From: Eutreptiella sp. 'Long Island Sound 2002'
Lineage: Eukaryota; Euglenozoa; Euglenophyceae; Eutreptiales; Eutreptiaceae
Length of the DNA: 64,000 nucleotides
Direction: 5' to 3'
NCBI GenBank assembly: GCA_964036045.1
Contig: OZ038381.1
Span: 157,918,283-157,982,282 of the forward strand
Positions within the stretch are counted from its first letter, which is position 1. Every line of letters starts with the position of its first letter. The notes beneath the pieces are model-generated. The model saw only the letters and a program-made list of their open reading frames with translations, was not told the origin of the DNA and made no database searches. This document shows positions 1 through 64,000 of this stretch, one piece after another. Made by a program: the position numbers and the translations under genes.

Positions 1-1039
1 CCTTAACAGCTGCAGGTTCCAGATAGCCATCGGGAGATTCACACCCTGTAAGTCTGGCAGATAGGTGCTCAGGAGATCGGTTTTTGAGGTCAGAAAGGGT
101 CAGGCCACAATTTTCGGCCATGACCTCTTTTAGTAGCACCTGGTCTAGGTCACACAGGGGTACAGGATTGAGAGATCCATCAACGATGGATAAGAAACTG
201 GCCCACTCAGGGGCCTGCATAGCTGTGTCTGAGTCCTCAGGCACATAGATGGGACTGTCGGGGAGTTGCACTCTTCCCATGGTCATTCGATCTAGCATAC
301 GGCGCCAGTAAGCGTGTTCACCAGAGCAGCGCGAGTCAGGGGTGCACATGACAACCCTTCCTCCCTCATAAGCGATTTTGATTAGAACCTTCGCGAGCAG
401 GGAGAAGGGAGGGTTAGCATACGCTAGGCCCATTGCTTTCCAGAAGAAACGGACAGCCTGGTTTAAATGTTTCGAGCAGTACAACTGCATGATGTGCTGT
501 TGTCGGCTCGCAAACAATTCCACATGGATCTCATCCAGGTTCACCTGAAGGGCCGCCAGTCCATTTTCAAGAACGTGACGGGCCAATTGGTAGTTTTCAG
601 TACGATAGTTAGTCTTGGATGCGTAGCGCAGCCCAGACTCTTTTCGTCCTGACAGCTCCAAAGGTACGGAGAAGAGCCCACTGCCAAAGTAGCAGTGCAA
701 AGAATAGGGGCGCTGGAGAGACAGCATTTTTACCTGGGGGTTTCTTCGTAGGAAGTTGGTACCTATGACGATGTCAAAGGCGTCGGTGTCCAGCACTCTG
801 CAGTGTTGGGTCACAGTTTTGTCGCCCAAGCATATAGTCACATTGACTCCCCCCAAGGAATGGATGGTACGCCCATCCCCTACTCTTATGGCCACGGTCT
901 TAGCTTTCTTGAAAGTCCTTAGCAGGCGCCGGGCCCCTATGGAAAGTGTTGCACCGGTGTCAAGCACCGCTTCAAAACCTTGATCCCCAATTTTCACGAG
1001 GATCCAAAAAATTAAGTCCTGCTCTTCGGAGCCGCCCCC
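1..1039 (-). CDS. Element A copy 1: protease and Dam-like domain of pol, partial, open at left edge
   Basis: Reading frame on the minus strand that continues without a stop from just after the gag stop (1042-1040) to the window edge. It has no ATG near its start, so it must be made by readthrough from gag, with which it is in frame. A retropepsin core is visible: DTGAT near 933-919 (catalytic Asp) and the IGTNFL segment (usual I-L/I-G-x-D-x-L) downstream. It is followed by a segment with VELFAS (about 523-506), NPPF (415-404), RVVMCTPDS and a W-R-x-LLD-like stretch. That layout resembles the Dam-like methyltransferase domain known from DIRS-type elements; this match is from memory and needs a profile search. 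RT itself would lie beyond the left edge. The frame is intact over the visible 346 codons, unlike copy 2 at 32 kb, which is cut inside this domain. Confidence 0.8.
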
Positions 1040-1042
1040 CTA
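1028..1042 (-). promoter_or_regulatory. Candidate stop-readthrough site, element A copy 1
   Basis: Minus-strand codons read GAG TAG GGG GGC GGC TCC, and the same frame is open both before (gag) and after (protease). UAG followed by a purine-rich triplet is the context used by gammaretroviruses for gag-pol readthrough. Copy 2 at 32.76 kb has the identical stop and following codons. Readthrough itself is inferred. Confidence 0.55.
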
Positions 1043-1815
1043 CTCCTCATCAGGGAACTTGACATCCACCCCTGCAGCCATGAGGGACTTGGCCATCCAG
1101 GCCAGTCGCCTTTTCTTGGAGTTATTCCCCTCAGGGGAAGCGTTATCCCCCTGTGGGCGCTTCTTGGGGTCACCTGCGGCAGGAGGGGGAGTAGCAGCGG
1201 GCGCTGATGAGCGTCTCTGGGGGATAGGGGGTCCACCTTTGCCACCCCCCTTGCCACCTCCTTTACCACCTTTATCCCCGTTCGGGGGATTTCTGGTGGG
1301 TTCTCGGGTCTTCTGGCGTTCAGCCTCCTGTCGCTTGAGTTTATCACTCTCGCGTTTCTTTATGTGACATTCGTCTTCGTAGTGACGACGTTTGCCACAA
1401 TAGCCACAGGTGATGGTACACCTCGAATGATCGTGATGGGTCACAGGTTTCCCATCCTTGGTATGCTGCTGTCGTTTCATCTGCAGCATACAGCTACTGC
1501 GGTGATCGCAGTCAGGGGCATGACAAGGCGCCCCCTTGTCATTGACAGGTTTGCAGTAGAACAGAGGGGGTGTACCTGCATCAGGTTTAACCTCATTCAT
1601 GGCGCGTAGGTTACCCCTCCCTTTACCACCTCCCTGGTCGGTGTTAGTGGCATTTTTAGGCCCTTTCCCTTCGCCACTTTCGGGGGTAGGGGTACCACCT
1701 CGACCCAAGTCCTTCTTGAGGAATTTCTCCATGTGGGAGTCATTCTCCCTCTCAAGAGCTAGCTCAATCAGCAGGTCCACCAGTTCGTCGTACGAGTGGG
1801 TCCGGCTTTTCCTCT
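1040..1815 (-). CDS. Element A copy 1: C-terminal part of gag with CCHC knuckle
   Basis: Gag polyprotein fragment. The zinc knuckle CGYCGKRRHYEDEC fits C-x2-C-x4-H-x4-C and would bind packaged RNA. Upstream of it is a second Cys/His cluster (CHAPDC...SSC). The tail is Gly/Lys-rich (GGKGGGKGG) and ends in the acidic PDEE before TAG at 1042-1040. The 5' end is cut at about 1815, where homology to copy 2 (32.76-33.53 kb) stops, just before a GCTAGGTAGGTA repeat. There is no true start in the window. The next downstream frame is protease in the same frame. Confidence 0.85.
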
Positions 1816-1819
1816 CAGA

Positions 1820-2385
1820 AGGTAGCTAGGTAGGTATCTTCGGGAGCTCGGGATGCCTCCTTTGACAAAGCAGGAAGAAGGTCTTACCAAGGGGACATCC
1901 TGTCCCTCCCACTGCCCTATGTCAGGTGCCTCTTGAGCCGCTCCCGCATGTGCTCGGGAAGGCATTTTCGCGGCCACCCGGTCCATGTGTCCCAGGTGGG
2001 AGGGTGTCCCCACATGTGTCCATGGGTAGGGCCACATGCCCCCTCCTTTGGGCGGCAGCTCTTGGGGCTGCCCAGCCGTGTGGAGTATCTCTCACCACAA
2101 GGGGTATTGCTCCCGCTTGTCTACGGTACGACCGCCTCTCCCTTGTGGTTTGAGTTGCGGGGCCACTCTGCCTGGCAGGCGGCCCCCTCCTGGACTGTGT
2201 ACTGGCTCGCCTGTCACCGGTTGCTTCCATGGCTCCGGGTGACGTTTGCCATGGTCCCCGATGCAGCCTGGCCGGGCTCAGACCAGTGGCCTTGGAGTAC
2301 TGCTCCTGCCCCTGGCCCGGTGGGTCGGCCGGGTCGCCCCGGTGTGTCCAACCCATGGGGTGTTGGGTCTTTCCTGTCCCTCGTC
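1820..2385 (+). repeat. GGTA-anchored GC-rich block 1
   Basis: Starts at a short GCTAGGTAGGTA run exactly where element A copy 1 stops, and leads into the 65-bp minisatellite. The layout (GGTA run, about 550 bp of GC-rich unique DNA, then a minisatellite) parallels the block at 5.66 kb that leads into the 116-bp satellite, although the sequences are not obviously the same. No coding gene is supported. Confidence 0.4.
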
Positions 2386-3140
2386 CGCCCTATGTGTGCG
2401 CGGTGTCCCGGGCCTCTTGGCTCCTGTTCACTGGTGTGCTCGCGCGGTTTGTTGTGTCGTGTCTGCAGTGTCCTAGGCCACTTGGCTCCTGTTCACCGGT
2501 GTGCCCGCTCGGTGTGGTGTGTTGCGCGTGCGGTGTCCCGGGCCCCTTGGCTCCCGTTCACCGGTGTGCCCGCTGAGTGTGTTGTGTTGCGTGTGCGGTG
2601 TCCTGGGCCACTTGGCTCCTGTTTGCCGGTGCGCCTGCTCCGTGTGTTGCTTTGCGTGCGCGTTGTCCTGGGTCACTTGGCTCCTGTACACCGGTGTGCC
2701 TGCTCTGTCTTTTGTTTTGTTTGTGCGGTGTCCTGGGCCACTTGGCTCCTGTTCACTGGTGTGCCCGCGCGGTTCGTTGTGTTGTGTCTGCGGTGTCCTG
2801 GGCCACTTGGCTCCTGTTCACCGGTGTGTCCGCTCGGTGTGTTGTGTTGCGTGTGTGGCGTCCTGGGCCCCTTGGCCCCCGCTCACCCGTGTGCCCGCTC
2901 GGTGTGTTGTGTTGCGTGTGCGGTGTCCTGGGCCACTTGGCTCCTGTTCACCGGTGCGCTCGCTCGGTGTGTTGCTTTGCGTGCGCGGTGTCTTGGGCCT
3001 CTTGGCTCTTGTTCACCGGTGTGCCAGGCCGTGGTGTCTCGTCCCTTTGTTGCCCTCGGTGCACGCGCGTGTGCGGTGTCCTGGCCCTCGTGGCGCCCGT
3101 TCACCGGTGTGCGCGCTGTGTGCGGTGCGCGTGTGTCATT
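2385..3140. repeat. 65-bp minisatellite, about 11 units
   Basis: The motif GGCTCCTGTTCAC recurs at 2419, 2484, 2549, 2614, 2679, 2744, 2809, 2874, 2939 and 3004, a constant 65-bp step. Units differ by scattered substitutions. As 65 is not a multiple of three and the units lack stops, all three plus frames stay open and give long false proteins rich in CAVSWATWLL-like repeats. Confidence 0.9.
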
Positions 3141-3782
3141 GGTGGCTGTGTCCCTCTTCCTCCCCCCCTAATTTTCGTTTTTCTTTTTTTGATGAAAAAA
3201 AAAAAAAGGAAGACAGGGGCGCGGGTACACTGCAGGCACAGGCCAGGGCAGCTGGTGCGGCGGTGCAATAGTGCTGTGTCCTCTGGCGTGTGTCGTCGGT
3301 GCTGTGGCGGCGGTCGCGCCCCAGGGGTGCGGCTCGCGCGTCCTGATGTACACGGGTATCGGCCAGGCTGGGTTTGGTTAGGTGTCTCTTTGCTTGTGGA
3401 GCTGGCTGGTTAGGCGGCTCTGTGGGCTGTGCGTGTGGGCTGTGGCTACGTTGTTCCCTCGGCGGGCCTGGTTAGGAGTCAAGCGTTAGCGGTTTCGGGG
3501 TGTGGCTCGGGTTTGATTTGTGTTTGGGTTTTGGCTCGGTTAGGCGGTTGCGACGGTAGTGGGCCTGGGTTCGGTGCCTTTAGGCGTATTGGTGCCCGTT
3601 GTTGTGTGCGTTGGCGTCCTTCGGCGTCCGGTTCGTTTGGTGACTTCTGGGCGGGGCCTGGCGTGGCGCCCCGTGGTGGTGGTTCGCTGGGTAACGGGGT
3701 TAGGTGGCGGCGCCGCTGGCCGGGGGGTCAGGCGCGTCGTGTTGTGTGGCGCGCAGGGCTCCTGGGGTGCTTTGGGTGCCGC
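3141..3782. other. GT-rich DNA without a gene
   Basis: After the minisatellite comes a T-run and A-run (about 3173-3208: T-rich, GATG, then 13 A) and GT/CG-rich sequence. I see no recognisable coding or RNA gene. The A-run could be a retroposed tail, but no element body is clear. Confidence 0.4.
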
Positions 3783-5640
3783 CTATGTCATCGCGCCGAC
3801 GCTTGTGGGGTGGTGAGGGGGTGTGTGTGTGTGCGGGGCTGGGCTTTGGGTGATGTCCCACAGGCGGATGCCGTCTCGCTGTGTCTCCTGGAGGGTCTCC
3901 CGCAGGCGCCTGAGGACATACGGGTGGTCCTGGGGCGCGGGAAGGTTGCGGGGGTGGACTCCCAGGGGGTGGAGCGCATCGGCCAGCATGGCTTCCCATG
4001 CGGCCTGCGGCATCCACCCCCCCGGCGGCCGGAGGCGGCAGTTCTCCACCGACCCCTTGCGGTGCCGGTGGACCAGGCCCCCGAGGAAGGGCTCTCCCCG
4101 GGCCCACTTTCGCGGCTCCCAGAGCTGCGTGTGGGTCGAGCGCTGCCACCACTGTCCCTGGGCGGGCCCGCGGTCTTGGGCGGAGGAGTGGGCGTGGGTG
4201 GGTGTGACAGGGTTGAGGGGACCGGTGGCGGTGGCGGGCCTCGGGGATTCCTCGTAGTTGTGTACCGTGGGGGTGCGAGGGGAGTGGGGGCGCGAGCGGA
4301 TGTGGACCCGCGGGTGTGCACGCACGGTCTCCGCCTCGGGGTGGGTGGGGACTCGCGGCGGCGGCGGTAGCGGGGCATGTGCTGTATGTGGGCTGTCATC
4401 GAGGGTTGGTAGGGGGGCGGGGACGCTGCTGGCGGACCCCGGGGTTGTTCTGGCCTGGTCGGGGGCGGTCCGTGGGCCTCAGGTGCGGGCTTTGAGAGGT
4501 GGCGGGACGAGGTGCGTCGTGCTTCAGCCGCAGCGCGCTCCGCTATGAAGGTGGTGGCGGCGGCGTCGGTGACGGTGGGGGGGCGCCGTGCTGGGTGCTG
4601 CTGCCTCCAGGCCTGGGACGGCTGGGGCTGAATGTCATAGAGGACGCCCTCGGGGGGTCGGGCTCGCGCTGCCGTCGTGGCGCCGGGTTTTGGCTTGGGT
4701 TTGGGCTTGGCTGCGGGTTGCGGTTGTAGCGCGCTGACGGGTTTGGGTGGCTGTTTGGCGGCAGTCTTGGGTTTCGGCTGGGTCGCAGGTGCGGGCCTCG
4801 TCGGGGCATGGGCCTTGGCGGCGGCGAGGTTGCTCGCGGTGGGGACGGGTTTCGGGGCTCGTTTGGGAGGTGTCCCCCGCGGCCTGGGGGGTGGAGTACT
4901 GGATGAAGACGTGGTGGTGGTGGTGGATGAGATGGTTGTGGTGGTGGAGGTTGTGGAGTCGGAGGCGGAGAAGAGGGCTGTGGGAGACGGCGGAGGGCCC
5001 TGGGCTTCGGGGGCGGGCGTAGGATGCTGGGTCCTGCAAGTAGCGAGAACGAGGCTGCGGATTCGGGCACCCGGCGTGTGCGCGCGTTTTCCCTGGTGAC
5101 CCGTGCGTGCTGGTGCTGGTGTGGCGGCATTGTCTCGGCTGTGCGGGCACGTTGGTTACCCGGGGGGTGGCCATATCTGCTCCAGGACGTGCGGGTGTGT
5201 TTGCTGGAGGTAGTCGAGGGTGCGGAGGAAGCATCGCTGGCTACCGGGCATGTCCTCCTCTGTGAGGTGGGGGTAGTTTTGGGTGGGGGTGTCTGGGCCC
5301 GGCCACAGCAGCGCCATGAGGCGGGCTGCCACCATGTATGGGCAGAGCTGTAGGGTGGTGGGGCGTGGGGGGGTGGGTCCCCTGCGGTTTGCGGGGGCTT
5401 CCCTCTGCTGGGGGCGCAGCGTGACCCTCCACAGCCACCGGTCCGTGGGGATCCCCCAGGTCCGTTGGGTCCACTTGGCGAGGTAATACATCGCCCTACC
5501 AAGGCCCTGGTTAGGGCTGCGGATCGAGAGCAGCGTCTCCAGGGATTTGCGTTCCCACGTGCCCCAGATGTGGGGGTTGTCCGGCTCGTCTCCCCTGGCG
5601 TACATGTCGAGGCCTGGGTTGTGTGGGGGGGGGGGGGGCT
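3783..5640 (-). pseudogene. Diverged D-family zinc-cluster ORF (called E), broken
   Basis: The minus-strand N-terminal part (5605-5156) holds YMVAARLMALLW and a following LTEED...FLRTLDYLQQ stretch. The C-terminal part (about 4160-3783) holds WMPQAAWEAMLADALHPLG and RRLRETLQETQRDGIRLWD. Both ends align by eye with the ends of the D ORF at 10-12.3 kb (NVAARHILLALYL with LTPEAW...; LRGLGDQEVLRL...GEGVRDFLFD). Between them is a Pro/His/Thr-rich linker in shifting frames, so the gene is frameshifted. It is cut at the GGTA run near 5655. Function is unknown; it may be the ORF1 of a retroelement. Confidence 0.5.
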
Positions 5641-5654
5641 TAGTCGGCGGGGAG

Positions 5655-6150
5655 GAGGTAGGTAGGTAGGTAGGTGCTCTCGGTCGTGGAGAGGCGCCCC
5701 ATGGTTGCCCCTGGCGTCGCCCCTGTGACGAACAGGAAGAGGTTCCGCGCGTGAAGAGGGGAGGCGGCTTACTTCCCGCTAGACCTGACTGGTGGCCCCC
5801 AACAAAGCGGCCCCGGGCAACACCGGGAGGGCCGATCGCCGCCAGCGTGACTGCTTGTCATGCCGGGAGGGTGGTCCCCCGTGCTTGCGCACGTCTCCTC
5901 CTTTGGGCGGAACCCTAGGGGTTCACCGGACTTCCTGGCGTATCCCGTTCCCAAGGCATGCATGCATGTTCTTGGTCCTGGGGTTCCGAGGTGCTTGGGT
6001 GTCGCACGCTCCGCCTCCAGTCCCACAGCAGTGCAGGTCTTAGGATGCAGCCTTACCCCCGGTCTCTGGATCTCGTTTGGCCGGGTCACCTACATACCAC
6101 GGGCTGCCTCAGTGCCCGGGCTCTGGACACTGGGTTTCCTACTGTTGCGT
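5655..6150 (+). repeat. GGTA-anchored ~490-bp block, plus orientation
   Basis: Begins with four to five GGTA units, then GTGCTCTCGGTCGTGGAGAG and so on, to TTTCCTACTGTTG. The same block is on the minus strand at about 16560-17050 and 18470-18965, so it is an inverted copy. In all three it is followed by GT-rich satellite-like DNA. It is probably the 5' end or promoter region of a mobile element that inserts at, or starts with, GGTA repeats. Confidence 0.7.
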
Positions 6151-6169
6151 GGCGCTTGTGTTTGGGTCT

Positions 6170-8830
6170 GGGTTGTGGTTGGGTTCGGGTTTCGGCTGCG
6201 CCCGGCACTCTTGCCTGGGGTGTTGGGGTGTGTGTGTGCTTGTGTGTGTGCTCTCCTTGCACCCAGCCACTCCCGGCACGGGTGCGCGGTGTGGGTGTGT
6301 GTGTTTGGGCTCGGGTTTCGGCTGCGCCCCGCCACTCCTGGCTGGGGTGTTGGGCTGTGTGTGTGCTCCGCTTGCACCCAGCCACTCCTGGCCACGGGTG
6401 CGCGGTGTGGGTGTGTGTGTTTGGGCTCGGGTTTCGGCTGCGCCCCGCCACTCCTGGCTGGGTTGTTGGGCTGTGTGCGTGCTCCGCTTGCACCCAGCCA
6501 CTCCTGGCCACGGGTGCGCGGTGTGGGTGTGTGTGTTTGGGCTCGGGTTTCGGCTGCGCCCCGCCACTCCTGGCTTGGGTGTTGGGCTGTGTGCGTGCTC
6601 CGCTTGCACCCAGCCACTCCTGGCCACGGGTGCGCGGTGTGGGTGTGTGTGTTTGGGCTCGGGTTTCGGCTGCGCCCCGCCACTCCTGGCTGGGGTGTTG
6701 GGCTGTGTGTGTGCTCCGCTTGCACCCAGCCACTCCTGGCCACGGGTGCGCGGTGTGGGTGTGTTCGTTTGGGCTCGGGTGTCGGCTGCACCCCGCCACT
6801 CCTGGCTGGGGTGTTGGGCTGTGTGTGTGCTCCGCTTGCACCCAGCCACTCCTGGCCACGGGTGCGCGGTGTGGGTGTGTGTGTTTTGGCTCGGGTTTTG
6901 GCTGCGCTCCGCCACTCCTGGCTGGGGTGTTGGGCTGTGTGTGTGCTCCGCTTGCACCCAGCCACTCCTGGCCACGGGTGCGCGGTGTGGGTGTGTGTGT
7001 TTGGGCTCGGGTTTTGGCTGCGCCCCGCCACTCCTGGCTGGGGTGTTGGGCTGTGCGCGTGCTCTGCTCGCACCAAGCCACTCCAGGCACGGGTGCGCGT
7101 TGTGGGTATGTGTGTTTGGGCTCGGGTTTCGGCTGCGCCCCGCCACCCCTGCCTGGGGTGTTGGGCTGTGTGAGCCCTCCGCTTGCACCCAGCCACTCCT
7201 GGCGACGAGTGCGCGGTGTGTGTGTGTGTGTTTGGGCTCGGGTTTTGGCTGCGCCCCGCCACTCCTGGCTGGGGTGTTGGGCTGTGTGTGTGCTCCGCTT
7301 GCACCCAGCCACTCCTGGCATGGGTGCGCGGTGTGGGTGTGTGTGTTTGGGCTCGGGTTTCGGCTGCGCCCCGCCACTCCTGCCTGGGGTGTTGGGCTGT
7401 GTGTCTCCTTCGCTTGCACCCAGCCACTCTTGGCCTCGGGTGCGCGGTGTGGGTGTGTGTGTTTGGGCTCGGGTTTCGGCTGCGCCCCGCCTCTCCTGGC
7501 TGGGGTGTCTGGCTGTTTGTGTGCTCCGCTTGCACCCAACCACTTTTGGCCACGGATGCGCGGTGTGGGTGTGTGACTTTGGGCTCGGGTTTCGGCTGCG
7601 CCCCGCCACTCCTGGCTGGGGTGTTGGGCTGTGGGCGTGCTCCGCTTGCACCCAGCCACTCCTGGCGACGGGTGCGCGGTGTGGGTGTGTGTGTTTGGGC
7701 TCGGGTTTCGGCTGCGCCCCGCCACTCCTGGCTGGGGTTTTGGGCTGTGTGTGTGCTTTGCTTGCACCCAGCCACTCCTGGCCACGGGTGCGCGGTGTGG
7801 GTGTGTGTGTTTGGGCTCGGGTTTTTGCTGCGCCCCGCCATTCCTGGCTGGGCTGTTGGGCTGTGTGCGTGCTCCGCTTGCACCCAGCCACTCCTGGCCA
7901 CGGGTGCGCCGTGTGGGTGTGTGTGTTTGGGCTCGGGTTTTGGCTGCGCCCCGCCTCTCCTGGCTGGGGTGTTGGGCTGTGTGCGTGCTCCGCTTGCACC
8001 CAGCCACTCCTGGCACGGGTGCGCGGTGTGGGTGTGTGTGTTTGGGCTCGGGTTTCGGCTGCGCCCCGCCACTCCTGGCTGGGGTGTTGGGCTGTGTGTG
8101 TGCTCCGCTTGCACCCAGCCACTCCTGGCCACGGGTGCGCGGTGTGGGTGTGTGTGTTTGGGCTCGGGTTTTGGCTGCGCCCCGCCACTCCTGGCTGGGG
8201 TGTTTGGCTGTGTGCGTGCTCCGCTTGCACCCAGCCACTCCTGGCACGGGTGCGCGGTGTGGGTGTGTGTGTGTTTGGGCTCGGGTTTCGGCTGCGCCCC
8301 GCCACTCCTGGCTGGGGTGTTGGGCTGTGTGCGTGCTCCGCTTGCACCCAGCCACTCCTGGCCACGGGTGCGCGGTGTGGGTGTGTGTGTTTGGGCTCGG
8401 GTTTCGGCTGCGCCCCGCCACTCCTGGCTGGGGTGTTGGGCTGTGTGCGTGCTCTGCTTGCACCCAGCCATTCCTGGCCACGGGTGCGCAGTGTGGGTAT
8501 GTGTGTTTGGGCTCGGGTTTCGGCTGCGCTCCGCCACTCCAGGCTGGGGTGTTGGGCTGTGTGTGTGCTCCGCTTGCACCCTGCCACTACTGGCCACGGA
8601 TGCGCGGTGTGGGTGTGTGTGTTTGGGCTCGGGTGTCGGCTGCGCCCCGCCACTCCTGGCTGGGTTGTTGGGCTGTGTGCGTGCTCCGCTTGCACCCAGC
8701 CACTCCTGGCCACGAGTGCGCGGTGTGGTTGTGTGTGTTTGGGCTCGGGTTTCGGCTGCGCCCCGCCACTCTTGGCTGAGGTGTTGGGCTGTGTGTGTGC
8801 TCTGCTTGCACCCAGCCACTCCTGGCTGTG
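6170..8830. repeat. 116-bp satellite array, about 23 units
   Basis: ACCCAGCCAC recurs at 6261, 6376, 6492, 6608, 6724, 6840 and 6956, steps of 115-116 bp, and continues to 8.83 kb. Each unit carries the TGGGCTCGGGTTT core and CGCCACTCCTGGCTGGGG. Units vary by point changes and by GT-dinucleotide length. The unit is nearly stop-free in most frames, so it yields false ORFs of over 700 residues on both strands. Low-copy versions of the same motif follow the sister blocks at 16-16.5 and 18-18.4 kb, so the array probably grew from that element. Confidence 0.92.
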
Positions 8831-9997
8831 TGTGTCCTTGGGTGCTGTGCTGTGCGTTCCCTGTCCTCTTCGCTCTGTGCGGTGCTGTGCTTCGTTGTGC
8901 TGGTGCGCTTGCGCTGTGCTGTTCGTGTGGTGCGTCCTGTTGCTGGCGCCCGGTGCTGTGGTGCGCTGCCGTGTGTTGTGCTGTTTCCTTTGGTGTGCTG
9001 TGGTGCGGTGCTGGGTCTGGTGGCCCGTGGTTGTCTGCTGGTGCCGTGCTGTGGCGCCCTGCTGTCCGTTTTGCTTTGTTGGTGTTGCTGGTTTGTGTCT
9101 TGTCCCTGTGTGTGCGGTGCTGTGTTGCGCTGCGCGTCGTGTTGTTCAGTTCCGGTTGCGTCTGCGCTGTTGTTGGTGCCTCGTGCTGTTGCGTGTCCCT
9201 GTGTGTTGTGGTGTCTCCCTGGGCGTTCTGCGGTGTGGTGGTGCCGCTCTGGTGTGTCGTGGTGTCTTGCTGTGCTGTGCGTTGTCCTGTGGTGTCCTGC
9301 GCCCTGTGCCGTGTCCTGCGGTGCTGTGCTGCCTTGCGGTGTTGTGCTGGTGGGCTGTGCTGTGCGGTTGTCTGCGCTGCTGGTGTTTGTTTTTCCTTTT
9401 GTCCTCTTTTCCTTTGCTAAATACCCCTGCTGTTTTTCCGCGCCTTTGAAAACTTTCCGAAAACCAAAAACTTAAATGTTTCTCCTTAGAAAAATCAAAC
9501 TCTACGCAACTCACGCACGCAGGTAAGCAGCAATATCAAGGTGAAATTTCTGACTTACGTGTTGCCACGCGGCCGCGAAGATGGTGGTGTTGCTTGCAAG
9601 GGGTTGACCCCTTTTCCCCCAGGGCCGGTCGCCTAAGCTGACGAAAAGGAGTGAGGGCAGGCACGAGAGAAGGGAGGTGGGTGCATGGAGAAGGAAAGAA
9701 AAGGAAGGGAAGCAGGGCGAAGGGACGCGGCGGCTTAGAAAATTTCTTTTCGAGTTTTACGCGCTGCTCGCGACGCGTTTTTCTTTGCGCCTACGGCTAG
9801 TTAGACGTCGTGAGGGACGGCGTTAGGGTCCTACCAGCGTTTCGGTGTTTACGGCGCTAACTATTCACCTATTTCACGTCGAAAAATTTTTTGTCGCGTT
9901 TTTACGCGTTTCGCAGCGCGCTTTTTGGCCTAACCGTTTTTTATGCTAATTAGCTTTATTTTCAGCTATTCAGAAAATTTCATCCGTCGTGTTTTAT
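8831..9997. other. GT-rich tail and unique AT-richer stretch, no gene
   Basis: 8831-9410 is TGC/GTG-rich and lacks clear repeats or coding signal. 9410-9997 is less biased and contains a GAAGATGGTGGTG stretch and several CGCGTTT-type short motifs. Nothing matches a known gene family. Confidence 0.4.
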
Positions 9998-12306
9998 CTA
10001 TCTTTTTATTTCGTGGAGGAAGGCGTCGAAGAGGAAGTCTCGGACGCCTTCCCCCAGGGTGGCCGCCTGGACCAGGGTGTTTGCCCGCATGTGCTGGGTG
10101 GTGCCGGAGCTGTGGAGGCGCAGCACCTCCTGGTCCCCGAGTCCCCGGAGGTGCTGCCGTACCGCTGCGGGGTTGTGTATGGCGTAGGGCTCGGCCGGTG
10201 CGGCGGCTGGTGGTGCGGGGTGTGATGGGGGGGGTGGTGTGGGTTGAGGGGGGGTGGTCGTCGTTGTCGCGTGTGGGGTCCGGTGATGGGGTTTCTTGTG
10301 GCTGTCGCGGGAGGGGGGGTTCGGGGTGGCGTGTGTCGGCAGGGGCATCGACGTCAATTGGCTGGTGCTGGATGCCGCGTGTTGCGTCCGTGGCCTGGTC
10401 TCATGGGGGGGGCGGGGGGGGGGTGGTGTGGGGCTGGCACTGTTGGTGGTGGGGGGGACGGGGCTGGGTGTTGTGCTGGCTGGGGGTCTGGGCGTCCCTC
10501 TGGGTCGTGTGGGTGTTGCGTGTGTGCGCCGTGCGGTCGTTGCGGTTCTTGGCTGGTTGTGGTGCCAAGGTGTGGGTGGGAGGCGGCCGCATTGGCGTCC
10601 GGGTGGGGCTGTGGTCCGTATGTAATGGGTGGCTGCTGGTGGATGGTGCTCGCTGGTACGGGGTGTGGGTGGGGGGGCTGCTGGTGGTGGTGGGGCGCTC
10701 CTACTAGGCCCTGGTGTTGCTGGTGTGCGTGCGCGGCTCCCCGCGGGTCCATGGGGGTGTACCGTGGCTCGTGTGTCGTGGGCCCGTGTAGTGGGGGCGG
10801 CGGGTGGTGCTGGACCGCGTGGTGGTGGTGTTGAGGGTGTGCTGGTTGTGTGTGGTACCCCGGCGTTGGTGGGTGTGGTGGTAGGGGCTGGTGGTGGTGG
10901 AATACGTGATGGTGTGGTGCGGTGATGTGTGCCATGTGGGGTGGGTGGTTCGCGGGGCCTGGTTGTGCTGGGGCGTGGTAGGGATGTAGCTGGTGGGGGT
11001 CGCTGTAGCATGGGGGCATCAGGGGGTAGGGGTTCGGAGGGACGGGGGCATGGTGCTGGTGTTGGTGGTGCCATGTCCCCTGGCTCTGCGCGTATGGTGG
11101 TCCTGGCATGGTGTGGACGTCTGCGGGCGGTGGTGGCTGACTGGGCTGCAGGGTTTGGGTGCTGCGGTACGGTGGTGGTGGTGGGCGCTGGCGGGGGCGG
11201 TGCTGTTGGTGTGCCCCGGGGGTCTGGGCGTGGGGTGGTGCGGTGTGGCTGGACCCGGGCCCTGGTCGGGGTGTCGCGCCCTGCTGGCGGGTGCGCTGGC
11301 CGGCCCCCTGACCTGTCTTGGTCTTCTTGGCCTGGTGGGTGTCGGGGGCGGGTGAACCCCCCTGTCCCTGTGGGGGCGATGGGGAGCGGGCGTGCCAGTG
11401 GTGTGCCTCTCGGAGGCGCGTCTCGAGGCCTCTGACGTAGGTGCGCTGGTCCGTGAGGCCCATCCGTGTGGCCATGGCCTCGTCGGGGGCGGCCAGGTGG
11501 GCGTCCCGAAAGAACGCCCAGCCCTCCGGGGGCTTCAGTTGTGCGGGGTGGCGGTGGTGTGCCGGGTAGAGGAGTGCGCTGAGTGGGTAAGGTGTTCCTT
11601 TGCGTCGGCCGAGGGTGGTGTTGAACCGGCGGCAAGTGATGCGGAGGTAGGCTGCTATCTCCTCTGGTGCCGTGTCTGCCCACGCCTCTGGCGTCAGGGC
11701 TGCTGCTTGGGGGGCAGGGAGTTGTGGGTCTGAGAGGTGTAGGTCACGGTGGTGGAGGTATAGGGCGAGGAGGATGTGGCGGGCCGCCACGTTCAAGCCG
11801 CCCCTGCTGTGGCGTAAGGGTGGGCTGTGGGGGGGCAGGGGTGTGCTGCCCGTGGCCACGGCTATGGTCCATGCATGGTCCGCCGCGTCCGCCACGTAGT
11901 ACCCTCCCAGGTGGTCCCGGAGGGTGTCGGTGAGTCGACCGAAGAAGCTGGGGTGGCTGGCAGGGGGGGGTGCGGCTGGGACCGCGGGCCGCTCGCGGTG
12001 GTGGGGGTTGAGGTCCCCGCAGTGGGGGCAGTGGGTGAGGCGGTGCGCGGCTCCCAGGCAGACCCAGTGGTCTGGGTTGCAGGGCAGGGCCGTCTGTGGT
12101 AGCCGCTGGCGTACGCAGAGGGGACATGCAGTGGCTGGCGGTCGGTGGTACCTGTGGACGGACGGTGGCGTGGGGGGATGGGGGCTGGCGGCACGCGCAT
12201 GCTGGTTGGCGTGTGTGCGGTGCCTGTGGTGCCCGTGTCTGCCGTGCCAGTGTTGTGCTCGCTGGAGTAAGTAAGTAAGTAAGGGCGGCCGCGTCCGCAG
12301 CCTCAT
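9998..12306 (-). CDS. D-family Pro/His-rich zinc-cluster protein, copy 1 (one frameshift)
   Basis: Longest copy of a repeated gene. The N-terminal part has CPLC, then C-x-PDHWVC, then HCPHC: eight Cys/His in about 40 residues, a probable zinc cluster. A helical region follows (DTLRDHLGGYYVADAADHAW; NVAARHILLALYLHHRDL; EAWADTAPEEIAAYLRITCR), then a long Pro/His/Gln-rich linker. The first frame stops at 10354. The conserved C-terminus (NPAAVRQHLRGLGDQEVL; GEGVRDFLFDAFL) is in another frame that stops at 9998, so a frameshift lies in the linker, probably in a C run. In D2 (14.8 kb) both parts are in one frame. A nucleic-acid-binding ORF1 of a retroelement is a fair guess; I know no family match. 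Confidence 0.6.
12262..12284. repeat. TAAG microsatellite at the 5' edge of D copy 1
   Basis: Four TAAG units (AGTAAGTAAGTAAGTAAGG) sit exactly where homology to the other D copies ends. Other family edges carry GGTA or TACC runs, so tetranucleotide repeats mark element boundaries here. Confidence 0.7.
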
Positions 12307-12369
12307 CTGACTCCTCCTTGGTTGTTTTACATGGTGGCCGCCTCTGGCGGGAAGGAGTGCTTTCCACCA

Positions 12370-13055
12370 TCAGTTCCCCTGGCTACCCCTGTCTCACCTC
12401 ACGGCCCAGAACTTCAACCAGGTTCCCTTAGGGCATGACCGGTGGTAGGCTCCCTTCAGTCGCTGCCCTCACGGATTCAGCTCCTTCCGGTCACCCTTTG
12501 AAGGATCCCCCGGCCTTCCCCCCCTGGCACAGCCTTTTGGGCGCCTGCAGGCGGGTTTCCTGTGGATAGCCCTCGCCGACAGCGGAGCATTTCTCTCTGT
12601 CAACCACATTCCACCTCTCCCCATCCCTCACGGGCTGGAGTAACCACTCGGCTCCCAGATGCACTTGGTTGTCGTCCATCCACGGCTGGAGGCCAGGGGG
12701 CAACCCTTTCCACGTTCCCCTTGGTCCCGCTCACGCGTGAACCTACGTGTACTCAGGCCATTGACCCGGGGATCTCAAGGTCAACCCTCACCCCTGCGGA
12801 CACCTCGTGGCTGTCCCGGAGTTCAGGGCATTTTCCCGACTTCCCGTGGCCAGGTTCCCCATGGTTGGCCCATGGTTCACCACTCCATGGCGACTGGTTT
12901 CCCAATCCCACGGGGCTGTTGCTTGGCGCTTTCGGCCTCCCTGCTCTTCCCATGTCCCATTCCCCTTTGCCTCATCCCGGCACCGGCCCGTTCCCAGCAT
13001 CCCATGGACTCCCTACCCCTTCGGGCCGTTGAGCAGCCCTAGCCACACGCCCTCG
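12370..13055. other. C/T-rich unique sequence without gene
   Basis: Pyrimidine-rich on the plus strand with many CCC and TTCC runs. Open frames on both strands are low-complexity and match nothing I recognise. Confidence 0.35.
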
Positions 13056-13059
13056 CCCC

Positions 13060-13570
13060 GTCCCCTTGTCCCTGCATCCGGTGTTTTTACCCCACCGGGT
13101 CGCCTGCTACCCTGTGGCGCTGGCCCACTGGGGCCTCTTCCTTCCAGGGACCGTTTCGTGCGCCTAGCACGGGTCGCTCCCTTCCCGCCCCCGTTCCTTT
13201 CCCCTGTGCCGCAGCCCTGGCCTAATCCCCCGGGCTGTCTGGCGGCCCCATCCCATCCCTCATCCCGTGTTTATACCCCACCAGGCTGCCAGCTACACCG
13301 TGGTGCGGGCCCACTGGATCCTCCTCCATCCGGGGACCGTTTCGTGCGCCTAGCACGGGTCGCTCCCTTCCCGCCCCCTTCCCCCGTGCCGCGGCCCCAG
13401 CCTATTCCCCTGGGTTGTCGTGCGGCCCCATCCGATCCCTCTTCCCGTGTTTATACCCCACCAGGCCGCCAGCAACCCTGTGGCGCGGGCCCACTGGATC
13501 CCCTTCCATCCGGGGACCGTGTTGTGCGCCTAGCACTGGTCGCTCCCCTCCCTCCCCCGCCCCTCTCTCC
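13060..13570. repeat. Three tandem units of about 180-187 bp
   Basis: CCGTGTTTATACCCCACCAGG-type starts lie at 13078 (variant), 13265 and 13445. Each is followed by CTGTGGCGCGGGCCCACTGGAT-like and GGGACCGTTTCGTGCGCCTAG-like segments. Steps are 187 and 180 bp. Confidence 0.8.
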
Positions 13571-14818
13571 TTTGACGTCTCCCTAGTTGTCCTAGTCACC
13601 TGGGGCCGTCGCGTGGCCCTAGCCACTCCTCCTTTTCTGTCCACGCCTCATTGTGGTGCTGCGGGGTGTTTTCTGTGTTTGTTTCCCTTTTTTTTTTCTT
13701 GCTTTTTTCCGCTTGGTTCCCTCCTCCCTGCATGCACGCACAACAACACTGCATCGCCATCTGTCTCGGTTCTGTTCGGTGCTCACGTCCAGTCCCTCCG
13801 CCATCCTGTGGCGCTACCCCTGGCGGTCCCCGGCAATACCGGGCGACCCAGCCTTTCAGTTGCTGTACATGTATCCGCTCTCTCTCCTCTCTACCCTCCC
13901 CTCCCCTCTGTCTCCTGCCCGCCCTCTTAGTGTTGTTCCCCTGCTCCGTGTGCTCGCCGCTGGTCGTCTCTGCGCCAAGGCTGTATCTCGCGCGCCCTCA
14001 CGTGCCTCAGGGCCTCCGCCCTGTCTTCCGACCTGTAGGCCGACCTGGGCGGCCTCCCCTGACACCCCTTCGGGGGGACTCCCCCGTCGTCCTCTCCCGC
14101 CGGCCGCCCCTCCATCAGTTCCCTGATGGTCGGGCAGGGCGGCCGGTACGGCTCTATGCGGGTCATCGGCATGGTGCTTCCCCCGTCTGTACGCTCTGTG
14201 AGAGTCATTGTGTTCCCTTGCGCCCTCGTTGGCCCCCTGTTCCCCCCACCTCCCGCGCCCTGCCACCTCTATGTGCCCTTCCTGTGTGTCCGCCCGTCCT
14301 GCCGTTGTTTTTTTTTTTCGTTCTGTGCTCGCGCTTTTTGCTGCTCCCGCGCGCCCTGCGTGTGCCCTCTGCTCTTCTTCGTGTTACCCTGGTCCCGCTG
14401 CCCTGCGCCCCCTCTCTGGCCTGTCTCCCCTCCCATCCTCCTTCTCGCTGTCGACCCTGCCTGCACGTCTGCCCTCCCTGTCTCTGCAGCGCTGTCACTC
14501 GTGTGTGCCACTCGCGTGCCCTACCCCTGCCCCTCCCCCTCGCCCCTACCCTTTCCCCTGGGTGCTCCCTCGGTCCCCGCCCCTCACCCCATCCTGGCTG
14601 CCTGGCGCCCTGTGTGTGGGGGGGGGGTGGGTGTTTCTGTGGTTTATGGAATTTTTTGGGATGAGCATTGTGCTTGTCCTCGCCGGTAAATCCAGAGAAG
14701 GGGTCCTCAATCAGAAAATCAGCGGTGGTCACGGGCTACTTCACACACGGCTCACATGCAAGCGTCCACAAACAAAGCCAAAAAACGAGACCGGTTTCGG
14801 CCCAACACTAGGCCCTCA
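13571..14818. other. Pyrimidine-rich spacer, no gene
   Basis: Long TTTTTCTTGCTTTTT and CCCTGCCC-like tracts on the plus strand. The open plus frames are leucine/proline-rich low-complexity translations. Near 14690-14850 the sequence becomes less biased and runs into the 3' end of D copy 2, so that part may be its 3' untranslated region. Confidence 0.35.
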
Positions 14819-15905
14819 TCAGTCTGGGCGGTCGTGTCGGGCGACGTGGAGGAAGGCATCGAAGAGGAAGTCTCGGACGCCTTCCCCCAGGGTGGCCGCC
14901 TGGACCAGGGTGTTCGCCCGGATGTGCCGGGTGGTGCCGGAGGTGTGGAGGCGCAGCACCTCCTGGTCCCTGAGTCCCCGGAGGTGCTGCCGTACCGCTG
15001 CGGGGTTGTGTAGGGCGTAGGGTTCGGCCGGTGCGGCGGCTGGTGGTGCGGGGTGTGATGGGCGGGGTGGTGTGGGTTGCGGGGGTCGGTCATCGTTGTC
15101 GCGTGTGGGGTCCGGTGATGGGGTTTCTTGTGGCTGTCGCGGGAGGGGGGATTCGGGGTGGCGTGTGTCGGCGGGGGCATCGACGTCAATTGGCTGGTGC
15201 TGGCTGCCGCGTGTTGCGTCCGTGGCCTGGTCTCGGGGGGGGGGCGGGGGGGGGGTGGTGTGGGGGTGGCACTGTTGGTGGTGGGGGGGGCGGGGCTGGG
15301 TGTTGTGCTGGCTGGGGGTCTGGGCGTCCCTGTGGGTCGTGTGGGTGTTGCGTGTGTGCGCCGTGCGGTCGTTGCATTTCTTGGCTGGTTGTGGTGCCAA
15401 GGTGTGGGTGGGAGGCGGCCGCATGGGCCTCCGGGTGGGGCTGTGGTCCGTATGTAATGGGTGGCTGTGGCGTAAGGCTGGGCTGTGGGGGGGCAGGGGT
15501 GTGCTGCCCGTGCCCATGGCTATGGTCCATGCGTGGTCCGCCGCGTCCGCCACGTAGTACCCTCCCAGGTGGTCCCGGAGGGTGTCGGTGAGTGGCCGGG
15601 AGAAGCTGGGGTGGCTGGCAGGGGGGGGTGCGGCTGGGGCCGCGGGCCGCTCGCGGTGGTGGGGGTTGAGGTCCCCGCAGTGGGGGCAGTGGGTGAGGGG
15701 GTGCGCGGCTCCCAGGCAGACCCAGTGGTCTGGGTTGCAGGGCAGGGCCGTCTGTGGTAGCCGCTGGCGTACGCAGAGGGGACATGCAGTGGCTGGCGGT
15801 CGGTGGTACCTGTGGACGGACGGTGGCGTGGGGGGATTGGGGCTGGCGGCGCCCGCATGCTGGTTGGTGTGTGTGCGGTGCCTGTGGTGCCCGTGTGTGC
15901 CAGTG
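14819..15905 (-). CDS. D-family protein, copy 2, internally deleted but in one frame
   Basis: Same zinc cluster (CPLC...HCPHC) and C-terminus (RQHLRGLRDQEVLRL; GEGVRDFLFDAFL) as the copy at 10-12.3 kb, here joined in one frame. Compared with copy 1 the region from NVAARHILLAL through the first part of the linker is missing (junction near 15470), so the helical middle domain is lost. The frame stays open upstream into GT-rich DNA to 16753; I do not count that as coding. The protein ends VARHDRPD at 14819. Confidence 0.55.
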
Positions 15906-16559
15906 CCAGACCCTCCCCCCAAAAAAAAACAAAACAACAGAGGGGGGAGGGGGGGGGGGCGCGAAAACAGCCCACAGCCACCGAACCGCCCGCCAACACC
16001 ACCAGAGGCGGCCAAACCCCCCCCCAGAAGGCAACGAAGACAGGACCCCCAAAGAGGCACAGGGGGACCACCCAGCGAAAACCGGCAACACCAAGCCGGG
16101 AACAGCGGCCCACCGGGAAAAGGGACACCGAAACAAGCAGACACACACCACGAAAAAAAAAAAGGCCAGCAACCCGGCCCGAAAGAAAGGGGATGGGGGG
16201 ACAGGGACCACAAGGCCCGGGACAGGGACACCCAGCAAAAAAAAAAAAGAAGCGCAAAAAACACACCCCGACAACCCAGCCAAGAAGGGCTGGGCACAGC
16301 TGAGACCCGGGCCCAGCACACACGCCCACACCGCACGCCAGAACCGGAAACGGCGGGGGGCAAGCGGGGCGCCCACGCAACCACACACGTCCCATAAGCA
16401 GGCCGAAACCGAACCCCAACCACGAACACCACAGACAGCCGACACCAGAGGGACAACACCACAAACCGTGCCCAAACACACCCACCCAAGACCCCAGCCA
16501 GGACTGGCAGGGTTAACAAAAGCCACACCCCACCGCAAACCGGACCCCAACACAAACGC
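15906..16559 (-). repeat. GT-rich spacer of the 1.92-kb unit (first copy)
   Basis: Minus-strand GT-rich segment with several T runs and with TGGCTGGGG motifs like those of the 116-bp satellite. It is nearly the same as 17826-18470 and separates the GGTA block from the D ORF. Confidence 0.6.
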
Positions 16560-17050
16560 CGCACAACAGTAGGAAACCCAGTGCCCACAGCCCGGGCACT
16601 GAGGCAGCCCGTGCCATGCAGGTGACCCGGCCAAACGAGATCCGGAGACCGGGGGTAAGGCTGCATCCTAAGGCCTGCGCTGCTTTGGGACTCGAGATTG
16701 AGCGTGTGACACCCAAGCGCCTCGGAACCCGAGTACCAAGAACATGCATGCATGCCTTGGGAACGGCATACGCCAGGAAGTCTGGTGAACCCCTAGGGTT
16801 CCGCCCAAAGGAGGGGACGTGCGCAAGCACGGGGGCACACCCTCCCGGCGAGACAAGCACGTCACGCTGGCGGCGATCAGCCCTCCCGGTGTTGCCAGGG
16901 GCCGCTTTGTTTGGGGGCAACAGTCAGGTCTAGCGGGATGTAAGCGGCCTCCCCTCTTCACGCGCGGAGCCTCTTCCTGTTTGTCCCAGGGGCGACGCCA
17001 GGGGGAACCATGGGGCGCCTCTCCACGACCGAGTGCACCTACCTACCTAC
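16560..17050 (-). repeat. GGTA-anchored block, minus orientation, copy 2
   Basis: Inverted copy of 5655-6150. On the minus strand it starts with GGTAGGTAGGTAGGTGCACT at about 17050. It interrupts the D ORF of the next copy after the codons for APDE. Confidence 0.8.
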
Positions 17051-17825
17051 CTCGTCGGGGGCGGCCAGCTGGGCGTCCCGGAAGGACGCCCAGCACTCCG
17101 GGGGCTTCAGTTGTGCGGGCTGGGGTTGGTGTGCCGGGTGGAGGAGTGCGCTGAGTGGGTAAGGTGTTCCTTTCCGTCGGCCGAGGGCGGTGTTGAACCG
17201 GCGGCAAGTGATGCGGAGGTAGGCTGCTATCTCCTCTGGTGCCGTGTCCGCCCACGCCTCTGGCGTCAGGGCTGCTGCTTGGGGGGCAGGGAGTTGTGGG
17301 TCTGGGAGGTGTAGGTCACGGTGGTGGAGGTATAGGGCGAGGAGGATGTGGCGGGCCGCCACGTTCAAGCCGCCCCCGCTGTGGCGTAAAGGTGGGCTGT
17401 GGGGGGGCAGGGGTGTGCTGCCCGTGCCCACGGCTATGGTCCATGCGTGGTCCGCCGCGTCCGCCACGTAGTACCCTCCCAGGTGGTCCCGGAGGGTGTC
17501 GGTGAGTGGCCCGAAGAAGCTGGGGTGGCTGACAGGGGGGGGTGCGGCTGGGACCGCGGGCCGCTCGCGGTGGTGGGGGTTGAGGTCCCTGCAGTGGGGG
17601 CAGTGGGTGAGGCGGTGCGCGGCTCCCAGGCAGACCCAGTGGGCTGGGTTGCAGGGCAGGGCCGTCTGTGGTAGCCGCTGGCGTACGCAGAGGGGACATG
17701 CAGTGGCTGGCGGCCAGTGGTACCTGTGGACGGACGGTGGCGTTGGGGGGTGGGGGCTGGCGGCACGCGCATGCTGGTTGGTGTGTGTGCGGTGCCTGTG
17801 GTGCCCGTGTGTGCCAGTGCCAGAC
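17039..17825 (-). pseudogene. D-family ORF copy 3, truncated at a GGTA run
   Basis: Encodes the zinc cluster, the helical middle domain (NVAARHILLALYL; EIAAYLRITCRRFNTALGRR) and LKPPECWASFRDAQLAAPDE, then runs into GGTAGG and stops at 17039. Linker and C-terminus are absent. The cut point equals that of copy 4 at 18952. Confidence 0.65.
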
Positions 17826-18469
17826 CCCCCCCGAAAAAAAAAAAACAAAACAACAGAGGGGGGAGGGGGGGGGGGCGCGAAAACAGCCCACAGCCACCGA
17901 ACCGCCCGCCAACAACACCAGAGGCGGCCAAACCCCCCCCCAGAGGGCACCGAAGACAGGACCCCCAAAGAGGCACAGGGGGACCACCCAGCCAAAACCG
18001 GCAACACCAAGCCAGGAACAGCGGCCCACCGGGAAAAGGGACACCGAAACAAGCAGACACACACCAAGAAAAAAAAAAGGCTAGCAACCCGGCCCGGAAG
18101 AAAGGCAATGGGGGGACAGGGACCACAAGGCCCGGGACAGGGACAACCAGCAAAAAAAAAAAAAGCGCAAAAAACACACCCCGACAACCCAGCCAAGAAG
18201 GGCTGGGCACAGCCAAGACCCGGGCCCAGCACACACGCCCACACCGCACGCCAGAACCGGAAACGGCGGGGGGCAAGCGGGGCGCCCACGCAACCACACA
18301 CGTCCCATAAGCAGGCCGAAACCGAACCCCAACCACGAACACCACAGACAGCCGACACTAGAGGTACAACACCACAAACCGTGCCCAAACACACCCGCCC
18401 GAGACCCCAGCCAGGACTGGCGGGGTTAACAAAAGCCACACCCCACCGCAAACCGGACCGCAACACAAA
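17826..18469 (-). repeat. GT-rich spacer of the 1.92-kb unit (second copy)
   Basis: Close copy of 15906-16559 with small indels in the A/T runs. Confidence 0.6.
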
Positions 18470-18965
18470 CACCGCACAACAGTAGGAAACCCAGTGCCCA
18501 CAGCCCGGGCACTGAGGCAGCCCGTGCCATGCAGGTGACCCGGCCAAACGAGATCCGGAGACCGGGGGTAAGGCTGCATCCTAAGGCCAGCGCTGCTTTG
18601 GGACTCGAGATTGAGCGTGTGACACCCAAGCGCCTCGGAACCCTAGTACCAAGAAAATGCATGCATGCCTTGGGAACGGGATACACCAGGAAGTCCGGTG
18701 AACCCCTAGGGTTCCGCCCAAAGGAGGGGACGTGCGCAAGCACGGGGGCACACCCTCCCGGCGAGACAAGCACGTCACGCTGGCGGCGATCAGCTCTCCC
18801 GGTGTTGCCCAGGGCCGCTTTGTTTGGGGGCAACAGTCAGGTCTAGCGGGATGTAAGCCGCCTCCCCTCTTCACGCGCGGAGCCTGTTCCTGTTCGTCAC
18901 AGGGGCGACGCCAGGGGGAACCATGGGGCGCCTCTCCACGACCGAGTGCACCTACCTACCTACCT
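18470..18965 (-). repeat. GGTA-anchored block, minus orientation, copy 3
   Basis: Third copy of the block; begins on the minus strand at the TACC run near 18953-18966 and ends near TTTCCTACTGTTG. Confidence 0.8.
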
Positions 18966-19745
18966 CGTCGGGGGCGGCCAGGTGGGCGTCCCGAAAGGAC
19001 GCCCAGCCCTCTGGGGGCTTCAGTTGTGCCGGACCGGGGTGGTGTGCCGGGTAGAGGAGTGCGCTGAGTGGGTAAGGTGTTCCTTTCCTTCGGCCGAGGG
19101 CGGTGTTGAACCGGCGGCAAGTGATTCGGAGGTAGGCTGCTATCTCCTCTGGTGCCGTGTCCGCCCACGCCTCTGGCGTCAGGGCTGCTGCTTGGGGGGC
19201 AGGGAGTTGTGGGTCTGGGAGGTGTAGGTCACGGTGGTGGAGGTATAGGGCGAGGAGGATGTGGCTGGCCGCCACGTTCAAGCCGCCCCCGCTGTGGCGT
19301 AAGGGTGGGCTGTGGGGGGGCAGGGGTGTGCTGCCCGTGGCCACGGCTATGGTCCATGCGTGGTCCGCCGCGTCTGCCACGTAGTACCCTCCCAGGTGGT
19401 CCCGGAGGGTGTCGGTGAGTGGCCCGAAGAAGCTGGGGTGGCTGGCAGGGGGGGGTGCGGCTGGGGCCGCGGGCCGCTCGCGGTGGTGGGGGTTGAGGTC
19501 CCCGCAGTGGGGGCAGTGGGTGAGGCGGTGCGCGGCTCCCAGGCAGACCCAGTGGTCTGGGTTGCAGGGCAGGGCCGTCTGTGGTAGCCGCTGGCATATG
19601 CAGAGGGGACATGCGGTGGCTGGCGGTCGGTGGTACCTGTGGACGGACGGTGGCGTGGGCGGATGGGGGCTGGCGGCGCCCGCATGCTGGTTGGCGTGTG
19701 TGCGGTGCCTGTGGTGCCCGTGTGTGCTGTGGCAGTGTTGTGCTC
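18952..19745 (-). pseudogene. D-family ORF copy 4, truncated at a GGTA run
   Basis: Same domains and same cut as copy 3 (ends APDEVGR then stop). Its 5' side joins the LINE 3' end at about 19745, in the shared CAGTGTTGTGCTCG sequence also found at the edge of copy 1. Confidence 0.65.
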
Positions 19746-20695
19746 GGTGGATGGTGTGTAGGCGTGGTGGGGGTTCCGTGTTGGTATCTCACGGGGTAGG
19801 TTTTCATGGTTGGTAGAACAGGAGTTTGAGGAGGTGGGCTTGGTCTGTTTCGGGCAGGGTTGCTGCATGCTGCAGGTATTTGTGGGTGCCGTATGTGAGC
19901 TGCTCCTTTGTCTTGGCAACGGCCGTCCGTTGCATGTGCGCCGCCGTGGCCTGTGGGTCCTCCGCGTGGGTGCGTAGCAAGGTGTAGACGGCGGTGGGGA
20001 CGAGTCCCCTGCGGACCGCCCCGAGTACCTCCGTCTGCTTGACGACGGTGGTGAGTTGCTGGGTCGCTGGGGACTGCGTCAGCCATCCGGCGTGCTGTGC
20101 GATGGTGTGGGTTGGGTTTCAGTCTGTGAGGGGGTCCAGTCCTCTGTACAGGGGCCACACCTTGAAGTGGTCCCAGGTTTCTTCTTCCGGGTGGCCACAG
20201 ATGCATTCGGTGTATCCTGCGGGGACGTGGATCGAGCGGCGCGCATACCATCGGTGGTATCGGGTGAGGAGGGGAAGCTGTTCGAGGGCGAGTTGGAGTC
20301 GAGTTTTTGTAGGTGTGCTGGGAGGCTATCCGGGCACAGGGCGCAGTAGTAGAGGGGGGTGTGGACGGAGCCTTCGAGGCGTCGGACGAGTTCGGTGTTC
20401 GCTGGGTGGCCCAGTGTGGTGGCTAGTTGCTGGATGGGTGTGTGGTAGTGGTACTGCTTGTCTCGATCTGTGTACGGCGTGTCCTCGGGTATCCATTGGG
20501 GGGGCTGTGTGGCCGGGGGTATCGGGGGTAGGTGCTGCAGGTGGCTGTGGTGTGGGGTGTTCAGTTGCACGTGTTCGAGCCCTGGGGTGTGGCTGGTGTT
20601 CTGGTGTTTGGACTGCGTGTCTGCGCGTCCATTGCCGTATGCGTAGCGGTGTGACTCGTGTTTGACGATGTGTAGGGCGTCCTGGGGGTGCATGC
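19746..20695 (-). pseudogene. LINE 3' part: end of RNase H and C-terminal CCHC-type motif
   Basis: The minus frame gives ALHIVKHESHRYAYGNGRAD near 20680-20610, the last RNase HI motif (H, then GN-x-x-AD). Further on, ECICGHPEEETWDHFKVW (about 20215-20137) matches the C-terminal C-x-C-G...H zinc motif of LINE proteins, in another frame. Stops and frame changes show that it is dead. It is the continuation of the RNase H that stops at 21.6 kb; the hAT fragment lies between. Confidence 0.65.
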
Positions 20696-21605
20696 CAGGG
20701 TTGGTACCATACAGTACGTGTACCGTTCGGTATCGATACCATACAGTACTCCGGTGTCCTGTAAGGTATCGCCCAGGAGGCACCACTAAATGTCCGGATT
20801 CCTTGGTGTTACGATATATTCAAGCTGATTCCAACAACCAAACCTTTGTCCCAAAAACACCAGAAAATTTCAACAAATATTTGTCACCACAGACCTGATG
20901 CAGCTTTTGTCCTCAACCTCTCCTCAAAATGTGAATGGGCAAGCATCGGAGGAACACTTCTCTGGTTTTAAATGTTTCTCAAAACACCCTGCAAATGTTT
21001 CACACCTTAAATTGTTTGTTCCCTTTTATGCACTACCCTGCCTGCAGCTCAGCCAAAAAGACAATGTTTCTTAAAACACCCTACAAATGACTTTTCAGCT
21101 CTACCCTGCACCTCAGACACAAAGAATGCTTTAACATCGACTTTACTGCACACTGTCTTCTTCATCAGAGTCACTCTCGTATGGTAGGACACACGGCTCC
21201 TGAAAATCAGGGTTCCGTACCTTGCGCAGCATGCGCATATTGTTGTATATGTACACCAGTTTCTCAGCTTTACCTGCATACAGTCTGTTTCTGGCCTTGG
21301 AGTGTATGAACCCAAAAATGCTCCAGTTTCTCTCTGCTGAAGACGCAACACTGACTACAGAACACACTCGCAGTGCACACTCACGCAATGTTGCATTATC
21401 ATAACAAAAGGCCTGCCACCACATCAGGGGGCTCATGGTCAGACCCCCCCCCCGTCCCACAGTGCTGGCTCAGAAAATTCCCCAGATCGCATCAGGAAGG
21501 ATTGATACTCCAACCTGGCCTGTGCCACTTTTTCCTGGCCCACAAAGGCCTGAAACACTTTGTTCAGGTCATCACGAATTTGTATGCCCCTGAAGGCCAT
21601 CCATA
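20696..21605 (-). mobile_element. hAT transposon fragment (C-terminal dimerisation domain)
   Basis: Minus-strand translation contains PLMWWQAF, then ASSAERNWSIFGFIHSKARN and KAEKLVYIYNNMRML, the hallmark C-terminal hATC dimerisation domain. An upstream stretch (GQEKVAQARLEYQSFL) is in another frame, split at a run of G near 21443-21452. At 20696 the plus strand reads CAGGGTTGGTACCATACAGT; CAGGG is a common hAT terminal start, so this is a likely 3' terminal repeat. I could not find the other end or an 8-bp duplication. Most of the transposase (catalytic core) is missing. Confidence 0.75.
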
Positions 21606-24000
21606 GTCCCAACGCTTGTGTGGTGAGGCGGGACTCGAGTGCCTTTTGGAGGGGCAGGTCCGCAAGGCGCCTGGTGAGGTGGATGTCGACCGTGGCGTCC
21701 ACGACTACCCAGATGTTGCGGGGCCGGATCGTTGTGGGTGGCGGTGTGGCGGTGACGGCGTCTGCCAGGGTGCGCAGTTCACCGTGGGAGGACGCCCCAA
21801 AGATGATGGCCCCGGTGTGGTGTTCCACGTGGAGGCCCTCAGCGTGCCGGGTGATGCGCACGGAGGCACAACCGACCGTGGGGGTGCGTTGCTGGGTGCC
21901 GGATGCGTCAGTGAAGTAGATGATGTCGGTGTCGCTGGGTATGGGTAGGCGGGTAATTGCTGTGGGGTGATAGACGTAGACGGGTTTCCCTTGGGCGGTT
22001 CTGGCGGTGATTTGCGTGGGTTGCAGTAGCGGCGCTGCATAGACACCTATCCCCTGGGTGATGATGGCCTGAACTCGTGGGGTGAGGCGGAGGAGGCCCC
22101 TGTCTGGGGGCCCCTGGGTGATATACGCGTACATCAGGTGGAAGAGGTATCCCTTACTGGGGTGGAATTTCTGGCACGTGATGGTATGTCGCCGCTCCTT
22201 GTCGTCTTTATCGCCGCGGAGGGTGGGGCATTTGTGCTGTAGGGGGCGCATGGGTGCCTCCTGAGGTCCTGCGCGGTGTGGGTTGCAGCGGTTGTACTCT
22301 ATGGCCACGCTGTCCGGGTCTGCCCGCTCGTTGGTGAGCGTCCATGTCGCCGTGGGTGTTCGGGTCCAGGCTACGTGCGCCGGGTGGTCTGGGGGTACCG
22401 TGTGAAACCAGGGGGAGAGCCATGCCTGCTGGTCGGCGGTGGCGGCGGCGATGGGGGTGTGGTAGTGGGTGGAAATGAGGTGTAGCAGGGGCCACGGAGT
22501 GTCGAGGGCTGCCGGGCCGCAGTACCAGCACGTGCGTGGAATGCCCTGGTCACTGTGTCTGACTGGTGGTACGTCGGTCTCCGGTGCATTGTGTTTGGGG
22601 ATGGACCAGGGGGCATGGTGTCGCTGGACAGTGCGGGTAGCATGTTTGTGGCCGTTTGGTGCTAGTAGCAGGATGGAGGGTGGTGTCCAGCCTTCGGCTG
22701 ACGGGGTGGGCTCCTCCTGCGTCGTGCCGCCGTCGTTCGGGGTCTCGTGCTCGCTCAGGCGGGGCCGGGGGTGCTGGCGCTGGAAGGCTTTGTACGCGGT
22801 GTCGATGTCCTTGGGCCCCGGCATGTCGCGCCCTGCCTTCGTAGCACATGCGCGGAGGTACGCTTGGAAGACGTGGCGTGCTGGCCATTGTGGGTCGGTA
22901 AGGAACGTGGCGTGGTGGGCGTCGCACCGGGCCATGATCCTCATCTGTGTTGGGGTGATATACACTATAATGATGGTGGCCCCGACGAGGCGCAGGGTGT
23001 CCACCTCGCCTGCCGGGTGTCGGTGGATGTCGGTGTGCGTGGCCACGAGTGGCCCCTGTTGATTGCAGTGGTGGTTTGTCAGGATGGCGTGCGTGTGGTG
23101 CGGTAGGAGGAGTTGTAGCTGGGCCCAGATGCCAGTGCCCACGGAGGTGGAGACGCCTTGTTGCGCCAGTATCCACCGGGGGCAGGTGTTGCGGGCCATT
23201 TGCGCTTCTTTTATGTCTATGGCTGCCGCCTGGCGGACTTCAGGTTGGTGGTTGTGTGTCACCCTGTGTAGGAGGTGCGCTGTGTGTTTGGCATAGGCCA
23301 TGTCGACCAGGGCGCCTGTATTGTCTCCGTAGTAGCGCCAGTGGGCCATCATGGCCTCCTTGGGGAAAGACGTGGGCCAGCCTCCGTGTTGCGCCCATGC
23401 CTTCGTCACTTGCCGTGGAGCGTGGCGTAGGGCGTCTTCGGGGCGCGGAAGGTGCAGAGCTTGGTACCCGATGGCCGCGTTCAGCACCGCTTCCATGAAG
23501 TACGCCAGGCCCTGCGTAGACAGGAGGTCCCCCCTGGCAATTTGGGGTAGCCGGGCGAGGCGCTCTTCCAGCTTGCTTGGGAGTGTGATGTGGTGGTGCC
23601 GTGTGGCCTGTGTGACTCCCAGGTGGACTGTGGTGTCTTCCAGGTGTAGGGGTTCGCCTTTCTGGATGTGGGGGGTGGGGGTCCTGGCCTCGGCCAGTCC
23701 GACCGATTTGCGGGGGTGCACTAGGAGCTGGTGGGCATCCAGGTAGGTTGTGGTGAGTTGGAGAATGGCGCACGCTTGCCCGGTGGTCTTTGGTAGCCCT
23801 GCGTTCTCAGGGTCGCGGTGGCGGGTGGCCGTAGTTAGGAGGTTGTCGTCTGCGAAGTTGATGAGGGGGGACCGTAGCGGGTATGGGGCGTACCCCGGGT
23901 ATACCCGTGCTACCTCGAATGCCAGTGGTAGGGTGACGAGGAGGTAAAGGAAGGGGCCTTCGGCGCCTCCCTGGTGGACCCCTGCTGTCTGTGCCGGTCC
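21605..24000 (-). pseudogene. LINE reverse transcriptase C-part and RNase H N-part
   Basis: After a frameshift near 24000 the frame reads GVHQGGAEGPFLYLL and LINFADDNLL (about 23870-23841), the RT active-site FADD box. RT thumb follows, then CWYCGP...HLISTHYH (a possible CCHH finger). RNase HI follows: YFTDASG (first Asp), SSHGELRTLADAV (Glu) and WVVVDATVDI (Asp). The frame then passes into hAT sequence near 21605. The element is of the APE-type LINE group with RNase H (I-like in layout). Confidence 0.8.
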
Positions 24001-24811
24001 AGGGGGTGAGGCCTGCGGCTATGATGACGGCGTAGAGTCGGGTCTGGATGTACCCGGTCATGAAGGATAGGAATGGGAGGCCCATGGCATCCCATACCTC
24101 CGTGAGGATCCGGTGTGGGGCGTGGAGGAACGCGCCTTGGACATCGAGAAAGGCGATAATCATCTCGTAGGGGTTCATGTCCAGTGCGGTGTCCTGGAGG
24201 AAGATGGCCTCGTGGGGGGACCTGCCGGCCATGGCTCCCCACATGCTGGCGGGCACGTGGGCGAAGACCGCCGGCGCAATGCGGCCTAGGATGAGCGTCC
24301 ACACCAGCTTGACCTCGGTGGTGGCACAGACTATGGGCCGCCAGTTCCCCGGCTGCGCCCAGTCCCCCTTCTTGTAGAGGGGGTGGACCAGGTTGGCCCA
24401 CTCAGGGGGGATGGGCGTGGCGCCCGTGACGATGTCCCACAGGCGGGCTGCCGGGCGGGGTTTGACGGGCAGGGTGAGGCGTTGGTACGCTTCGGCGGGT
24501 AAACCGTCGACGCCGGGCACGACCCCCTACTTCAGGCAGTCTAGGGCGCGTTGCAGTTCTGAGATGCTGAAGGGATCGTGTTCCATGGCGCGCCGCTGTT
24601 CCCGGTTGAAGACCCCGGGCACATGCTCGCGGATGGTGTTTCTGGTGTGGGGGTTGAGCTCGGGGAGGGCGTCCCGGTGTTGTGCCTGGAAGCTGTCCAG
24701 GACTGCCTGGAGGACGGCGTCGGGGTCATTAGTGAGGCCCCCCTCGGGGGTGCGCACCGCGTGGATGGTACGGCGCCCCGTGTCCTCCAGGATGCGGCTG
24801 ACGTACCGCAT
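24001..24811 (-). pseudogene. LINE reverse transcriptase N-part
   Basis: Encodes SELQRALDCLK, then a TAG at 24529-24527 in frame, then PGVDGLPAEAY, LYKKGDWAQPGNWRPI and MIIAFLDVQGAF: RT motifs 0-2 and A (Asp in FLDV). The TAG replaces a Lys-like position and is probably decay. Frameshifts at about 24815 (from the endonuclease) and about 24000 (to FADD) break the ORF. Confidence 0.8.
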
Positions 24812-24814
24812 GGG

Positions 24815-26021
24815 ACTTGTACGGCGTGTTGTTTCTGCCGTATCTTTCGCGTTCCTGGGCTGCGGCTGCTATGCGATGGGCGTCCCATTCCTGGAGTTGG
24901 TGGCGGCGGGTGGTGAGGAGTGCACTGAGGTGGGCGTCCCGGTCTCGTGCATCCGGTGTGCTGGGGCGTAGCAGGGTGGCGAGTTCCTCTTTTGTGGTCC
25001 AGATGTCATGGACGAGTTGTTGGAGGCTGAGGTCCGGTGGTGCTCCCGCGTGGCTGGTGTCACGCTCCATGCCGCATGCTTGTGCCACCCGGCGCATGGC
25101 GGCGGTGAGTGACGGTGCATCCGGGCGGCACAGGATGGCGTGTAGGGCCCTGTTATACCTGTGCCAGGCGCCGTGGTCGTCCTCGGCCGGGAACTCCAGT
25201 GTGATTGGGAGGGTGTCGTCTGGTAGGGTGGCCGCGGATGGGGGTAAGTTGGGGATGATGAGGTCGATGTAGAGGGGTCGGTGGCCCGTGCCTGTGGGCG
25301 GGAGGTCCCCGGAGGCTGCTTCGTGGAAGCGCACTGTGGTTGGGTCCCCGTAGCACGTGTCGATGCGGGATGGGTGGGTGCCGGCTTGGTGGAGGTAATG
25401 GGAGGGTGTGCCGGTGAGTCCTCCCGTGAGGTTGGTGAGGCCCAGTTGGTGCATGGCGTCCCGGACAGCTATGTCGGTGGCTGTGTGTGGGCCGGTGCGG
25501 TCGTCGTCGGTGGGGGCGGCGTTTAGGTCGCCTACGATGATGGTGGGTGCCAGGAGGGAGAACTGGCGGTACGCCAGGCTCAGGGTGTCCAGGAAGTCCT
25601 TGGTCTCCTCCCCGAATGGGACGTGCGTGAGTAGCACGTTTAGCTGCCATCCGGGCCCCACGCACTCGTACGCTCCGAGGCGACCATCCACCCCGAGGTC
25701 GGGGTGGGCATGCACCGTGACCGACGTCTTGTGGTAGAGCGGCACCCCCCGTTGCCAGTGGGCGTGATATTTGTTCCCCTCCCGGTCCAGGATTGGTGCT
25801 GGTTCGGGTTCGTCCGCTCTGCGGAGGGCTTGCTCCAGGAACCCCAGGAGGTCTGCGCCTTGGGGGTGTGGCCCGGGCATGGCTTGCAGTGTGGCGGCCT
25901 TGGTGGGGTCAGAGGTGACTGCAGGGTCGTTGAGGATGTTGATCCGGGCGTGGGCTTCCGCAGGTGCCGGTTTGCGGGGACCGGTAGTTGGGGGGGCGGG
26001 CCGTGTCCGGCCCTGGCCCCG
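24815..26021 (-). CDS. LINE APE-type endonuclease domain, start of ORF2
   Basis: Exonuclease-endonuclease-phosphatase fold of LINE ORF2, which nicks target DNA for priming. Visible motifs: IIVGDLNAAP (about 25530), HPSRIDTCYGDP (about 25375) and TGTGHRPLYIDL (about 25290). The frame runs from directly after TGA at 26024-26022 and is the same frame as ORF1; the first ATG is at 25880, after about 47 codons that are also open (ARINILNDPAV). It ends in a frameshift near 24815, where the RT frame begins. An N-terminal first catalytic motif is weak or missing, so readthrough from ORF1 may supply the N-terminus. Confidence 0.8.
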
Positions 26022-26024
26022 TCA
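25998..26024 (-). promoter_or_regulatory. Candidate stop-readthrough site of the LINE: TGA CGG plus hairpin
   Basis: ORF1 ends GCC TGA CGG GGC, and the same frame opens into ORF2. UGA followed by CGG is the context of a known class of viral readthrough sites. A perfect 6-bp hairpin (GGGCCG, loop GACA, CGGCCC) occupies 26013-25998, 8 nt after the stop. The bases between stop and hairpin (CGGGG) could pair with the C run behind the hairpin. Recoding is inferred. Confidence 0.55.
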
Positions 26025-28538
26025 GGCGTCGAGGAGGTCGAGGACGCCCTGAGCTGCGGGTGCCTTGCGGTTCCGCTTCTGGGGCTGGGGTAGGGGCCAT
26101 GCATTGTGGACTTCGCCCGTGTACTCGCTGCCGGTGAGGTTCTCCGTGTCGGGGGTGCACAGCTGCATGGGGACCATCTCACGACCGGTTCGGTCTCCCC
26201 AGAGTTCGATGGTGCGCCCCACATTCTTGGCGTTGGGAGTGGCCGGGTCCCACTTGACGTGGATATTGAACTCCTTGTTGTCCCCGGTGACGAGGTATCG
26301 GTGCTTGACCTCCCCAGCGGCCCATATCCACTTGGAGGGCCCCGCAGCTGTGGCGTACTCGAAGGGCAGCTGCACCCGGGTACCGATGGCGTATTCGGGA
26401 TACAGGGCAGCGGCTTCCTCTTTGGTCCAGCTCTTCGACTTGGCTCTTGGCTTGGGCGCGGGTTGGGCCTGTGCGGGGGCCTTGCGCTTCTGCGCACCTT
26501 GGCGGCGCCGGGCAGTGGGTTGTCCCTGATTGGGAGGTGCGCCCTGGGGCTGCTGTACGGGTGCGTGGCCCGGTGCAAACACGGGGTGTTCGCGGGCGGC
26601 TGGGACGTCGGGCTTTGACGTGAAGACGGGGTCCTTCAGCTGGAACACTTGCTTGGTCATGAGGCCAAGCACTTCCTCGGCCTCCTGCAGGGCGTCCGGC
26701 GGGTCCGTGGGCCAGGTGAGGAGCCGGTGCCCGGTGCCTGCTATGTGGCGGCGCATGTGGGCCGTGTAGCGGGTGGCGTGGCGTGTCCACGCTGGGGTGC
26801 GTTCCGGGGGGAGGGGGCCTTCTGGCGCCCCCTGCGCCCAGTAGAGGGCGTAGTGCAGCGCTTCCCAGGCGGCCTCTGGGGCGTAGGGGACGCGTGCGGC
26901 GAGTCGCAAGCGGTCCCCTCCGCGTGGTGGGGGCGGGACTTCGTCGTCGGGGGCGTGTGCCGTTGCCCGTCTGACCTTGCCGTGGTCGTCCCATTCCACT
27001 GTCCACCAGGTGTCCCGGTGTTTGAGGATGTGGACCTCCGTGGTGGTTGGGGGGGCGTCCATGGCGTCCCAGCTGATGAGCTGAATGGGGCGGACTTGGG
27101 GATGGGTCTTCGGGGGTGCTCGCATGTTGAGGATTTGGTGGATGTCCTCGGCGGTAGGGCCCGTGTCGGGTGCGTCCTGCGCTGCTTGGGCTAGAGGTGG
27201 GGGGGGGCGGTCCTCCCAGAGGCGGGAGGCGGAAGCCGTGGCGTACATGGCTGCCATCAGGACGTGTTCCGTCAGCCCTTCCACCATGAGGTGGTTTTCC
27301 CCCTCCAGGTCTCGGGGGATGGTGGCTTCCGCCTTTAGGGTGAGGAGTGCCACGGCGCGTTTGGGTCCAGGTGTGGTGTGCGTCGGCTCATCTGGCGGGC
27401 GTCCGTCGGATGGGGTGTGGGGGGGGCGCTTCTGGAAGGGGGATGCTCCCACCGCCAGGTGCTCGACAAGGTGTAGCGGTATGGCGTGGTGGCGGTCCGC
27501 TGCGGGCAGGAGGTAGGGGTGTGGGTCCCCGGGTATAGTGCCGAGGTATATGCCCCCCCTGTAGGTAGGGGTGGGCAGGGGTTGCTGCAGAGCGCCTGCG
27601 CATGGTAGCGCGCACCGGGGGTTGCAGTGGGTGCATTGGGCTGTTATGGGGTGCGGTACCGCGTACACGGTGAGGGGCCCTACCCCGCGCTGGATGTGGC
27701 GGGGGATGATGGTGCAGAGGTCCGCCACCCGTGCCGTGCGGCTTTCGCCATAGTATATCCAGAGTGTGTCCTCCAGTGCCATTTTGGGGCGTAGCTTGCG
27801 GGCCAGTAGGTTCAAGGTGCTTTTGTGGGTGGCCTCGGTGACGGTGCCGGGTCCAGCGTTGATGCGTGGGAGCAGATGGTTTTGGTGGTGTGCCGCGGCC
27901 CGTCTGCGGGCTGTGTGGAGGGCGGTGCTGTCGGCGGGAGGGGGCGCCTGGTGGGTGGGCCTTTTGCGCGGGGTCGGGGCGACGTGTAGTGGATGCTTCC
28001 ATGCCGGTCGCGGGTGGTGTTGCGGTGGCTGGAGGCCAGGGTAGGTGGTGAAGGTGTATATGGTGATGGGGGACTGCTCATGCGTGGCCTGGAGGTAGTA
28101 GTGGTCGCGACCCGTGTTGTGGGTGACGATGACGTTTGGCGTTGCTATGTCGTAGTGGAGTGCAGTATTGGGGAGTTGTTTGGTGACGCGTGCCGTCGCG
28201 TCCCCCGTTTTGGGCGCGGTGTCCTGGGGCACGAGGATGTGGACGGCCCACGCATCGTGGGCAGGGAGGTCGAGGTCCGGTAGGGTGGGATGAATGGGGC
28301 GTCCCCGGAAGTGCGCGAAAAATGGATTGTGGCGTGCCGCCGTTTCTTTGATGATGGACGGTGCCCATCGGGGTGGCGTTCCAACTTGCCGGGCCATGGC
28401 AGCGACGGCGTGGGCAATTGATGTGAGGTCTGAGCCGATGCCAGGCTGGTCTGCCAGTGGCTGCAGGCCCCCTTCTGGTGCGGGCTGGTGCCACCATAGG
28501 GTGTAGCCCTTTTGCGTGTTATCGTGGGGGGTGTGCAT
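26022..28538 (-). CDS. LINE ORF1-like large protein of unknown family
   Basis: 838 codons on the minus strand, intact. Contains a C-x2-C...C-x3-C cluster (CTHCNPRCALPC, about residues 305-316), a basic Pro/Gln/Ala-rich linker (RRRQGAQKRKAPAQAQ) and a C-terminal globular part (EYAIGTRVQLPFEY; WIWAAGEVKHRYL; FNIHVKWDP) that looks like a small barrel of Tudor/chromo type; this is a guess. It overlaps the ORF upstream (28519-29160) by 20 nt, and its frame continues after one TGA into the endonuclease. Position suggests an RNA-binding ORF1, but I do not recognise it. Confidence 0.6.
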   Translation of the reverse strand: MHTPHDNTQKGYTLWWHQPAPEGGLQPLADQPGIGSDLTSIAHAVAAMARQVGTPPRWAPSIIKETAARHNPFFAHFRGRPIHPTLPDLDLPAHDAWAVHILVPQDTAPKTGDATARVTKQLPNTALHYDIATPNVIVTHNTGRDHYYLQATHEQSPITIYTFTTYPGLQPPQHHPRPAWKHPLHVAPTPRKRPTHQAPPPADSTALHTARRRAAAHHQNHLLPRINAGPGTVTEATHKSTLNLLARKLRPKMALEDTLWIYYGESRTARVADLCTIIPRHIQRGVGPLTVYAVPHPITAQCTHCNPRCALPCAGALQQPLPTPTYRGGIYLGTIPGDPHPYLLPAADRHHAIPLHLVEHLAVGASPFQKRPPHTPSDGRPPDEPTHTTPGPKRAVALLTLKAEATIPRDLEGENHLMVEGLTEHVLMAAMYATASASRLWEDRPPPPLAQAAQDAPDTGPTAEDIHQILNMRAPPKTHPQVRPIQLISWDAMDAPPTTTEVHILKHRDTWWTVEWDDHGKVRRATAHAPDDEVPPPPRGGDRLRLAARVPYAPEAAWEALHYALYWAQGAPEGPLPPERTPAWTRHATRYTAHMRRHIAGTGHRLLTWPTDPPDALQEAEEVLGLMTKQVFQLKDPVFTSKPDVPAAREHPVFAPGHAPVQQPQGAPPNQGQPTARRRQGAQKRKAPAQAQPAPKPRAKSKSWTKEEAAALYPEYAIGTRVQLPFEYATAAGPSKWIWAAGEVKHRYLVTGDNKEFNIHVKWDPATPNAKNVGRTIELWGDRTGREMVPMQLCTPDTENLTGSEYTGEVHNAWPLPQPQKRNRKAPAAQGVLDLLDA

Positions 28539-29160
28539 GAGGCCCTGGTGGTTTGGAGATGGCAGTCTTGAGGGCTTCCGCTGCCTCGCGGTGGAGGGTG
28601 CGCGTGTAGGCCCAGACTCCGGTGGGGGGGGCCGCCCCGGTGTGGGATTCGGCCGTGGTGGGGGCCGGCTCGAGGGTGTGACTGGTGAGGGAGGGTCTGT
28701 GCAGCCCTTCGTGCAGGGAGGCGCCCACGTGTGCCCACCTGTCTGCCAATCCCTGTTGGCCGCTTCCTGTGTCTGCCCCTGTGGGCAGTCGTACGATGAC
28801 CACGTGCCAGGGGTGTGACCCCCGTACTACGGTGGGGGGTGTGGTGTGCTCGTGAGCGTGCAGCCATACTGCGGTCTCTGCGTTCGCCGTCACGTAGTCC
28901 TCACCCTCCGCTGTGTGGACGTTTTCGACGGCGGCCTCTCCCTCTAGGGTGAGGAGGAGGTGTGTGCCGGGGGGCTGCGTGTGCGTCTCCGCGTCCCGGT
29001 GCCACAGGTACGTGAGCGCCACGGTGCCGGGGAGGATGTCCCCCCACGTGAAGGTGCCTTCGGGTGAAACCCACTGCAGGGGCAGTGTGTGGCGTCCCCG
29101 CGAGTCGTTGGTCGCATGGTAGTCGTCGGGGAGGTGACGCTTGGTGAGCCGGTGCGGCAT
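28519..29160 (-). CDS. Hypothetical ORF upstream of LINE ORF1
   Basis: 213 codons, intact. Starts MPHRLTKRHLPDDYHATNDS, with several beta-rich stretches (TFTWGDILPGTVALTYLWHR; THLLLTLEGEAAV; WHVVIVRLPTG) that would suit a cupin-like or jelly-roll fold. I have no family match. Its stop overlaps the start of the next ORF by 20 nt, as in a compact polycistronic element. Confidence 0.4.
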   Translation of the reverse strand: MPHRLTKRHLPDDYHATNDSRGRHTLPLQWVSPEGTFTWGDILPGTVALTYLWHRDAETHTQPPGTHLLLTLEGEAAVENVHTAEGEDYVTANAETAVWLHAHEHTTPPTVVRGSHPWHVVIVRLPTGADTGSGQQGLADRWAHVGASLHEGLHRPSLTSHTLEPAPTTAESHTGAAPPTGVWAYTRTLHREAAEALKTAISKPPGPHAHPPR

Positions 29161-29187
29161 GCTTTCGGTGGTGGCTGTGGGGGGGTC

Positions 29188-29690
29188 TTAATTACATTCC
29201 TCTGTGGGGGGTGCGTCTGCGTCGTCCTCCTGGGGCTGGGCTAGGGGCAGCGCCTGTGCATTGGGTGTGGCGTCCGGTAATCCGCTGTATGTGAGGATGT
29301 AGAAGCCCTCGGGGGTGATTTGGAGGACGATGTCCCACTTCGCCGTCTGCTCTGGGGACCACTGGTGCGGTCTGTCCTGCGGTCGGTGGAGGGTGACTTG
29401 GTGGCCCCATCTCCAGCTGTGGTAGGCGAGGAGGCTGAGGATGGTGTCTTGCTCCGTGTCCTCCACGCTTTCCACGTATGCCGTCATGTCGGTGACGTCG
29501 ACGGCGTACTTGTCCTCCCATTCTTGTGTGGGGGTGCCTGGAGAGGGGGGGCGGTGGTGTACCCGTGGAGCCCCGGCCCGATGACTTCGGGCAGGTCGCG
29601 CTGGAGGGACGCCCGGTACTCGGCGGGGCCTTTGCTGGCTTCGTGGGTGGGGTGGTGGCGCCGCAGGGCGTTGTACAGGTGTGTTCAGGG
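29188..29690 (-). CDS. Hypothetical short ORF, part of the LINE 5' region
   Basis: ATG-started part 29487-29188 (99 codons): TILSLLAYHSWRWGHQVTL, WDIVLQITPEGFYILTYSG, acidic tail. The likely N-terminal extension (YNALRRHHPTHEA; YRASLQRDLPEVIGP) is upstream in another frame, shifted in a C run near 29545, and lies in frame after the TGA of the previous ORF. Function unknown. Confidence 0.35.
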
Positions 29691-30452
29691 CGCCCGCTCG
29701 CGGGGGGGGGGCCGCGGGGGGGCATTATGCGGGCTGGGGTCCGCGCGGTCGCTTGCTGCGGGCTCGAGCTCCGGCGGGGTGAGGTCCATATGATGCTCCG
29801 TGTCCTCCGTGTGTTGGAGCTCCAGCTCTAGCAGGCTGTCGATGTCCAGGGCCATGGGGTCATCGTGTGTGTTCATGTGTTGGGGTGCTGCTTCATAGCA
29901 TGGTGCGCGTGTGATGCTGGTGCTCGGGGCAAGTGCGGCGGCCGGTGCGGGGTTGTGCGCCGGTGTTCGGGGAAGCGCGCCGTGCGGCGTGGTCGTGGTG
30001 TGTGGCTGCTTGCTGGTGACTGTCCTGGCCGGTGGTGTTGCCCCCGTGTCCGGTTCGGGTTGTGGCCGGTGGTGGGCATTGAGCTGGCGTGAGGTGTGCG
30101 GAGTTTCCAGGGGTGGTGTCGGTGGGGTGGGGTGCAGAGTCGGTGTGGCGCGGCTTCGTTCCTGTGTTGGTGGGCTGTGGTGTCCCATGTCCCCGGGTGG
30201 CGGAGGGGGATGCGGTGTGGTATGGTGGTGCTGGGTTGTGTGGTGGCCTTCCCGGTGGGGTGGGGGGGCACCGTGTCCAGGTCTGGTGGGGCGGGTTGTC
30301 GCCCGTGGCTGGTCCTCTGGCGGTGTGGGGCAGCCCCGCGCCGTCTCTTGGTCGTCCTCCTGGCGTGTTTCAGTACGTGGGCCGTGCGGGGTCGGTGTGG
30401 CGTGGGGCCTGGGGTCCCCTGGGGCGGGGTGTGTGGGACTGGAGTGTCGCAA
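29685..30452 (-). CDS. Pro/Thr/His-rich ORF, LINE 5' region
   Basis: 255 codons of low-complexity PTHP-rich sequence ending with MALDIDSLLELELQHTEDTE and PPRERAP. The acidic amphipathic piece near the end is the only part that looks globular. The stop TGA is followed in frame by THLYNALRRHH. May be a disordered N-terminal region of the protein that continues to 29188. Confidence 0.3.
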   Translation of the reverse strand: MRHSSPTHPAPGDPRPHATPTPHGPRTETRQEDDQETARGCPTPPEDQPRATTRPTRPGHGAPPPHREGHHTTQHHHTTPHPPPPPGDMGHHSPPTQERSRATPTLHPTPPTPPLETPHTSRQLNAHHRPQPEPDTGATPPARTVTSKQPHTTTTPHGALPRTPAHNPAPAAALAPSTSITRAPCYEAAPQHMNTHDDPMALDIDSLLELELQHTEDTEHHMDLTPPELEPAASDRADPSPHNAPPRPPPRERAP

Positions 30453-31560
30453 CCAGGGGGGTGTGGTCGTGTGGTGCTTGGGGGTGTCGGCCCACCGTTG
30501 AGTGGGCCCAGTGGTGCGGGGATCGCCGTGTATGGGCCACGCGCGGGCTATTGCGTTTGCGGGGTCCGCGGGTCGGTGGGTCGCGGCATCTTGGGCGTGT
30601 TGTGGCCCCGGTGCGGCGCCCGCGGGTGGTGAGTGGCAGTGTGTGGCTGGGGTGTATCGTTTCCATGGTTGGGGGGGGGGCTATGTGCTCAGGTGTGGGG
30701 TGGCCCCGTGGTAGGCTGCCGGCTGGTAGCGGGTGTCGGGGCCTCACTGTGGGTGGGTCTTCCGCGGTGTCCCCTTGGTGCGTCCCATGGTGGTCTCTGG
30801 TCGGCTGGCTGAAGGGGGTTTTCCGGGTGTACCGCATCCATGGGGGTACCATTGTGTGTTGGCGTGCCGCAGCGGGGGGTGCGGTGGGTTGTAGGGTCGG
30901 GGCTTGTGTTTGTGTCGTCCGTGTGGTTGGCGGCGGTGCGTCCTGTGTCGTCCTCGGCGGCTCCTCATGGTGGTCTGTTGTGGTGGTGCCTGGGGGGTGC
31001 TCCTCGGCTTGGCGGTTCCTGGGAGGGTGCGGGACATGCGGGGTCGGGTTGGCCTGGGGGGGGGGGCGCGTGTGTGGGCCTGCGTGTTTGCCTTCTGCTC
31101 TCCCCGCGGTCTCTTCCTCTGCCTTCCCCTTGCTCCTCTCTTTTTGCTTGCTTGTTTTGCTTTGTTTTTTTTCTTTTTTTGGGGGGGGGGGTGACCGGGG
31201 TGTGGCGTTTTTGGTGCTGTGTGTGGGTGTGGGTTTGTGCCGGTGCCGGTTCTGGTGTGGGCGTGGGTGTCGTGGGGGGGCGGGGGTCGGGTGGCTGTTG
31301 CGCTCTGGGTTCCCTGTGTGTGCGCCGGCCCCCAGGCTTCCGGTTTCCAGGGCGCCGGCCCGGGGGGTGCTGACGGTAGGTGGTTGCCGGCAGTGGTGGC
31401 GTGGCGCTTGCGTGGGTGGTTGTGGCTCCTGGGTAGTGCCTGGGTGGCGTGGCCGGGCGCGGGCGTGCGTGTGGGTGTGTTCATGGCGTGGGCTGATGGG
31501 GTGGTGGGCAGTGTGGGCGTGGCTGGTTTGTGTGGGTGTCGGGTAGGTGTGCGCCGAAGG
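30370..31560 (-). other. Pro/Thr-rich open frame, doubtful gene
   Basis: The minus frame stays open to 31869 but is pure low-complexity (TPTTRTTQTQ, PPKKEKKQS). It contains a run of A/G opposite the plus-strand T and G runs at 31160-31192. It could be the 5' untranslated or leader region of the LINE; there is no recognisable domain. Confidence 0.2.
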
Positions 31561-31569
31561 CGCGGTGGG

Positions 31570-32143
31570 TTGGGCTGGGGCACTGTGGGCGATGCAATGG
31601 GTGGAGGAGATGCTGGTGACGCCTACGGGGGGGATGCTGTAGGCGTCGAAACGGGTTGGTGTTGCTGACGTGGGTGCTTCAGGTGATGCGCTGGGCGGCG
31701 ACGGGGTTGGTGTTGCTGATGGTGTCATAGGCGACGGGGCGGGCACCCGGGGGGGGGCTGCGGCTCCGGTGGTCGCTGTAGGTGTTGCAGTGGGTGGTGG
31801 CATAACTGGTGATGTCGGCGGTGAGGGTGCTGCAGGTGACGTCGACGGTGAGGGTGCGGGTGATGTCATGGGTGATGGCGATGTTGATGTGGGTGTTGCA
31901 GGTGGTGTGCCAGCTGGTGGCGCCGCTGGTACTGTCCTTGCGCAGGGTGGTGCTGGGGGTGCTGTGGGCGGTGGTGTCGTTCGTGGTGCCGATGCTGAGG
32001 GTGACGCAGGCGATGCACCGGGTGACGGTGAGGCCGGTGTGTGCCGTAGGTGACGCGCTGGGAACGGGTGGTGGGGGGCTGGAGGGGGGGTTGCCCTTGG
32101 TGCAACGGGCGACGGTGGCGTTGGTGCCGCAGGTGGTGGATCG
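31570..32143. repeat. Degenerate GGTGNN/GTGAC minisatellite
   Basis: Imperfect repeats of GGTGATG, GGTGTTGC and GGTGACG on the plus strand, ending abruptly at 32143 where element A copy 2 begins. The plus translation is a Gly/Asp/Val/Ala repeat; the minus translation is His/Gln/Arg-rich. Confidence 0.6.
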
Positions 32144-32762
32144 GGTGATGGCCCATCGCTTTCCAGAAGAAACGGAAAGCCTGGTTTAAATGTTTCGAGC
32201 AGTACAACTGCATGATGTGCTGTTGTCGGCTCGCAAACAATTCCACATGGATCTCATCCAGGTTTACCTGAAGGGCCGCCAGTCCATTTTCAAGAACGTG
32301 AGGGGCCAATTGGTAGTTTTCAGTACGATAGTTAGTCTCGGATGCGTAGCGCAGCCCAGGCTCTTTTAGTCCTGACAGCTCCAAAGGTACGGAGAAGAGC
32401 CCACTGCCAAAGTCGCAGTGCAAAGAATAGGGGCGCTGGAGAGACAGCATTTTTACCTGGGGGTTTCTTAGTAGGAAGTCGGTACCAATGACGATGTCAA
32501 AGGCGTCGGTGTCCAGCACTCTGCAGTGTTGGGTCACAGTTTTGTCGCCCGAGCATATAGTCACATTGACTCCCCCCAAGGAATGGATGGTACGCCCATC
32601 CCCTACTCTTATGGCCACGGTGTTAGCTTTCTTGAAAGTCCTTAGCAGGCGCCGGGCCACTATGGAAAGTGTTGCACCGGTGTCAAGCACCGCTCGAAAA
32701 ACTTGATCCCCAATTTTCACGAGGATCCAAAAAATTAAGTCCTCCTCTTCGGAGCCGCCCCC
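32144..32762 (-). pseudogene. Element A copy 2: protease and cut Dam-like domain
   Basis: In frame after the gag TAG at 32765-32763. DTGAT (catalytic Asp) and VIGTDFL show a retropepsin; here the Asp is kept. The Dam-like domain begins (VELFASRQQHIMQLYCSKHL, FFWKAMG) but is cut at 32144, before NPPF, by junction with the minisatellite. The frame runs on to 31866 as a chimeric His-rich tail with no meaning. The matching part of copy 1 is 430-1039. Confidence 0.8.
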
Positions 32763-32765
32763 CTA
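32751..32765 (-). promoter_or_regulatory. Candidate stop-readthrough site, element A copy 2
   Basis: GAG TAG GGG GGC GGC TCC as in copy 1, with open frame on both sides. That two copies with independent point changes keep the stop argues that it is not random decay. Confidence 0.55.
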
Positions 32766-33790
32766 CTCCTCATCAGGGAACTTGACATCCACCCCTGCAG
32801 CCATGAGGGACTTGGCCATCCAGGCCAGTCGCCTCTTCTTGGAGTTATTCTCCTCAGGGGAAGCGTTATCCCCCTGTGGGCGTTCATTGGGGTCACCTGC
32901 GGCAGGAGGGAGAGTAGCAGCGGGCGCTGATGAGCGTCTCTGGGGGTTAGGGGGTCCACCTTTGCCACCCCCCTTGCCACCTCCTTTACCACCTTTATCC
33001 CCATTCGGGGGATTTCTGGTGGGTGTTTGGGTCTTCTGGTGTTCAGCCTCCTGTCGCTTGAGTTTATCACTCTCGCGTTTCTTTATGTGACATTCGTCTT
33101 TGTAGTGACGACGTTTGCCACAATAGCCACAGGTGATGGTACACCTGGAATGATCCTGATGGGTCACAGGTTTCCCATCCTTGGTATGCTGCTGTCGTTT
33201 CATCTGCAGCATACAGCTACTGCGGGGATCGCATTCAGGGGCATGACAAGGCCCCCCCTTGTCATTGACAGGTTTGCAGTAGAACAGAGGGGGTGTACCT
33301 GCATCAGGTTTAACCTCATTCATGGCACGTAGGTTACCCCTCCCTTTACCACCTCCCTGGTTGGTGTTAGTGGCATTTTTAGGCCCTTTCCCTTCGCCAC
33401 GTTCGGGGGTAGGGGTACCACCTCGACCCAAGTCCTTCTTGAGGAATTTCTCCCTGTGGGAGTCATTCTCCCTCTCAAGAGCTAGCTCAATCAGCAGGTC
33501 CACCAGTTCGTCGTACGAGTAGGTCCGGCCTTTCCTCCCGTAGGAGCCCACGTTCATCCATGAAAACAGATACTCCAGGTCGCACACGTATTCAGAGACT
33601 CACGCAGCGGAAAGAAACTCAGGGAGCATAGGTAGCTCCTATATCTGTGTGCGCACACTGAGGTCAGTCTCATAGACTGGGAATGTTTTCTCCAATCTTT
33701 GGAGTACCTCTACCCAGGTTGAACAGGTTTTCACAATGTGTTTCACCTGTTTTTTGCAAAAAATTTCTTTTTGCAGGAGCGTTTCAGCAA
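32763..33790 (-). pseudogene. Element A copy 2: gag C-terminal half with CCHC knuckle
   Basis: Zinc knuckle CGYCGKRRHYKDEC, second Cys/His cluster, Gly/Lys-rich tail. The ATG frame begins at 33587. Upstream, between 33600 and 33790, another frame encodes TWVEVLQRLEKTFPVYETDL, which aligns with B gag (VLVALERQYPTYETDL), but stops lie between, so the gene is broken by at least one frameshift near 33790 and stops near 33600. Confidence 0.75.
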
Positions 33791-34869
33791 GGAGCATTTG
33801 GTGGCCACATCCACATGGGATTGGCCAGTGAGCAAAAGAAACTCAGCAAATCTTCTGCCCATTCAGGCAGATTTTTCGGGTCGAACTCCGGCAGTTCTAG
33901 CTGGATGTTGGCCTGGGCAATAGGTCTGCCCATCTTCCCAACCCCCGGGGTTAGGCCAGAAGGAGAAGGAGATACGCCGGCAAGAGGTCCCAGGGCTGAC
34001 AGCCCTCTTTTCTCAGTCTCCGTCACCGGCACGTCCTGTAGTTCAGCAATAGGGACTGTCCTGGCGCGAGGATGAAAAGGGCTGGGGCAAGTGACCTTGG
34101 GTAGCAACCTCGACACCCTTGATCTTTTGAGATCATCAGCCAACGTGCTCAATCCGGGTGAAGGTGAGAGTAGCGCTGGCTTGGGTAAGGGTTCAGTGAT
34201 ACCCAATTTAGCCTTGACAGCCTCTGACAGAGCTGTCACATCCGGGTCTTCCGATCCGGATAGAAGTTTGGCCAAAAGTTCGGCCGTACGATCGAGAGCC
34301 CCATGGGTGGGCTCTGGGCGAAGAGGATTCATTATCGGCAGGTCTGGATGCCTTGCTCTCGGGTGTTCGTGTACTCTCCGTCGTCTCGGTAGTGATACTG
34401 TGTGCGCCATGTCTGTAGATGGCCCAGAATAGAGGAAGGAGCCCATCTCAGATTGGGGCGGCGACCCGAGAGCATCAAGAAGTATTTCTCCATCTTCTCC
34501 TACGGTGGACTTGTGGTACTCTTCGTGGAGCATGAACTCGTCCATCCTCCTTCGTAGGTCCTCTTGTTCTTCAAGACCAACTGCAAGTACGGTAGAAGAC
34601 GAGGCCGGACAAGCCGACCGGGCGATGGAAGCTTCGACACGCCTGCGGAGCCTTTGCAGGCTGTCTTCACCATGGGCCTCTAAGGTTTCCATGGTTAATG
34701 GGATTGTTCTCGGCGTATTTAGTTCCGCCCTTCTGTGCTCTGGATCTTCCTGAGACCCAGATGCTGCTCTGAGTGGCGGTTCACTCTTTGGGTGGGCTAC
34801 ACTGCCATGTTGCACTTGTACACTTCTGATCGGCCAGGTTCGGGAGGACAGTTGAGTGGACATGTTCAA
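33784..34869 (-). pseudogene. Element A copy 2: gag N-terminal half
   Basis: 361 codons from MNMSTQLSSRTWPIRSVQVQ, mostly Ser/Pro-rich, with amphipathic stretches (DSLQRLRRRVEASIARSA; ALDRTAELLAKLLSGSEDP). It ends with LELPEFDPKNLPEWAEDLLS, homologous to B gag (VNLPEFTGKDLSEFAENFGR), which is the start of the retrotransposon gag capsid-like domain. It then loses frame at about 33790. Confidence 0.7.
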
Positions 34870-35148
34870 TGTGCTTTTCAGTGTGCTTTTCTTGTGCTTC
34901 TGCTCAGAGTCGGTTCGACAGGTTCTCAGGGTTTGCCTCTGCTACCGGAAAGATGTCCTTGATTAGTGTCCTATAGATTTTGATGAAATCCTGCAGGTTT
35001 TTGATGCTGAAATCCCAAAACCAAAGGAGCAAGTAGAGCTAGAACAGGATGTGGAATCGAATCAATGAATACTTTGAAATCCAGTGTAACACGGAAGGGC
35101 TGCAGATAGACAAAGCAGGTATAAACACAAAGATTCAATTACAAATGG
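34870..35148. other. Spacer between element A copy 2 and element B1
   Basis: Low-GC sequence; 35030-35120 has weak likeness to the B LTR (GCAAGTAGAG, GAAGGGCTGCAG), so it may be a diverged LTR or leader of element A. No gene. Confidence 0.3.
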
Positions 35149-35152
35149 ATAA
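35149..35152. other. Target site duplication of B1 (ATAA), left
   Basis: ATAA next to the outer end of the left LTR; the same four bases follow the right LTR at 46558-46561. A 4-5 bp duplication is normal for Ty3/gypsy integration. Confidence 0.7.
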
Positions 35153-35945
35153 CAGAAGGTTTTATAGTGATTTCAACACTGTGTGTTTGTTGTCCCTCTC
35201 CTGCTGCTTGCTGCTGGTGTAGGGTTTCCTGCTGCTTGTTTTTGATGAGGAAAATGTTTTGTTTGCTGAAATACAACCAATCCAGGATAGCCCAAGCCAG
35301 AGATAAGCAAGTAGAAGAGAATTAGGATCAAAGCATGAAGGGCTGCAGTGTAAACAGTGAAAGATGCTCGAATATTCACAGAAACTGCAACTCAGGGCAA
35401 ATTGGATTGCATATTCACAAAGATAGCTCAAAAGGTTTGGAAAAAGAGTTGGAAACCTGTCCCATGGTTACTCAATCTCCATAGTGCCATCTCAGGAGAT
35501 GTGCACTCTTTGTTTTGGGTCCTGTATGTGCTGAGGTGGCAGGGCATGTGGCAATGAGGTCACTGCCATGTCACATGGGATCTTCCTACTTAGCTAGGCT
35601 GACCAGGAATTGAACCCAGGACCTCTCAAAAAGAGGTGCCCAGCCCCCTAGGGTGCATACCACTAGGATAGCTAGAAATTCATGAGAAAACATAGATAAA
35701 TTCATAGGCTCTGCCCTGGATATGTCAGTTCTCAGTCAACTCAGGAAACGATGTATAGCCTCACATTGATAGGGGATAAAGAGGCCCACTCCATATCCTG
35801 ATTGGATGTTTGGTTCCATAGGTCAAAATGTGTTATCACCACTTTTGGTTGGGCCAATACTAAGATAGAAATGCCTATGTGCTTAGAGCATCTCTAATAC
35901 TACGAAAGTATACCCTAAAGCATTGGAAAAGCACTTTTGTTTACT
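35153..35945 (-). repeat. B1 3' LTR, 793 bp
   Basis: Same length (793 bp) as the 5' LTR at 45765-46557, with roughly 40 base differences by eye. On the element strand it starts AGTAAACAAAAG and ends CCTTCTG, so the termini are AG...CT(G) rather than the usual TG...CA. Preceded by a purine tract at 35946-35953. Confidence 0.9.
35592..35674 (-). ncRNA. tRNA-like sequence inside B1 3' LTR
   Basis: On the element strand TATCCTAGTGGTA resembles a pol III A box and GGTTCAATTCC is a near-perfect B box, about 43 nt apart. ACCTC TTTTTGA GAGGT forms a 5-bp stem with a 7-nt loop like an anticodon arm with TTT. D arm and acceptor stem do not fold well. A tRNA-derived relic is more likely than a working tRNA gene. 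Confidence 0.4.
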
Positions 35946-35953
35946 CCCCCCTT
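35946..35953 (-). promoter_or_regulatory. B1 polypurine tract
   Basis: AAGGGGGG directly 5' of the 3' LTR on the element strand, the expected plus-strand primer. B2 has AAGAGGGG at the same place (47414-47421). Confidence 0.75.
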
Positions 35954-38239
35954 GTGCTGTGGTGGCCACCACTGTCGCACTTTCAGGAAAAAGGGATTTT
36001 TTTCTTGGCCTTTCCTTGGTTTCCACATCTACTTTAAAATACCTATAGCTTCCCTCACACAGAAAAATGAGCGCTCACCATGGCTGGCGCTTTTTTGCTG
36101 CTTTGTTCGTGACATTTCCTACAGAAAGCTCAGTGCTCATGGCGCTGCCGGGGTTCCTGTGGCTTGGTTGGGTTAGTTTGGGAGCATGCCAAAAACATAT
36201 GCATGTGCATCCCTCCCTCCAAGACGCAGCCCGACACTAACCCAACGCCAGACTCTGTATGGACATCCGCTCTGGTTGTTAAAACCTGCTGGCGACCTGC
36301 TGTCCTGATCTTAGGGCGAAGGGGGTTGTCAGGAAATTAAATTGCCCCTTGGTGGGGTCTTGGGTTCTGCTCAGTCTCCTGGCTGCTGCTTTTCAGCCCA
36401 GAAAGAGGCCTACTCAGCGACGCTTTCGCGAGGATATCTGCAGAGGCAGGAATGGGAGAATTATGGACGAATCCACGCAAAAACGAAGCGACGACACCTA
36501 AATCCGTCAAATGACGGCCTAGAATCTTTCTAAGACAACACACCTGAGCAGAATCCAATTGTGCATCAGATGCACATTTTTATAAAAATTGTAGTCATCT
36601 CTCGATTTTTTAAATCAAGAAATTCCTACGCAGAAAAAGGCGGCGCGCAGGAGCGGCTCCTAGCGAAGCACCGGAAAATTCAGAAATAATGAGATTATAA
36701 ACGTATGTCTCACGTAGACAGGAAAATGACGAGACACACATTAATAAATAAACATACACATTCCACCCACACTGACAGTAAGAGTCAAAAATCAAGAATT
36801 CGAAAATCAACGAAAAGACTTCAATGAATCAGGTATAAACCTCAGGTGTGCTCGTCTCGTATGCAGCATGCACATTGCTCGTCTCCTGTCTCCGTGAACG
36901 AGTCTTGTAGCAGCTCTAACAAACGATAGAGGGCTAGATTAGAAAGATTGCAGATGATTAGAGGTGAGATTAGGGTCAAAACAGATGGCCTTCGGCCAGG
37001 GAGTGGTTGTTACGGGGGGCTACCGGTCCTGCCCTGCGGTGCAATGCGGGGCAACTGTGACAACTGCTCTTACAGCGCCAACCTCCCTTTTTGTTGCACT
37101 GATTAGAACATACACACCGATGCATAGTGACGATTTCACTTGCGCTTCGTTTTTCTCCTCACCTTGCTCCACTCTCCAGCGGTAGGTAAGGTAGGTAAGC
37201 CCAGGTGGGGCCACCCCCTGGTGGAGTTGGTGATTGTGGGTCAGATTTGTAGGTTTGCCAAAGACAGCTCGTCCACTCGTGCATGCTCGTGCATTCACAC
37301 ACGCATTAAAGGGTAGGCCACGCGAAATGCGCACCGTAAACCTTGACTAGGTTACCCAGGGGCTCCTCGGTACGTTCTTTCAGAGAACCTGAGGAGTCTC
37401 TTAACGCTTGCTTGCTTGACAGGGTGTGTTTGAGGACAGTGTATTATACGTCACACTGAGAAGCGTATAATACGTGGAGTGTGGCTCGGTTCCTCAGCCG
37501 CAAACACCCCTTCATTGGCCTTTGCTTTGCAGGTGGGCAGGTAGGGTGATTGGTGCAGCAGTGTCCCATTTCTTTCTTGCCCTGCTAAACAAGGGCGCGG
37601 ATGACACAAACAATTGACTGCACCTCAGCCAGGAGTGGCGAGGGCAGTTCCACTCCATCGACATCCACGTTGTGCACGCAACAAGAGCACCTCTTCCCTC
37701 CAAGCCCTAGCAGGGAAACGCGTTGTGGCGTCCCTGTTAGGCCACAGTTGCTTAGCAGCGCTGTGTTCTCTTGTCTTCTTCACAGGAGGGTCATTAGGAC
37801 TCACGACTTGACCTCCAACAACACCCAGTAGAGCGTGAGTGTAGGAGTGGTAATCCTGAGTTGGGGCTTGAGCCAGTTGCAGAAGTGCTCGCCCACCAGG
37901 ATGGTGCCACTGTAGGTAGGGTGTGTAGAGTAGTGGTGTCTCCTGTCCCGCATGCTTTTCCTCGTGGGCAGGCAAGTGCGTTAGCTTTTGGCCTTTAGCA
38001 AAAATGGGCGTTTTGTATGCCCTTAGCATACTTGGCCACCCCTCCCCTCTAGTAGGTAGGGCTTTTGCCGTCTTCCCCCAAGGATAGGCGCCAGCACAGA
38101 AATTGGGCGCCATAGGGGTGGTACCAGTACCTGACTAGGACCTTCGGTCCGACATCAGCGAAGCCCGTTGATTCGGGAGCCACGCCCGGGAGAGAAGTGA
38201 GACACACACAGACATACGTAGCACACTTAGGGGTAAGGT
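35954..38239 (-). other. B1 long 3' noncoding region
   Basis: About 2.3 kb between the end of pol and the PPT, without a credible ORF; it is conserved in B2 (47414-49674). It carries two inverted repeats kept in both copies: 37366-37400 (CTCCTCGGT...CTGAGGAG) and 37441-37472. GGTAGGTAAGGTAGGTAAG lies at 37181-37199. Its role is unknown. Confidence 0.6.
37441..37472. repeat. Perfect 10-bp inverted repeat in B1 3' region
   Basis: GTATTATACG and CGTATAATAC flank a loop of about 12 nt. B2 has the same structure at 48791-48822 with one mismatch. Confidence 0.75.
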
Positions 38240-38988
38240 TCAGTCCCTAGCTTTAGTCTTGGAGGCAAGCGTCTCAGCGAGCCTCAGCAGCTCACCAAGG
38301 TTGTTCTGCGACAAGTAGTCAACCAGAACTGAGTTTAGGCGTCCCTCAGGTAGAACAAACGCAGAGAAGGGCTCCCAGGTGGCCTCTTCGACTCCAAATC
38401 CTTCCCAGAGGGTGAGGAAGCGACAACCCTGGCGATAGCGGTGGCGTAGGACAGACTTCACCAGGTAGAAGCCCTCCTTAGCCATCTCCTCGGCGTTCAT
38501 CTCGGGGTGTTCCCCTTCAACTTCCATAGGGCTGGCGGCCCTTGTAGGTCTAGGGCGGCGATTTCCTCGTCGTTCAGCTCCCACTCCTCCCCACAGAGGT
38601 CTCCAGGATCATAGTAGCGCGTCAGGTGTTGAGCAGCGCACACCAGGGTCCCCCCTAGACAGGGAAAACACCGCACGGTGATACGGTGTCAATCCACTGA
38701 TAGAATCTTCTACGGCCCGAAGTATGGGTCATCGCTGGTAGAGCGTGGCCAGGCGGGTAGTCGACTGTGGTGCACCAGCACCCAGTCTCCCTGTTTGTAG
38801 GTGGCCGGTACTCGGTGCTTGTTCTTCTTGTTCCACCGACGCTCCCTCACTCTCTGGAGCATAGGCTTGGCCTTGTCCACCTTCGCTTGTTGCTCTTGGA
38901 CCCATTCACCCACAGAAGAATGGTTGTCCTCTGGATAGGGGGCATGTAGGAACCACGCCGGGCGCCCTAGGAATACCTCTTGGGGCGA
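38240..38988 (-). pseudogene. B1 pol C-terminus with chromodomain, after a nonsense codon
   Basis: Continuation of integrase after TAG at 38991-38989 (B2 has TAC, Tyr, there). Includes the GPY/F-like segment (ERRWNKKNKHRVPATYKQGD; DWVLVHHSRLPAW), a second stop near 38710, and the C-terminal chromodomain EGFYLVKSVLRHRYRQG...TLWEGFGVEEATWEP. Chromodomains steer integration to marked chromatin. The last residues are ETLASKTKARD. Confidence 0.85.
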
Positions 38989-41900
38989 CTAGCCAGTAGC
39001 TGAACTCTCTTGGGAGTTCATCATCAAGGATATGACGGGGAGTAGTCTCACCCAGTCTCTGGTGCCTTCAGTTTTGCACCATATCCTTACATTCTCCTTG
39101 AGGCCACGGATCTGTCGCTCACATAGGGGGTTCCTCGTGTGCGAGTAGGGGATCCCCGTAGACACCTGGACATTGAGGGATCTCAGGACACTCTTGTACC
39201 AACCGGTATCTGAGCGTACTTGTACGTCCTCATCGGAGTTGATCTCATTGGGCGCCCCATAGACACAAAACCACTCCTCCAGGAGTATCTTGATAGTCTC
39301 CTCCCCGGTAATGTGCTTGGTACATGGGAACACCCTGGTAAACCTGGTCAACCCACAGGTTACCACGAGGGCGAAGTCATAGCCCCCGAACTTCGGCATC
39401 TCCGTGTAGTCCACGTATAGAACACTGTTAGCACAGACAGGGATGGGCAGGGTCGAGTAGAGACCTCTGTCCCTGATATCCCCTGGTTTGCAGGACCTGC
39501 ACGGGCACTTGTCCACGATAGGCTGGAGGGTTTTCCGCAGTTGGTCGTCAGTCCGCGTAGTGTGGAACCACTGCTTGAACAGCCTCAGGGTACGGTCAGC
39601 ACTCACATGACTGCTGGACTCGTGGGTCCACTTCAGCAGCGCTGGGACTCTGTCACTACGCACCACGATGCGGTCCTCGTGCCAGAGGTAGCTCTTGTCC
39701 CTCTTCCACTGATCTTGGTTGACCAGGAGGGGTTCAAGGCGTTTCTCCAGGCGCTTGTAGATATCCCCAAACTCCTTCAGGTACTCCGATTGTTGGAGTC
39801 CATCCAGGGGGCGTATGATCGTCATGTTGAGGTCCAAGTGGACGTCCATACGGCTGAACGCCTCCTTAGCTAGCGCTTCAGACCGGGCACCAATCAGGGC
39901 GTCGAAGTTGTTGCGGCTGATGTAGTCTGCACACTCGTTCTTCACTCCCTGGATATGGTGTACCATCAGCCGTAGTTGACTGAGGTAGGTCCACCAGCGC
40001 CGTAGCTTGGCCTTCTCAGGTGGGGGGCCCTTCTGGAAACTGCGGACTGGTTCTTGGTCGCACAGCCAGACCACAGGGTTACTCCCCAACAGTCGTGCTT
40101 GTGAGGATAGCACTAGCATACCCCCGAGCAATTCCTGCTCATAAGTGGAGTAGTTCCCCCTGGCCTGGTTCCATTTCCAGTTCGAGTGGCCCAGAGGTAC
40201 TAGGACCCACTTGTCGTCAGGGTAGCTGTGCTTGAGGGTTCCATCTCGGTTGAGACCTTCCGTCCCCCATTGGGAAATGGCCGAGTCGAACTCCTCCTTC
40301 TCTAGTGGTTGCCATTGGAACAACGTTCCACCACCGCCCACATTGCTGGCGTCGGTCACCAGGATAATCTCCCCTTGTGTCCTGGGCACGCCCAAGCACT
40401 TAGCGTTGGCCACCTTGTCTTTGAGCTCGTCAAACGCTTGTTGCGCTTGTGGGCCCCAGCGCCAAGTAGTACTCTTCCTGATCAAGTCCGTCAGAATGGC
40501 GCTGGTGTAGGTGAAGTTTTTGATATGGCGGCGATAGAAGTTGCACGCCCCAATGAAACTGCGTACATCATGAAGTCCTTTCTTGGGGTCTTCGTGTCGT
40601 ACCTTAGCATCCATCAGGGGTTTGGCCTTAGAGGCCGCTGGGGTCCACCACCCATAGCCAGCGTCAAACCCCAGGTACTGCATGGTCTCCTGCATGAACT
40701 CACACTTCTCCAGCTTGAGCCGTGTGTGGTTCTCCTGGCAGACCGCAAAGAACTCACCCAAGACGATTAGGTGGTCCTCCTGGGTATTGGTCCCGAGGCA
40801 TACATCGTCGATGTGAGCTTCCATCTGGGCCCCACAGGATATAAGCTCCTGCACCTTAGGTCTCCTTCGTAGGATGGACAAGATCTTGTTCATCAGCTCT
40901 TGGAATAGAGCGGGTGCGTTGGCCACGCCAAATGGCATGACCTTCCACTTGAACACCCACCTCTCAGGGGTGATGAAGGCCAGTAGCTCCTGAGCGTTGG
41001 GCGTCAGGTCCACTTGCCAGAATCCGCTCCTCTTGTCCATCTTGGTCTTGTAGCGACAGGAGGCTATCTTCTCAAGGGTAGACTCCATATTAGGAATGGA
41101 CCCTGAGTGGTTCAGCGTTTTCTTGTTCAGCTGTCGGTAGTCCACTACCAGCCGTTTGGCTGTAGACCCAGGTTTAGCCACAAGGAAACAGGGGCTGCAG
41201 GGGAGGGGGTAGTCCCCGTCCTTGTACTCCAGGACTAGGCCAGCGTCGATACATTCTTGTATCTGTCGCTCAATCTCGTCGGCCTGCTCTTTAGGAGCTG
41301 GATAGGGTCTCCTCCGGATCTTGTGACCCACGAACTCGGGTTTCAGCTTGAGGTCCATCTGTACCAGCTTGTCACATGAAGCTGGAGGGGGTAGTTCTCC
41401 GAACACCTCCAGATAGGTCCTTATAAGCTTCTGCACCCGCGGGTCCAATACCTTGATCTTGTCCTCCATGTCCTCGTCAGAGTGTAAGTTGCTTGCCCCC
41501 TGAGTAATAGACGTCTGGAGGTGATCCTCCACCGACTCTTCGCCCTTGGTAGTGTCCTTCAACCCTTGGTAGGCAGATAGGAGGTCTTGTTCAACCATCA
41601 CCGATGGACGATGGCAACATAGGCACGCTCGAGGGGGTTCACACACAGATTCCTCCGAGAGGTCGTCCTCCTCTGGGGTCCTCACATGGGCACCCCACAC
41701 GCTCTTCATGAGCTTAAGATCTGGCTCCCTTTGCCAGGTGGTGATCTTCTGCTCGAGGTCCTCCTTCAATTGGGATAGGTCTCCCATACGTCCTTGCTTC
41801 AGTGGCCATGAGCTGCAGGTAGGCTTAGCGTAGCATAGCTTTTTTGCCACCAATTTCCTCTTGGAGTCCACATACTCCCTTAGCCTGGATCGAGGGTCCA

Positions 41901-42843
41901 GCTCTTCGTCCACGGGGTCTTCCATCCTCATGGAGAGTAGTGGTTTCAGTGGGGCGACGTACTCGGCGTTCTCCACTTCCTCCACACAGGTCTGCACGAA
42001 GAAGGCGTCGTGCTCAGTTTCGTCATCTGAGTGGATAGAGCTAGGTAGCTCGGATAGTCCACACTCAGAGACTCCATCAGGAACAGGTACATGGCAGGGA
42101 GAGTTGGGGGCGTTGGTGTCAGTCACGACGTACTCATGTCCTCCGTGTATAGTCTCAATAGCATCTTGAGGTCGTAGTCTATCCTTCAAGTCACCCAAGG
42201 CGAGTCCATCGCTTTCTCGTTGTATAGCCTGGACCAGAGTCTGGTCCAGATCCTCCCAGGGGATGGAGGTAAGACCTCCGTCCTCCACGCTGAGCATACT
42301 CCCCCATCCGGGTTTCCCAATAGGCGTCTTACGCCCCAGAGGCACGGAGATGGCCTCATCAGGTAATCGAACAGAGCTGATAGTCCGCCTGTCCAGGAGG
42401 TTTCGCCAGTACTCGTTGTCCCCATGGGCTCCCCAATCGGGGAAGCAAAGGACCACACGGGAACGTTCCAAGGCCACTTTGGTCAGGACTTTCCCCAGTT
42501 CACTGAACCTGGGGTTCCCGTAGGCCATCCCGAAAGAGGGCCAGTAAAGTTTGTAGCTGCAGTTCTTCCCCTTGCTGCAGTAAAGGTCCAGCACATGCTG
42601 CTTGTCGCTGGCGAACAACTCCACATTCAGGTCTTCTCTAGAGTAACCCAACTCCTTCAGACCTTGGTCTAGGACTTCCCCCAATAGTTGATAGTCCTCA
42701 GTTTTGGAGGCCGCCATCATGTTTGAAGGCTCCTCCTCCGATAGCCTCAGGTAGCTCGAGGTATGTTCCGACTGCTCCAGTGGCACAGACTCTCTGCCAC
42801 TGCTGTGGTCCACGTAGAGGAGGTAGGGCGCTTGCAGCGTCAG
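38989..42843 (-). pseudogene. B1 pol: Dam-like domain, RT, RNase H, integrase
   Basis: 1274 codons counted from a GTG at 42813; the open frame starts slightly earlier, in a frame -1 to protease. Order: VELFAS...YGNPRF domain (residues 64-150; NPRF at 100-103 replaces NPPF), RT (VVDYRQLN near 556, MPFGVANAP near 626, active site AHIDDV near 666-671 with His for the usual Tyr), and RNase H (D821, E892 or E894, D919, D963). Integrase follows: HHCC finger (H1064...H1069...CPCRSC), catalytic D1135, D1194 and E1232. Ends at a nonsense codon after SSATG. The frameshift from protease and the nonsense codon make it inactive. Confidence 0.9.
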
Positions 42844-43169
42844 AATTGTATCTGGGAGTGCTGCACGAAGAAGTCAGTCCCCAATACAAAGTCGAAGGCC
42901 TCAGTGTCCATCACATAGAACCGATGGGCGATAGTGCGGGAGCCCATAGGTACCTCCACTTCACAGTCCCCGCAGCTGTGCACCACATGTCCATCCCCCA
43001 TTCGTATAGCCGCGGTGGTCATGGTGTTCTTCAGGCTCCCACAAGGTAAAGTTTTCTTGGCCACTATAGATATGGTGGCACCAGTATGCAATACCCCCAG
43101 GTATTCACGTCCCCCTAGTTGGATACGTACCCAAAACACCAGGTCCTGGGTGCCACCAGAGCGTCCCTG
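42840..43169 (-). pseudogene. B1 protease with catalytic Asp changed to His
   Basis: In frame with gag after TGA at 43172-43170. LHTGATISIVAK matches DTGATLSIVAR of element A, but the catalytic codon is CAT (43088-43086), so Asp is replaced by His. FVLGTDFFVQH is the conserved C-terminal motif. The frame stops at 42840; the natural continuation (ILTLQAPYLLYV) is in frame -1, so a single base was lost near 42843. Confidence 0.85.
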
Positions 43170-43172
43170 TCA
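43158..43172 (-). promoter_or_regulatory. Candidate stop-readthrough site, element B1
   Basis: Reads TTC TGA CAG GGA CGC TCT. Aligned with A, the stop falls at the same place (A: stop, GGGS...DLIFW; B: stop, QGRSGGTQDLVFW), but it is TGA rather than TAG. G-rich sequence and possible short stems (ACCCA/TGGGT) follow. Confidence 0.5.
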
Positions 43173-44276
43173 GAACTCTGCGGGACAGGTGGCCTCGAAC
43201 CCCTTGTTCCGCAGCTTGCGGGCCATCCTCATGAAACGGCTTCTCTTCTTGGCGTTGCCGTCATCACCACCTTCGTGCTCCCGCTCTGCCCCTTGTTCTT
43301 TCTGGGCCTGCGTCTGTGAGCGTGTGGTAGGACCAGACTGCCCTCCAGAGGGCTCGGAGTTCCCCCCTAGAAAAGGGTTGGGGTTGCCTCCGTTCTTGTC
43401 CGTGTTCTTGTTGTCCTTGTCTGGCTGGCGGTTAGCGCCTCCTCCTCGTCCACCTTGACTCTTGTCTTGCCCTTGTCCACGTCCTTTCGACCTGCCCTTG
43501 CCGGAGTCGTTGCCTTTGCCTTTGCCTCCACCTTTGCCAGAGCCTTTGCCAGGATCTTCCCCCTTCAGCTTCGCCGATAGGCGTTGCTTGTGGTAGCACT
43601 CATCCTCGTAGTGCTTCCTCTTCCCACAGAAGGCACAGGTGATGGTACACCTGTAGTGATCCGGCAGCTTTGCCTTGGCGCCGGTGTTCTTCTCCTGCTG
43701 CTTCCCTTGGACTACGAAGCAGTCTCGCTGCTCGCAGTCAGGGGCCTGCTGCAGGTGGCCCTGCTCGTCTCTGGCATCACACCAGAACCGCTCCTTGACG
43801 TTTTCCATGATACGGGTGTGGGCTTGTTTGGGGGTAGTCCCCTGCCCAGGTCTGGATCCTTGGTACCCTTTGCCATGTCCTCCAGAGCCTCCACCTCCAG
43901 GACGGTAGTTGTTCAGGTGCTGGTCGCTTGCTTTCTCCAGCGCCAGCTCCAGGAGTAGTACACATAGATCCTCGTAGCGGAGGGATCTAGCCTTGCGCTC
44001 TGCCGTTGAACGGCACTCGTCCCACAGCTCTCGAGGGAGCTTAGCCACCAACCAGAAAAGCAGGTCGTCGCTGCTGTAGGAACCGGGCGTCAATCGTCCA
44101 GCCCAGTGATCCAGGTCAGCCAACAGCTCAGAGACCCTGCCATGTTTGGGGTTGTTGGGCAGCGCGGCCAGGTTCTGGATCTCGGCCCTGATGGAGAGGT
44201 CGGTTTCATACGTCGGGTACTGCCTCTCCAAGGCAACCAACACATGGGCAAAGGTGGCGGAGTTAGTCACGATCTG
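43170..44276 (-). pseudogene. B1 gag C-terminal half with CCHC knuckle
   Basis: Same frame as the N-terminal half, from which it is split by TGA at 44279-44277. Contains the capsid-like helical region (VLVALERQYPTYETDLSIRA; LLFWLVAKLPRELWDECRS) and the knuckle CAFCGKRKHYEDEC (C-x2-C-x4-H-x4-C). A Gly/Lys-rich tail follows, and it ends TCPAEF. Basic and disordered toward the end. Confidence 0.85.
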
Positions 44277-45665
44277 TCAGACCTGCTTCTCGAGGTACTT
44301 GGTCTTGCAGCACTGCAGGAGCAGATCGCACTTGACCCGTCCACTAGCGTGGGTTTGGCCGGTCAATCGGAGAAACCGGCCGAAATTCTCAGCGAACTCG
44401 CTGAGGTCCTTGCCTGTGAACTCAGGCAGGTTCACCACGATCTTGGAGGTGGCAATAGCCTCAGCCTCCTGAGACCTGCGTCCCTCAGGGCGTCGGGTCT
44501 TCCTCTTCTTCTTCTTCTTCTTCCCACTTGGGTTCTCCGGGTCCTCCGGGTCGTCGTCCTCCGAGGGCGAAGCAGAAGTCATCGATGGCGGCTCATCATC
44601 GGAGGGGTCTCTGCCTAGATCAATAGAGCCATAGGGCTCCACGTCAACCATTGCCCTCAAGGCTGTCAGCCCCAGCCGGTCCAGCGCGGCTCTCGTAGAA
44701 TTCGTCACGTGGCTGTAGGGCGGCTGGGCCGTTCGTGGTACGAAAGGGCTTCTCGGTATCGCTGCAGGCGTTGGCATCGGTCGGCTCCTCAAGCTCCCCA
44801 GGGTGTTTGTCAGCCCTGCCACCAGGTGGTTGGCCTGTACTCGATGGGGTGACACTCCCACAGTTGTAGGTGACGCTTGGGGCGGTATCATCAGGGGCTC
44901 CAGTTTATCTCGAATCTCCTGAGTGAGGTCGCCGACAATTTTAGAGGTGGCTCCTCGGAGCACCTCGTTGATCTCCGACCGCGTCAGGGACCTGTTGGAG
45001 GATCTCCCCGATCCTCTACTCCTGCCTCCAAGAGACTCAGGTCCTCTCCTCAGCCGACTCAGGGTTGCATACCCAGGAACATCCAAATAGGCTCCCGTAG
45101 CGGATAGAGGATGGTGATAGTCAGCTGCATACCATCGCGGCGCAGAACTGGAGGTCACCGGCTCACTGATAGTAGTTGCCCCAAGAAGCGCAGTGGTAGG
45201 TGGGTTCATACCATAGGCAGGGTAGGTAGGCATACCAGTAAAGCCTCTGCCCTCAGCCATAGGCAGGTTGGTTATGGGTGTGGATGTTGCAGCGGCTGCG
45301 TCTGGAGTTGGGAGTGTGGTGGTTATAGGAGAGGGTGATGCGTGGAGGCCAGAAGCGCTTGGTGCGCCTTCGAAGGTAGGATCATTCGTCGGGTCGTGCC
45401 CTTGGTTTACTCCTTCGTCTGCTTCGTCTCCAGCATCTTTCTCTCTCTCTCTCTTTCTCTTCACAGGTTGGGTGTCCACCTCCTCGACTGAGAGGGCCCG
45501 GAAGGCCGACTGGAGTCCTTCCAACGAATCCTCCGCCACGTTCACTGGCCCATGTAAGGGCTCCGAAGGTACAGCGCTAGGTCCAGGTCCAGGTTCACCA
45601 GGTGCTGGCATTGCTGGTGCCTCAGGCGCTGTCTTCGCGTCAGTGTCCTCTTTCTTGGTGTCCAT
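44277..45665 (-). pseudogene. B1 gag N-terminal half
   Basis: 462 codons from MDTKKEDTDAKTAPEAPAMP, acidic and Pro/Ser-rich, with an SR-like patch (RSRGSGRSSNRSLTRSE), a Lys/Arg run (GKKKKKKRKTRRPEGRR; possible nuclear localisation signal) and the start of the capsid-like domain (VNLPEFTGKDLSEFAENFGR). The in-frame TGA after EKQV lies inside the capsid domain and is best explained by CGA to TGA. Confidence 0.85.
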
Positions 45666-45748
45666 CTTCGTTCGCCCTTCTGCTTATATATGACTGATCT
45701 TGGCGCACTGGTTGTACGGCACGGGGTTGCTGCCAGTACGCAGAGACA

Positions 45749-45766
45749 GTCTGCCTCTTGCTACCA
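45749..45766 (-). promoter_or_regulatory. B1 primer binding site
   Basis: TGGTAGCAAGAGGCAGAC follows the 5' LTR on the element strand. It resembles the initiator-Met tRNA PBS (TGGTAGCAGAG) with one extra A. Confidence 0.7.
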
Positions 45767-46557
45767 GAAGGTTTTATAGTGATTTCAACACTGTGTGTTT
45801 GTTGTGCCTCTCCTGCTGCTTGCTGCTGGTGTAGGGTTTCCTGCTGCTTGTTTTTGATGAGGAAAATGTTTTGTTTGCTGAAATACAACCAATCCAGGAT
45901 ACCCCAAGCCAGAGATAGGCAAGTAGAAGAGAATCAGGATCAAAGCATGAAGGGCTGCAGTGTAAACAGTGAAAAATGTCAGAATATTCACAGAAACTGC
46001 AACTCAGGGCAAATCGGATTGCATATTCACAAAGATAGCTGAAATGTTTTGGAAAAAGAGTTGGAAAAGTGCCCCATGGTCACTCAATCTCCATAATGTG
46101 ACCTCAAGAGATGTGCAGTCTTTGTTTTGGGTCCCATATGTGCTGAGGTGGCAGGGCATGTGGCAATGAGGTCACTGCCATGTCACATGGGATCTTCCTA
46201 CTTAGCTAGGCTGACCGGGAATTGAACCCAGGACCTCTCAAAAAGAGGTGCCCAGCCCCCTAGGGTGCATACCACTAGGACAGCTAAGAATTCATGAGAA
46301 AACATAGATAAATTCATAGGCTCTGCCCTGGATATGTCAGTTCTCAGTCAACTCAGGAAAAGATGTATAGTCTCACATTGATAGGGGATAAAGGGGTCCA
46401 CTCCATATCCTGAATGGGTGTTTGGTTCCATAGGTCAAAATGTGTTATCACCAGTTTTGATGGGGCCAATACTAAGATAGAAATGCCTGTGTGCTTAGAG
46501 CATCTCTAATACAACTAAACTATACCCTAAAGCATTGGAAAAGCACTTTTTCTTACT
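45765..46557 (-). repeat. B1 5' LTR, 793 bp
   Basis: Element-strand start AGTAAGAAAAAG, end CCTTCTG. Followed by the PBS and then gag, 100 bp downstream. Exactly as long as the 3' LTR. Confidence 0.9.
46204..46286 (-). ncRNA. tRNA-like sequence inside B1 5' LTR
   Basis: Same A-box and B-box layout as in the 3' LTR (B box with a single change, GGTTCAATTCC kept; the TTT loop kept). Confidence 0.4.
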
Positions 46558-46561
46558 ATAA
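46558..46561. other. Target site duplication of B1 (ATAA), right
   Basis: ATAA follows the outer end of the 5' LTR and matches 35149-35152. The next element's LTR starts 2 bp further, at 46564. Confidence 0.7.
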
Positions 46562-46563
46562 TA

Positions 46564-47413
46564 CAAAAGGTTTTATATGAAAACTGGCCTGACTCTAGCC
46601 TCCAAGATAGCATCAAGAGAAAATTTTATAGTGGTTTCAGCACTGTGTTTGTGCTTCTCCTGCTGCTTGCTGTTGCTGTAGGGTTTCCTGCTGCTTGTTT
46701 TTGGAGATGAAAAGCTTTTGTTTGTTGAAATACAGTAAATCCAAGTCAATCCAGGATAGCCCAAGCCAGAAGTATGCAAGGAGAAGAGAATCAGGATCAA
46801 AGCATGAAGGGCTGCAGTGTAAACAGTGAAAGATGATTGGATATTCACAGAAACTGCAACTCAGGTCAAATCGGAATGCATGTTCACAAAGATAGCTGAA
46901 ATATTTTGGAAAAGAGTTGGAAAACTGCCCCAAGGTCACTCTATCTCCATAGTGCCATCTCAGGAGATGTGCACTCCTTGTTTTGGGTCCCATATGCGCT
47001 GAGGTGGCAGGGCATGTGGCGATGAGGTCACTGCCATGTCACATGGGATCTTCCTACTTAGCTAGGCTGACCAGGAATTGAAACCAGGACCTCTCAAAAA
47101 GAGGTGCCTAGCCCCCTAGGGTGCATACCACTAGGGCAGATAAGTATTCATGGAAAAACATAGATAAATTCATAGGCTCTGCCTTGGATATGTCAGTTCT
47201 CAGTCAACTCAGGAAAAGATGATTTGCTTCACAATGAAAGGGGATTAAGGGGTCCACTCCATATCCTGATTAGGTGTTTGGTTCCATAGGTCAAAATGTG
47301 TTATCACCAGTTTTGGTGGGACCAATACTAAGATAGAAATGCATGGATGCTCAGTGCATCTCTAATACAACTAGAGTATGCCTCAAAGCATTGGAAAAGC
47401 ACTTTTTCTTACT
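46564..47413 (-). repeat. B2 3' LTR, about 850 bp
   Basis: Homologous to the B1 LTRs. At its low end CAAAAGGTTTTATA is followed by about 50 extra bases and then TTTTATAGTGG again, so it has a small insertion or duplication. Its high end is preceded by the B2 purine tract. Confidence 0.8.
47060..47143 (-). ncRNA. tRNA-like sequence inside B2 LTR
   Basis: Third copy; B box GGTTTCAATTCC has one extra T, so it is more degenerate. Confidence 0.3.
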
Positions 47414-47421
47414 CCCCTCTT
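47414..47421 (-). promoter_or_regulatory. B2 polypurine tract
   Basis: AAGAGGGG next to the LTR start AGTAAG on the element strand. Confidence 0.7.
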
Positions 47422-49674
47422 GTGCTGTGGTGGCCACCACTGTCGCATTTTAGGAAAAAAGGGATTTTTTTCTTGGCCTTTCCTTGGTTTCCACATCTAC
47501 TTTAAAATACCTATAGCTTCCCTCACACAGAAAAACGGGCGCTCACCATGGCTGGCGCTCTTTTGCTGCTCTGTTTGTAACATTTCCTACAGAAGACTCA
47601 GCGCTCATGGCGCTGCCGGGGCTCCTGTGGCTTGGTTGGGTTAGTTTGGGAGCATGCCAAAACATGTGCATGTGCATCCCTCCCTCCAAGACGCAGCGCG
47701 ACACAAACCCAACGCAAGACACAATATACACACTCGCATGGGTTCTCGTAAACCTGCTGGCGGCCTGTGACCTGTCTTAGGGCGAAGGGAGTCTCAAAAA
47801 AATTTAATTGCCCCTTGGTGGGGTCTTGGGTTCTGCTCAGTCTCTCCAGGCTGCTGCGTTTCGGCCCGAACACGGCCTACGCAGCGAAGCTGCGCGTGGG
47901 TATCTGCAGAGGCAGGAATGGGAGAATTATGGACGAATCCACGCAAAAACGAAGCGACGACACCAAAATCCGTCAAATGACAGCCTAGAATTTTTCTGAA
48001 ACAACACACCTGAGCAGAATCCAATTGTGCATCAGAAGCATATTTTTATATAAATTATAGTCATCTCTGGATTCTTTAAATCCAGAAATTCATACGCATA
48101 AAAAAGGCGACGCGCAGGAGCGGCTCCTAGCGAAGCGCCGGAAAATGGAGAAATAATGGAATTATAAACGTATGTCTCACGTAGTCTTGAAAATGACGAG
48201 ACACACATTCATAAATAAACATACAGATTCCACCTACACTAATAGAAGTATCAAAAATTCAAGAATTCGAAAATCAATCGAAAAGACTTCAATGAATCAG
48301 GTATAAACTACAGGTATGCTCGTCTTGTATGCCGCATACACATTGCTCGTCTCGTGTCTCCGTGAACGAGTCTTGTAGCAGCGCTAACAACGATAGGACG
48401 CGATAGAGGGATTGATTAGAAAGATTGCAGATGATTAGAGGTCAGATCAGGGTGATTAGACATACACACAGGTGCATAGCAACGTTCCTCGCGTGCGCCC
48501 CTCACTTGCTCTCTCTCTCCAGCGGTAGGTAAGGTGAGTAAGCCCAGGCGGGGCCACCCCCTGGTGGAGTTCGTGATTAAGGTTCAGATGGGCAGGTGTG
48601 CCCACGATACAAGTGCATGCTCGCGCATTCACACACGCATTAAAGGGTAGGCCACGCGAAGTGCGCACGGTAAACCTTGTATAGGCTACCCAGGGGCTCC
48701 TCGGTACGTTCTTTAAGAGAACCTGAGGAGTCCCTTAACGCTTGCTTGCTTGACAGAGGTAGCTGATTCTTCAGCGTGTTTGCGGACAGTGTATTATAGG
48801 TCACTCTGAGAAGCGTATAATACGTGGAGAGTGGCTTGGTTCCTCCGCCGCAAACGCCTCTTCATTTGCCCTTGCTTTACAGGTGGGCAGGTAGGGTGAT
48901 TGGTGCAGCAGCATACCATTTTTTTCATGCCCTGCTAAACAAGGGCGCAGATCACAGAAACAAGTAACTTCCCTCTGCCTGTGGCAGAGCAGGGAGTCCG
49001 ACTCCATCGACATCTGCGCCGTGCACGCAAGAGCACCTCTTCCCTCCAAGCCCTAGCAGGGGAAACGCGTTGTGGCGTCCCCTGTTAGGCCACAGTTGCT
49101 TAGCAGCGCTGTGTTCTCTTGTCACTTCACAGGAGGGTCGTTAGGACCCATGAGACCTTTGCCTTCGCAACGCCCAGTAGAGTGTGCGTGTAGGAGTAGT
49201 AGTCCTGAGTGGGGGCTTGAGCCAGTTGCCCCAGTGCTCGCCCACCAGGATGGTGCCACTGTAGGGTGTGTAGGACCTGTAGTGCGTGTGTCACTGTCCC
49301 ACCCGTTTCCTGCAATTTTAGCAGGGTTGGTGGGCTGTGGCAGTGGTTAGGTCAGTGTTTTGGCCACTTAGCAAAACGGCGTTTTCATGCCTTCATAGCT
49401 TTTGGCCACCCCTCTCTGTAGTAGACAGATAGGTAGGGAAAACAATACCTGGATTAGTACGCTGGGTATTCCCCAAAGGTTTTGCGCCAGCACAGAAATT
49501 GGGCGCTTAGGGGAGGGGAGACCCGGGGCGTACCCCGTGGCATCAATAAGCCAACCCTCCAGGTTTAGCAAGCGTGCAGACCTGGGTATAATTAGGACAC
49601 CACTTCTGCGGCTTGCTCTCAGGACCTTAGGACTAGCACACTCACACATACGCTTTGGCAGGTAAGGGTAAGGT
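47422..49674 (-). other. B2 long 3' noncoding region
   Basis: Homologous to 35954-38239, with the two inverted repeats at about 48692-48730 and 48791-48822. No credible gene. Confidence 0.6.
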
Positions 49675-51506
49675 TCAGTCCCTAGCTTTAGTCTTGGAGG
49701 CAAGCGTCTCAGCGAGCCTCAGCAACTCACCAAGGTTGTTCTGGGACAAGTAGTCAACCAGAACTGAGTTTATGCGTCCCTCAGGTAGAACAAATGCAGA
49801 GAAGGGCTCCCAGGTGGCCTCTTCGACTCCAAACCCTTCCCAGAGGGTGAGGAAGCGCCAACCCTGGCGATAGCCGTGGCGTAGGACAGACTTCACCAGG
49901 TAGAAGCCCTCCTTAGCCATCTCCTCGGCCTTCATGTCGGGGAGTTCACCTTCCACTTCCATAGGGCTGGCAGCCCCTTGTAGGTCCAGAGCGGCAATTT
50001 CCTCGTCGTTCAGCTCCCACTCCTCCCCACAGAGGGCTTCAGGATCATAGTAGCGCTTCAGGTGTTGAGCAGCGCACACCAGGGTCCCCCCTAGACGGGG
50101 AGAACACCGCACGGTGATACGGTGTCCATCCACGGATAGAATCTTGTACGGCCCGAAGTATGGGTCATCGCTGGTAGAGCGTGGCCAGGCGGGTAGTCGA
50201 CTGTGGTGCACCAGCACCCAGTCCCCCTCTTGGTAGGTGGCCGGTACTCGGTGCTTGTTCTTCTTGTTCCACTGACGCTCCCTCACTCTCTGGAGCATAG
50301 CCTTGGCCTTGTCCACCTTCGCTTGTTGCTCTTGGACCCATTCACCCACAGAAGAACGGGTGTCCTCTGGATAGGGGGCATGTAGGAACCATGCCGGGCG
50401 CCCTAGGAATAGTTCATGGGGCGAGTAGCCAGTAGCTGAACTCTCTTGGGAGTTCATCATCAAGGATATGACGGGGAGTAGTCTCACCCAGTCTCTGGTG
50501 CCTTCAGTTTTGCACCATATCCGTACGTTCTCCTTCAGGACACGGATCTGTCGCTCACATAGGGGGTTCCTCGTGTGAGAGTAGGGAATCCCCGTAGACA
50601 CCTGGACATTGAGGGATCTCAGGACCCTCTTGTACCAGCCAGTATCTGAGCGTACTCGTACGTCCTCATCGGAGTTGATCTCCTTGGGCGCCCCATAGAC
50701 ACAAAACCACTCCTCCAGGAGTATCTTGGTAGTCTCCTCCCCGGTATTGTGCTTGGTACATGGGAACACCCTGGTAAACCTGGTCAACCCACAGGTTACC
50801 ACGAGGGCGAAGTCATAGCCCCCGAACTTCGGCATCTCCGTGTAGTCCACGTATAGAACACTGTTAGCACAGCGTTGAATGGGCAGGGTCGAGTAGAGAC
50901 CTCTGTCCCTGATATCCCCTGGTCTACAGGACCTGCACGGGCACTTGTCCACGATAGGCTGGAGGGTTTTCCGCAGTTGGTCGTCAGTCCACGTAGTGTG
51001 GAACCACTGCTTGAACAGCCTCAGGGTGCGGTCAGCACCCACATGACCGCTGGACTCATGGGTCCACTTCAGCAACGCTGGGACTCTGTCACTAGGCACC
51101 ACGATACGGTCCTCGTGCCAGAGGTAGCTCTTGTCCCTCTTCCACTGGTCGTGGTTTACCAGGAGGGGTTCAAGGCGTTTCTCCAGGCGCTTGTAGATAT
51201 CCCCAAACTCCTTCAGGTACTCCGATTGTTGGAGTCCATCCAGGGCGCGTATCATCGTCATGTTGAGGTCCAAGTGGACGTCCATACGGCTGAACGCCTC
51301 CTTAGCTAGCGCTTCAGACGGGGCACCAATCAGGGCGTCGAAGTTGTTGCGGCTGATGTAGTCGGCACACTCGTTCTTTACTCCCTGGATATGGTGTACC
51401 GTCAGCCGTAGTTGACTGAGGTAGGTCCACCAGCGCCGTAGCTTGGCCTTCTCAGGTGGGGGGCCCTTCTGGAAACTGCGGACCGGTTCTTGGTTGCACA
51501 GCCAGG
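49675..51506 (-). pseudogene. B2 pol C-part: end of RNase H, integrase, chromodomain
   Basis: Intact frame with the integrase zinc finger (H...H, CPCRSC), YVDYTEMPKF (Asp), NSDEDVRVRS (Asp), NPLCERQIRV (Glu), TGYSPHELFLGRPAW, a GPY/F-like segment (NKKNKHRVPATYQEGDW) and the chromodomain EGFYLVKSVLRHGYRQGW...EEATWEP. It shows what B1 lost at 38989. Upstream the frame is broken near 51507 by a 2-base insertion. Confidence 0.88.
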
Positions 51507-53165
51507 CACCACAGGGTTACTCCCCAACAGTCGTGCTTGTGAGGATAGCACCAGCATACCCGCGAGCAATTCCTGCTCATAGGTGGAGTAGTTCCCCCTG
51601 GCCTGGTTTCACTTCCAGTTCCAGTGGCCCAGAGGTACTAGGACCCACTTGTCGTCAGGGTAGCTGTGCTTGAGGGTTCCATCTCGGTTGAGACCTTCTG
51701 TCCCCCATTGGGAAATGGCCGAGTCGAACTCCTCCTTCTCTAGTGCTTGCCATTGGAACAACGTTCCTCCACCGCCCACATTGCTGGCGTCGGTCACCAG
51801 GATAATCTCCCCCTGTGCCCTAGGCACGCCCAAGCACTTAGCGTTGGCTACCTTGTCTTTGAGCTCGTCAAACGCTTGTTGCGCTTGTGGGCCCCAGCGC
51901 CAAGTAGTACTCTTCTTGATCAAGTCTGTCAGAATGGCGCTGGTGTAGGTGAAGTTCTTGATGTGGCGGCGATAGAAGTTGCACGCCCCAATGAAACTGC
52001 GTACATGATGAAGTCCTTTCTTGGGATCTTCGTGTCGTACCTTGGCATCCATCAGGGGTTTGGCCTTAGAGGCCGCTGGGGTCCACCACCCATAGCCAAC
52101 GTCAAACCCCAGGTACTGCATGGTCTCCTGCATGAACTCACACTTCTCCAGCTTGAGTCTTGTGTCGTTCTCCTGGCAGACCGCAAAGAACTCACCCAAG
52201 AGGATTAGGTGATCCTCCTGCCAATTTGTCCCGAGGCATACATCGTCGATGTGAGCCCTCATCTGGGCACCACGGGATATGAGCTCCTGCACCTTAGGTC
52301 TCCTTCGTAGGATGGACAAGATCTTGTTCATCAGCTCTTGGAATAGAGCTGGTGCGTTGGCCACGCCAAACGGCATGACCTTCCACTTGAACACCCTCCC
52401 CTGAGGGGTGATGAAGGCCAGTGGTTCCTGTGCGTTGGGCGTCAGGTCCACTTGCCAGAATCCGCTCCTCTTGTCCATCTTGGTCTTGTAGCGGCAGGAG
52501 GCTATCTTCTCAAGGGTAGACTCCATATTGGGAATGGACCCTGAGTGGTTCAGCGTCTTCTTGTTCAGCTCTCCGTAGTCCACTACCAGCCGTTTGGCTG
52601 TAGACCCAGGTTTAGCCACCAGGAAACAGGGGCTGCAGTGTAGGGGGTAGTCCTCGTCCTTGTACTCCAGGACTAGGCCAGCGTCGATACATTCTTGTAT
52701 CTGTCGCTCGATCTCGTCGGCCTGCTCTTTAGGAGCTGGATAGGGTCTCCTCCGGATCTTGTGACCCACGAACTCGGGTTTCAGCTTGAGGTCCATCTGT
52801 ACCAGCTTGTCACATGAGGCTGGAGGGGGTAGTTCTCCGAACACCTCCAGATAGGTCCTCATAAGCTTCTGTACCCGCGGGTCCAATACCTTGATCTTGT
52901 CCTCCATGTCCTCGTCAGAGTGTAAGTTGCTTGCCCCCTGAGTAATAGACGTCGGGAGGTGGTCCTCCACCGACTCTTCGCCCGTGGTAGTGTCCTTCAG
53001 CCCTTGGTAGGCATACAGAAGGTCTTGTTCAACCATCTCCGATGGACGATGGCAACATAAGTATGCTCGAGGGGGTTCACATACACATTCCTCCGAGAGG
53101 TCGTCCTCCTTTGGGGTCCTCACATGGGCGCCCCATATGCTCTTCATGAGCTTAAGATCTACCTC
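51507..53165 (-). pseudogene. B2 pol middle: RT and RNase H
   Basis: RT with VVDYGELNKK, MPFGVANAP and AHIDDVCLG (His in place of Tyr in YxDD, as in B1), then RNase H (LVTDASNVGGGG). TGG is changed to TGA at 51611-51609 (Lys-stop-Asn-Gln where B1 has Lys-Trp-Asn-Gln). A frameshift lies near 53165. Confidence 0.88.
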
Positions 53166-54150
53166 CTTTGCCAGGTGGTGATCTTCTGTTCGAGGTCCTC
53201 CTTCAATTGGGATAGGTCTCCCATACGTCCTTGCTTCAGTGGCCATGAGCTGCGGGTAGGCTTCGCGTAGCATAGCTTTCTCGCCACCAACTTCCTCTTG
53301 GAATCCACATGCTCCCTGAGCCTGGATCGAGGGTCCAGCTCCTCGTCCACGGGGTCATCCACCCTCATGGAGAGTAGGGGTTTCAGTGGGGCGACGTACT
53401 CGGCGTTCTCCACTTCCTCCACACAGGTCTGCACGAAGAGGGCGTCGTGCTCAGTTTCGTCATCTGAGTGGATAGAGCTAGGTAGCTCAGATAGTCCACA
53501 CTCAGAGACTCCATCAGGAACAGGTACATGACAGGGAGAGTTGGGGGCGTTGGTGTCAGTCACGACGTACTCATCTCCTCCGGGTGTAGTCTCAACAGCA
53601 TCTTGAGGTCGTAGGCGATCGTTCAAGTCACCCAAGGCGAGTCCGTCGCTTTCTCGTTGTATAGCCTGGACCAGAGTCGGGTCCAGATCCTCCCAGGGAA
53701 TGGAGGTAAGACCTCCGTCCACCATGCTAAGCATACTCCCCCATCCGGGCTTCCCATTAGGCGTCTTGCGTCCCAAAGGCACATAGATGGCCTCATCAGG
53801 CAAACGAACAGAGCTGATAGTCAGCCTGTCCAGGAGGTTTCGCCAGTACTCGTTGCCCCCATGGGCTCCCCAATCGGGGGAACACAGAACCATACGGGAA
53901 CGTTCCAAGGCCACTTTGGTCAGCACCTTCCCCAGTTCACTGAACCTGGGGTTCCCGTAGGCCATCCCGAAAGAGGGCCAGTAAAATTTGTAGCTGCAGT
54001 TCTTCCCCTTGCTGCAGTAAAGGTCCAGTACATGCTGCTTGTGGCTGGCGAACAACTCCACACTCAGGTCTTCTCGAGAGTAGCCCAACTCCTTCAGACC
54101 TTGGTCTAGGACTTCCCCCAATAGTTGATAGTCCTCAGTTTTGGAGGCCG
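53166..54150 (-). pseudogene. B2 pol N-part with Dam-like domain, 5'-truncated
   Basis: Homology to B1 begins at AASKTEDYQLLGEVL (about 54150). Contains VELFASHKQHVLDLYCS, YGNPRFSELGKVL and VLCSPDWG. Gag and protease are missing. The ATG at 54316 gives a 55-residue chimeric leader from unrelated sequence. Confidence 0.85.
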
Positions 54151-54151
54151 C

Positions 54152-54686
54152 CTGAAAGTGCTGCCCTAGGTCGTGTATGGTGCCGGAGGGCTCAGGGCCG
54201 GCAAGACCGGGGGGGCAGGCACGCGAGGAGTCGACCTGAACGCTGCTGTTGGGGGTAGAACCGGATACACGGACACCAACGGAGGCAAGAGCGGCGACAA
54301 CGGAGGCAAGATCCATGCTGATTGTTATCCGGCAAAAAATCCCAGTCTATGAAGAAAATTGATGCGGATATTCCTAAGTACATCTGAGTGTCCATATCTA
54401 TCTGAAAAGATTTATATAAATCCGATTGTGAAAAAATATTTGGCCGATCTGGCTCGCGCACGCGCGTCAGCGGCAAATGGCGATTCCGGGTAAATGATCG
54501 GAACGCGGCAGATTTAGGATGAATGGACCGCGGAATCAGATCCGGCACATCAGAAATATATAGGTCTGATCCTGAGACTGAGCTGCGGGGCGGCGATTCC
54601 GCCGAAGCAGAGAAAATGACCAAAATGTAGCCAATCCGGGGCAGATCTGTGAAAATCTGAGCAGATGGGGGTTAGCCGCACTTACA
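54152..54686 (-). repeat. Probable start of element C 3' LTR, end not defined
   Basis: On the minus strand TGTAAGTGCGGC follows a purine tract, the usual TG start of an LTR, and CTATATATTTC (about 54563-54553) could be a TATA box. The other end is unclear, as it joins the B2 fragment at about 54150. Confidence 0.4.
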
Positions 54687-54696
54687 CTCCCCCTCC
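54687..54696 (-). promoter_or_regulatory. Probable polypurine tract of element C
   Basis: GGAGGGGGAG right before TGTAAG on the minus strand, 1.8 kb after the end of pol. Confidence 0.5.
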
Positions 54697-56499
54697 AAAA
54701 ACACACTGGGGTGTGCCTCTACGTCAACGAAGAACGTAGTGCGGGTAAGTCCCAGAAAAAAATAGAAATGTAGCCTCGATGGGGCGAAATCTGCTTGATC
54801 TGACCTGATTTGGGCTGAATTGGCACTGAATCAGGATGGATGAACCTGAAATGAGACAGAATGAGGAGTGACGAATAGTCCTCCGTGCAGTAAAACATTA
54901 GGTTATGGGCTAAAAAGCATGTAAACATATCCAGAATCGATACCAAACCATGCCCTGGTTGAGAATGAGGTAGATTATTGGTGGATTGAGTGGGAGAATC
55001 AAGAAATGGAGTGACATCTCGGCGCTCTGGCACAGTTTAGCTGTCGCGGGCACGCTACGGTGTCCTCCACGTACTCTACATCGTGTTACTCCCGCTTTTC
55101 TCGTTCTGAAAAGTGCAGCATGTGCTTCAGATTTGGCGCATCTGGTAGATGATCACAAGATTCAGCAAGATTGAGAATCAATTTGAGCAGAGATGAAGGA
55201 GATGAAACAATCACAGAGAGGGAAAACAAATACAAATGAAGTCTGCAGGCCCTAAGTGAACAGAAAAACATCAGCGTCAACGAACTAACTTCGCCTAACT
55301 TGCCTAACTTCGTTGAATGAGAGGAGATGACAAGGAAATCAACCTAAACTGTCCTAAAATGAGGAAATTCCCTCAGATGAAGGTGAAATGAAGCGGAATG
55401 TCTAGAATTGAAACTACTAACACCTTCGTTTAGACTAGAGTTAATATATATTGTCGTTTATTCAGCTGCATTGTGCTTTGCTGCACGTTGGTTCGCGAGC
55501 ATCCAACAGATTCCATGAAAATGTGGATCATGTGATGATGCATCATGATGGGACATGATGGCCCTGGATCCTTGGCATGTAACGCGCCGAAGGTTCGCTG
55601 AAGGCGCTTTACTGACAGTATATAACTGAGAGACACCGAATAGTCCTTTATTTACAGTGGCGGCGGTGTCAATTGAGTTGGACAAGGCCCATCTTTCGAT
55701 TGAGTCCCACAAGACACTTGGATTCACCATTTTCGACAGTTTCAGGTCGGATTGAGCTCACATTGGCGTGTGCCAAAAATACACTCGGTGTAGCTTCGGT
55801 GTATTTTGGTTGTCTGAACAATTGACGTCGGGGTTTTGCACTGTTGCGCAGAATGATGGACAAATCTGAGAAATTAAAGGTAAATTCAAGGAATCTGGAT
55901 CTGAATCTGGACTTTGGCTTCAGCATCACGGCAAATGAAGGTAAGATCTGTGTTCCTGGCGTCGCATCTAGTGCCGCCAGTACTACAGGGGGTGCCTGTA
56001 GGGGTGAATGTCGCCGGCCGGCGTTTTTACTATGTACATTTGCTTCCATCTGCACGAGTAGCCAAATTCCAAAGATGCACAGACCAACAGAGACAAGATT
56101 ACCCCGAATCTGCCTGAATTAAGCCTGAGTTTGGTTTTTTCTGGACACGGCAGCACACTCCGTGGCTTTCGGCAGCGTATCTACGCCTTGTCTGCCGAAC
56201 GGAGACCAAAGAAAAGTTGATTGACGTCAAATTATCAAACATTCGCAGTTCTCCACATCATGTCGTAATCAGGAAGAATGAACAGTGGATTGAGCAGAAT
56301 GTGGTTTTTTCAAGTCGTCAGAACACTCACATTGGAATAAGTGGTCGACGGGGCGAGGCTGGAGCTTTTGTAGGAGTTGGACATGCAAGGGTTTCGAACC
56401 TACACCCTTGAGCCCTAGCGACGAGTGCCATGACGCCCTGGACTAGACGACTGTTACCCAGATTATGGCGTCGGCGACTCAAGTCACGACGGGTCTCCC
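54697..56499 (-). other. Element C long 3' noncoding region
   Basis: 1.8 kb without a convincing ORF between the chromodomain ORF and the PPT. It includes the tRNA-like sequence at 56381-56458. Confidence 0.5.
56381..56458 (-). ncRNA. tRNA-like sequence after element C pol
   Basis: The minus strand has TCGTCTAGTCCAGG (A-box-like) and, 36 nt later, GGTTCGAAACC (perfect B box). The anticodon arm is not clear. Either a tRNA pseudogene or the head of a SINE. Confidence 0.4.
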
Positions 56500-57830
56500 T
56501 CAATTCGGCCAAGCACGAATACATGTGACCACCAACCTGTCTGGTGGGGCCCTCGTACGGCTTGGGCGCTGCAAATCAGCGGCCGAACTCGAAGCTTGGT
56601 CCTCATTTGGCTCCTGGGCTGGCCTGACCGCAGGAGGGGGGATCGACGGATCAGCTCTGGAAGGTGGCTGCTGAGGGCCGTAAAAGGCTGGATCTCGATT
56701 CACCACAGGTCTTTTTCCGTCGCTCTCCACCTGTCTGTCTGGTTTCGACAGACAGTCAGTCAGGAGTACGCCAATTTCGGGGTGCTTCTTGAGGAAGTCG
56801 ATGAACCCCTTGGTGTACCCATGGACAAAAGAATGGGCTGGTTCCCAGTTGTTGTGACTGGAATCAAAGCCCCTCCACTCACATAGAAATTCCCATTCGC
56901 CCTTTTCGTCACGTCTTGCCTCTAAAATCCTCTTGAGTTCGTACTTCCCCCCTTCGATGACCCGATCGGACAAAAATTTCGAAGTCCAAAAAAGGGGTTT
57001 AACCCGATCCTTGGGGGAGAGGATCTCTCTCTTGAGGCGATCGCCCGAAACTTCAATTTCCCTGCTGACATCCACACGAATCCTCCACCTGTTCTCACCT
57101 AGACGCGCTGTAACAGCGAATGGCCCCTCCCACAAGGGAAGAAGCTTATGATCTCCGTCCAGGGTGGTTTCGGATTTTCGAAGCCAAACTCGATCATCGA
57201 CTTCAAAATTGTGGGGGTTTTTTCGGCCTTGATTCTGGACCCAAAGCCAGTCAGCTTGATGCTTATCGATTAATTTCGAGACAGTTTTTTCTGCTCGTTG
57301 GATTTCGTCCAAAAACAACGAAGCATCTTTACAAGGGCGAGGATTATTCAACGGCATGTTCCACCAACACTTCTTTCGTCCAAAGACAATTTCATTTGGA
57401 GAAAGGCCATGGTACAAGGGCGTGTTGTGGTAACGGCGAAGCAATGCGAAGAGAACTTCAAGCCAATGGAAGTCTTTCTCACTGGCGAGCTCCTTACGAA
57501 GCATATTTATAATGGAGCGGCCGGCTCTTTCGCCAGGCAGCGCTCGATGTGAGTGGATTTCACATCTCAGGTGGTGGATTCCAAGGCGAGCACATAATTC
57601 CTTCCACCATTCGGAGGTGTACTCTTTGCCTGAGTCCGTAACCACCTCGAATGGGACGTCCCAACCTCCCATCCAGGTCTGCGCGCACCATTTGGCGGCA
57701 GCCTTGCCAGTCATCGACTCGATGTTACAAGGCAACACCTGAATGTAGCCGGAATGACGGCACTGAATAAGGAGCACACCATTGACTTTTTTATTCGTCC
57801 AATGGCACTCTTCGTCGTCGAGTTCACCAA
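56500..57830 (-). pseudogene. Element C integrase C-half and chromodomain
   Basis: Holds VVTDSGKEYTSEWW (Asp) and PGERAGRSI (Glu, 35 residues later), completing the D-D-35-E triad whose first Asp (VTSDFFEL) is in the upstream frame. Then comes the GPY/F-like region (WLRKSETTLDGDHKLLPLWE; PFAVTARLGENRWRIRV) and the chromodomain KYELKRILEARRDEKGEW...RGFDSSHNNWEP. A Pro/Ser-rich tail ends at 56500. The frame differs from RT because of a 1-base shift near 57830. Confidence 0.87.
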
Positions 57831-60800
57831 GAGTTCGAAAAAATCACTGGTGACTCTGTTAAAGAGGCGCTCCGGAATAGGGTGTGGCCTCAGATGGCCG
57901 TGCTTCTTCGCGCTGGGGGGCGTCGAGACAGCACATTGGGCACATCCGGCGGCTACTTTCATACAATGAGTATATAGCCTTGAGCCAAACAACCTATGTT
58001 TAATCATCGACCATAATCTACGGCCATGTGCGTGGGGGGACTCCCATTTGTGCCACCAGTTTAACACTCCGGGGGCCAGGGCGTCTGGTACGCACAATTT
58101 ACCCTCCATCCACAGCTTCCCCCCATCCAACGAATATTCAGAATAAATTCCATCCTTATGAGCATCTTTGGATTTGAGATTCTCAAAGACCTCTTTAAAC
58201 ATGGAATCATGCAGATAATCATTCGTCCAGTCACGGATGATCAGGGAATCTTTCGGCAGGGGTGGAGTTTTGGCCGGATCTCGACGCTTAATGCCCTGAA
58301 TCAACCGAAATCCACTTACTGGTCGGGTATACTCAAACCGTTTCACACTCCCTGAGGAGGGATCGGTGACTTTCTCAACGACTTTCAGTGATTTGGTGAC
58401 AATCTCATGGGCATGCGCCGGATCTGAGAAGGCCGTGATGTCATGACACGGTAATGTATGCCGTTTAACAGAGCATTGCATGCATTCACGTCGAATGAGC
58501 TTTTTTTCTTCCTGATCCCACTCGATTACGACGTGGCGGTCCTGCTCCGTACCATGGATGTTGGTACTTTGCAGCCCCTCTGAAGCGGGGTAAGCCCATC
58601 GGCTCAGAGCATCCGCTACCGTGTTGTGTTTTCCAGGCAAATACGACACATGGAGGTCAAACAAACTGAGAAATTCATGCCATCTGGCCCGTCGACCAGC
58701 TGGGCTCGCGATTGTATCAATGTGTTCGGTGGCCCAATACTCCAGAGATCGATGATCCGTCAGGACCTCGACTCGATTGGTGCCAACCCATGATTGGTAC
58801 TTCTTCAGCGCGCAGATTATGGCATAAGTTTCTTGCTCACGCGGTGACCATTGCATCTGGCGTGGAGCTAGCTTCCGAGACCAAAATGCAAGAGGGTAAT
58901 GATCACCTGTGGCTTCATCAACCTGTTCAAGGACAGCTCCGATCGCGTACCTAGAAGCGTCGGTTCTTATGTAGAAGGGTCGGTCGAATTTCGGCACATG
59001 CAACGTGGCGACTTCGCAGAGGGCCGCCTTCAAGTGATGGAAGGCCTCCTCGCACTCGTCGGTCCACTTGACACGAACCTTTGAACCTGCCTTGCCCGCA
59101 TCTCTCCCTACCTTCAATAATTCAGTGAGGGGGGCAGCAAATTTGGCATAATTCGGCACAAAAGTGTGGTAAAAATTGCAACAACCCAGGAATCCTCTCA
59201 ATTCCGTGATCGTCTCAGGGCGCTCCCACTTCTGAATAGCGACGAGCTTCCCTGGACTGGGTCGTCGGGTGCCATTCTCAAGGAGAGAACCACAAAATTC
59301 GACTGATTTTAAAAATAGTTTTCCCTTCTTTGGCCCACAAATCAGCTGATTGGCATCAAGAATGTCCAAAACCTGGTTCAGCTGCTTTTCATGTAGGGCC
59401 ACCAGCTCGGCTTCGGTCAGTCCCTCCCCCTCTGTCGCGATGATTATGTCATCTATGTACACACTCACGAAGGCACGAAGCTCAGGATGAGCTGTAAAAA
59501 GCACATCCTCCATCATTCTTTGAAAAAACGAAGGGGCATTCTTCAGGCCCATGGGCATGACCGTCCACTGCACTGGGCCACATGGCGTGCACATACAGGT
59601 GAGAGGTCGGCTGTCCTTCCTCAACGGCATTTGGTGAAAGCCGTGACGGAGATCCAGCACAGAAAACAAACGACCTCTTGCCCTCTTGGCGATTTCCTCC
59701 TCAATGAGGGGCAGGGGGTGTGAATCCGCCTTGGTTTCGGCGTTGAGGTTGCGAAAATCAACAACCATTCGCCAACCATCAATAGTGTTCTGGTCTGCAG
59801 GCGGCGGCTTCGGGACTGTGAAGGGTGCACAGCACCACTCGCTGGTCATACAACCCTCAAGCCAACCAAATTCCCTGAGGTTTCTCTCGATTATTTTTCT
59901 GAGTATCTCATGTTTCTGTCCATGGTTCTCATAAGGACGCTGTTTCTTCGCCTTGTACCCTTCACGAAGCTCGATGAAGGCTTCACCGAACTGCCCACGG
60001 ACAGGGGGGTCTTTGATCAACTTCCCCGAAAGGGTTGTGTCCTTCCGTTCCTCAAAAATCTTGTCTCTTTTCTTGGAACACAACTCAGTGTCCACCTGAT
60101 CGCCAGGAATTACTGTCGAAAAAACTTTGGCGATTTCTTCGGCCTTGGCAGGAAGAATCTTCTTACGGATGTCCCTAAAAAGGTCCGTATCAACTGCCTC
60201 TTGAGGATAGGTGGGTCGAGTGTCGACATTCCAGAGATTCTCTTCGTGATCCAGCTCCTCGAAAGGATCTATGAAAGCTTCTACACGGGGTTTTTCATAA
60301 AAAACTCTGAATTTGCGGCGCGAAGAAAATTTTTTCGTCGTCCGTGCGCCGTAGATTCTTTTGGATGTAGATCGTATTGGGGAAGAGGGAGACGAGGCGG
60401 ATCCATTTGACGTTGGATCACCTTCGGCATTTGACGGACAAAAATCAGAAAAAATAGATTCATCATCAGTACCACGCTCAACCTCAGATTCAGACCGAAC
60501 ACAGGAATCAGTACTAGAATCAGCAGAATCAGAGTCAGAAAGTTTTCCATCCACCAGGAATGCAAGCGAACTCCAGGGCCGCTGTGGCAGGGGACCTGTG
60601 TCGTCCCTGGCATACAGCTTAATCTTCCTGGGAAGTTCGATGTAATCTACACAAATGTCTTGCAATTCCTGAAACCAAGGCTTGTCGTCCCACAAGGGCA
60701 CAACTAAAATCGCCTGGGTTTTATCTTGCTTGATTTTGTGGATGACCTGCTGGATTAAGTGAAACGGAGGATTAATCCATAACTTCTTGTCCCATTTATG

Positions 60801-60998
60801 GGTCCAAGCGTCGCGAAAGTGCTTGTCAAAGCGTTTGTTCTCGCGGTTAGCAAAGGCATCATACTGTGGCCAAAAGGAATGGTGTTCATAAAAATATTCA
60901 CAAATTGTATCGCGCCATTTGTCGACAACTCTGTAGGATGAAGAGTGCCAGCGCGAAGGGCGTCGTGGCTGGGAGTCCCTACGAAGACATTCTAACTC
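57831..60998 (-). pseudogene. Element C pol: Dam-like domain, RT, RNase H, integrase start
   Basis: Frame open from after TGA at 61001-60999. The Dam-like part is WPQYDAFANRENKR, WINPPFHLIQQVI (NPPF at 60773-60762) and AILVVPLWDDKPWFQEL. Then an acidic linker and RT (MVVDFRNLN, VMPMGLKNAPSFF, SVYIDDIII at 59459-59448, a canonical YIDD). RNase H: YIRTDASRYAIGAV, QETYAI, LTDHRSLEYW, NTVADALSR. Integrase begins (HKWESPHAHGRR; CAQCAVS; VTSDFFEL). It then shifts frame near 57830. One stop and two frameshifts separate it from protease and from the integrase end. Confidence 0.9.
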
Positions 60999-61170
60999 TC
61001 AGGAGTAATCGGCACTCCCATTCACCTCTGCAATGGTGACATCTTCGCCAAACTTTGGTGTAACCTTTTGCTTCAAAAATTCTTCTGCACTTTTAAACCC
61101 TGCGTGCAAAAAAAGAAATTCAGGACGCTCCAAGGGACCTGACTCCAGCAGAAAAACAACGCCGATGACC
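60999..61170 (-). pseudogene. Element C linker between protease and Dam-like domain
   Basis: In the pol frame: GVVFLLESGPLERPEFLFLH and KFGEDVTIAEVNGSADYS, then TGA. Protease reaches this frame only by a frameshift near 61170. The TGA is probably a decay mutation. Confidence 0.6.
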
Positions 61171-61686
61171 TACGGGCGCCACCCTGTTCTTGCGAAGCCA
61201 AGGATGGCCCAAGTAAAGGTCATACTTTATGTCGGCACGATAGAAGTAGTCATCCTTAAGAATAACTTCCTCCACATTGCCTTCTTCACAAAGGTCTTGA
61301 GCGACCAAATGAGTTGATATATAACAACCGCGTTGCCCACCTGCGAGAGGATGTCCAGAAACTCCCTCGAGGGTAACAGGATGAGGCGAATCAAACACGC
61401 AGTCGTCAGGCAAAAAGGAATTGGATTGGAGATTTACCTCCGATCCATTGTCACACAAACAAGTGGCGAGGTGGAAATTGCCCTTGCAATCAGAGACCCA
61501 CAGCTTTGTGACAAACTGACGGGCCCTGTGCTTGGACTGTACACCAACCTCGTCCACTACAACAGAAGGATCCGCTGCCGGATCCAGGGGAGAGGAGACA
61601 AGCGACCCTACATCAAGTAGTGGTGGAGAAGGAATCTGGGGATCATGCCTGAAATCGCCTGGGGAGGGGCGATTTTCGTGGCTCCC
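61120..61686 (-). CDS. Element C protease-like domain, in frame after gag
   Basis: Opens directly after the gag TAG. Contains CDNGSEVNLQS (catalytic-type Asp at 61452-61450, with Asn in place of Ser/Thr of D-S/T-G) and YDLYLGHPWLRKN (the I-L-G-x-x-W-L motif). Before it lies a Pro-rich linker (RPSPGDFRHDPQIPSPP). DNG in place of DSG or DTG is odd for a retropepsin, and activity is uncertain. Confidence 0.7.
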   Translation of the reverse strand, partial: GSHENRPSPGDFRHDPQIPSPPLLDVGSLVSSPLDPAADPSVVVDEVGVQSKHRARQFVTKLWVSDCKGNFHLATCLCDNGSEVNLQSNSFLPDDCVFDSPHPVTLEGVSGHPLAGGQRGCYISTHLVAQDLCEEGNVEEVILKDDYFYRADIKYDLYLGHPWLRKNRVAPVGHRRCFSAGVRSLGAS

Positions 61687-61689
61687 CTA
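61651..61689 (-). promoter_or_regulatory. Candidate stop-readthrough site of element C with possible pseudoknot
   Basis: GCC TAG GGG AGC CAC, in frame from gag to protease. A stem of GAAAATCGCC (61678-61669) with GGCGATTTC (61659-61651) starts about 8 nt after the stop. Its loop (CCTCCCCA) can pair with GGGGAG that begins at the last base of the stop codon. The arrangement is like the MLV gag-pol readthrough signal (UAG plus pseudoknot). Confidence 0.55.
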
Positions 61690-63690
61690 GGCGTTCTGAC
61701 CTCCAGTGGCTGCCTTAACATTATGGACACACCCTGATTCGTCGACCCACTCATCTTGGAGCGGATCATCTGCTGGATTCAAGGCATTTAATTCATAATC
61801 TCGGTCCGCATCGGACACCTGATCTGCACCTGAGACCTGATCCACACGATGGTTGCCCTTTCCACGTCCACGGCCACGGCCGCCGGATGATGGACCTCCA
61901 CCGTCGCCACGCCCTCTGCCCTTACCAGAGGAAGGGGTTCCCGAAGGATTTCCCTTACCTTTACCCTGGAATCCTGGAGCATTTCCCTTGTTTGCACCGG
62001 ATTGAGGGGTTTGGCCTGGATTTCGATTTCCGCCTCCGGCATTGCTATTGGGATTTTTCTGGCCGTTCGGCTGCCCACCGGAGCCGGATGGAGTCCGATT
62101 TCCTGTGCCTTGGGACCCGCCAGGGCCTCCAGGATTTTTGTTTCCACCGGAGGGGGTCGGATTCCCTTTTCCAGCCTTCCCACCGTGCACCTGTCTGTCA
62201 TTCTTGTCTGAATTCTGCGAATTACTGATATTTTCACCAATCACCTTGTGATCGTAAGGAGACCATCGGTGATTATCAGTAGAATGCGTCTTAGCTCGGT
62301 TCGTAGAACCTAAAAGAAGGCAGATGCTACAGTGCTGTTGAACATTCCGGGTGTCATTTACCTTTTTGTTGCCCTTTTGGGCCCCATTTTGGGTGTTTTG
62401 CTGGGTATTCTTGTTTCCCCCAAGACCCTCATGGAAATTCTGGTTGGCGGCGTCGGCGAGCCGCTCAATCTCCTCCCAGAGTTCCTTCGGGGTGTACGAA
62501 AACACCCAGTTTTTGGCCTTCAGGCGGTGGCCATGGAAGCTGACTCCCCTGTTGAGGACTTGGACAAACAAGTCCCGATCCTCGTGTTCATGAAACTTGA
62601 TTTTCCACGTCTCCTCAGTGAATTTCACCTTGGAGAAGGACGTGGGGGAGCACTTTTGAAGTGCCTCCCTGACGGAAAACTTGTTGGCAGAGGCATCGAA
62701 GCCTTCCACCTCCGCCCACCAGGTCTTGACCTTTTCTTCGGACTGTTTGTTGCGAAGGGTGGCGGCAGTTTCTAAGGGGATCTTGTCAAAAATCAGACTT
62801 TTCAGCTCGGCACTAGAAAATTTTTCGCCTGAATGTTCAGCTTCTTCCACTAAATTCCAGAAGCGCTGTTTTTTGTCTTGCACTTCGTGCAAGATTAATC
62901 GCGAGAATGAAGGAAAATTCTTCAACATTTGGTGGTAGTGGTCCTCTGGCAGCCGGGATCCACGTACCTCCAACTGTTCCCACACCTCATCAAAGGTAAG
63001 GGGGGAACTTGTATCCTCGCGATCACTCCAATTCCTGAGCCAAGTGTTGGCCGGCGCTCCCTCAAGGCAATCCAAGAGGGCCATCAGGAACTGATCATCT
63101 TGGAGTTTTTGAGTCTTAACCCACAGTTTAAATTCCCGTTGGAACTGAGGCCAACGTCGGGGGTTCCCATTATACTTCGGTTGCTTGGCAACCTGACGAA
63201 GTCGCAAGGAAGTAGGATTAAGAAGCGAATCCAGCCCAACACCGGCCGTAATGGCAGACACCTTGGCGGCATCATTCGCCACACCAGCTCCAGCGAGGGT
63301 CTGGGCGAGCAACAGCTGGGCTAAGGTATTGGAATCAGCAGCAGGAGGGGCAGTACGGGAGGCAGTTCGCTTGGCATTCTGAGCCTCAGTCCTAGCCTTC
63401 GCCGTCCTACTCTCAGAACGAGAGATTTTAACCCTTTCCTTTAGCTTGGTCCTGCTGATCCTTGCATCGGTGGTCCTGGAGTCCACCGAAGGAGCAATTG
63501 AAAAAATTTCTGTCGCCTCCTCCGATGGCTCTGTTGCTTGTTCCACCGATGAGGCGCCCTCAGACCGCATGTGCGTCTTCAAAAGATTTTTTATTCCCAG
63601 CGTTTGAATGATGAGGTGCATTTGATCTTTGAGCTGTTGGAGCTCAGCATCTCGCTGGAATCTGCAGGAGCAGTCGGCAGGACAGTACAT
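61687..63690 (-). CDS. Element C gag
   Basis: 667 codons, intact. N-terminal Cys motif (CPADCSC) and coiled-coil-like ELQQLKDQMHLIIQTL, then basic and Ser/Thr-rich sequence. The retrotransposon gag domain follows (KYNGNPRRWPQFQREFKLWV; MALLDCLEGAPANTWLRNW; TFDEVWEQLEVRGSRLPEDH). CSICLLLGSTNRAKTHSTDNH is a C-x2-C...H...H candidate zinc site in place of a CCHC knuckle. The tail is Gly/Pro/Asn-rich and RGRG-rich (RNA binding). It ends ATGGQNA at a TAG that continues in frame into protease. Confidence 0.87.
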   Translation of the reverse strand: MYCPADCSCRFQRDAELQQLKDQMHLIIQTLGIKNLLKTHMRSEGASSVEQATEPSEEATEIFSIAPSVDSRTTDARISRTKLKERVKISRSESRTAKARTEAQNAKRTASRTAPPAADSNTLAQLLLAQTLAGAGVANDAAKVSAITAGVGLDSLLNPTSLRLRQVAKQPKYNGNPRRWPQFQREFKLWVKTQKLQDDQFLMALLDCLEGAPANTWLRNWSDREDTSSPLTFDEVWEQLEVRGSRLPEDHYHQMLKNFPSFSRLILHEVQDKKQRFWNLVEEAEHSGEKFSSAELKSLIFDKIPLETAATLRNKQSEEKVKTWWAEVEGFDASANKFSVREALQKCSPTSFSKVKFTEETWKIKFHEHEDRDLFVQVLNRGVSFHGHRLKAKNWVFSYTPKELWEEIERLADAANQNFHEGLGGNKNTQQNTQNGAQKGNKKVNDTRNVQQHCSICLLLGSTNRAKTHSTDNHRWSPYDHKVIGENISNSQNSDKNDRQVHGGKAGKGNPTPSGGNKNPGGPGGSQGTGNRTPSGSGGQPNGQKNPNSNAGGGNRNPGQTPQSGANKGNAPGFQGKGKGNPSGTPSSGKGRGRGDGGGPSSGGRGRGRGKGNHRVDQVSGADQVSDADRDYELNALNPADDPLQDEWVDESGCVHNVKAATGGQNA

Positions 63691-63732
63691 GCCGTGTCCT
63701 GAAGGGCCTGAGCAGGCTGTCGGACCGCTGAT

Positions 63733-63960
63733 CTAGGTGGCCCGCAGCCAGGAGTCCACTTGGGGAGCTCCTTCAGCCCTGATTTCCAGGCTTGCCTGCC
63801 TGGCCGCCTCTAAAATTCCCTCCTCAACCGCGGCGGCTAGATCGTCGCGGATGGAAACAGGTGGATGAGGGGCGGAGGGCCCGGGAACAGGTGCCCGGAC
63901 CTTCTCCTTCGGGAAGGGGCTTGCCTCCCAGATCTGCAAAAAAAATGGCAAAAGAGTCAT
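63733..63960 (-). CDS. Possible upstream extension of element C gag
   Basis: 75 codons in the same frame as gag, split from it by TAG at 63735-63733 and 14 codons before the gag ATG: KEKVRAPVPGPSAPHPPVSI, then helical DDLAAAVEEGILEAARQASL. A T-rich tract ending TTTTTTTTGCAG at about 63940-63929 looks like an intron 3' splice site, so the real exon may start at about 63928. Confidence 0.35.
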   Translation of the reverse strand: MTLLPFFLQIWEASPFPKEKVRAPVPGPSAPHPPVSIRDDLAAAVEEGILEAARQASLEIRAEGAPQVDSWLRAT

Positions 63961-64000
63961 CTTCTTGAGAACGCCACCACATCCTGGTATTAATTTCGTT

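Follow-up and report, generated by a model that had tools for sequence, protein, structure and literature searches.

A conserved in-frame stop codon between gag and pol in several Ty3/gypsy families of one Eutreptiella genome is consistent with programmed readthrough

Is a single in-frame stop codon between gag and protease a mark of decay, or a working part of the retrotransposons that carry it? The window, the 64,000-nucleotide stretch of Eutreptiella sp. 'Long Island Sound 2002' DNA analysed here (contig OZ038381.1), raises this question at four junctions of three Ty3/gypsy families, A, B and C, with all features on the minus strand. The junctions read GAG GAG / TAG / GGG GGC in both A copies (1042-1040 in A1, 32765-32763 in A2), GAG TTC / TGA / CAG GGA in B (43172-43170) and AAC GCC / TAG / GGG AGC in C (61689-61687). 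At each of them gag and protease have one reading frame in common. The sequence-only reading had reported exactly one stop between the two; the shared frame and the junction stop were recovered, but the window copies of B and C carry additional lesions. It was right that protease has no nearby ATG, as no AUG lies between the stop and the catalytic site in window A, B or C: the first in-frame ATG after the stop is codon 104 in A and codon 49 in B, whose catalytic sites lie at codons 26 (DTG) and 27 respectively, and none was found within 188 codons 3′ of the stop in C (DNGS at codon 78). The first in-frame GTG is codon 15 in A, 11 in B and 44 in C in these copies.

In A1, the 3′ part of gag (1043..1825), with a basic tail and a Cys/His motif that we take to be zinc-finger-like, is an ORF running to the TAG (1040..1042; next codon GGG), and protease and a Dam-like domain follow in the gag frame until cut by the window edge (2..1039; Pfam gag-asp_proteas 2.1e-07; Dam 0.019, below cut-off). 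A2 comprises the 3′ part of gag (32766..33599), the TAG with GGG as next codon (32763..32765) and protease with the start of the next domain (32150..32762), its likeness to A1 stopping at 32150. The A reverse transcriptase lies outside the window. Over 1388 nt the two copies are 97% identical without gaps and their differences look neutral; TAG is indeed present in both, as had been claimed, but they represent one ancestral stop, not two.

B is bounded by a 5′ LTR (45762..46557) and a 3′ LTR (35150..35945) that are 94.5% identical. Its gag consists of a first part (ORF, 44280..45683, first ATG at 45665) and a second part with a Cys/His motif (43173..44276), separated by a copy-specific TGA, followed by CAG, at 44279-44277 (44277..44279). 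We regard this TGA as decay and used it as an internal control, since, in all 90 listed relatives in which the motif could be recognised, this position holds K, R or W. After the junction TGA (43170..43172; next codon CAG), protease continues in the gag frame (42843..43169; Pfam RVP 4.3e-04), with its catalytic Asp changed to His in the window copy. The frame breaks near 42850, between protease and the region of reverse transcriptase (RT), RNase H and integrase (38992..42873; RVT_1 7.2e-30, rve 1.8e-07); the integrase frame is closed by a TAG at 38991, which is absent from the neighbouring copy B2, and a chromodomain remnant lies at 38243..38608 (Chromo 8.6e-04, below cut-off).

The gag of C (ORF, 61690..63732) was assigned by position and has no Pfam match. 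It ends at the TAG (61687..61689; next codon GGG), and protease follows in the same frame (61123..61686), with DNGS replacing DTGS; it has no protease match in Pfam, and its assignment relies on position, on the motif and on 41% identity to a further family, D. The window copy changes frame 3′ of protease (61123/60998), and relatives run on in frame into the Dam-like domain (Pfam Dam 0.0019, below cut-off), which together with RT and RNase H occupies 57714..60998 (RVT_1 1.1e-25, RT_RNaseH_2 1.6e-29). The integrase end and chromodomain lie at 56503..57843 (Chromo 1.9e-06; rve 1.5e-05, below cut-off). AlphaFold gave no usable model of the C protease/Dam-like region (pLDDT 34). The Ty3/gypsy chromovirus order of protease (PR), RT, RNase H, and integrase plus chromodomain was found in B and C, several of the Pfam scores being below cut-off, including those of the integrases and of Chromo in B, and PR in C being recognised by motif only. 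The window copies of the elements are dead. Scans for tRNAs and Rfam families gave no matches, scans of viral and of bacterial and archaeal contigs found no relatives, and a spliced-leader-like 12-mer had one match with one mismatch in the window, which equals chance expectation.

Results from other copies showed that the stop is kept. Patterns with the junction codon left free hit 4829 B places and 3827 C places in the window's own 2.28-Gb genome, and none when run backwards; as they were built on the window flanks, they under-sample diverged copies, in which the stop would more often be lost. For each family the 100 places with the lowest mismatch were listed; all of those for C, and 53 of those for B, are simply the first that contig C1 offers in list order. 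Among the listed B places, TGA occupies the site in 98 (TTA and TCA, each one mutation off, in the other two), CGG follows in 96, and TGA CGG occur together in 94, so that the TGA CAG given earlier as the B context is correct for the window copy but a minority form. The listed C places read TAG GGG in 100/100. Outside the window, 27 A copies were sampled, and 26 of them have TAG; the exception, L002, has lost the gag side, has CAG at the site and does not align across the junction. The sampled A copies contain one other in-frame stop within the stretches read. A second B copy, at L029, has TGA CGG at the junction and carries other stops too.

Beside the window, two further families, D and E, also have a junction stop: TAG GGA in the single copy of D, which carries other stops, and TAG AGG in 3/3 copies of E, whose other stops are private to single copies. 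Within 264 kb, 9 of 9 gag-protease junctions found, from five families, had one in-frame stop, and pol continued the gag frame without a spacer in all five. Copies of A, B, C and E thus agree within each family on the codon that carries the stop (D being one copy), and it exists in different forms, UAG in A, C, D and E and UGA in B. Tabulation across the listed or sampled genomic copies of A, B and C revealed neither mostly sense codons nor scattered stops, and the earlier observation that the place of the stop is constant while its codon has changed holds for the homologous sites of A (UAG) and B (UGA).

Protein matches gave a similar picture for A and B. The B query found 256 matches, of which 120 were listed; in 86 of these the gag ORF ends at the stop, and their clusters comprise 1636 sequences (the ends being read on the listed ORFs), against 15 fused clusters, each with a single member. 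For A, the gag ORF ends at the junction in 85 of 110 aligned matches (clusters of 1048 sequences; the alignment count of 85 supersedes 73 obtained by regular expression), and a stop lies inside the 332-residue query in 3 of 121 scored matches. Clearly fused ORFs with a sense codon numbered 19 in B and 12 in A, all in single-member clusters, and show that relatives too have gag and protease in one frame. P0134, whose gag tail is not carried across the site, was left out of the fused set of B, and P0314 and P0341, frame-shifted or unalignable, out of that of A. Most of their site residues are one mutation from their own family's stop: the A residues favour TAG by 5.9 lnL units over TAA and 10.5 over TGA, and those of B favour TGA among stops by 8.6 over TAG and 9.7 over TAA, the sense codon TGG being only 2.0 behind TGA on fused residues alone. 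A comparison of divergence between fused and terminated gag gave p 3e-6 (B) and 5e-4 (A) but was biased, because fused matches come into the list at lower identities; once the two sets had been matched for their gag parts, p was 0.01 (B, 8/15 fused kept) and 0.05 (A, 6/10 kept). In C, protein matches do not locate the stop, which the genomic pattern count does: seven of the nine listed start at the first GTG after the stop, P0356 starts at another place, and P0349 is a gag that has lost the junction by deletion.

In A, differences between copies concentrate at third codon positions in gag as well as in pol (pairwise differences by codon position 1148/911/3076 and 1089/582/4445, sampled copies), indicating that its coding sequence is under purifying selection both before and after the junction stop. 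The excess was also seen on the pol side in B (40/37/91 between B and B2, whose junction is missing) and, in E, in 3/3 pairs for pol and 2/3 for gag. Selection on both sides, a check proposed with the sequence-only reading, thus finds support in A and, for the pol side, in B.

Could nonsense mutations in dead copies have fallen at the junction by chance? The damage in the window copies (the additional TGA and broken frame of B, the frame change in C, the neutral differences between A1 and A2) and the other stops of L029 and of D's single copy speak for such decay. Against it stand the near-constant junction stop in B, C and A copies, the different stop codons of A and B at homologous places, and the behaviour of true lesions, which are private in E and, at the inner-gag site of B, replaced by sense codons in all recognised relatives listed. 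Decay is therefore a poor fit, as had been argued, and we consider it very improbable. A similarly slight chance attaches to the idea that one defective, gag-only master carrying the stop was amplified in trans with a dead pol. A single cluster of 1406 members does dominate B, and many A copies have equal scores; yet five families share the architecture in several contexts, the third-position excess in A, B and E extends to pol, and gag tails of terminated B clusters fall to 68% pairwise identity. That the host decodes both UAG and UGA as sense is hardly conceivable: the involvement of two different stop codons would suit it, but long gag and pol frames (considering element frames alone) are otherwise almost without TAG and TGA, which would be unexpected if these were sense codons.

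The alternative that deserves more weight, although it is still unlikely, is that protease-pol forms a second cistron, expressed by internal or non-AUG initiation, by re-initiation or from a separate, possibly trans-spliced, mRNA. A precedent is the Tca2 junction, which had promoter activity of its own in a reporter according to PMC2194720, and the GTG codons downstream of the stop in window A, B and C, like the ATG of E at codon 91, could serve as starts. Against it, pol continues the gag frame without a spacer in every family seen, and window A, B and C lack an AUG before the catalytic site. Among the 120 listed B matches, 114 protease ORFs begin with the first GTG or close to it, and only 1/114 has Met in residues 2-22. 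In D the ATG (codon 98) lies after the catalytic motif (codon 78). For E, AUG initiation could operate, because its ATG precedes the catalytic motif at codon 134.

Programmed readthrough appears to fit these data better than the alternatives, and we put at about 0.85, judging from sequence comparison, the probability of this reading, in which the in-frame stop has a function in the Ty3/gypsy elements that carry it. Most ribosomes would terminate at the junction stop to yield Gag, and a small share would decode the stop as an amino acid to yield Gag-Pol. Bypass of the stop is probably readthrough, Gag-Pol is probably the only source of protease and pol, and readthrough would limit the amount of Gag-Pol, as it does in gammaretroviruses and in Tj1 of fission yeast.

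The contexts of the stops resemble known leaky ones. UGA-CGG (B), UAG-GGG (A, C) and UAG-GGA (D) match entries in table 5 of PMC3542737, and UAG-AGG (E) fits only its UAG-R entry. We infer that B uses a type II context and A, C, D and E a type III-like one (UAG-R). Type II signals combine UGA-CGG or UGA-CUA with an extended stem-loop from about 8 nt downstream; B has the codons, and in the window copy a 10-bp stem begins 11 nt after the stop, but in L029, the one other copy compared, 2 of its 10 pairs are broken without compensation, so that no conserved stem-loop of this type was found. Type III signals combine UAG-G, found in A, C and D, with a compact pseudoknot about 8 nt downstream, and a simple pseudoknot scan of A1, A2, B and C gave scores equalled by 11-30 of 100 shuffles. 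Folding did not distinguish A and B from shuffles: single A copies folded little or no better (best z -2.1, A2, 120 nt), and the A alignment, compared with column shuffles, gave z -1.4 to -2.8 and 0-2 pairs in which both partners had changed. D was matched by 14-43 of 200 shuffles. E reached z -3.1 to -3.3 at 100 nt (0 of 200 shuffles) and z -0.5 to -1.1 at 50-70 nt, and C reached z -2.8 at 50 nt (1 of 200), its signal being strong only at 50-70 nt (16/200 at 100 nt). That E, C and perhaps A carry a 3′ RNA stimulator is speculative.

It is tempting, if somewhat doubtful, to extend readthrough to a general rule for this host's Ty3/gypsy elements, in which the type of stop changed with its matching 3′ context and the place was kept. 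Were this so, the host termination machinery could be unusually permissive, and selection could act on the Gag to Gag-Pol ratio and not on a particular signal. Readthrough signals are known mostly from viruses and from single lineages. The families of this one genome, with four stop contexts, offer a natural mutational series for the tolerance of host ribosomes to stops and their flanks, which bears on whether selection maintains the Gag to Gag-Pol ratio. They also carry a warning for annotation: the protein database holds such elements mainly as split ORFs, and they could be scored as dead.

Among known systems, Tca2 of Candida albicans, which we take to be a Ty1/copia element and hence of another superfamily than Ty3/gypsy, resembles B in that a UGA separates gag from pol. 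PMC2194720 describes this UGA and reports that the Tca2 junction alone gave no directed readthrough in S. cerevisiae, which shows that the local sequence around a UGA in this position need not suffice for readthrough. The UGA-CGG of B is also that of type II signals of alphaviruses, tobraviruses and furoviruses as given in PMC3542737, from which B differs in its unconserved stem. UAG followed by G in one continuous frame recalls the gag-UAG-pol of gammaretroviruses of the murine leukaemia virus type (PMC3542737), whereas the elements here are of Ty3/gypsy type and show no pseudoknot above chance in the simple scan. There is also a close likeness to Tj1, Tosmo1-3 and Tcry1, fission-yeast Ty3/gypsy elements (Tf1/sushi chromoviruses) that are described as having a single in-frame stop, a TGA, at the boundary between gag and PR-RT-IN (PMC4600332, PMC10085805), so the earlier generalization, by which one ORF or a frameshift is usual in Ty3/gypsy elements, has to be qualified. 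For Tj1, pol is reported to lack an AUG and transposition to require the stop (PMC4600332). The fission-yeast elements have TGA followed by CT, whereas UGA-CGG, UAG-GGG, UAG-GGA and UAG-AGG occur here, spread over several families in a single genome, of which two were counted in thousands of copies. A and C differ from them also by the Dam-like domain that follows PR, for which support is weak.

The sequence-only reading had placed one in-frame stop codon between gag and protease in each of the three Ty3/gypsy families of the window. All four positions were confirmed (TAG at 1042-1040 and 32765-32763 in copies A1 and A2, TGA at 43172-43170 in B, TAG at 61689-61687 in C), and gag and protease share a frame at each. 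A and B are related families: between the gag proteins of an A relative (P0298) and a B relative (P0174), an alignment of 566 columns shows 33% identity. The C gag matched B's relative with an E value of only 0.007. In B and C, signals were found for protease, RT, RNase H, integrase and chromodomain; several are under the Pfam cut-off, and the C protease was assigned by motif and position only. A1 and A2 are 97% identical over 1388 nt, differing non-synonymously at 32 codons and synonymously at 7; their stop is a single ancestral one, and no sign of selection is apparent since they separated. B, whose LTRs are 94.5% identical, contains an extra TGA (44279-44277), a frame break and a His in place of the catalytic Asp, and C shifts frame after the protease. 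The copies in the window are dead.

Head to tail with B lies another B-like element, B2 (46618-54152), its 3′ LTR adjoining the 5′ LTR of B; its pol is 95% identical to that of B, and the match stops short of B2's gag-protease junction. In the proteases of C (61123-61686) and of a neighbouring family, D (L040:1427-3769), D-N-G-S replaces the usual D-T/S-G catalytic triplet; it is invariant in the 8 aligned C relatives and is found in L040 too. A Dam-like domain, which we take to be N6-adenine methyltransferase-like with an NPPF motif, follows the protease in A (2-1039), in C (57714-60998, before RT) and in relatives P0334-P0346. Its Pfam Dam matches (E = 0.0019 in C, 0.019 in A) are both below cut-off. 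DAM domains are reported from DIRS elements (PMC6338049). Elsewhere, the window holds tandem arrays at 6161-8894 (some 22 repeats of 116 bp; both strands contain long open frames) and 2328-3147 (period 65 bp). Repeated blocks 96-98% identical, several spaced about 1.9 kb, occupy 9998-20251 together with inverted copies of 5660-6192, and a 383-aa ORF at 24729-25880 matches endonuclease/exonuclease/phosphatase (E = 2.3e-06). Across 4001-32000, GC content is 0.60-0.68 and most steps of 4 kb show a strong AT skew; in the element-rich part GC is 0.51-0.56.

The codon at the junction was then tabulated in other genomic copies of A, B and C, using three predicted-protein searches and searches of the organism's own genome (2.28 Gb, 2205 contigs); a stop codon prevails among the listed or sampled copies. 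ORF ends identify the sites as stops and the residues of fused ORFs, in which a sense codon occupies the site, show which stop. The stop type was deduced from amino-acid letters at a stage when only the window codons were known at DNA level, and likelihoods were computed on fused residues with a simple model. The DNA patterns were based on window flanks, and diverged copies are therefore under-sampled.

For A, 395 proteins were found among 7997 candidates scored, 120 were listed and 110 aligned at the junction. Among these listed matches, 85 of the 110 terminate there (clusters of 1048 sequences), 12 are clearly fused (Y4, W3, Q2, S1, E1, M1), fusion is doubtful in 2, and the remaining 11 terminate at other positions. 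All but one of the 12 fused residues lie one mutation from TAG, which the likelihood favours by 5.9 over TAA and by 8.8 over the best sense codon. The DNA search gave 31723 first-look candidates, of which 121 were scored; a stop fell within the 332-residue query in 3 of the 121. We read 28 loci, 8 taken automatically (the window's own among them) and 20 hand-picked from scored places across contigs. TAG was present in 27/27 loci aligned over the junction, window copy included; L002 has lost its gag side and has CAG at the site, so that TAG stands in 26/27 without the window copy. The stretches read contain one other in-frame stop. Selection on both sides of the stop, a point raised by the sequence-only reading, was borne out in A, where third positions differ most in both gag (1148/911/3076 pairwise differences per codon position) and protease (1089/582/4445). 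Many A copies had equal scores, the open frame around their protease being exactly 1600 codons long; a recent burst of the family is suggested.

For B, 120 of 256 protein matches were listed: 86 are gag ORFs terminating at the junction (their clusters hold 1636 sequences, 1406 of them in one, the ends of member sequences themselves not being seen), 15 are gag-protease fusions aligned over the site, every one single-member, and 18 end elsewhere; an odd fusion, P0134, was set aside. With 4 from a separate search, the 19 fused ORFs carry R7, C4, W3, S1, L1, T1, Q1 and E1, and 16 of these residues are one mutation from TGA. The likelihood favours TGA by 8.6 over TAG and 9.7 over TAA, but only by 2.0 over sense TGG. 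As a control, B's other TGA (44279) corresponded to K, R or W in 90/90 listed relatives with a recognised motif. With the junction codon left free, the B pattern occurred at 4829 places in the genome (backwards control, 0). By our own count, the 100 places listed, 47 without mismatch and 53 with one, had TGA (98), TTA (1) or TCA (1), followed by CGG (96) or CAG (4); in the complete zero-mismatch set TGA was found in 45/47. Among nine listed C proteins, seven protease ORFs start at the first GTG past the stop, P0356 is a protease ORF with another start and P0349 is a gag in which a deletion spans the junction. All these protease ORFs continue in frame into the next domain. The C pattern occurred at 3827 places (backwards control, 0), and all 100 listed, on one contig by list order, read TAG GGG by our own count.

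In the 200 kb read downstream of the window, gag and protease likewise lie in one frame around a stop in a second B copy (L029, TGA CGG), in the single copy of D (L040, TAG GGA), a family related to C (41-49% identical), and in three copies of family E (L033, L034, L046; TAG AGG). Pfam backs the E protease (best 4.5e-06) and the RT of D and E. Other in-frame stops of E in the stretch read are private to each copy (+185 and +227; +777; +257 codons), additional stops interrupt both gag and pol of the D copy, and the gag of L029 contains a TGA not shared by window B. In all, 9/9 gag-protease junctions in 264 kb (window plus 200 kb) have an in-frame stop, a tally from tblastn searches seeded with A, B and C that could therefore miss distant families.

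Over the first 48 codons downstream of the stop, the three E copies show no third-position difference, whereas the 144 codons preceding it have 4-10 per 12 codons; 5 of 21 later pol windows likewise have none. The E fold was better than 200/200 shuffles at 100 nt and unremarkable at 50 and 70 nt (z -0.5 to -1.1), that of C was better than 199/200 at 50 nt, 198/200 at 70 nt and only 184/200 at 100 nt, and that of D was weak (z -0.9 to -1.7). In A, third-position diversity was 0.03 in the first 15 codons versus 0.20 in the 8 directly before the stop, other windows on either side being equally low or nearly so. Relative to column shuffles, alignment folds of A had z values from -1.4 to -2.8, and in 0-2 pairs both partners had changed; single A copies folded unremarkably against shuffles, save A2 at 120 nt (z -2.1). 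Window B has a perfect 10-bp stem from 11 nt past the stop, a length reached at 6/2183 in-frame positions; two of its pairs are broken in L029. Over the several lengths tried, these data suggest a possible structural stimulator only in E and C.

Stop conservation, common frame, codon context and, in A, selection on both sides are shown here, and no AUG precedes the protease catalytic site in window A, B or C. We infer a decoding event at the stop, most likely programmed readthrough. In the open-licence literature searched, titles, abstract openings and passages gave no recognisable account of such a mix of contexts within one genome. In-frame stops in Ty3/gypsy elements are already known from fission yeasts (PMC10085805), and Tca2 is a warning that a UGA of this kind can be bypassed by another route (PMC2194720). 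Removal of the stop inactivated Tj1 (PMC4600332). In PMC3542737, UGA-CGG, the prevailing B context, is the type II class of viral readthrough, and UAG-GGR, UAG-G and UAG-R are type III viral entries; the contexts of A, C, D and E match these tabulated classes.
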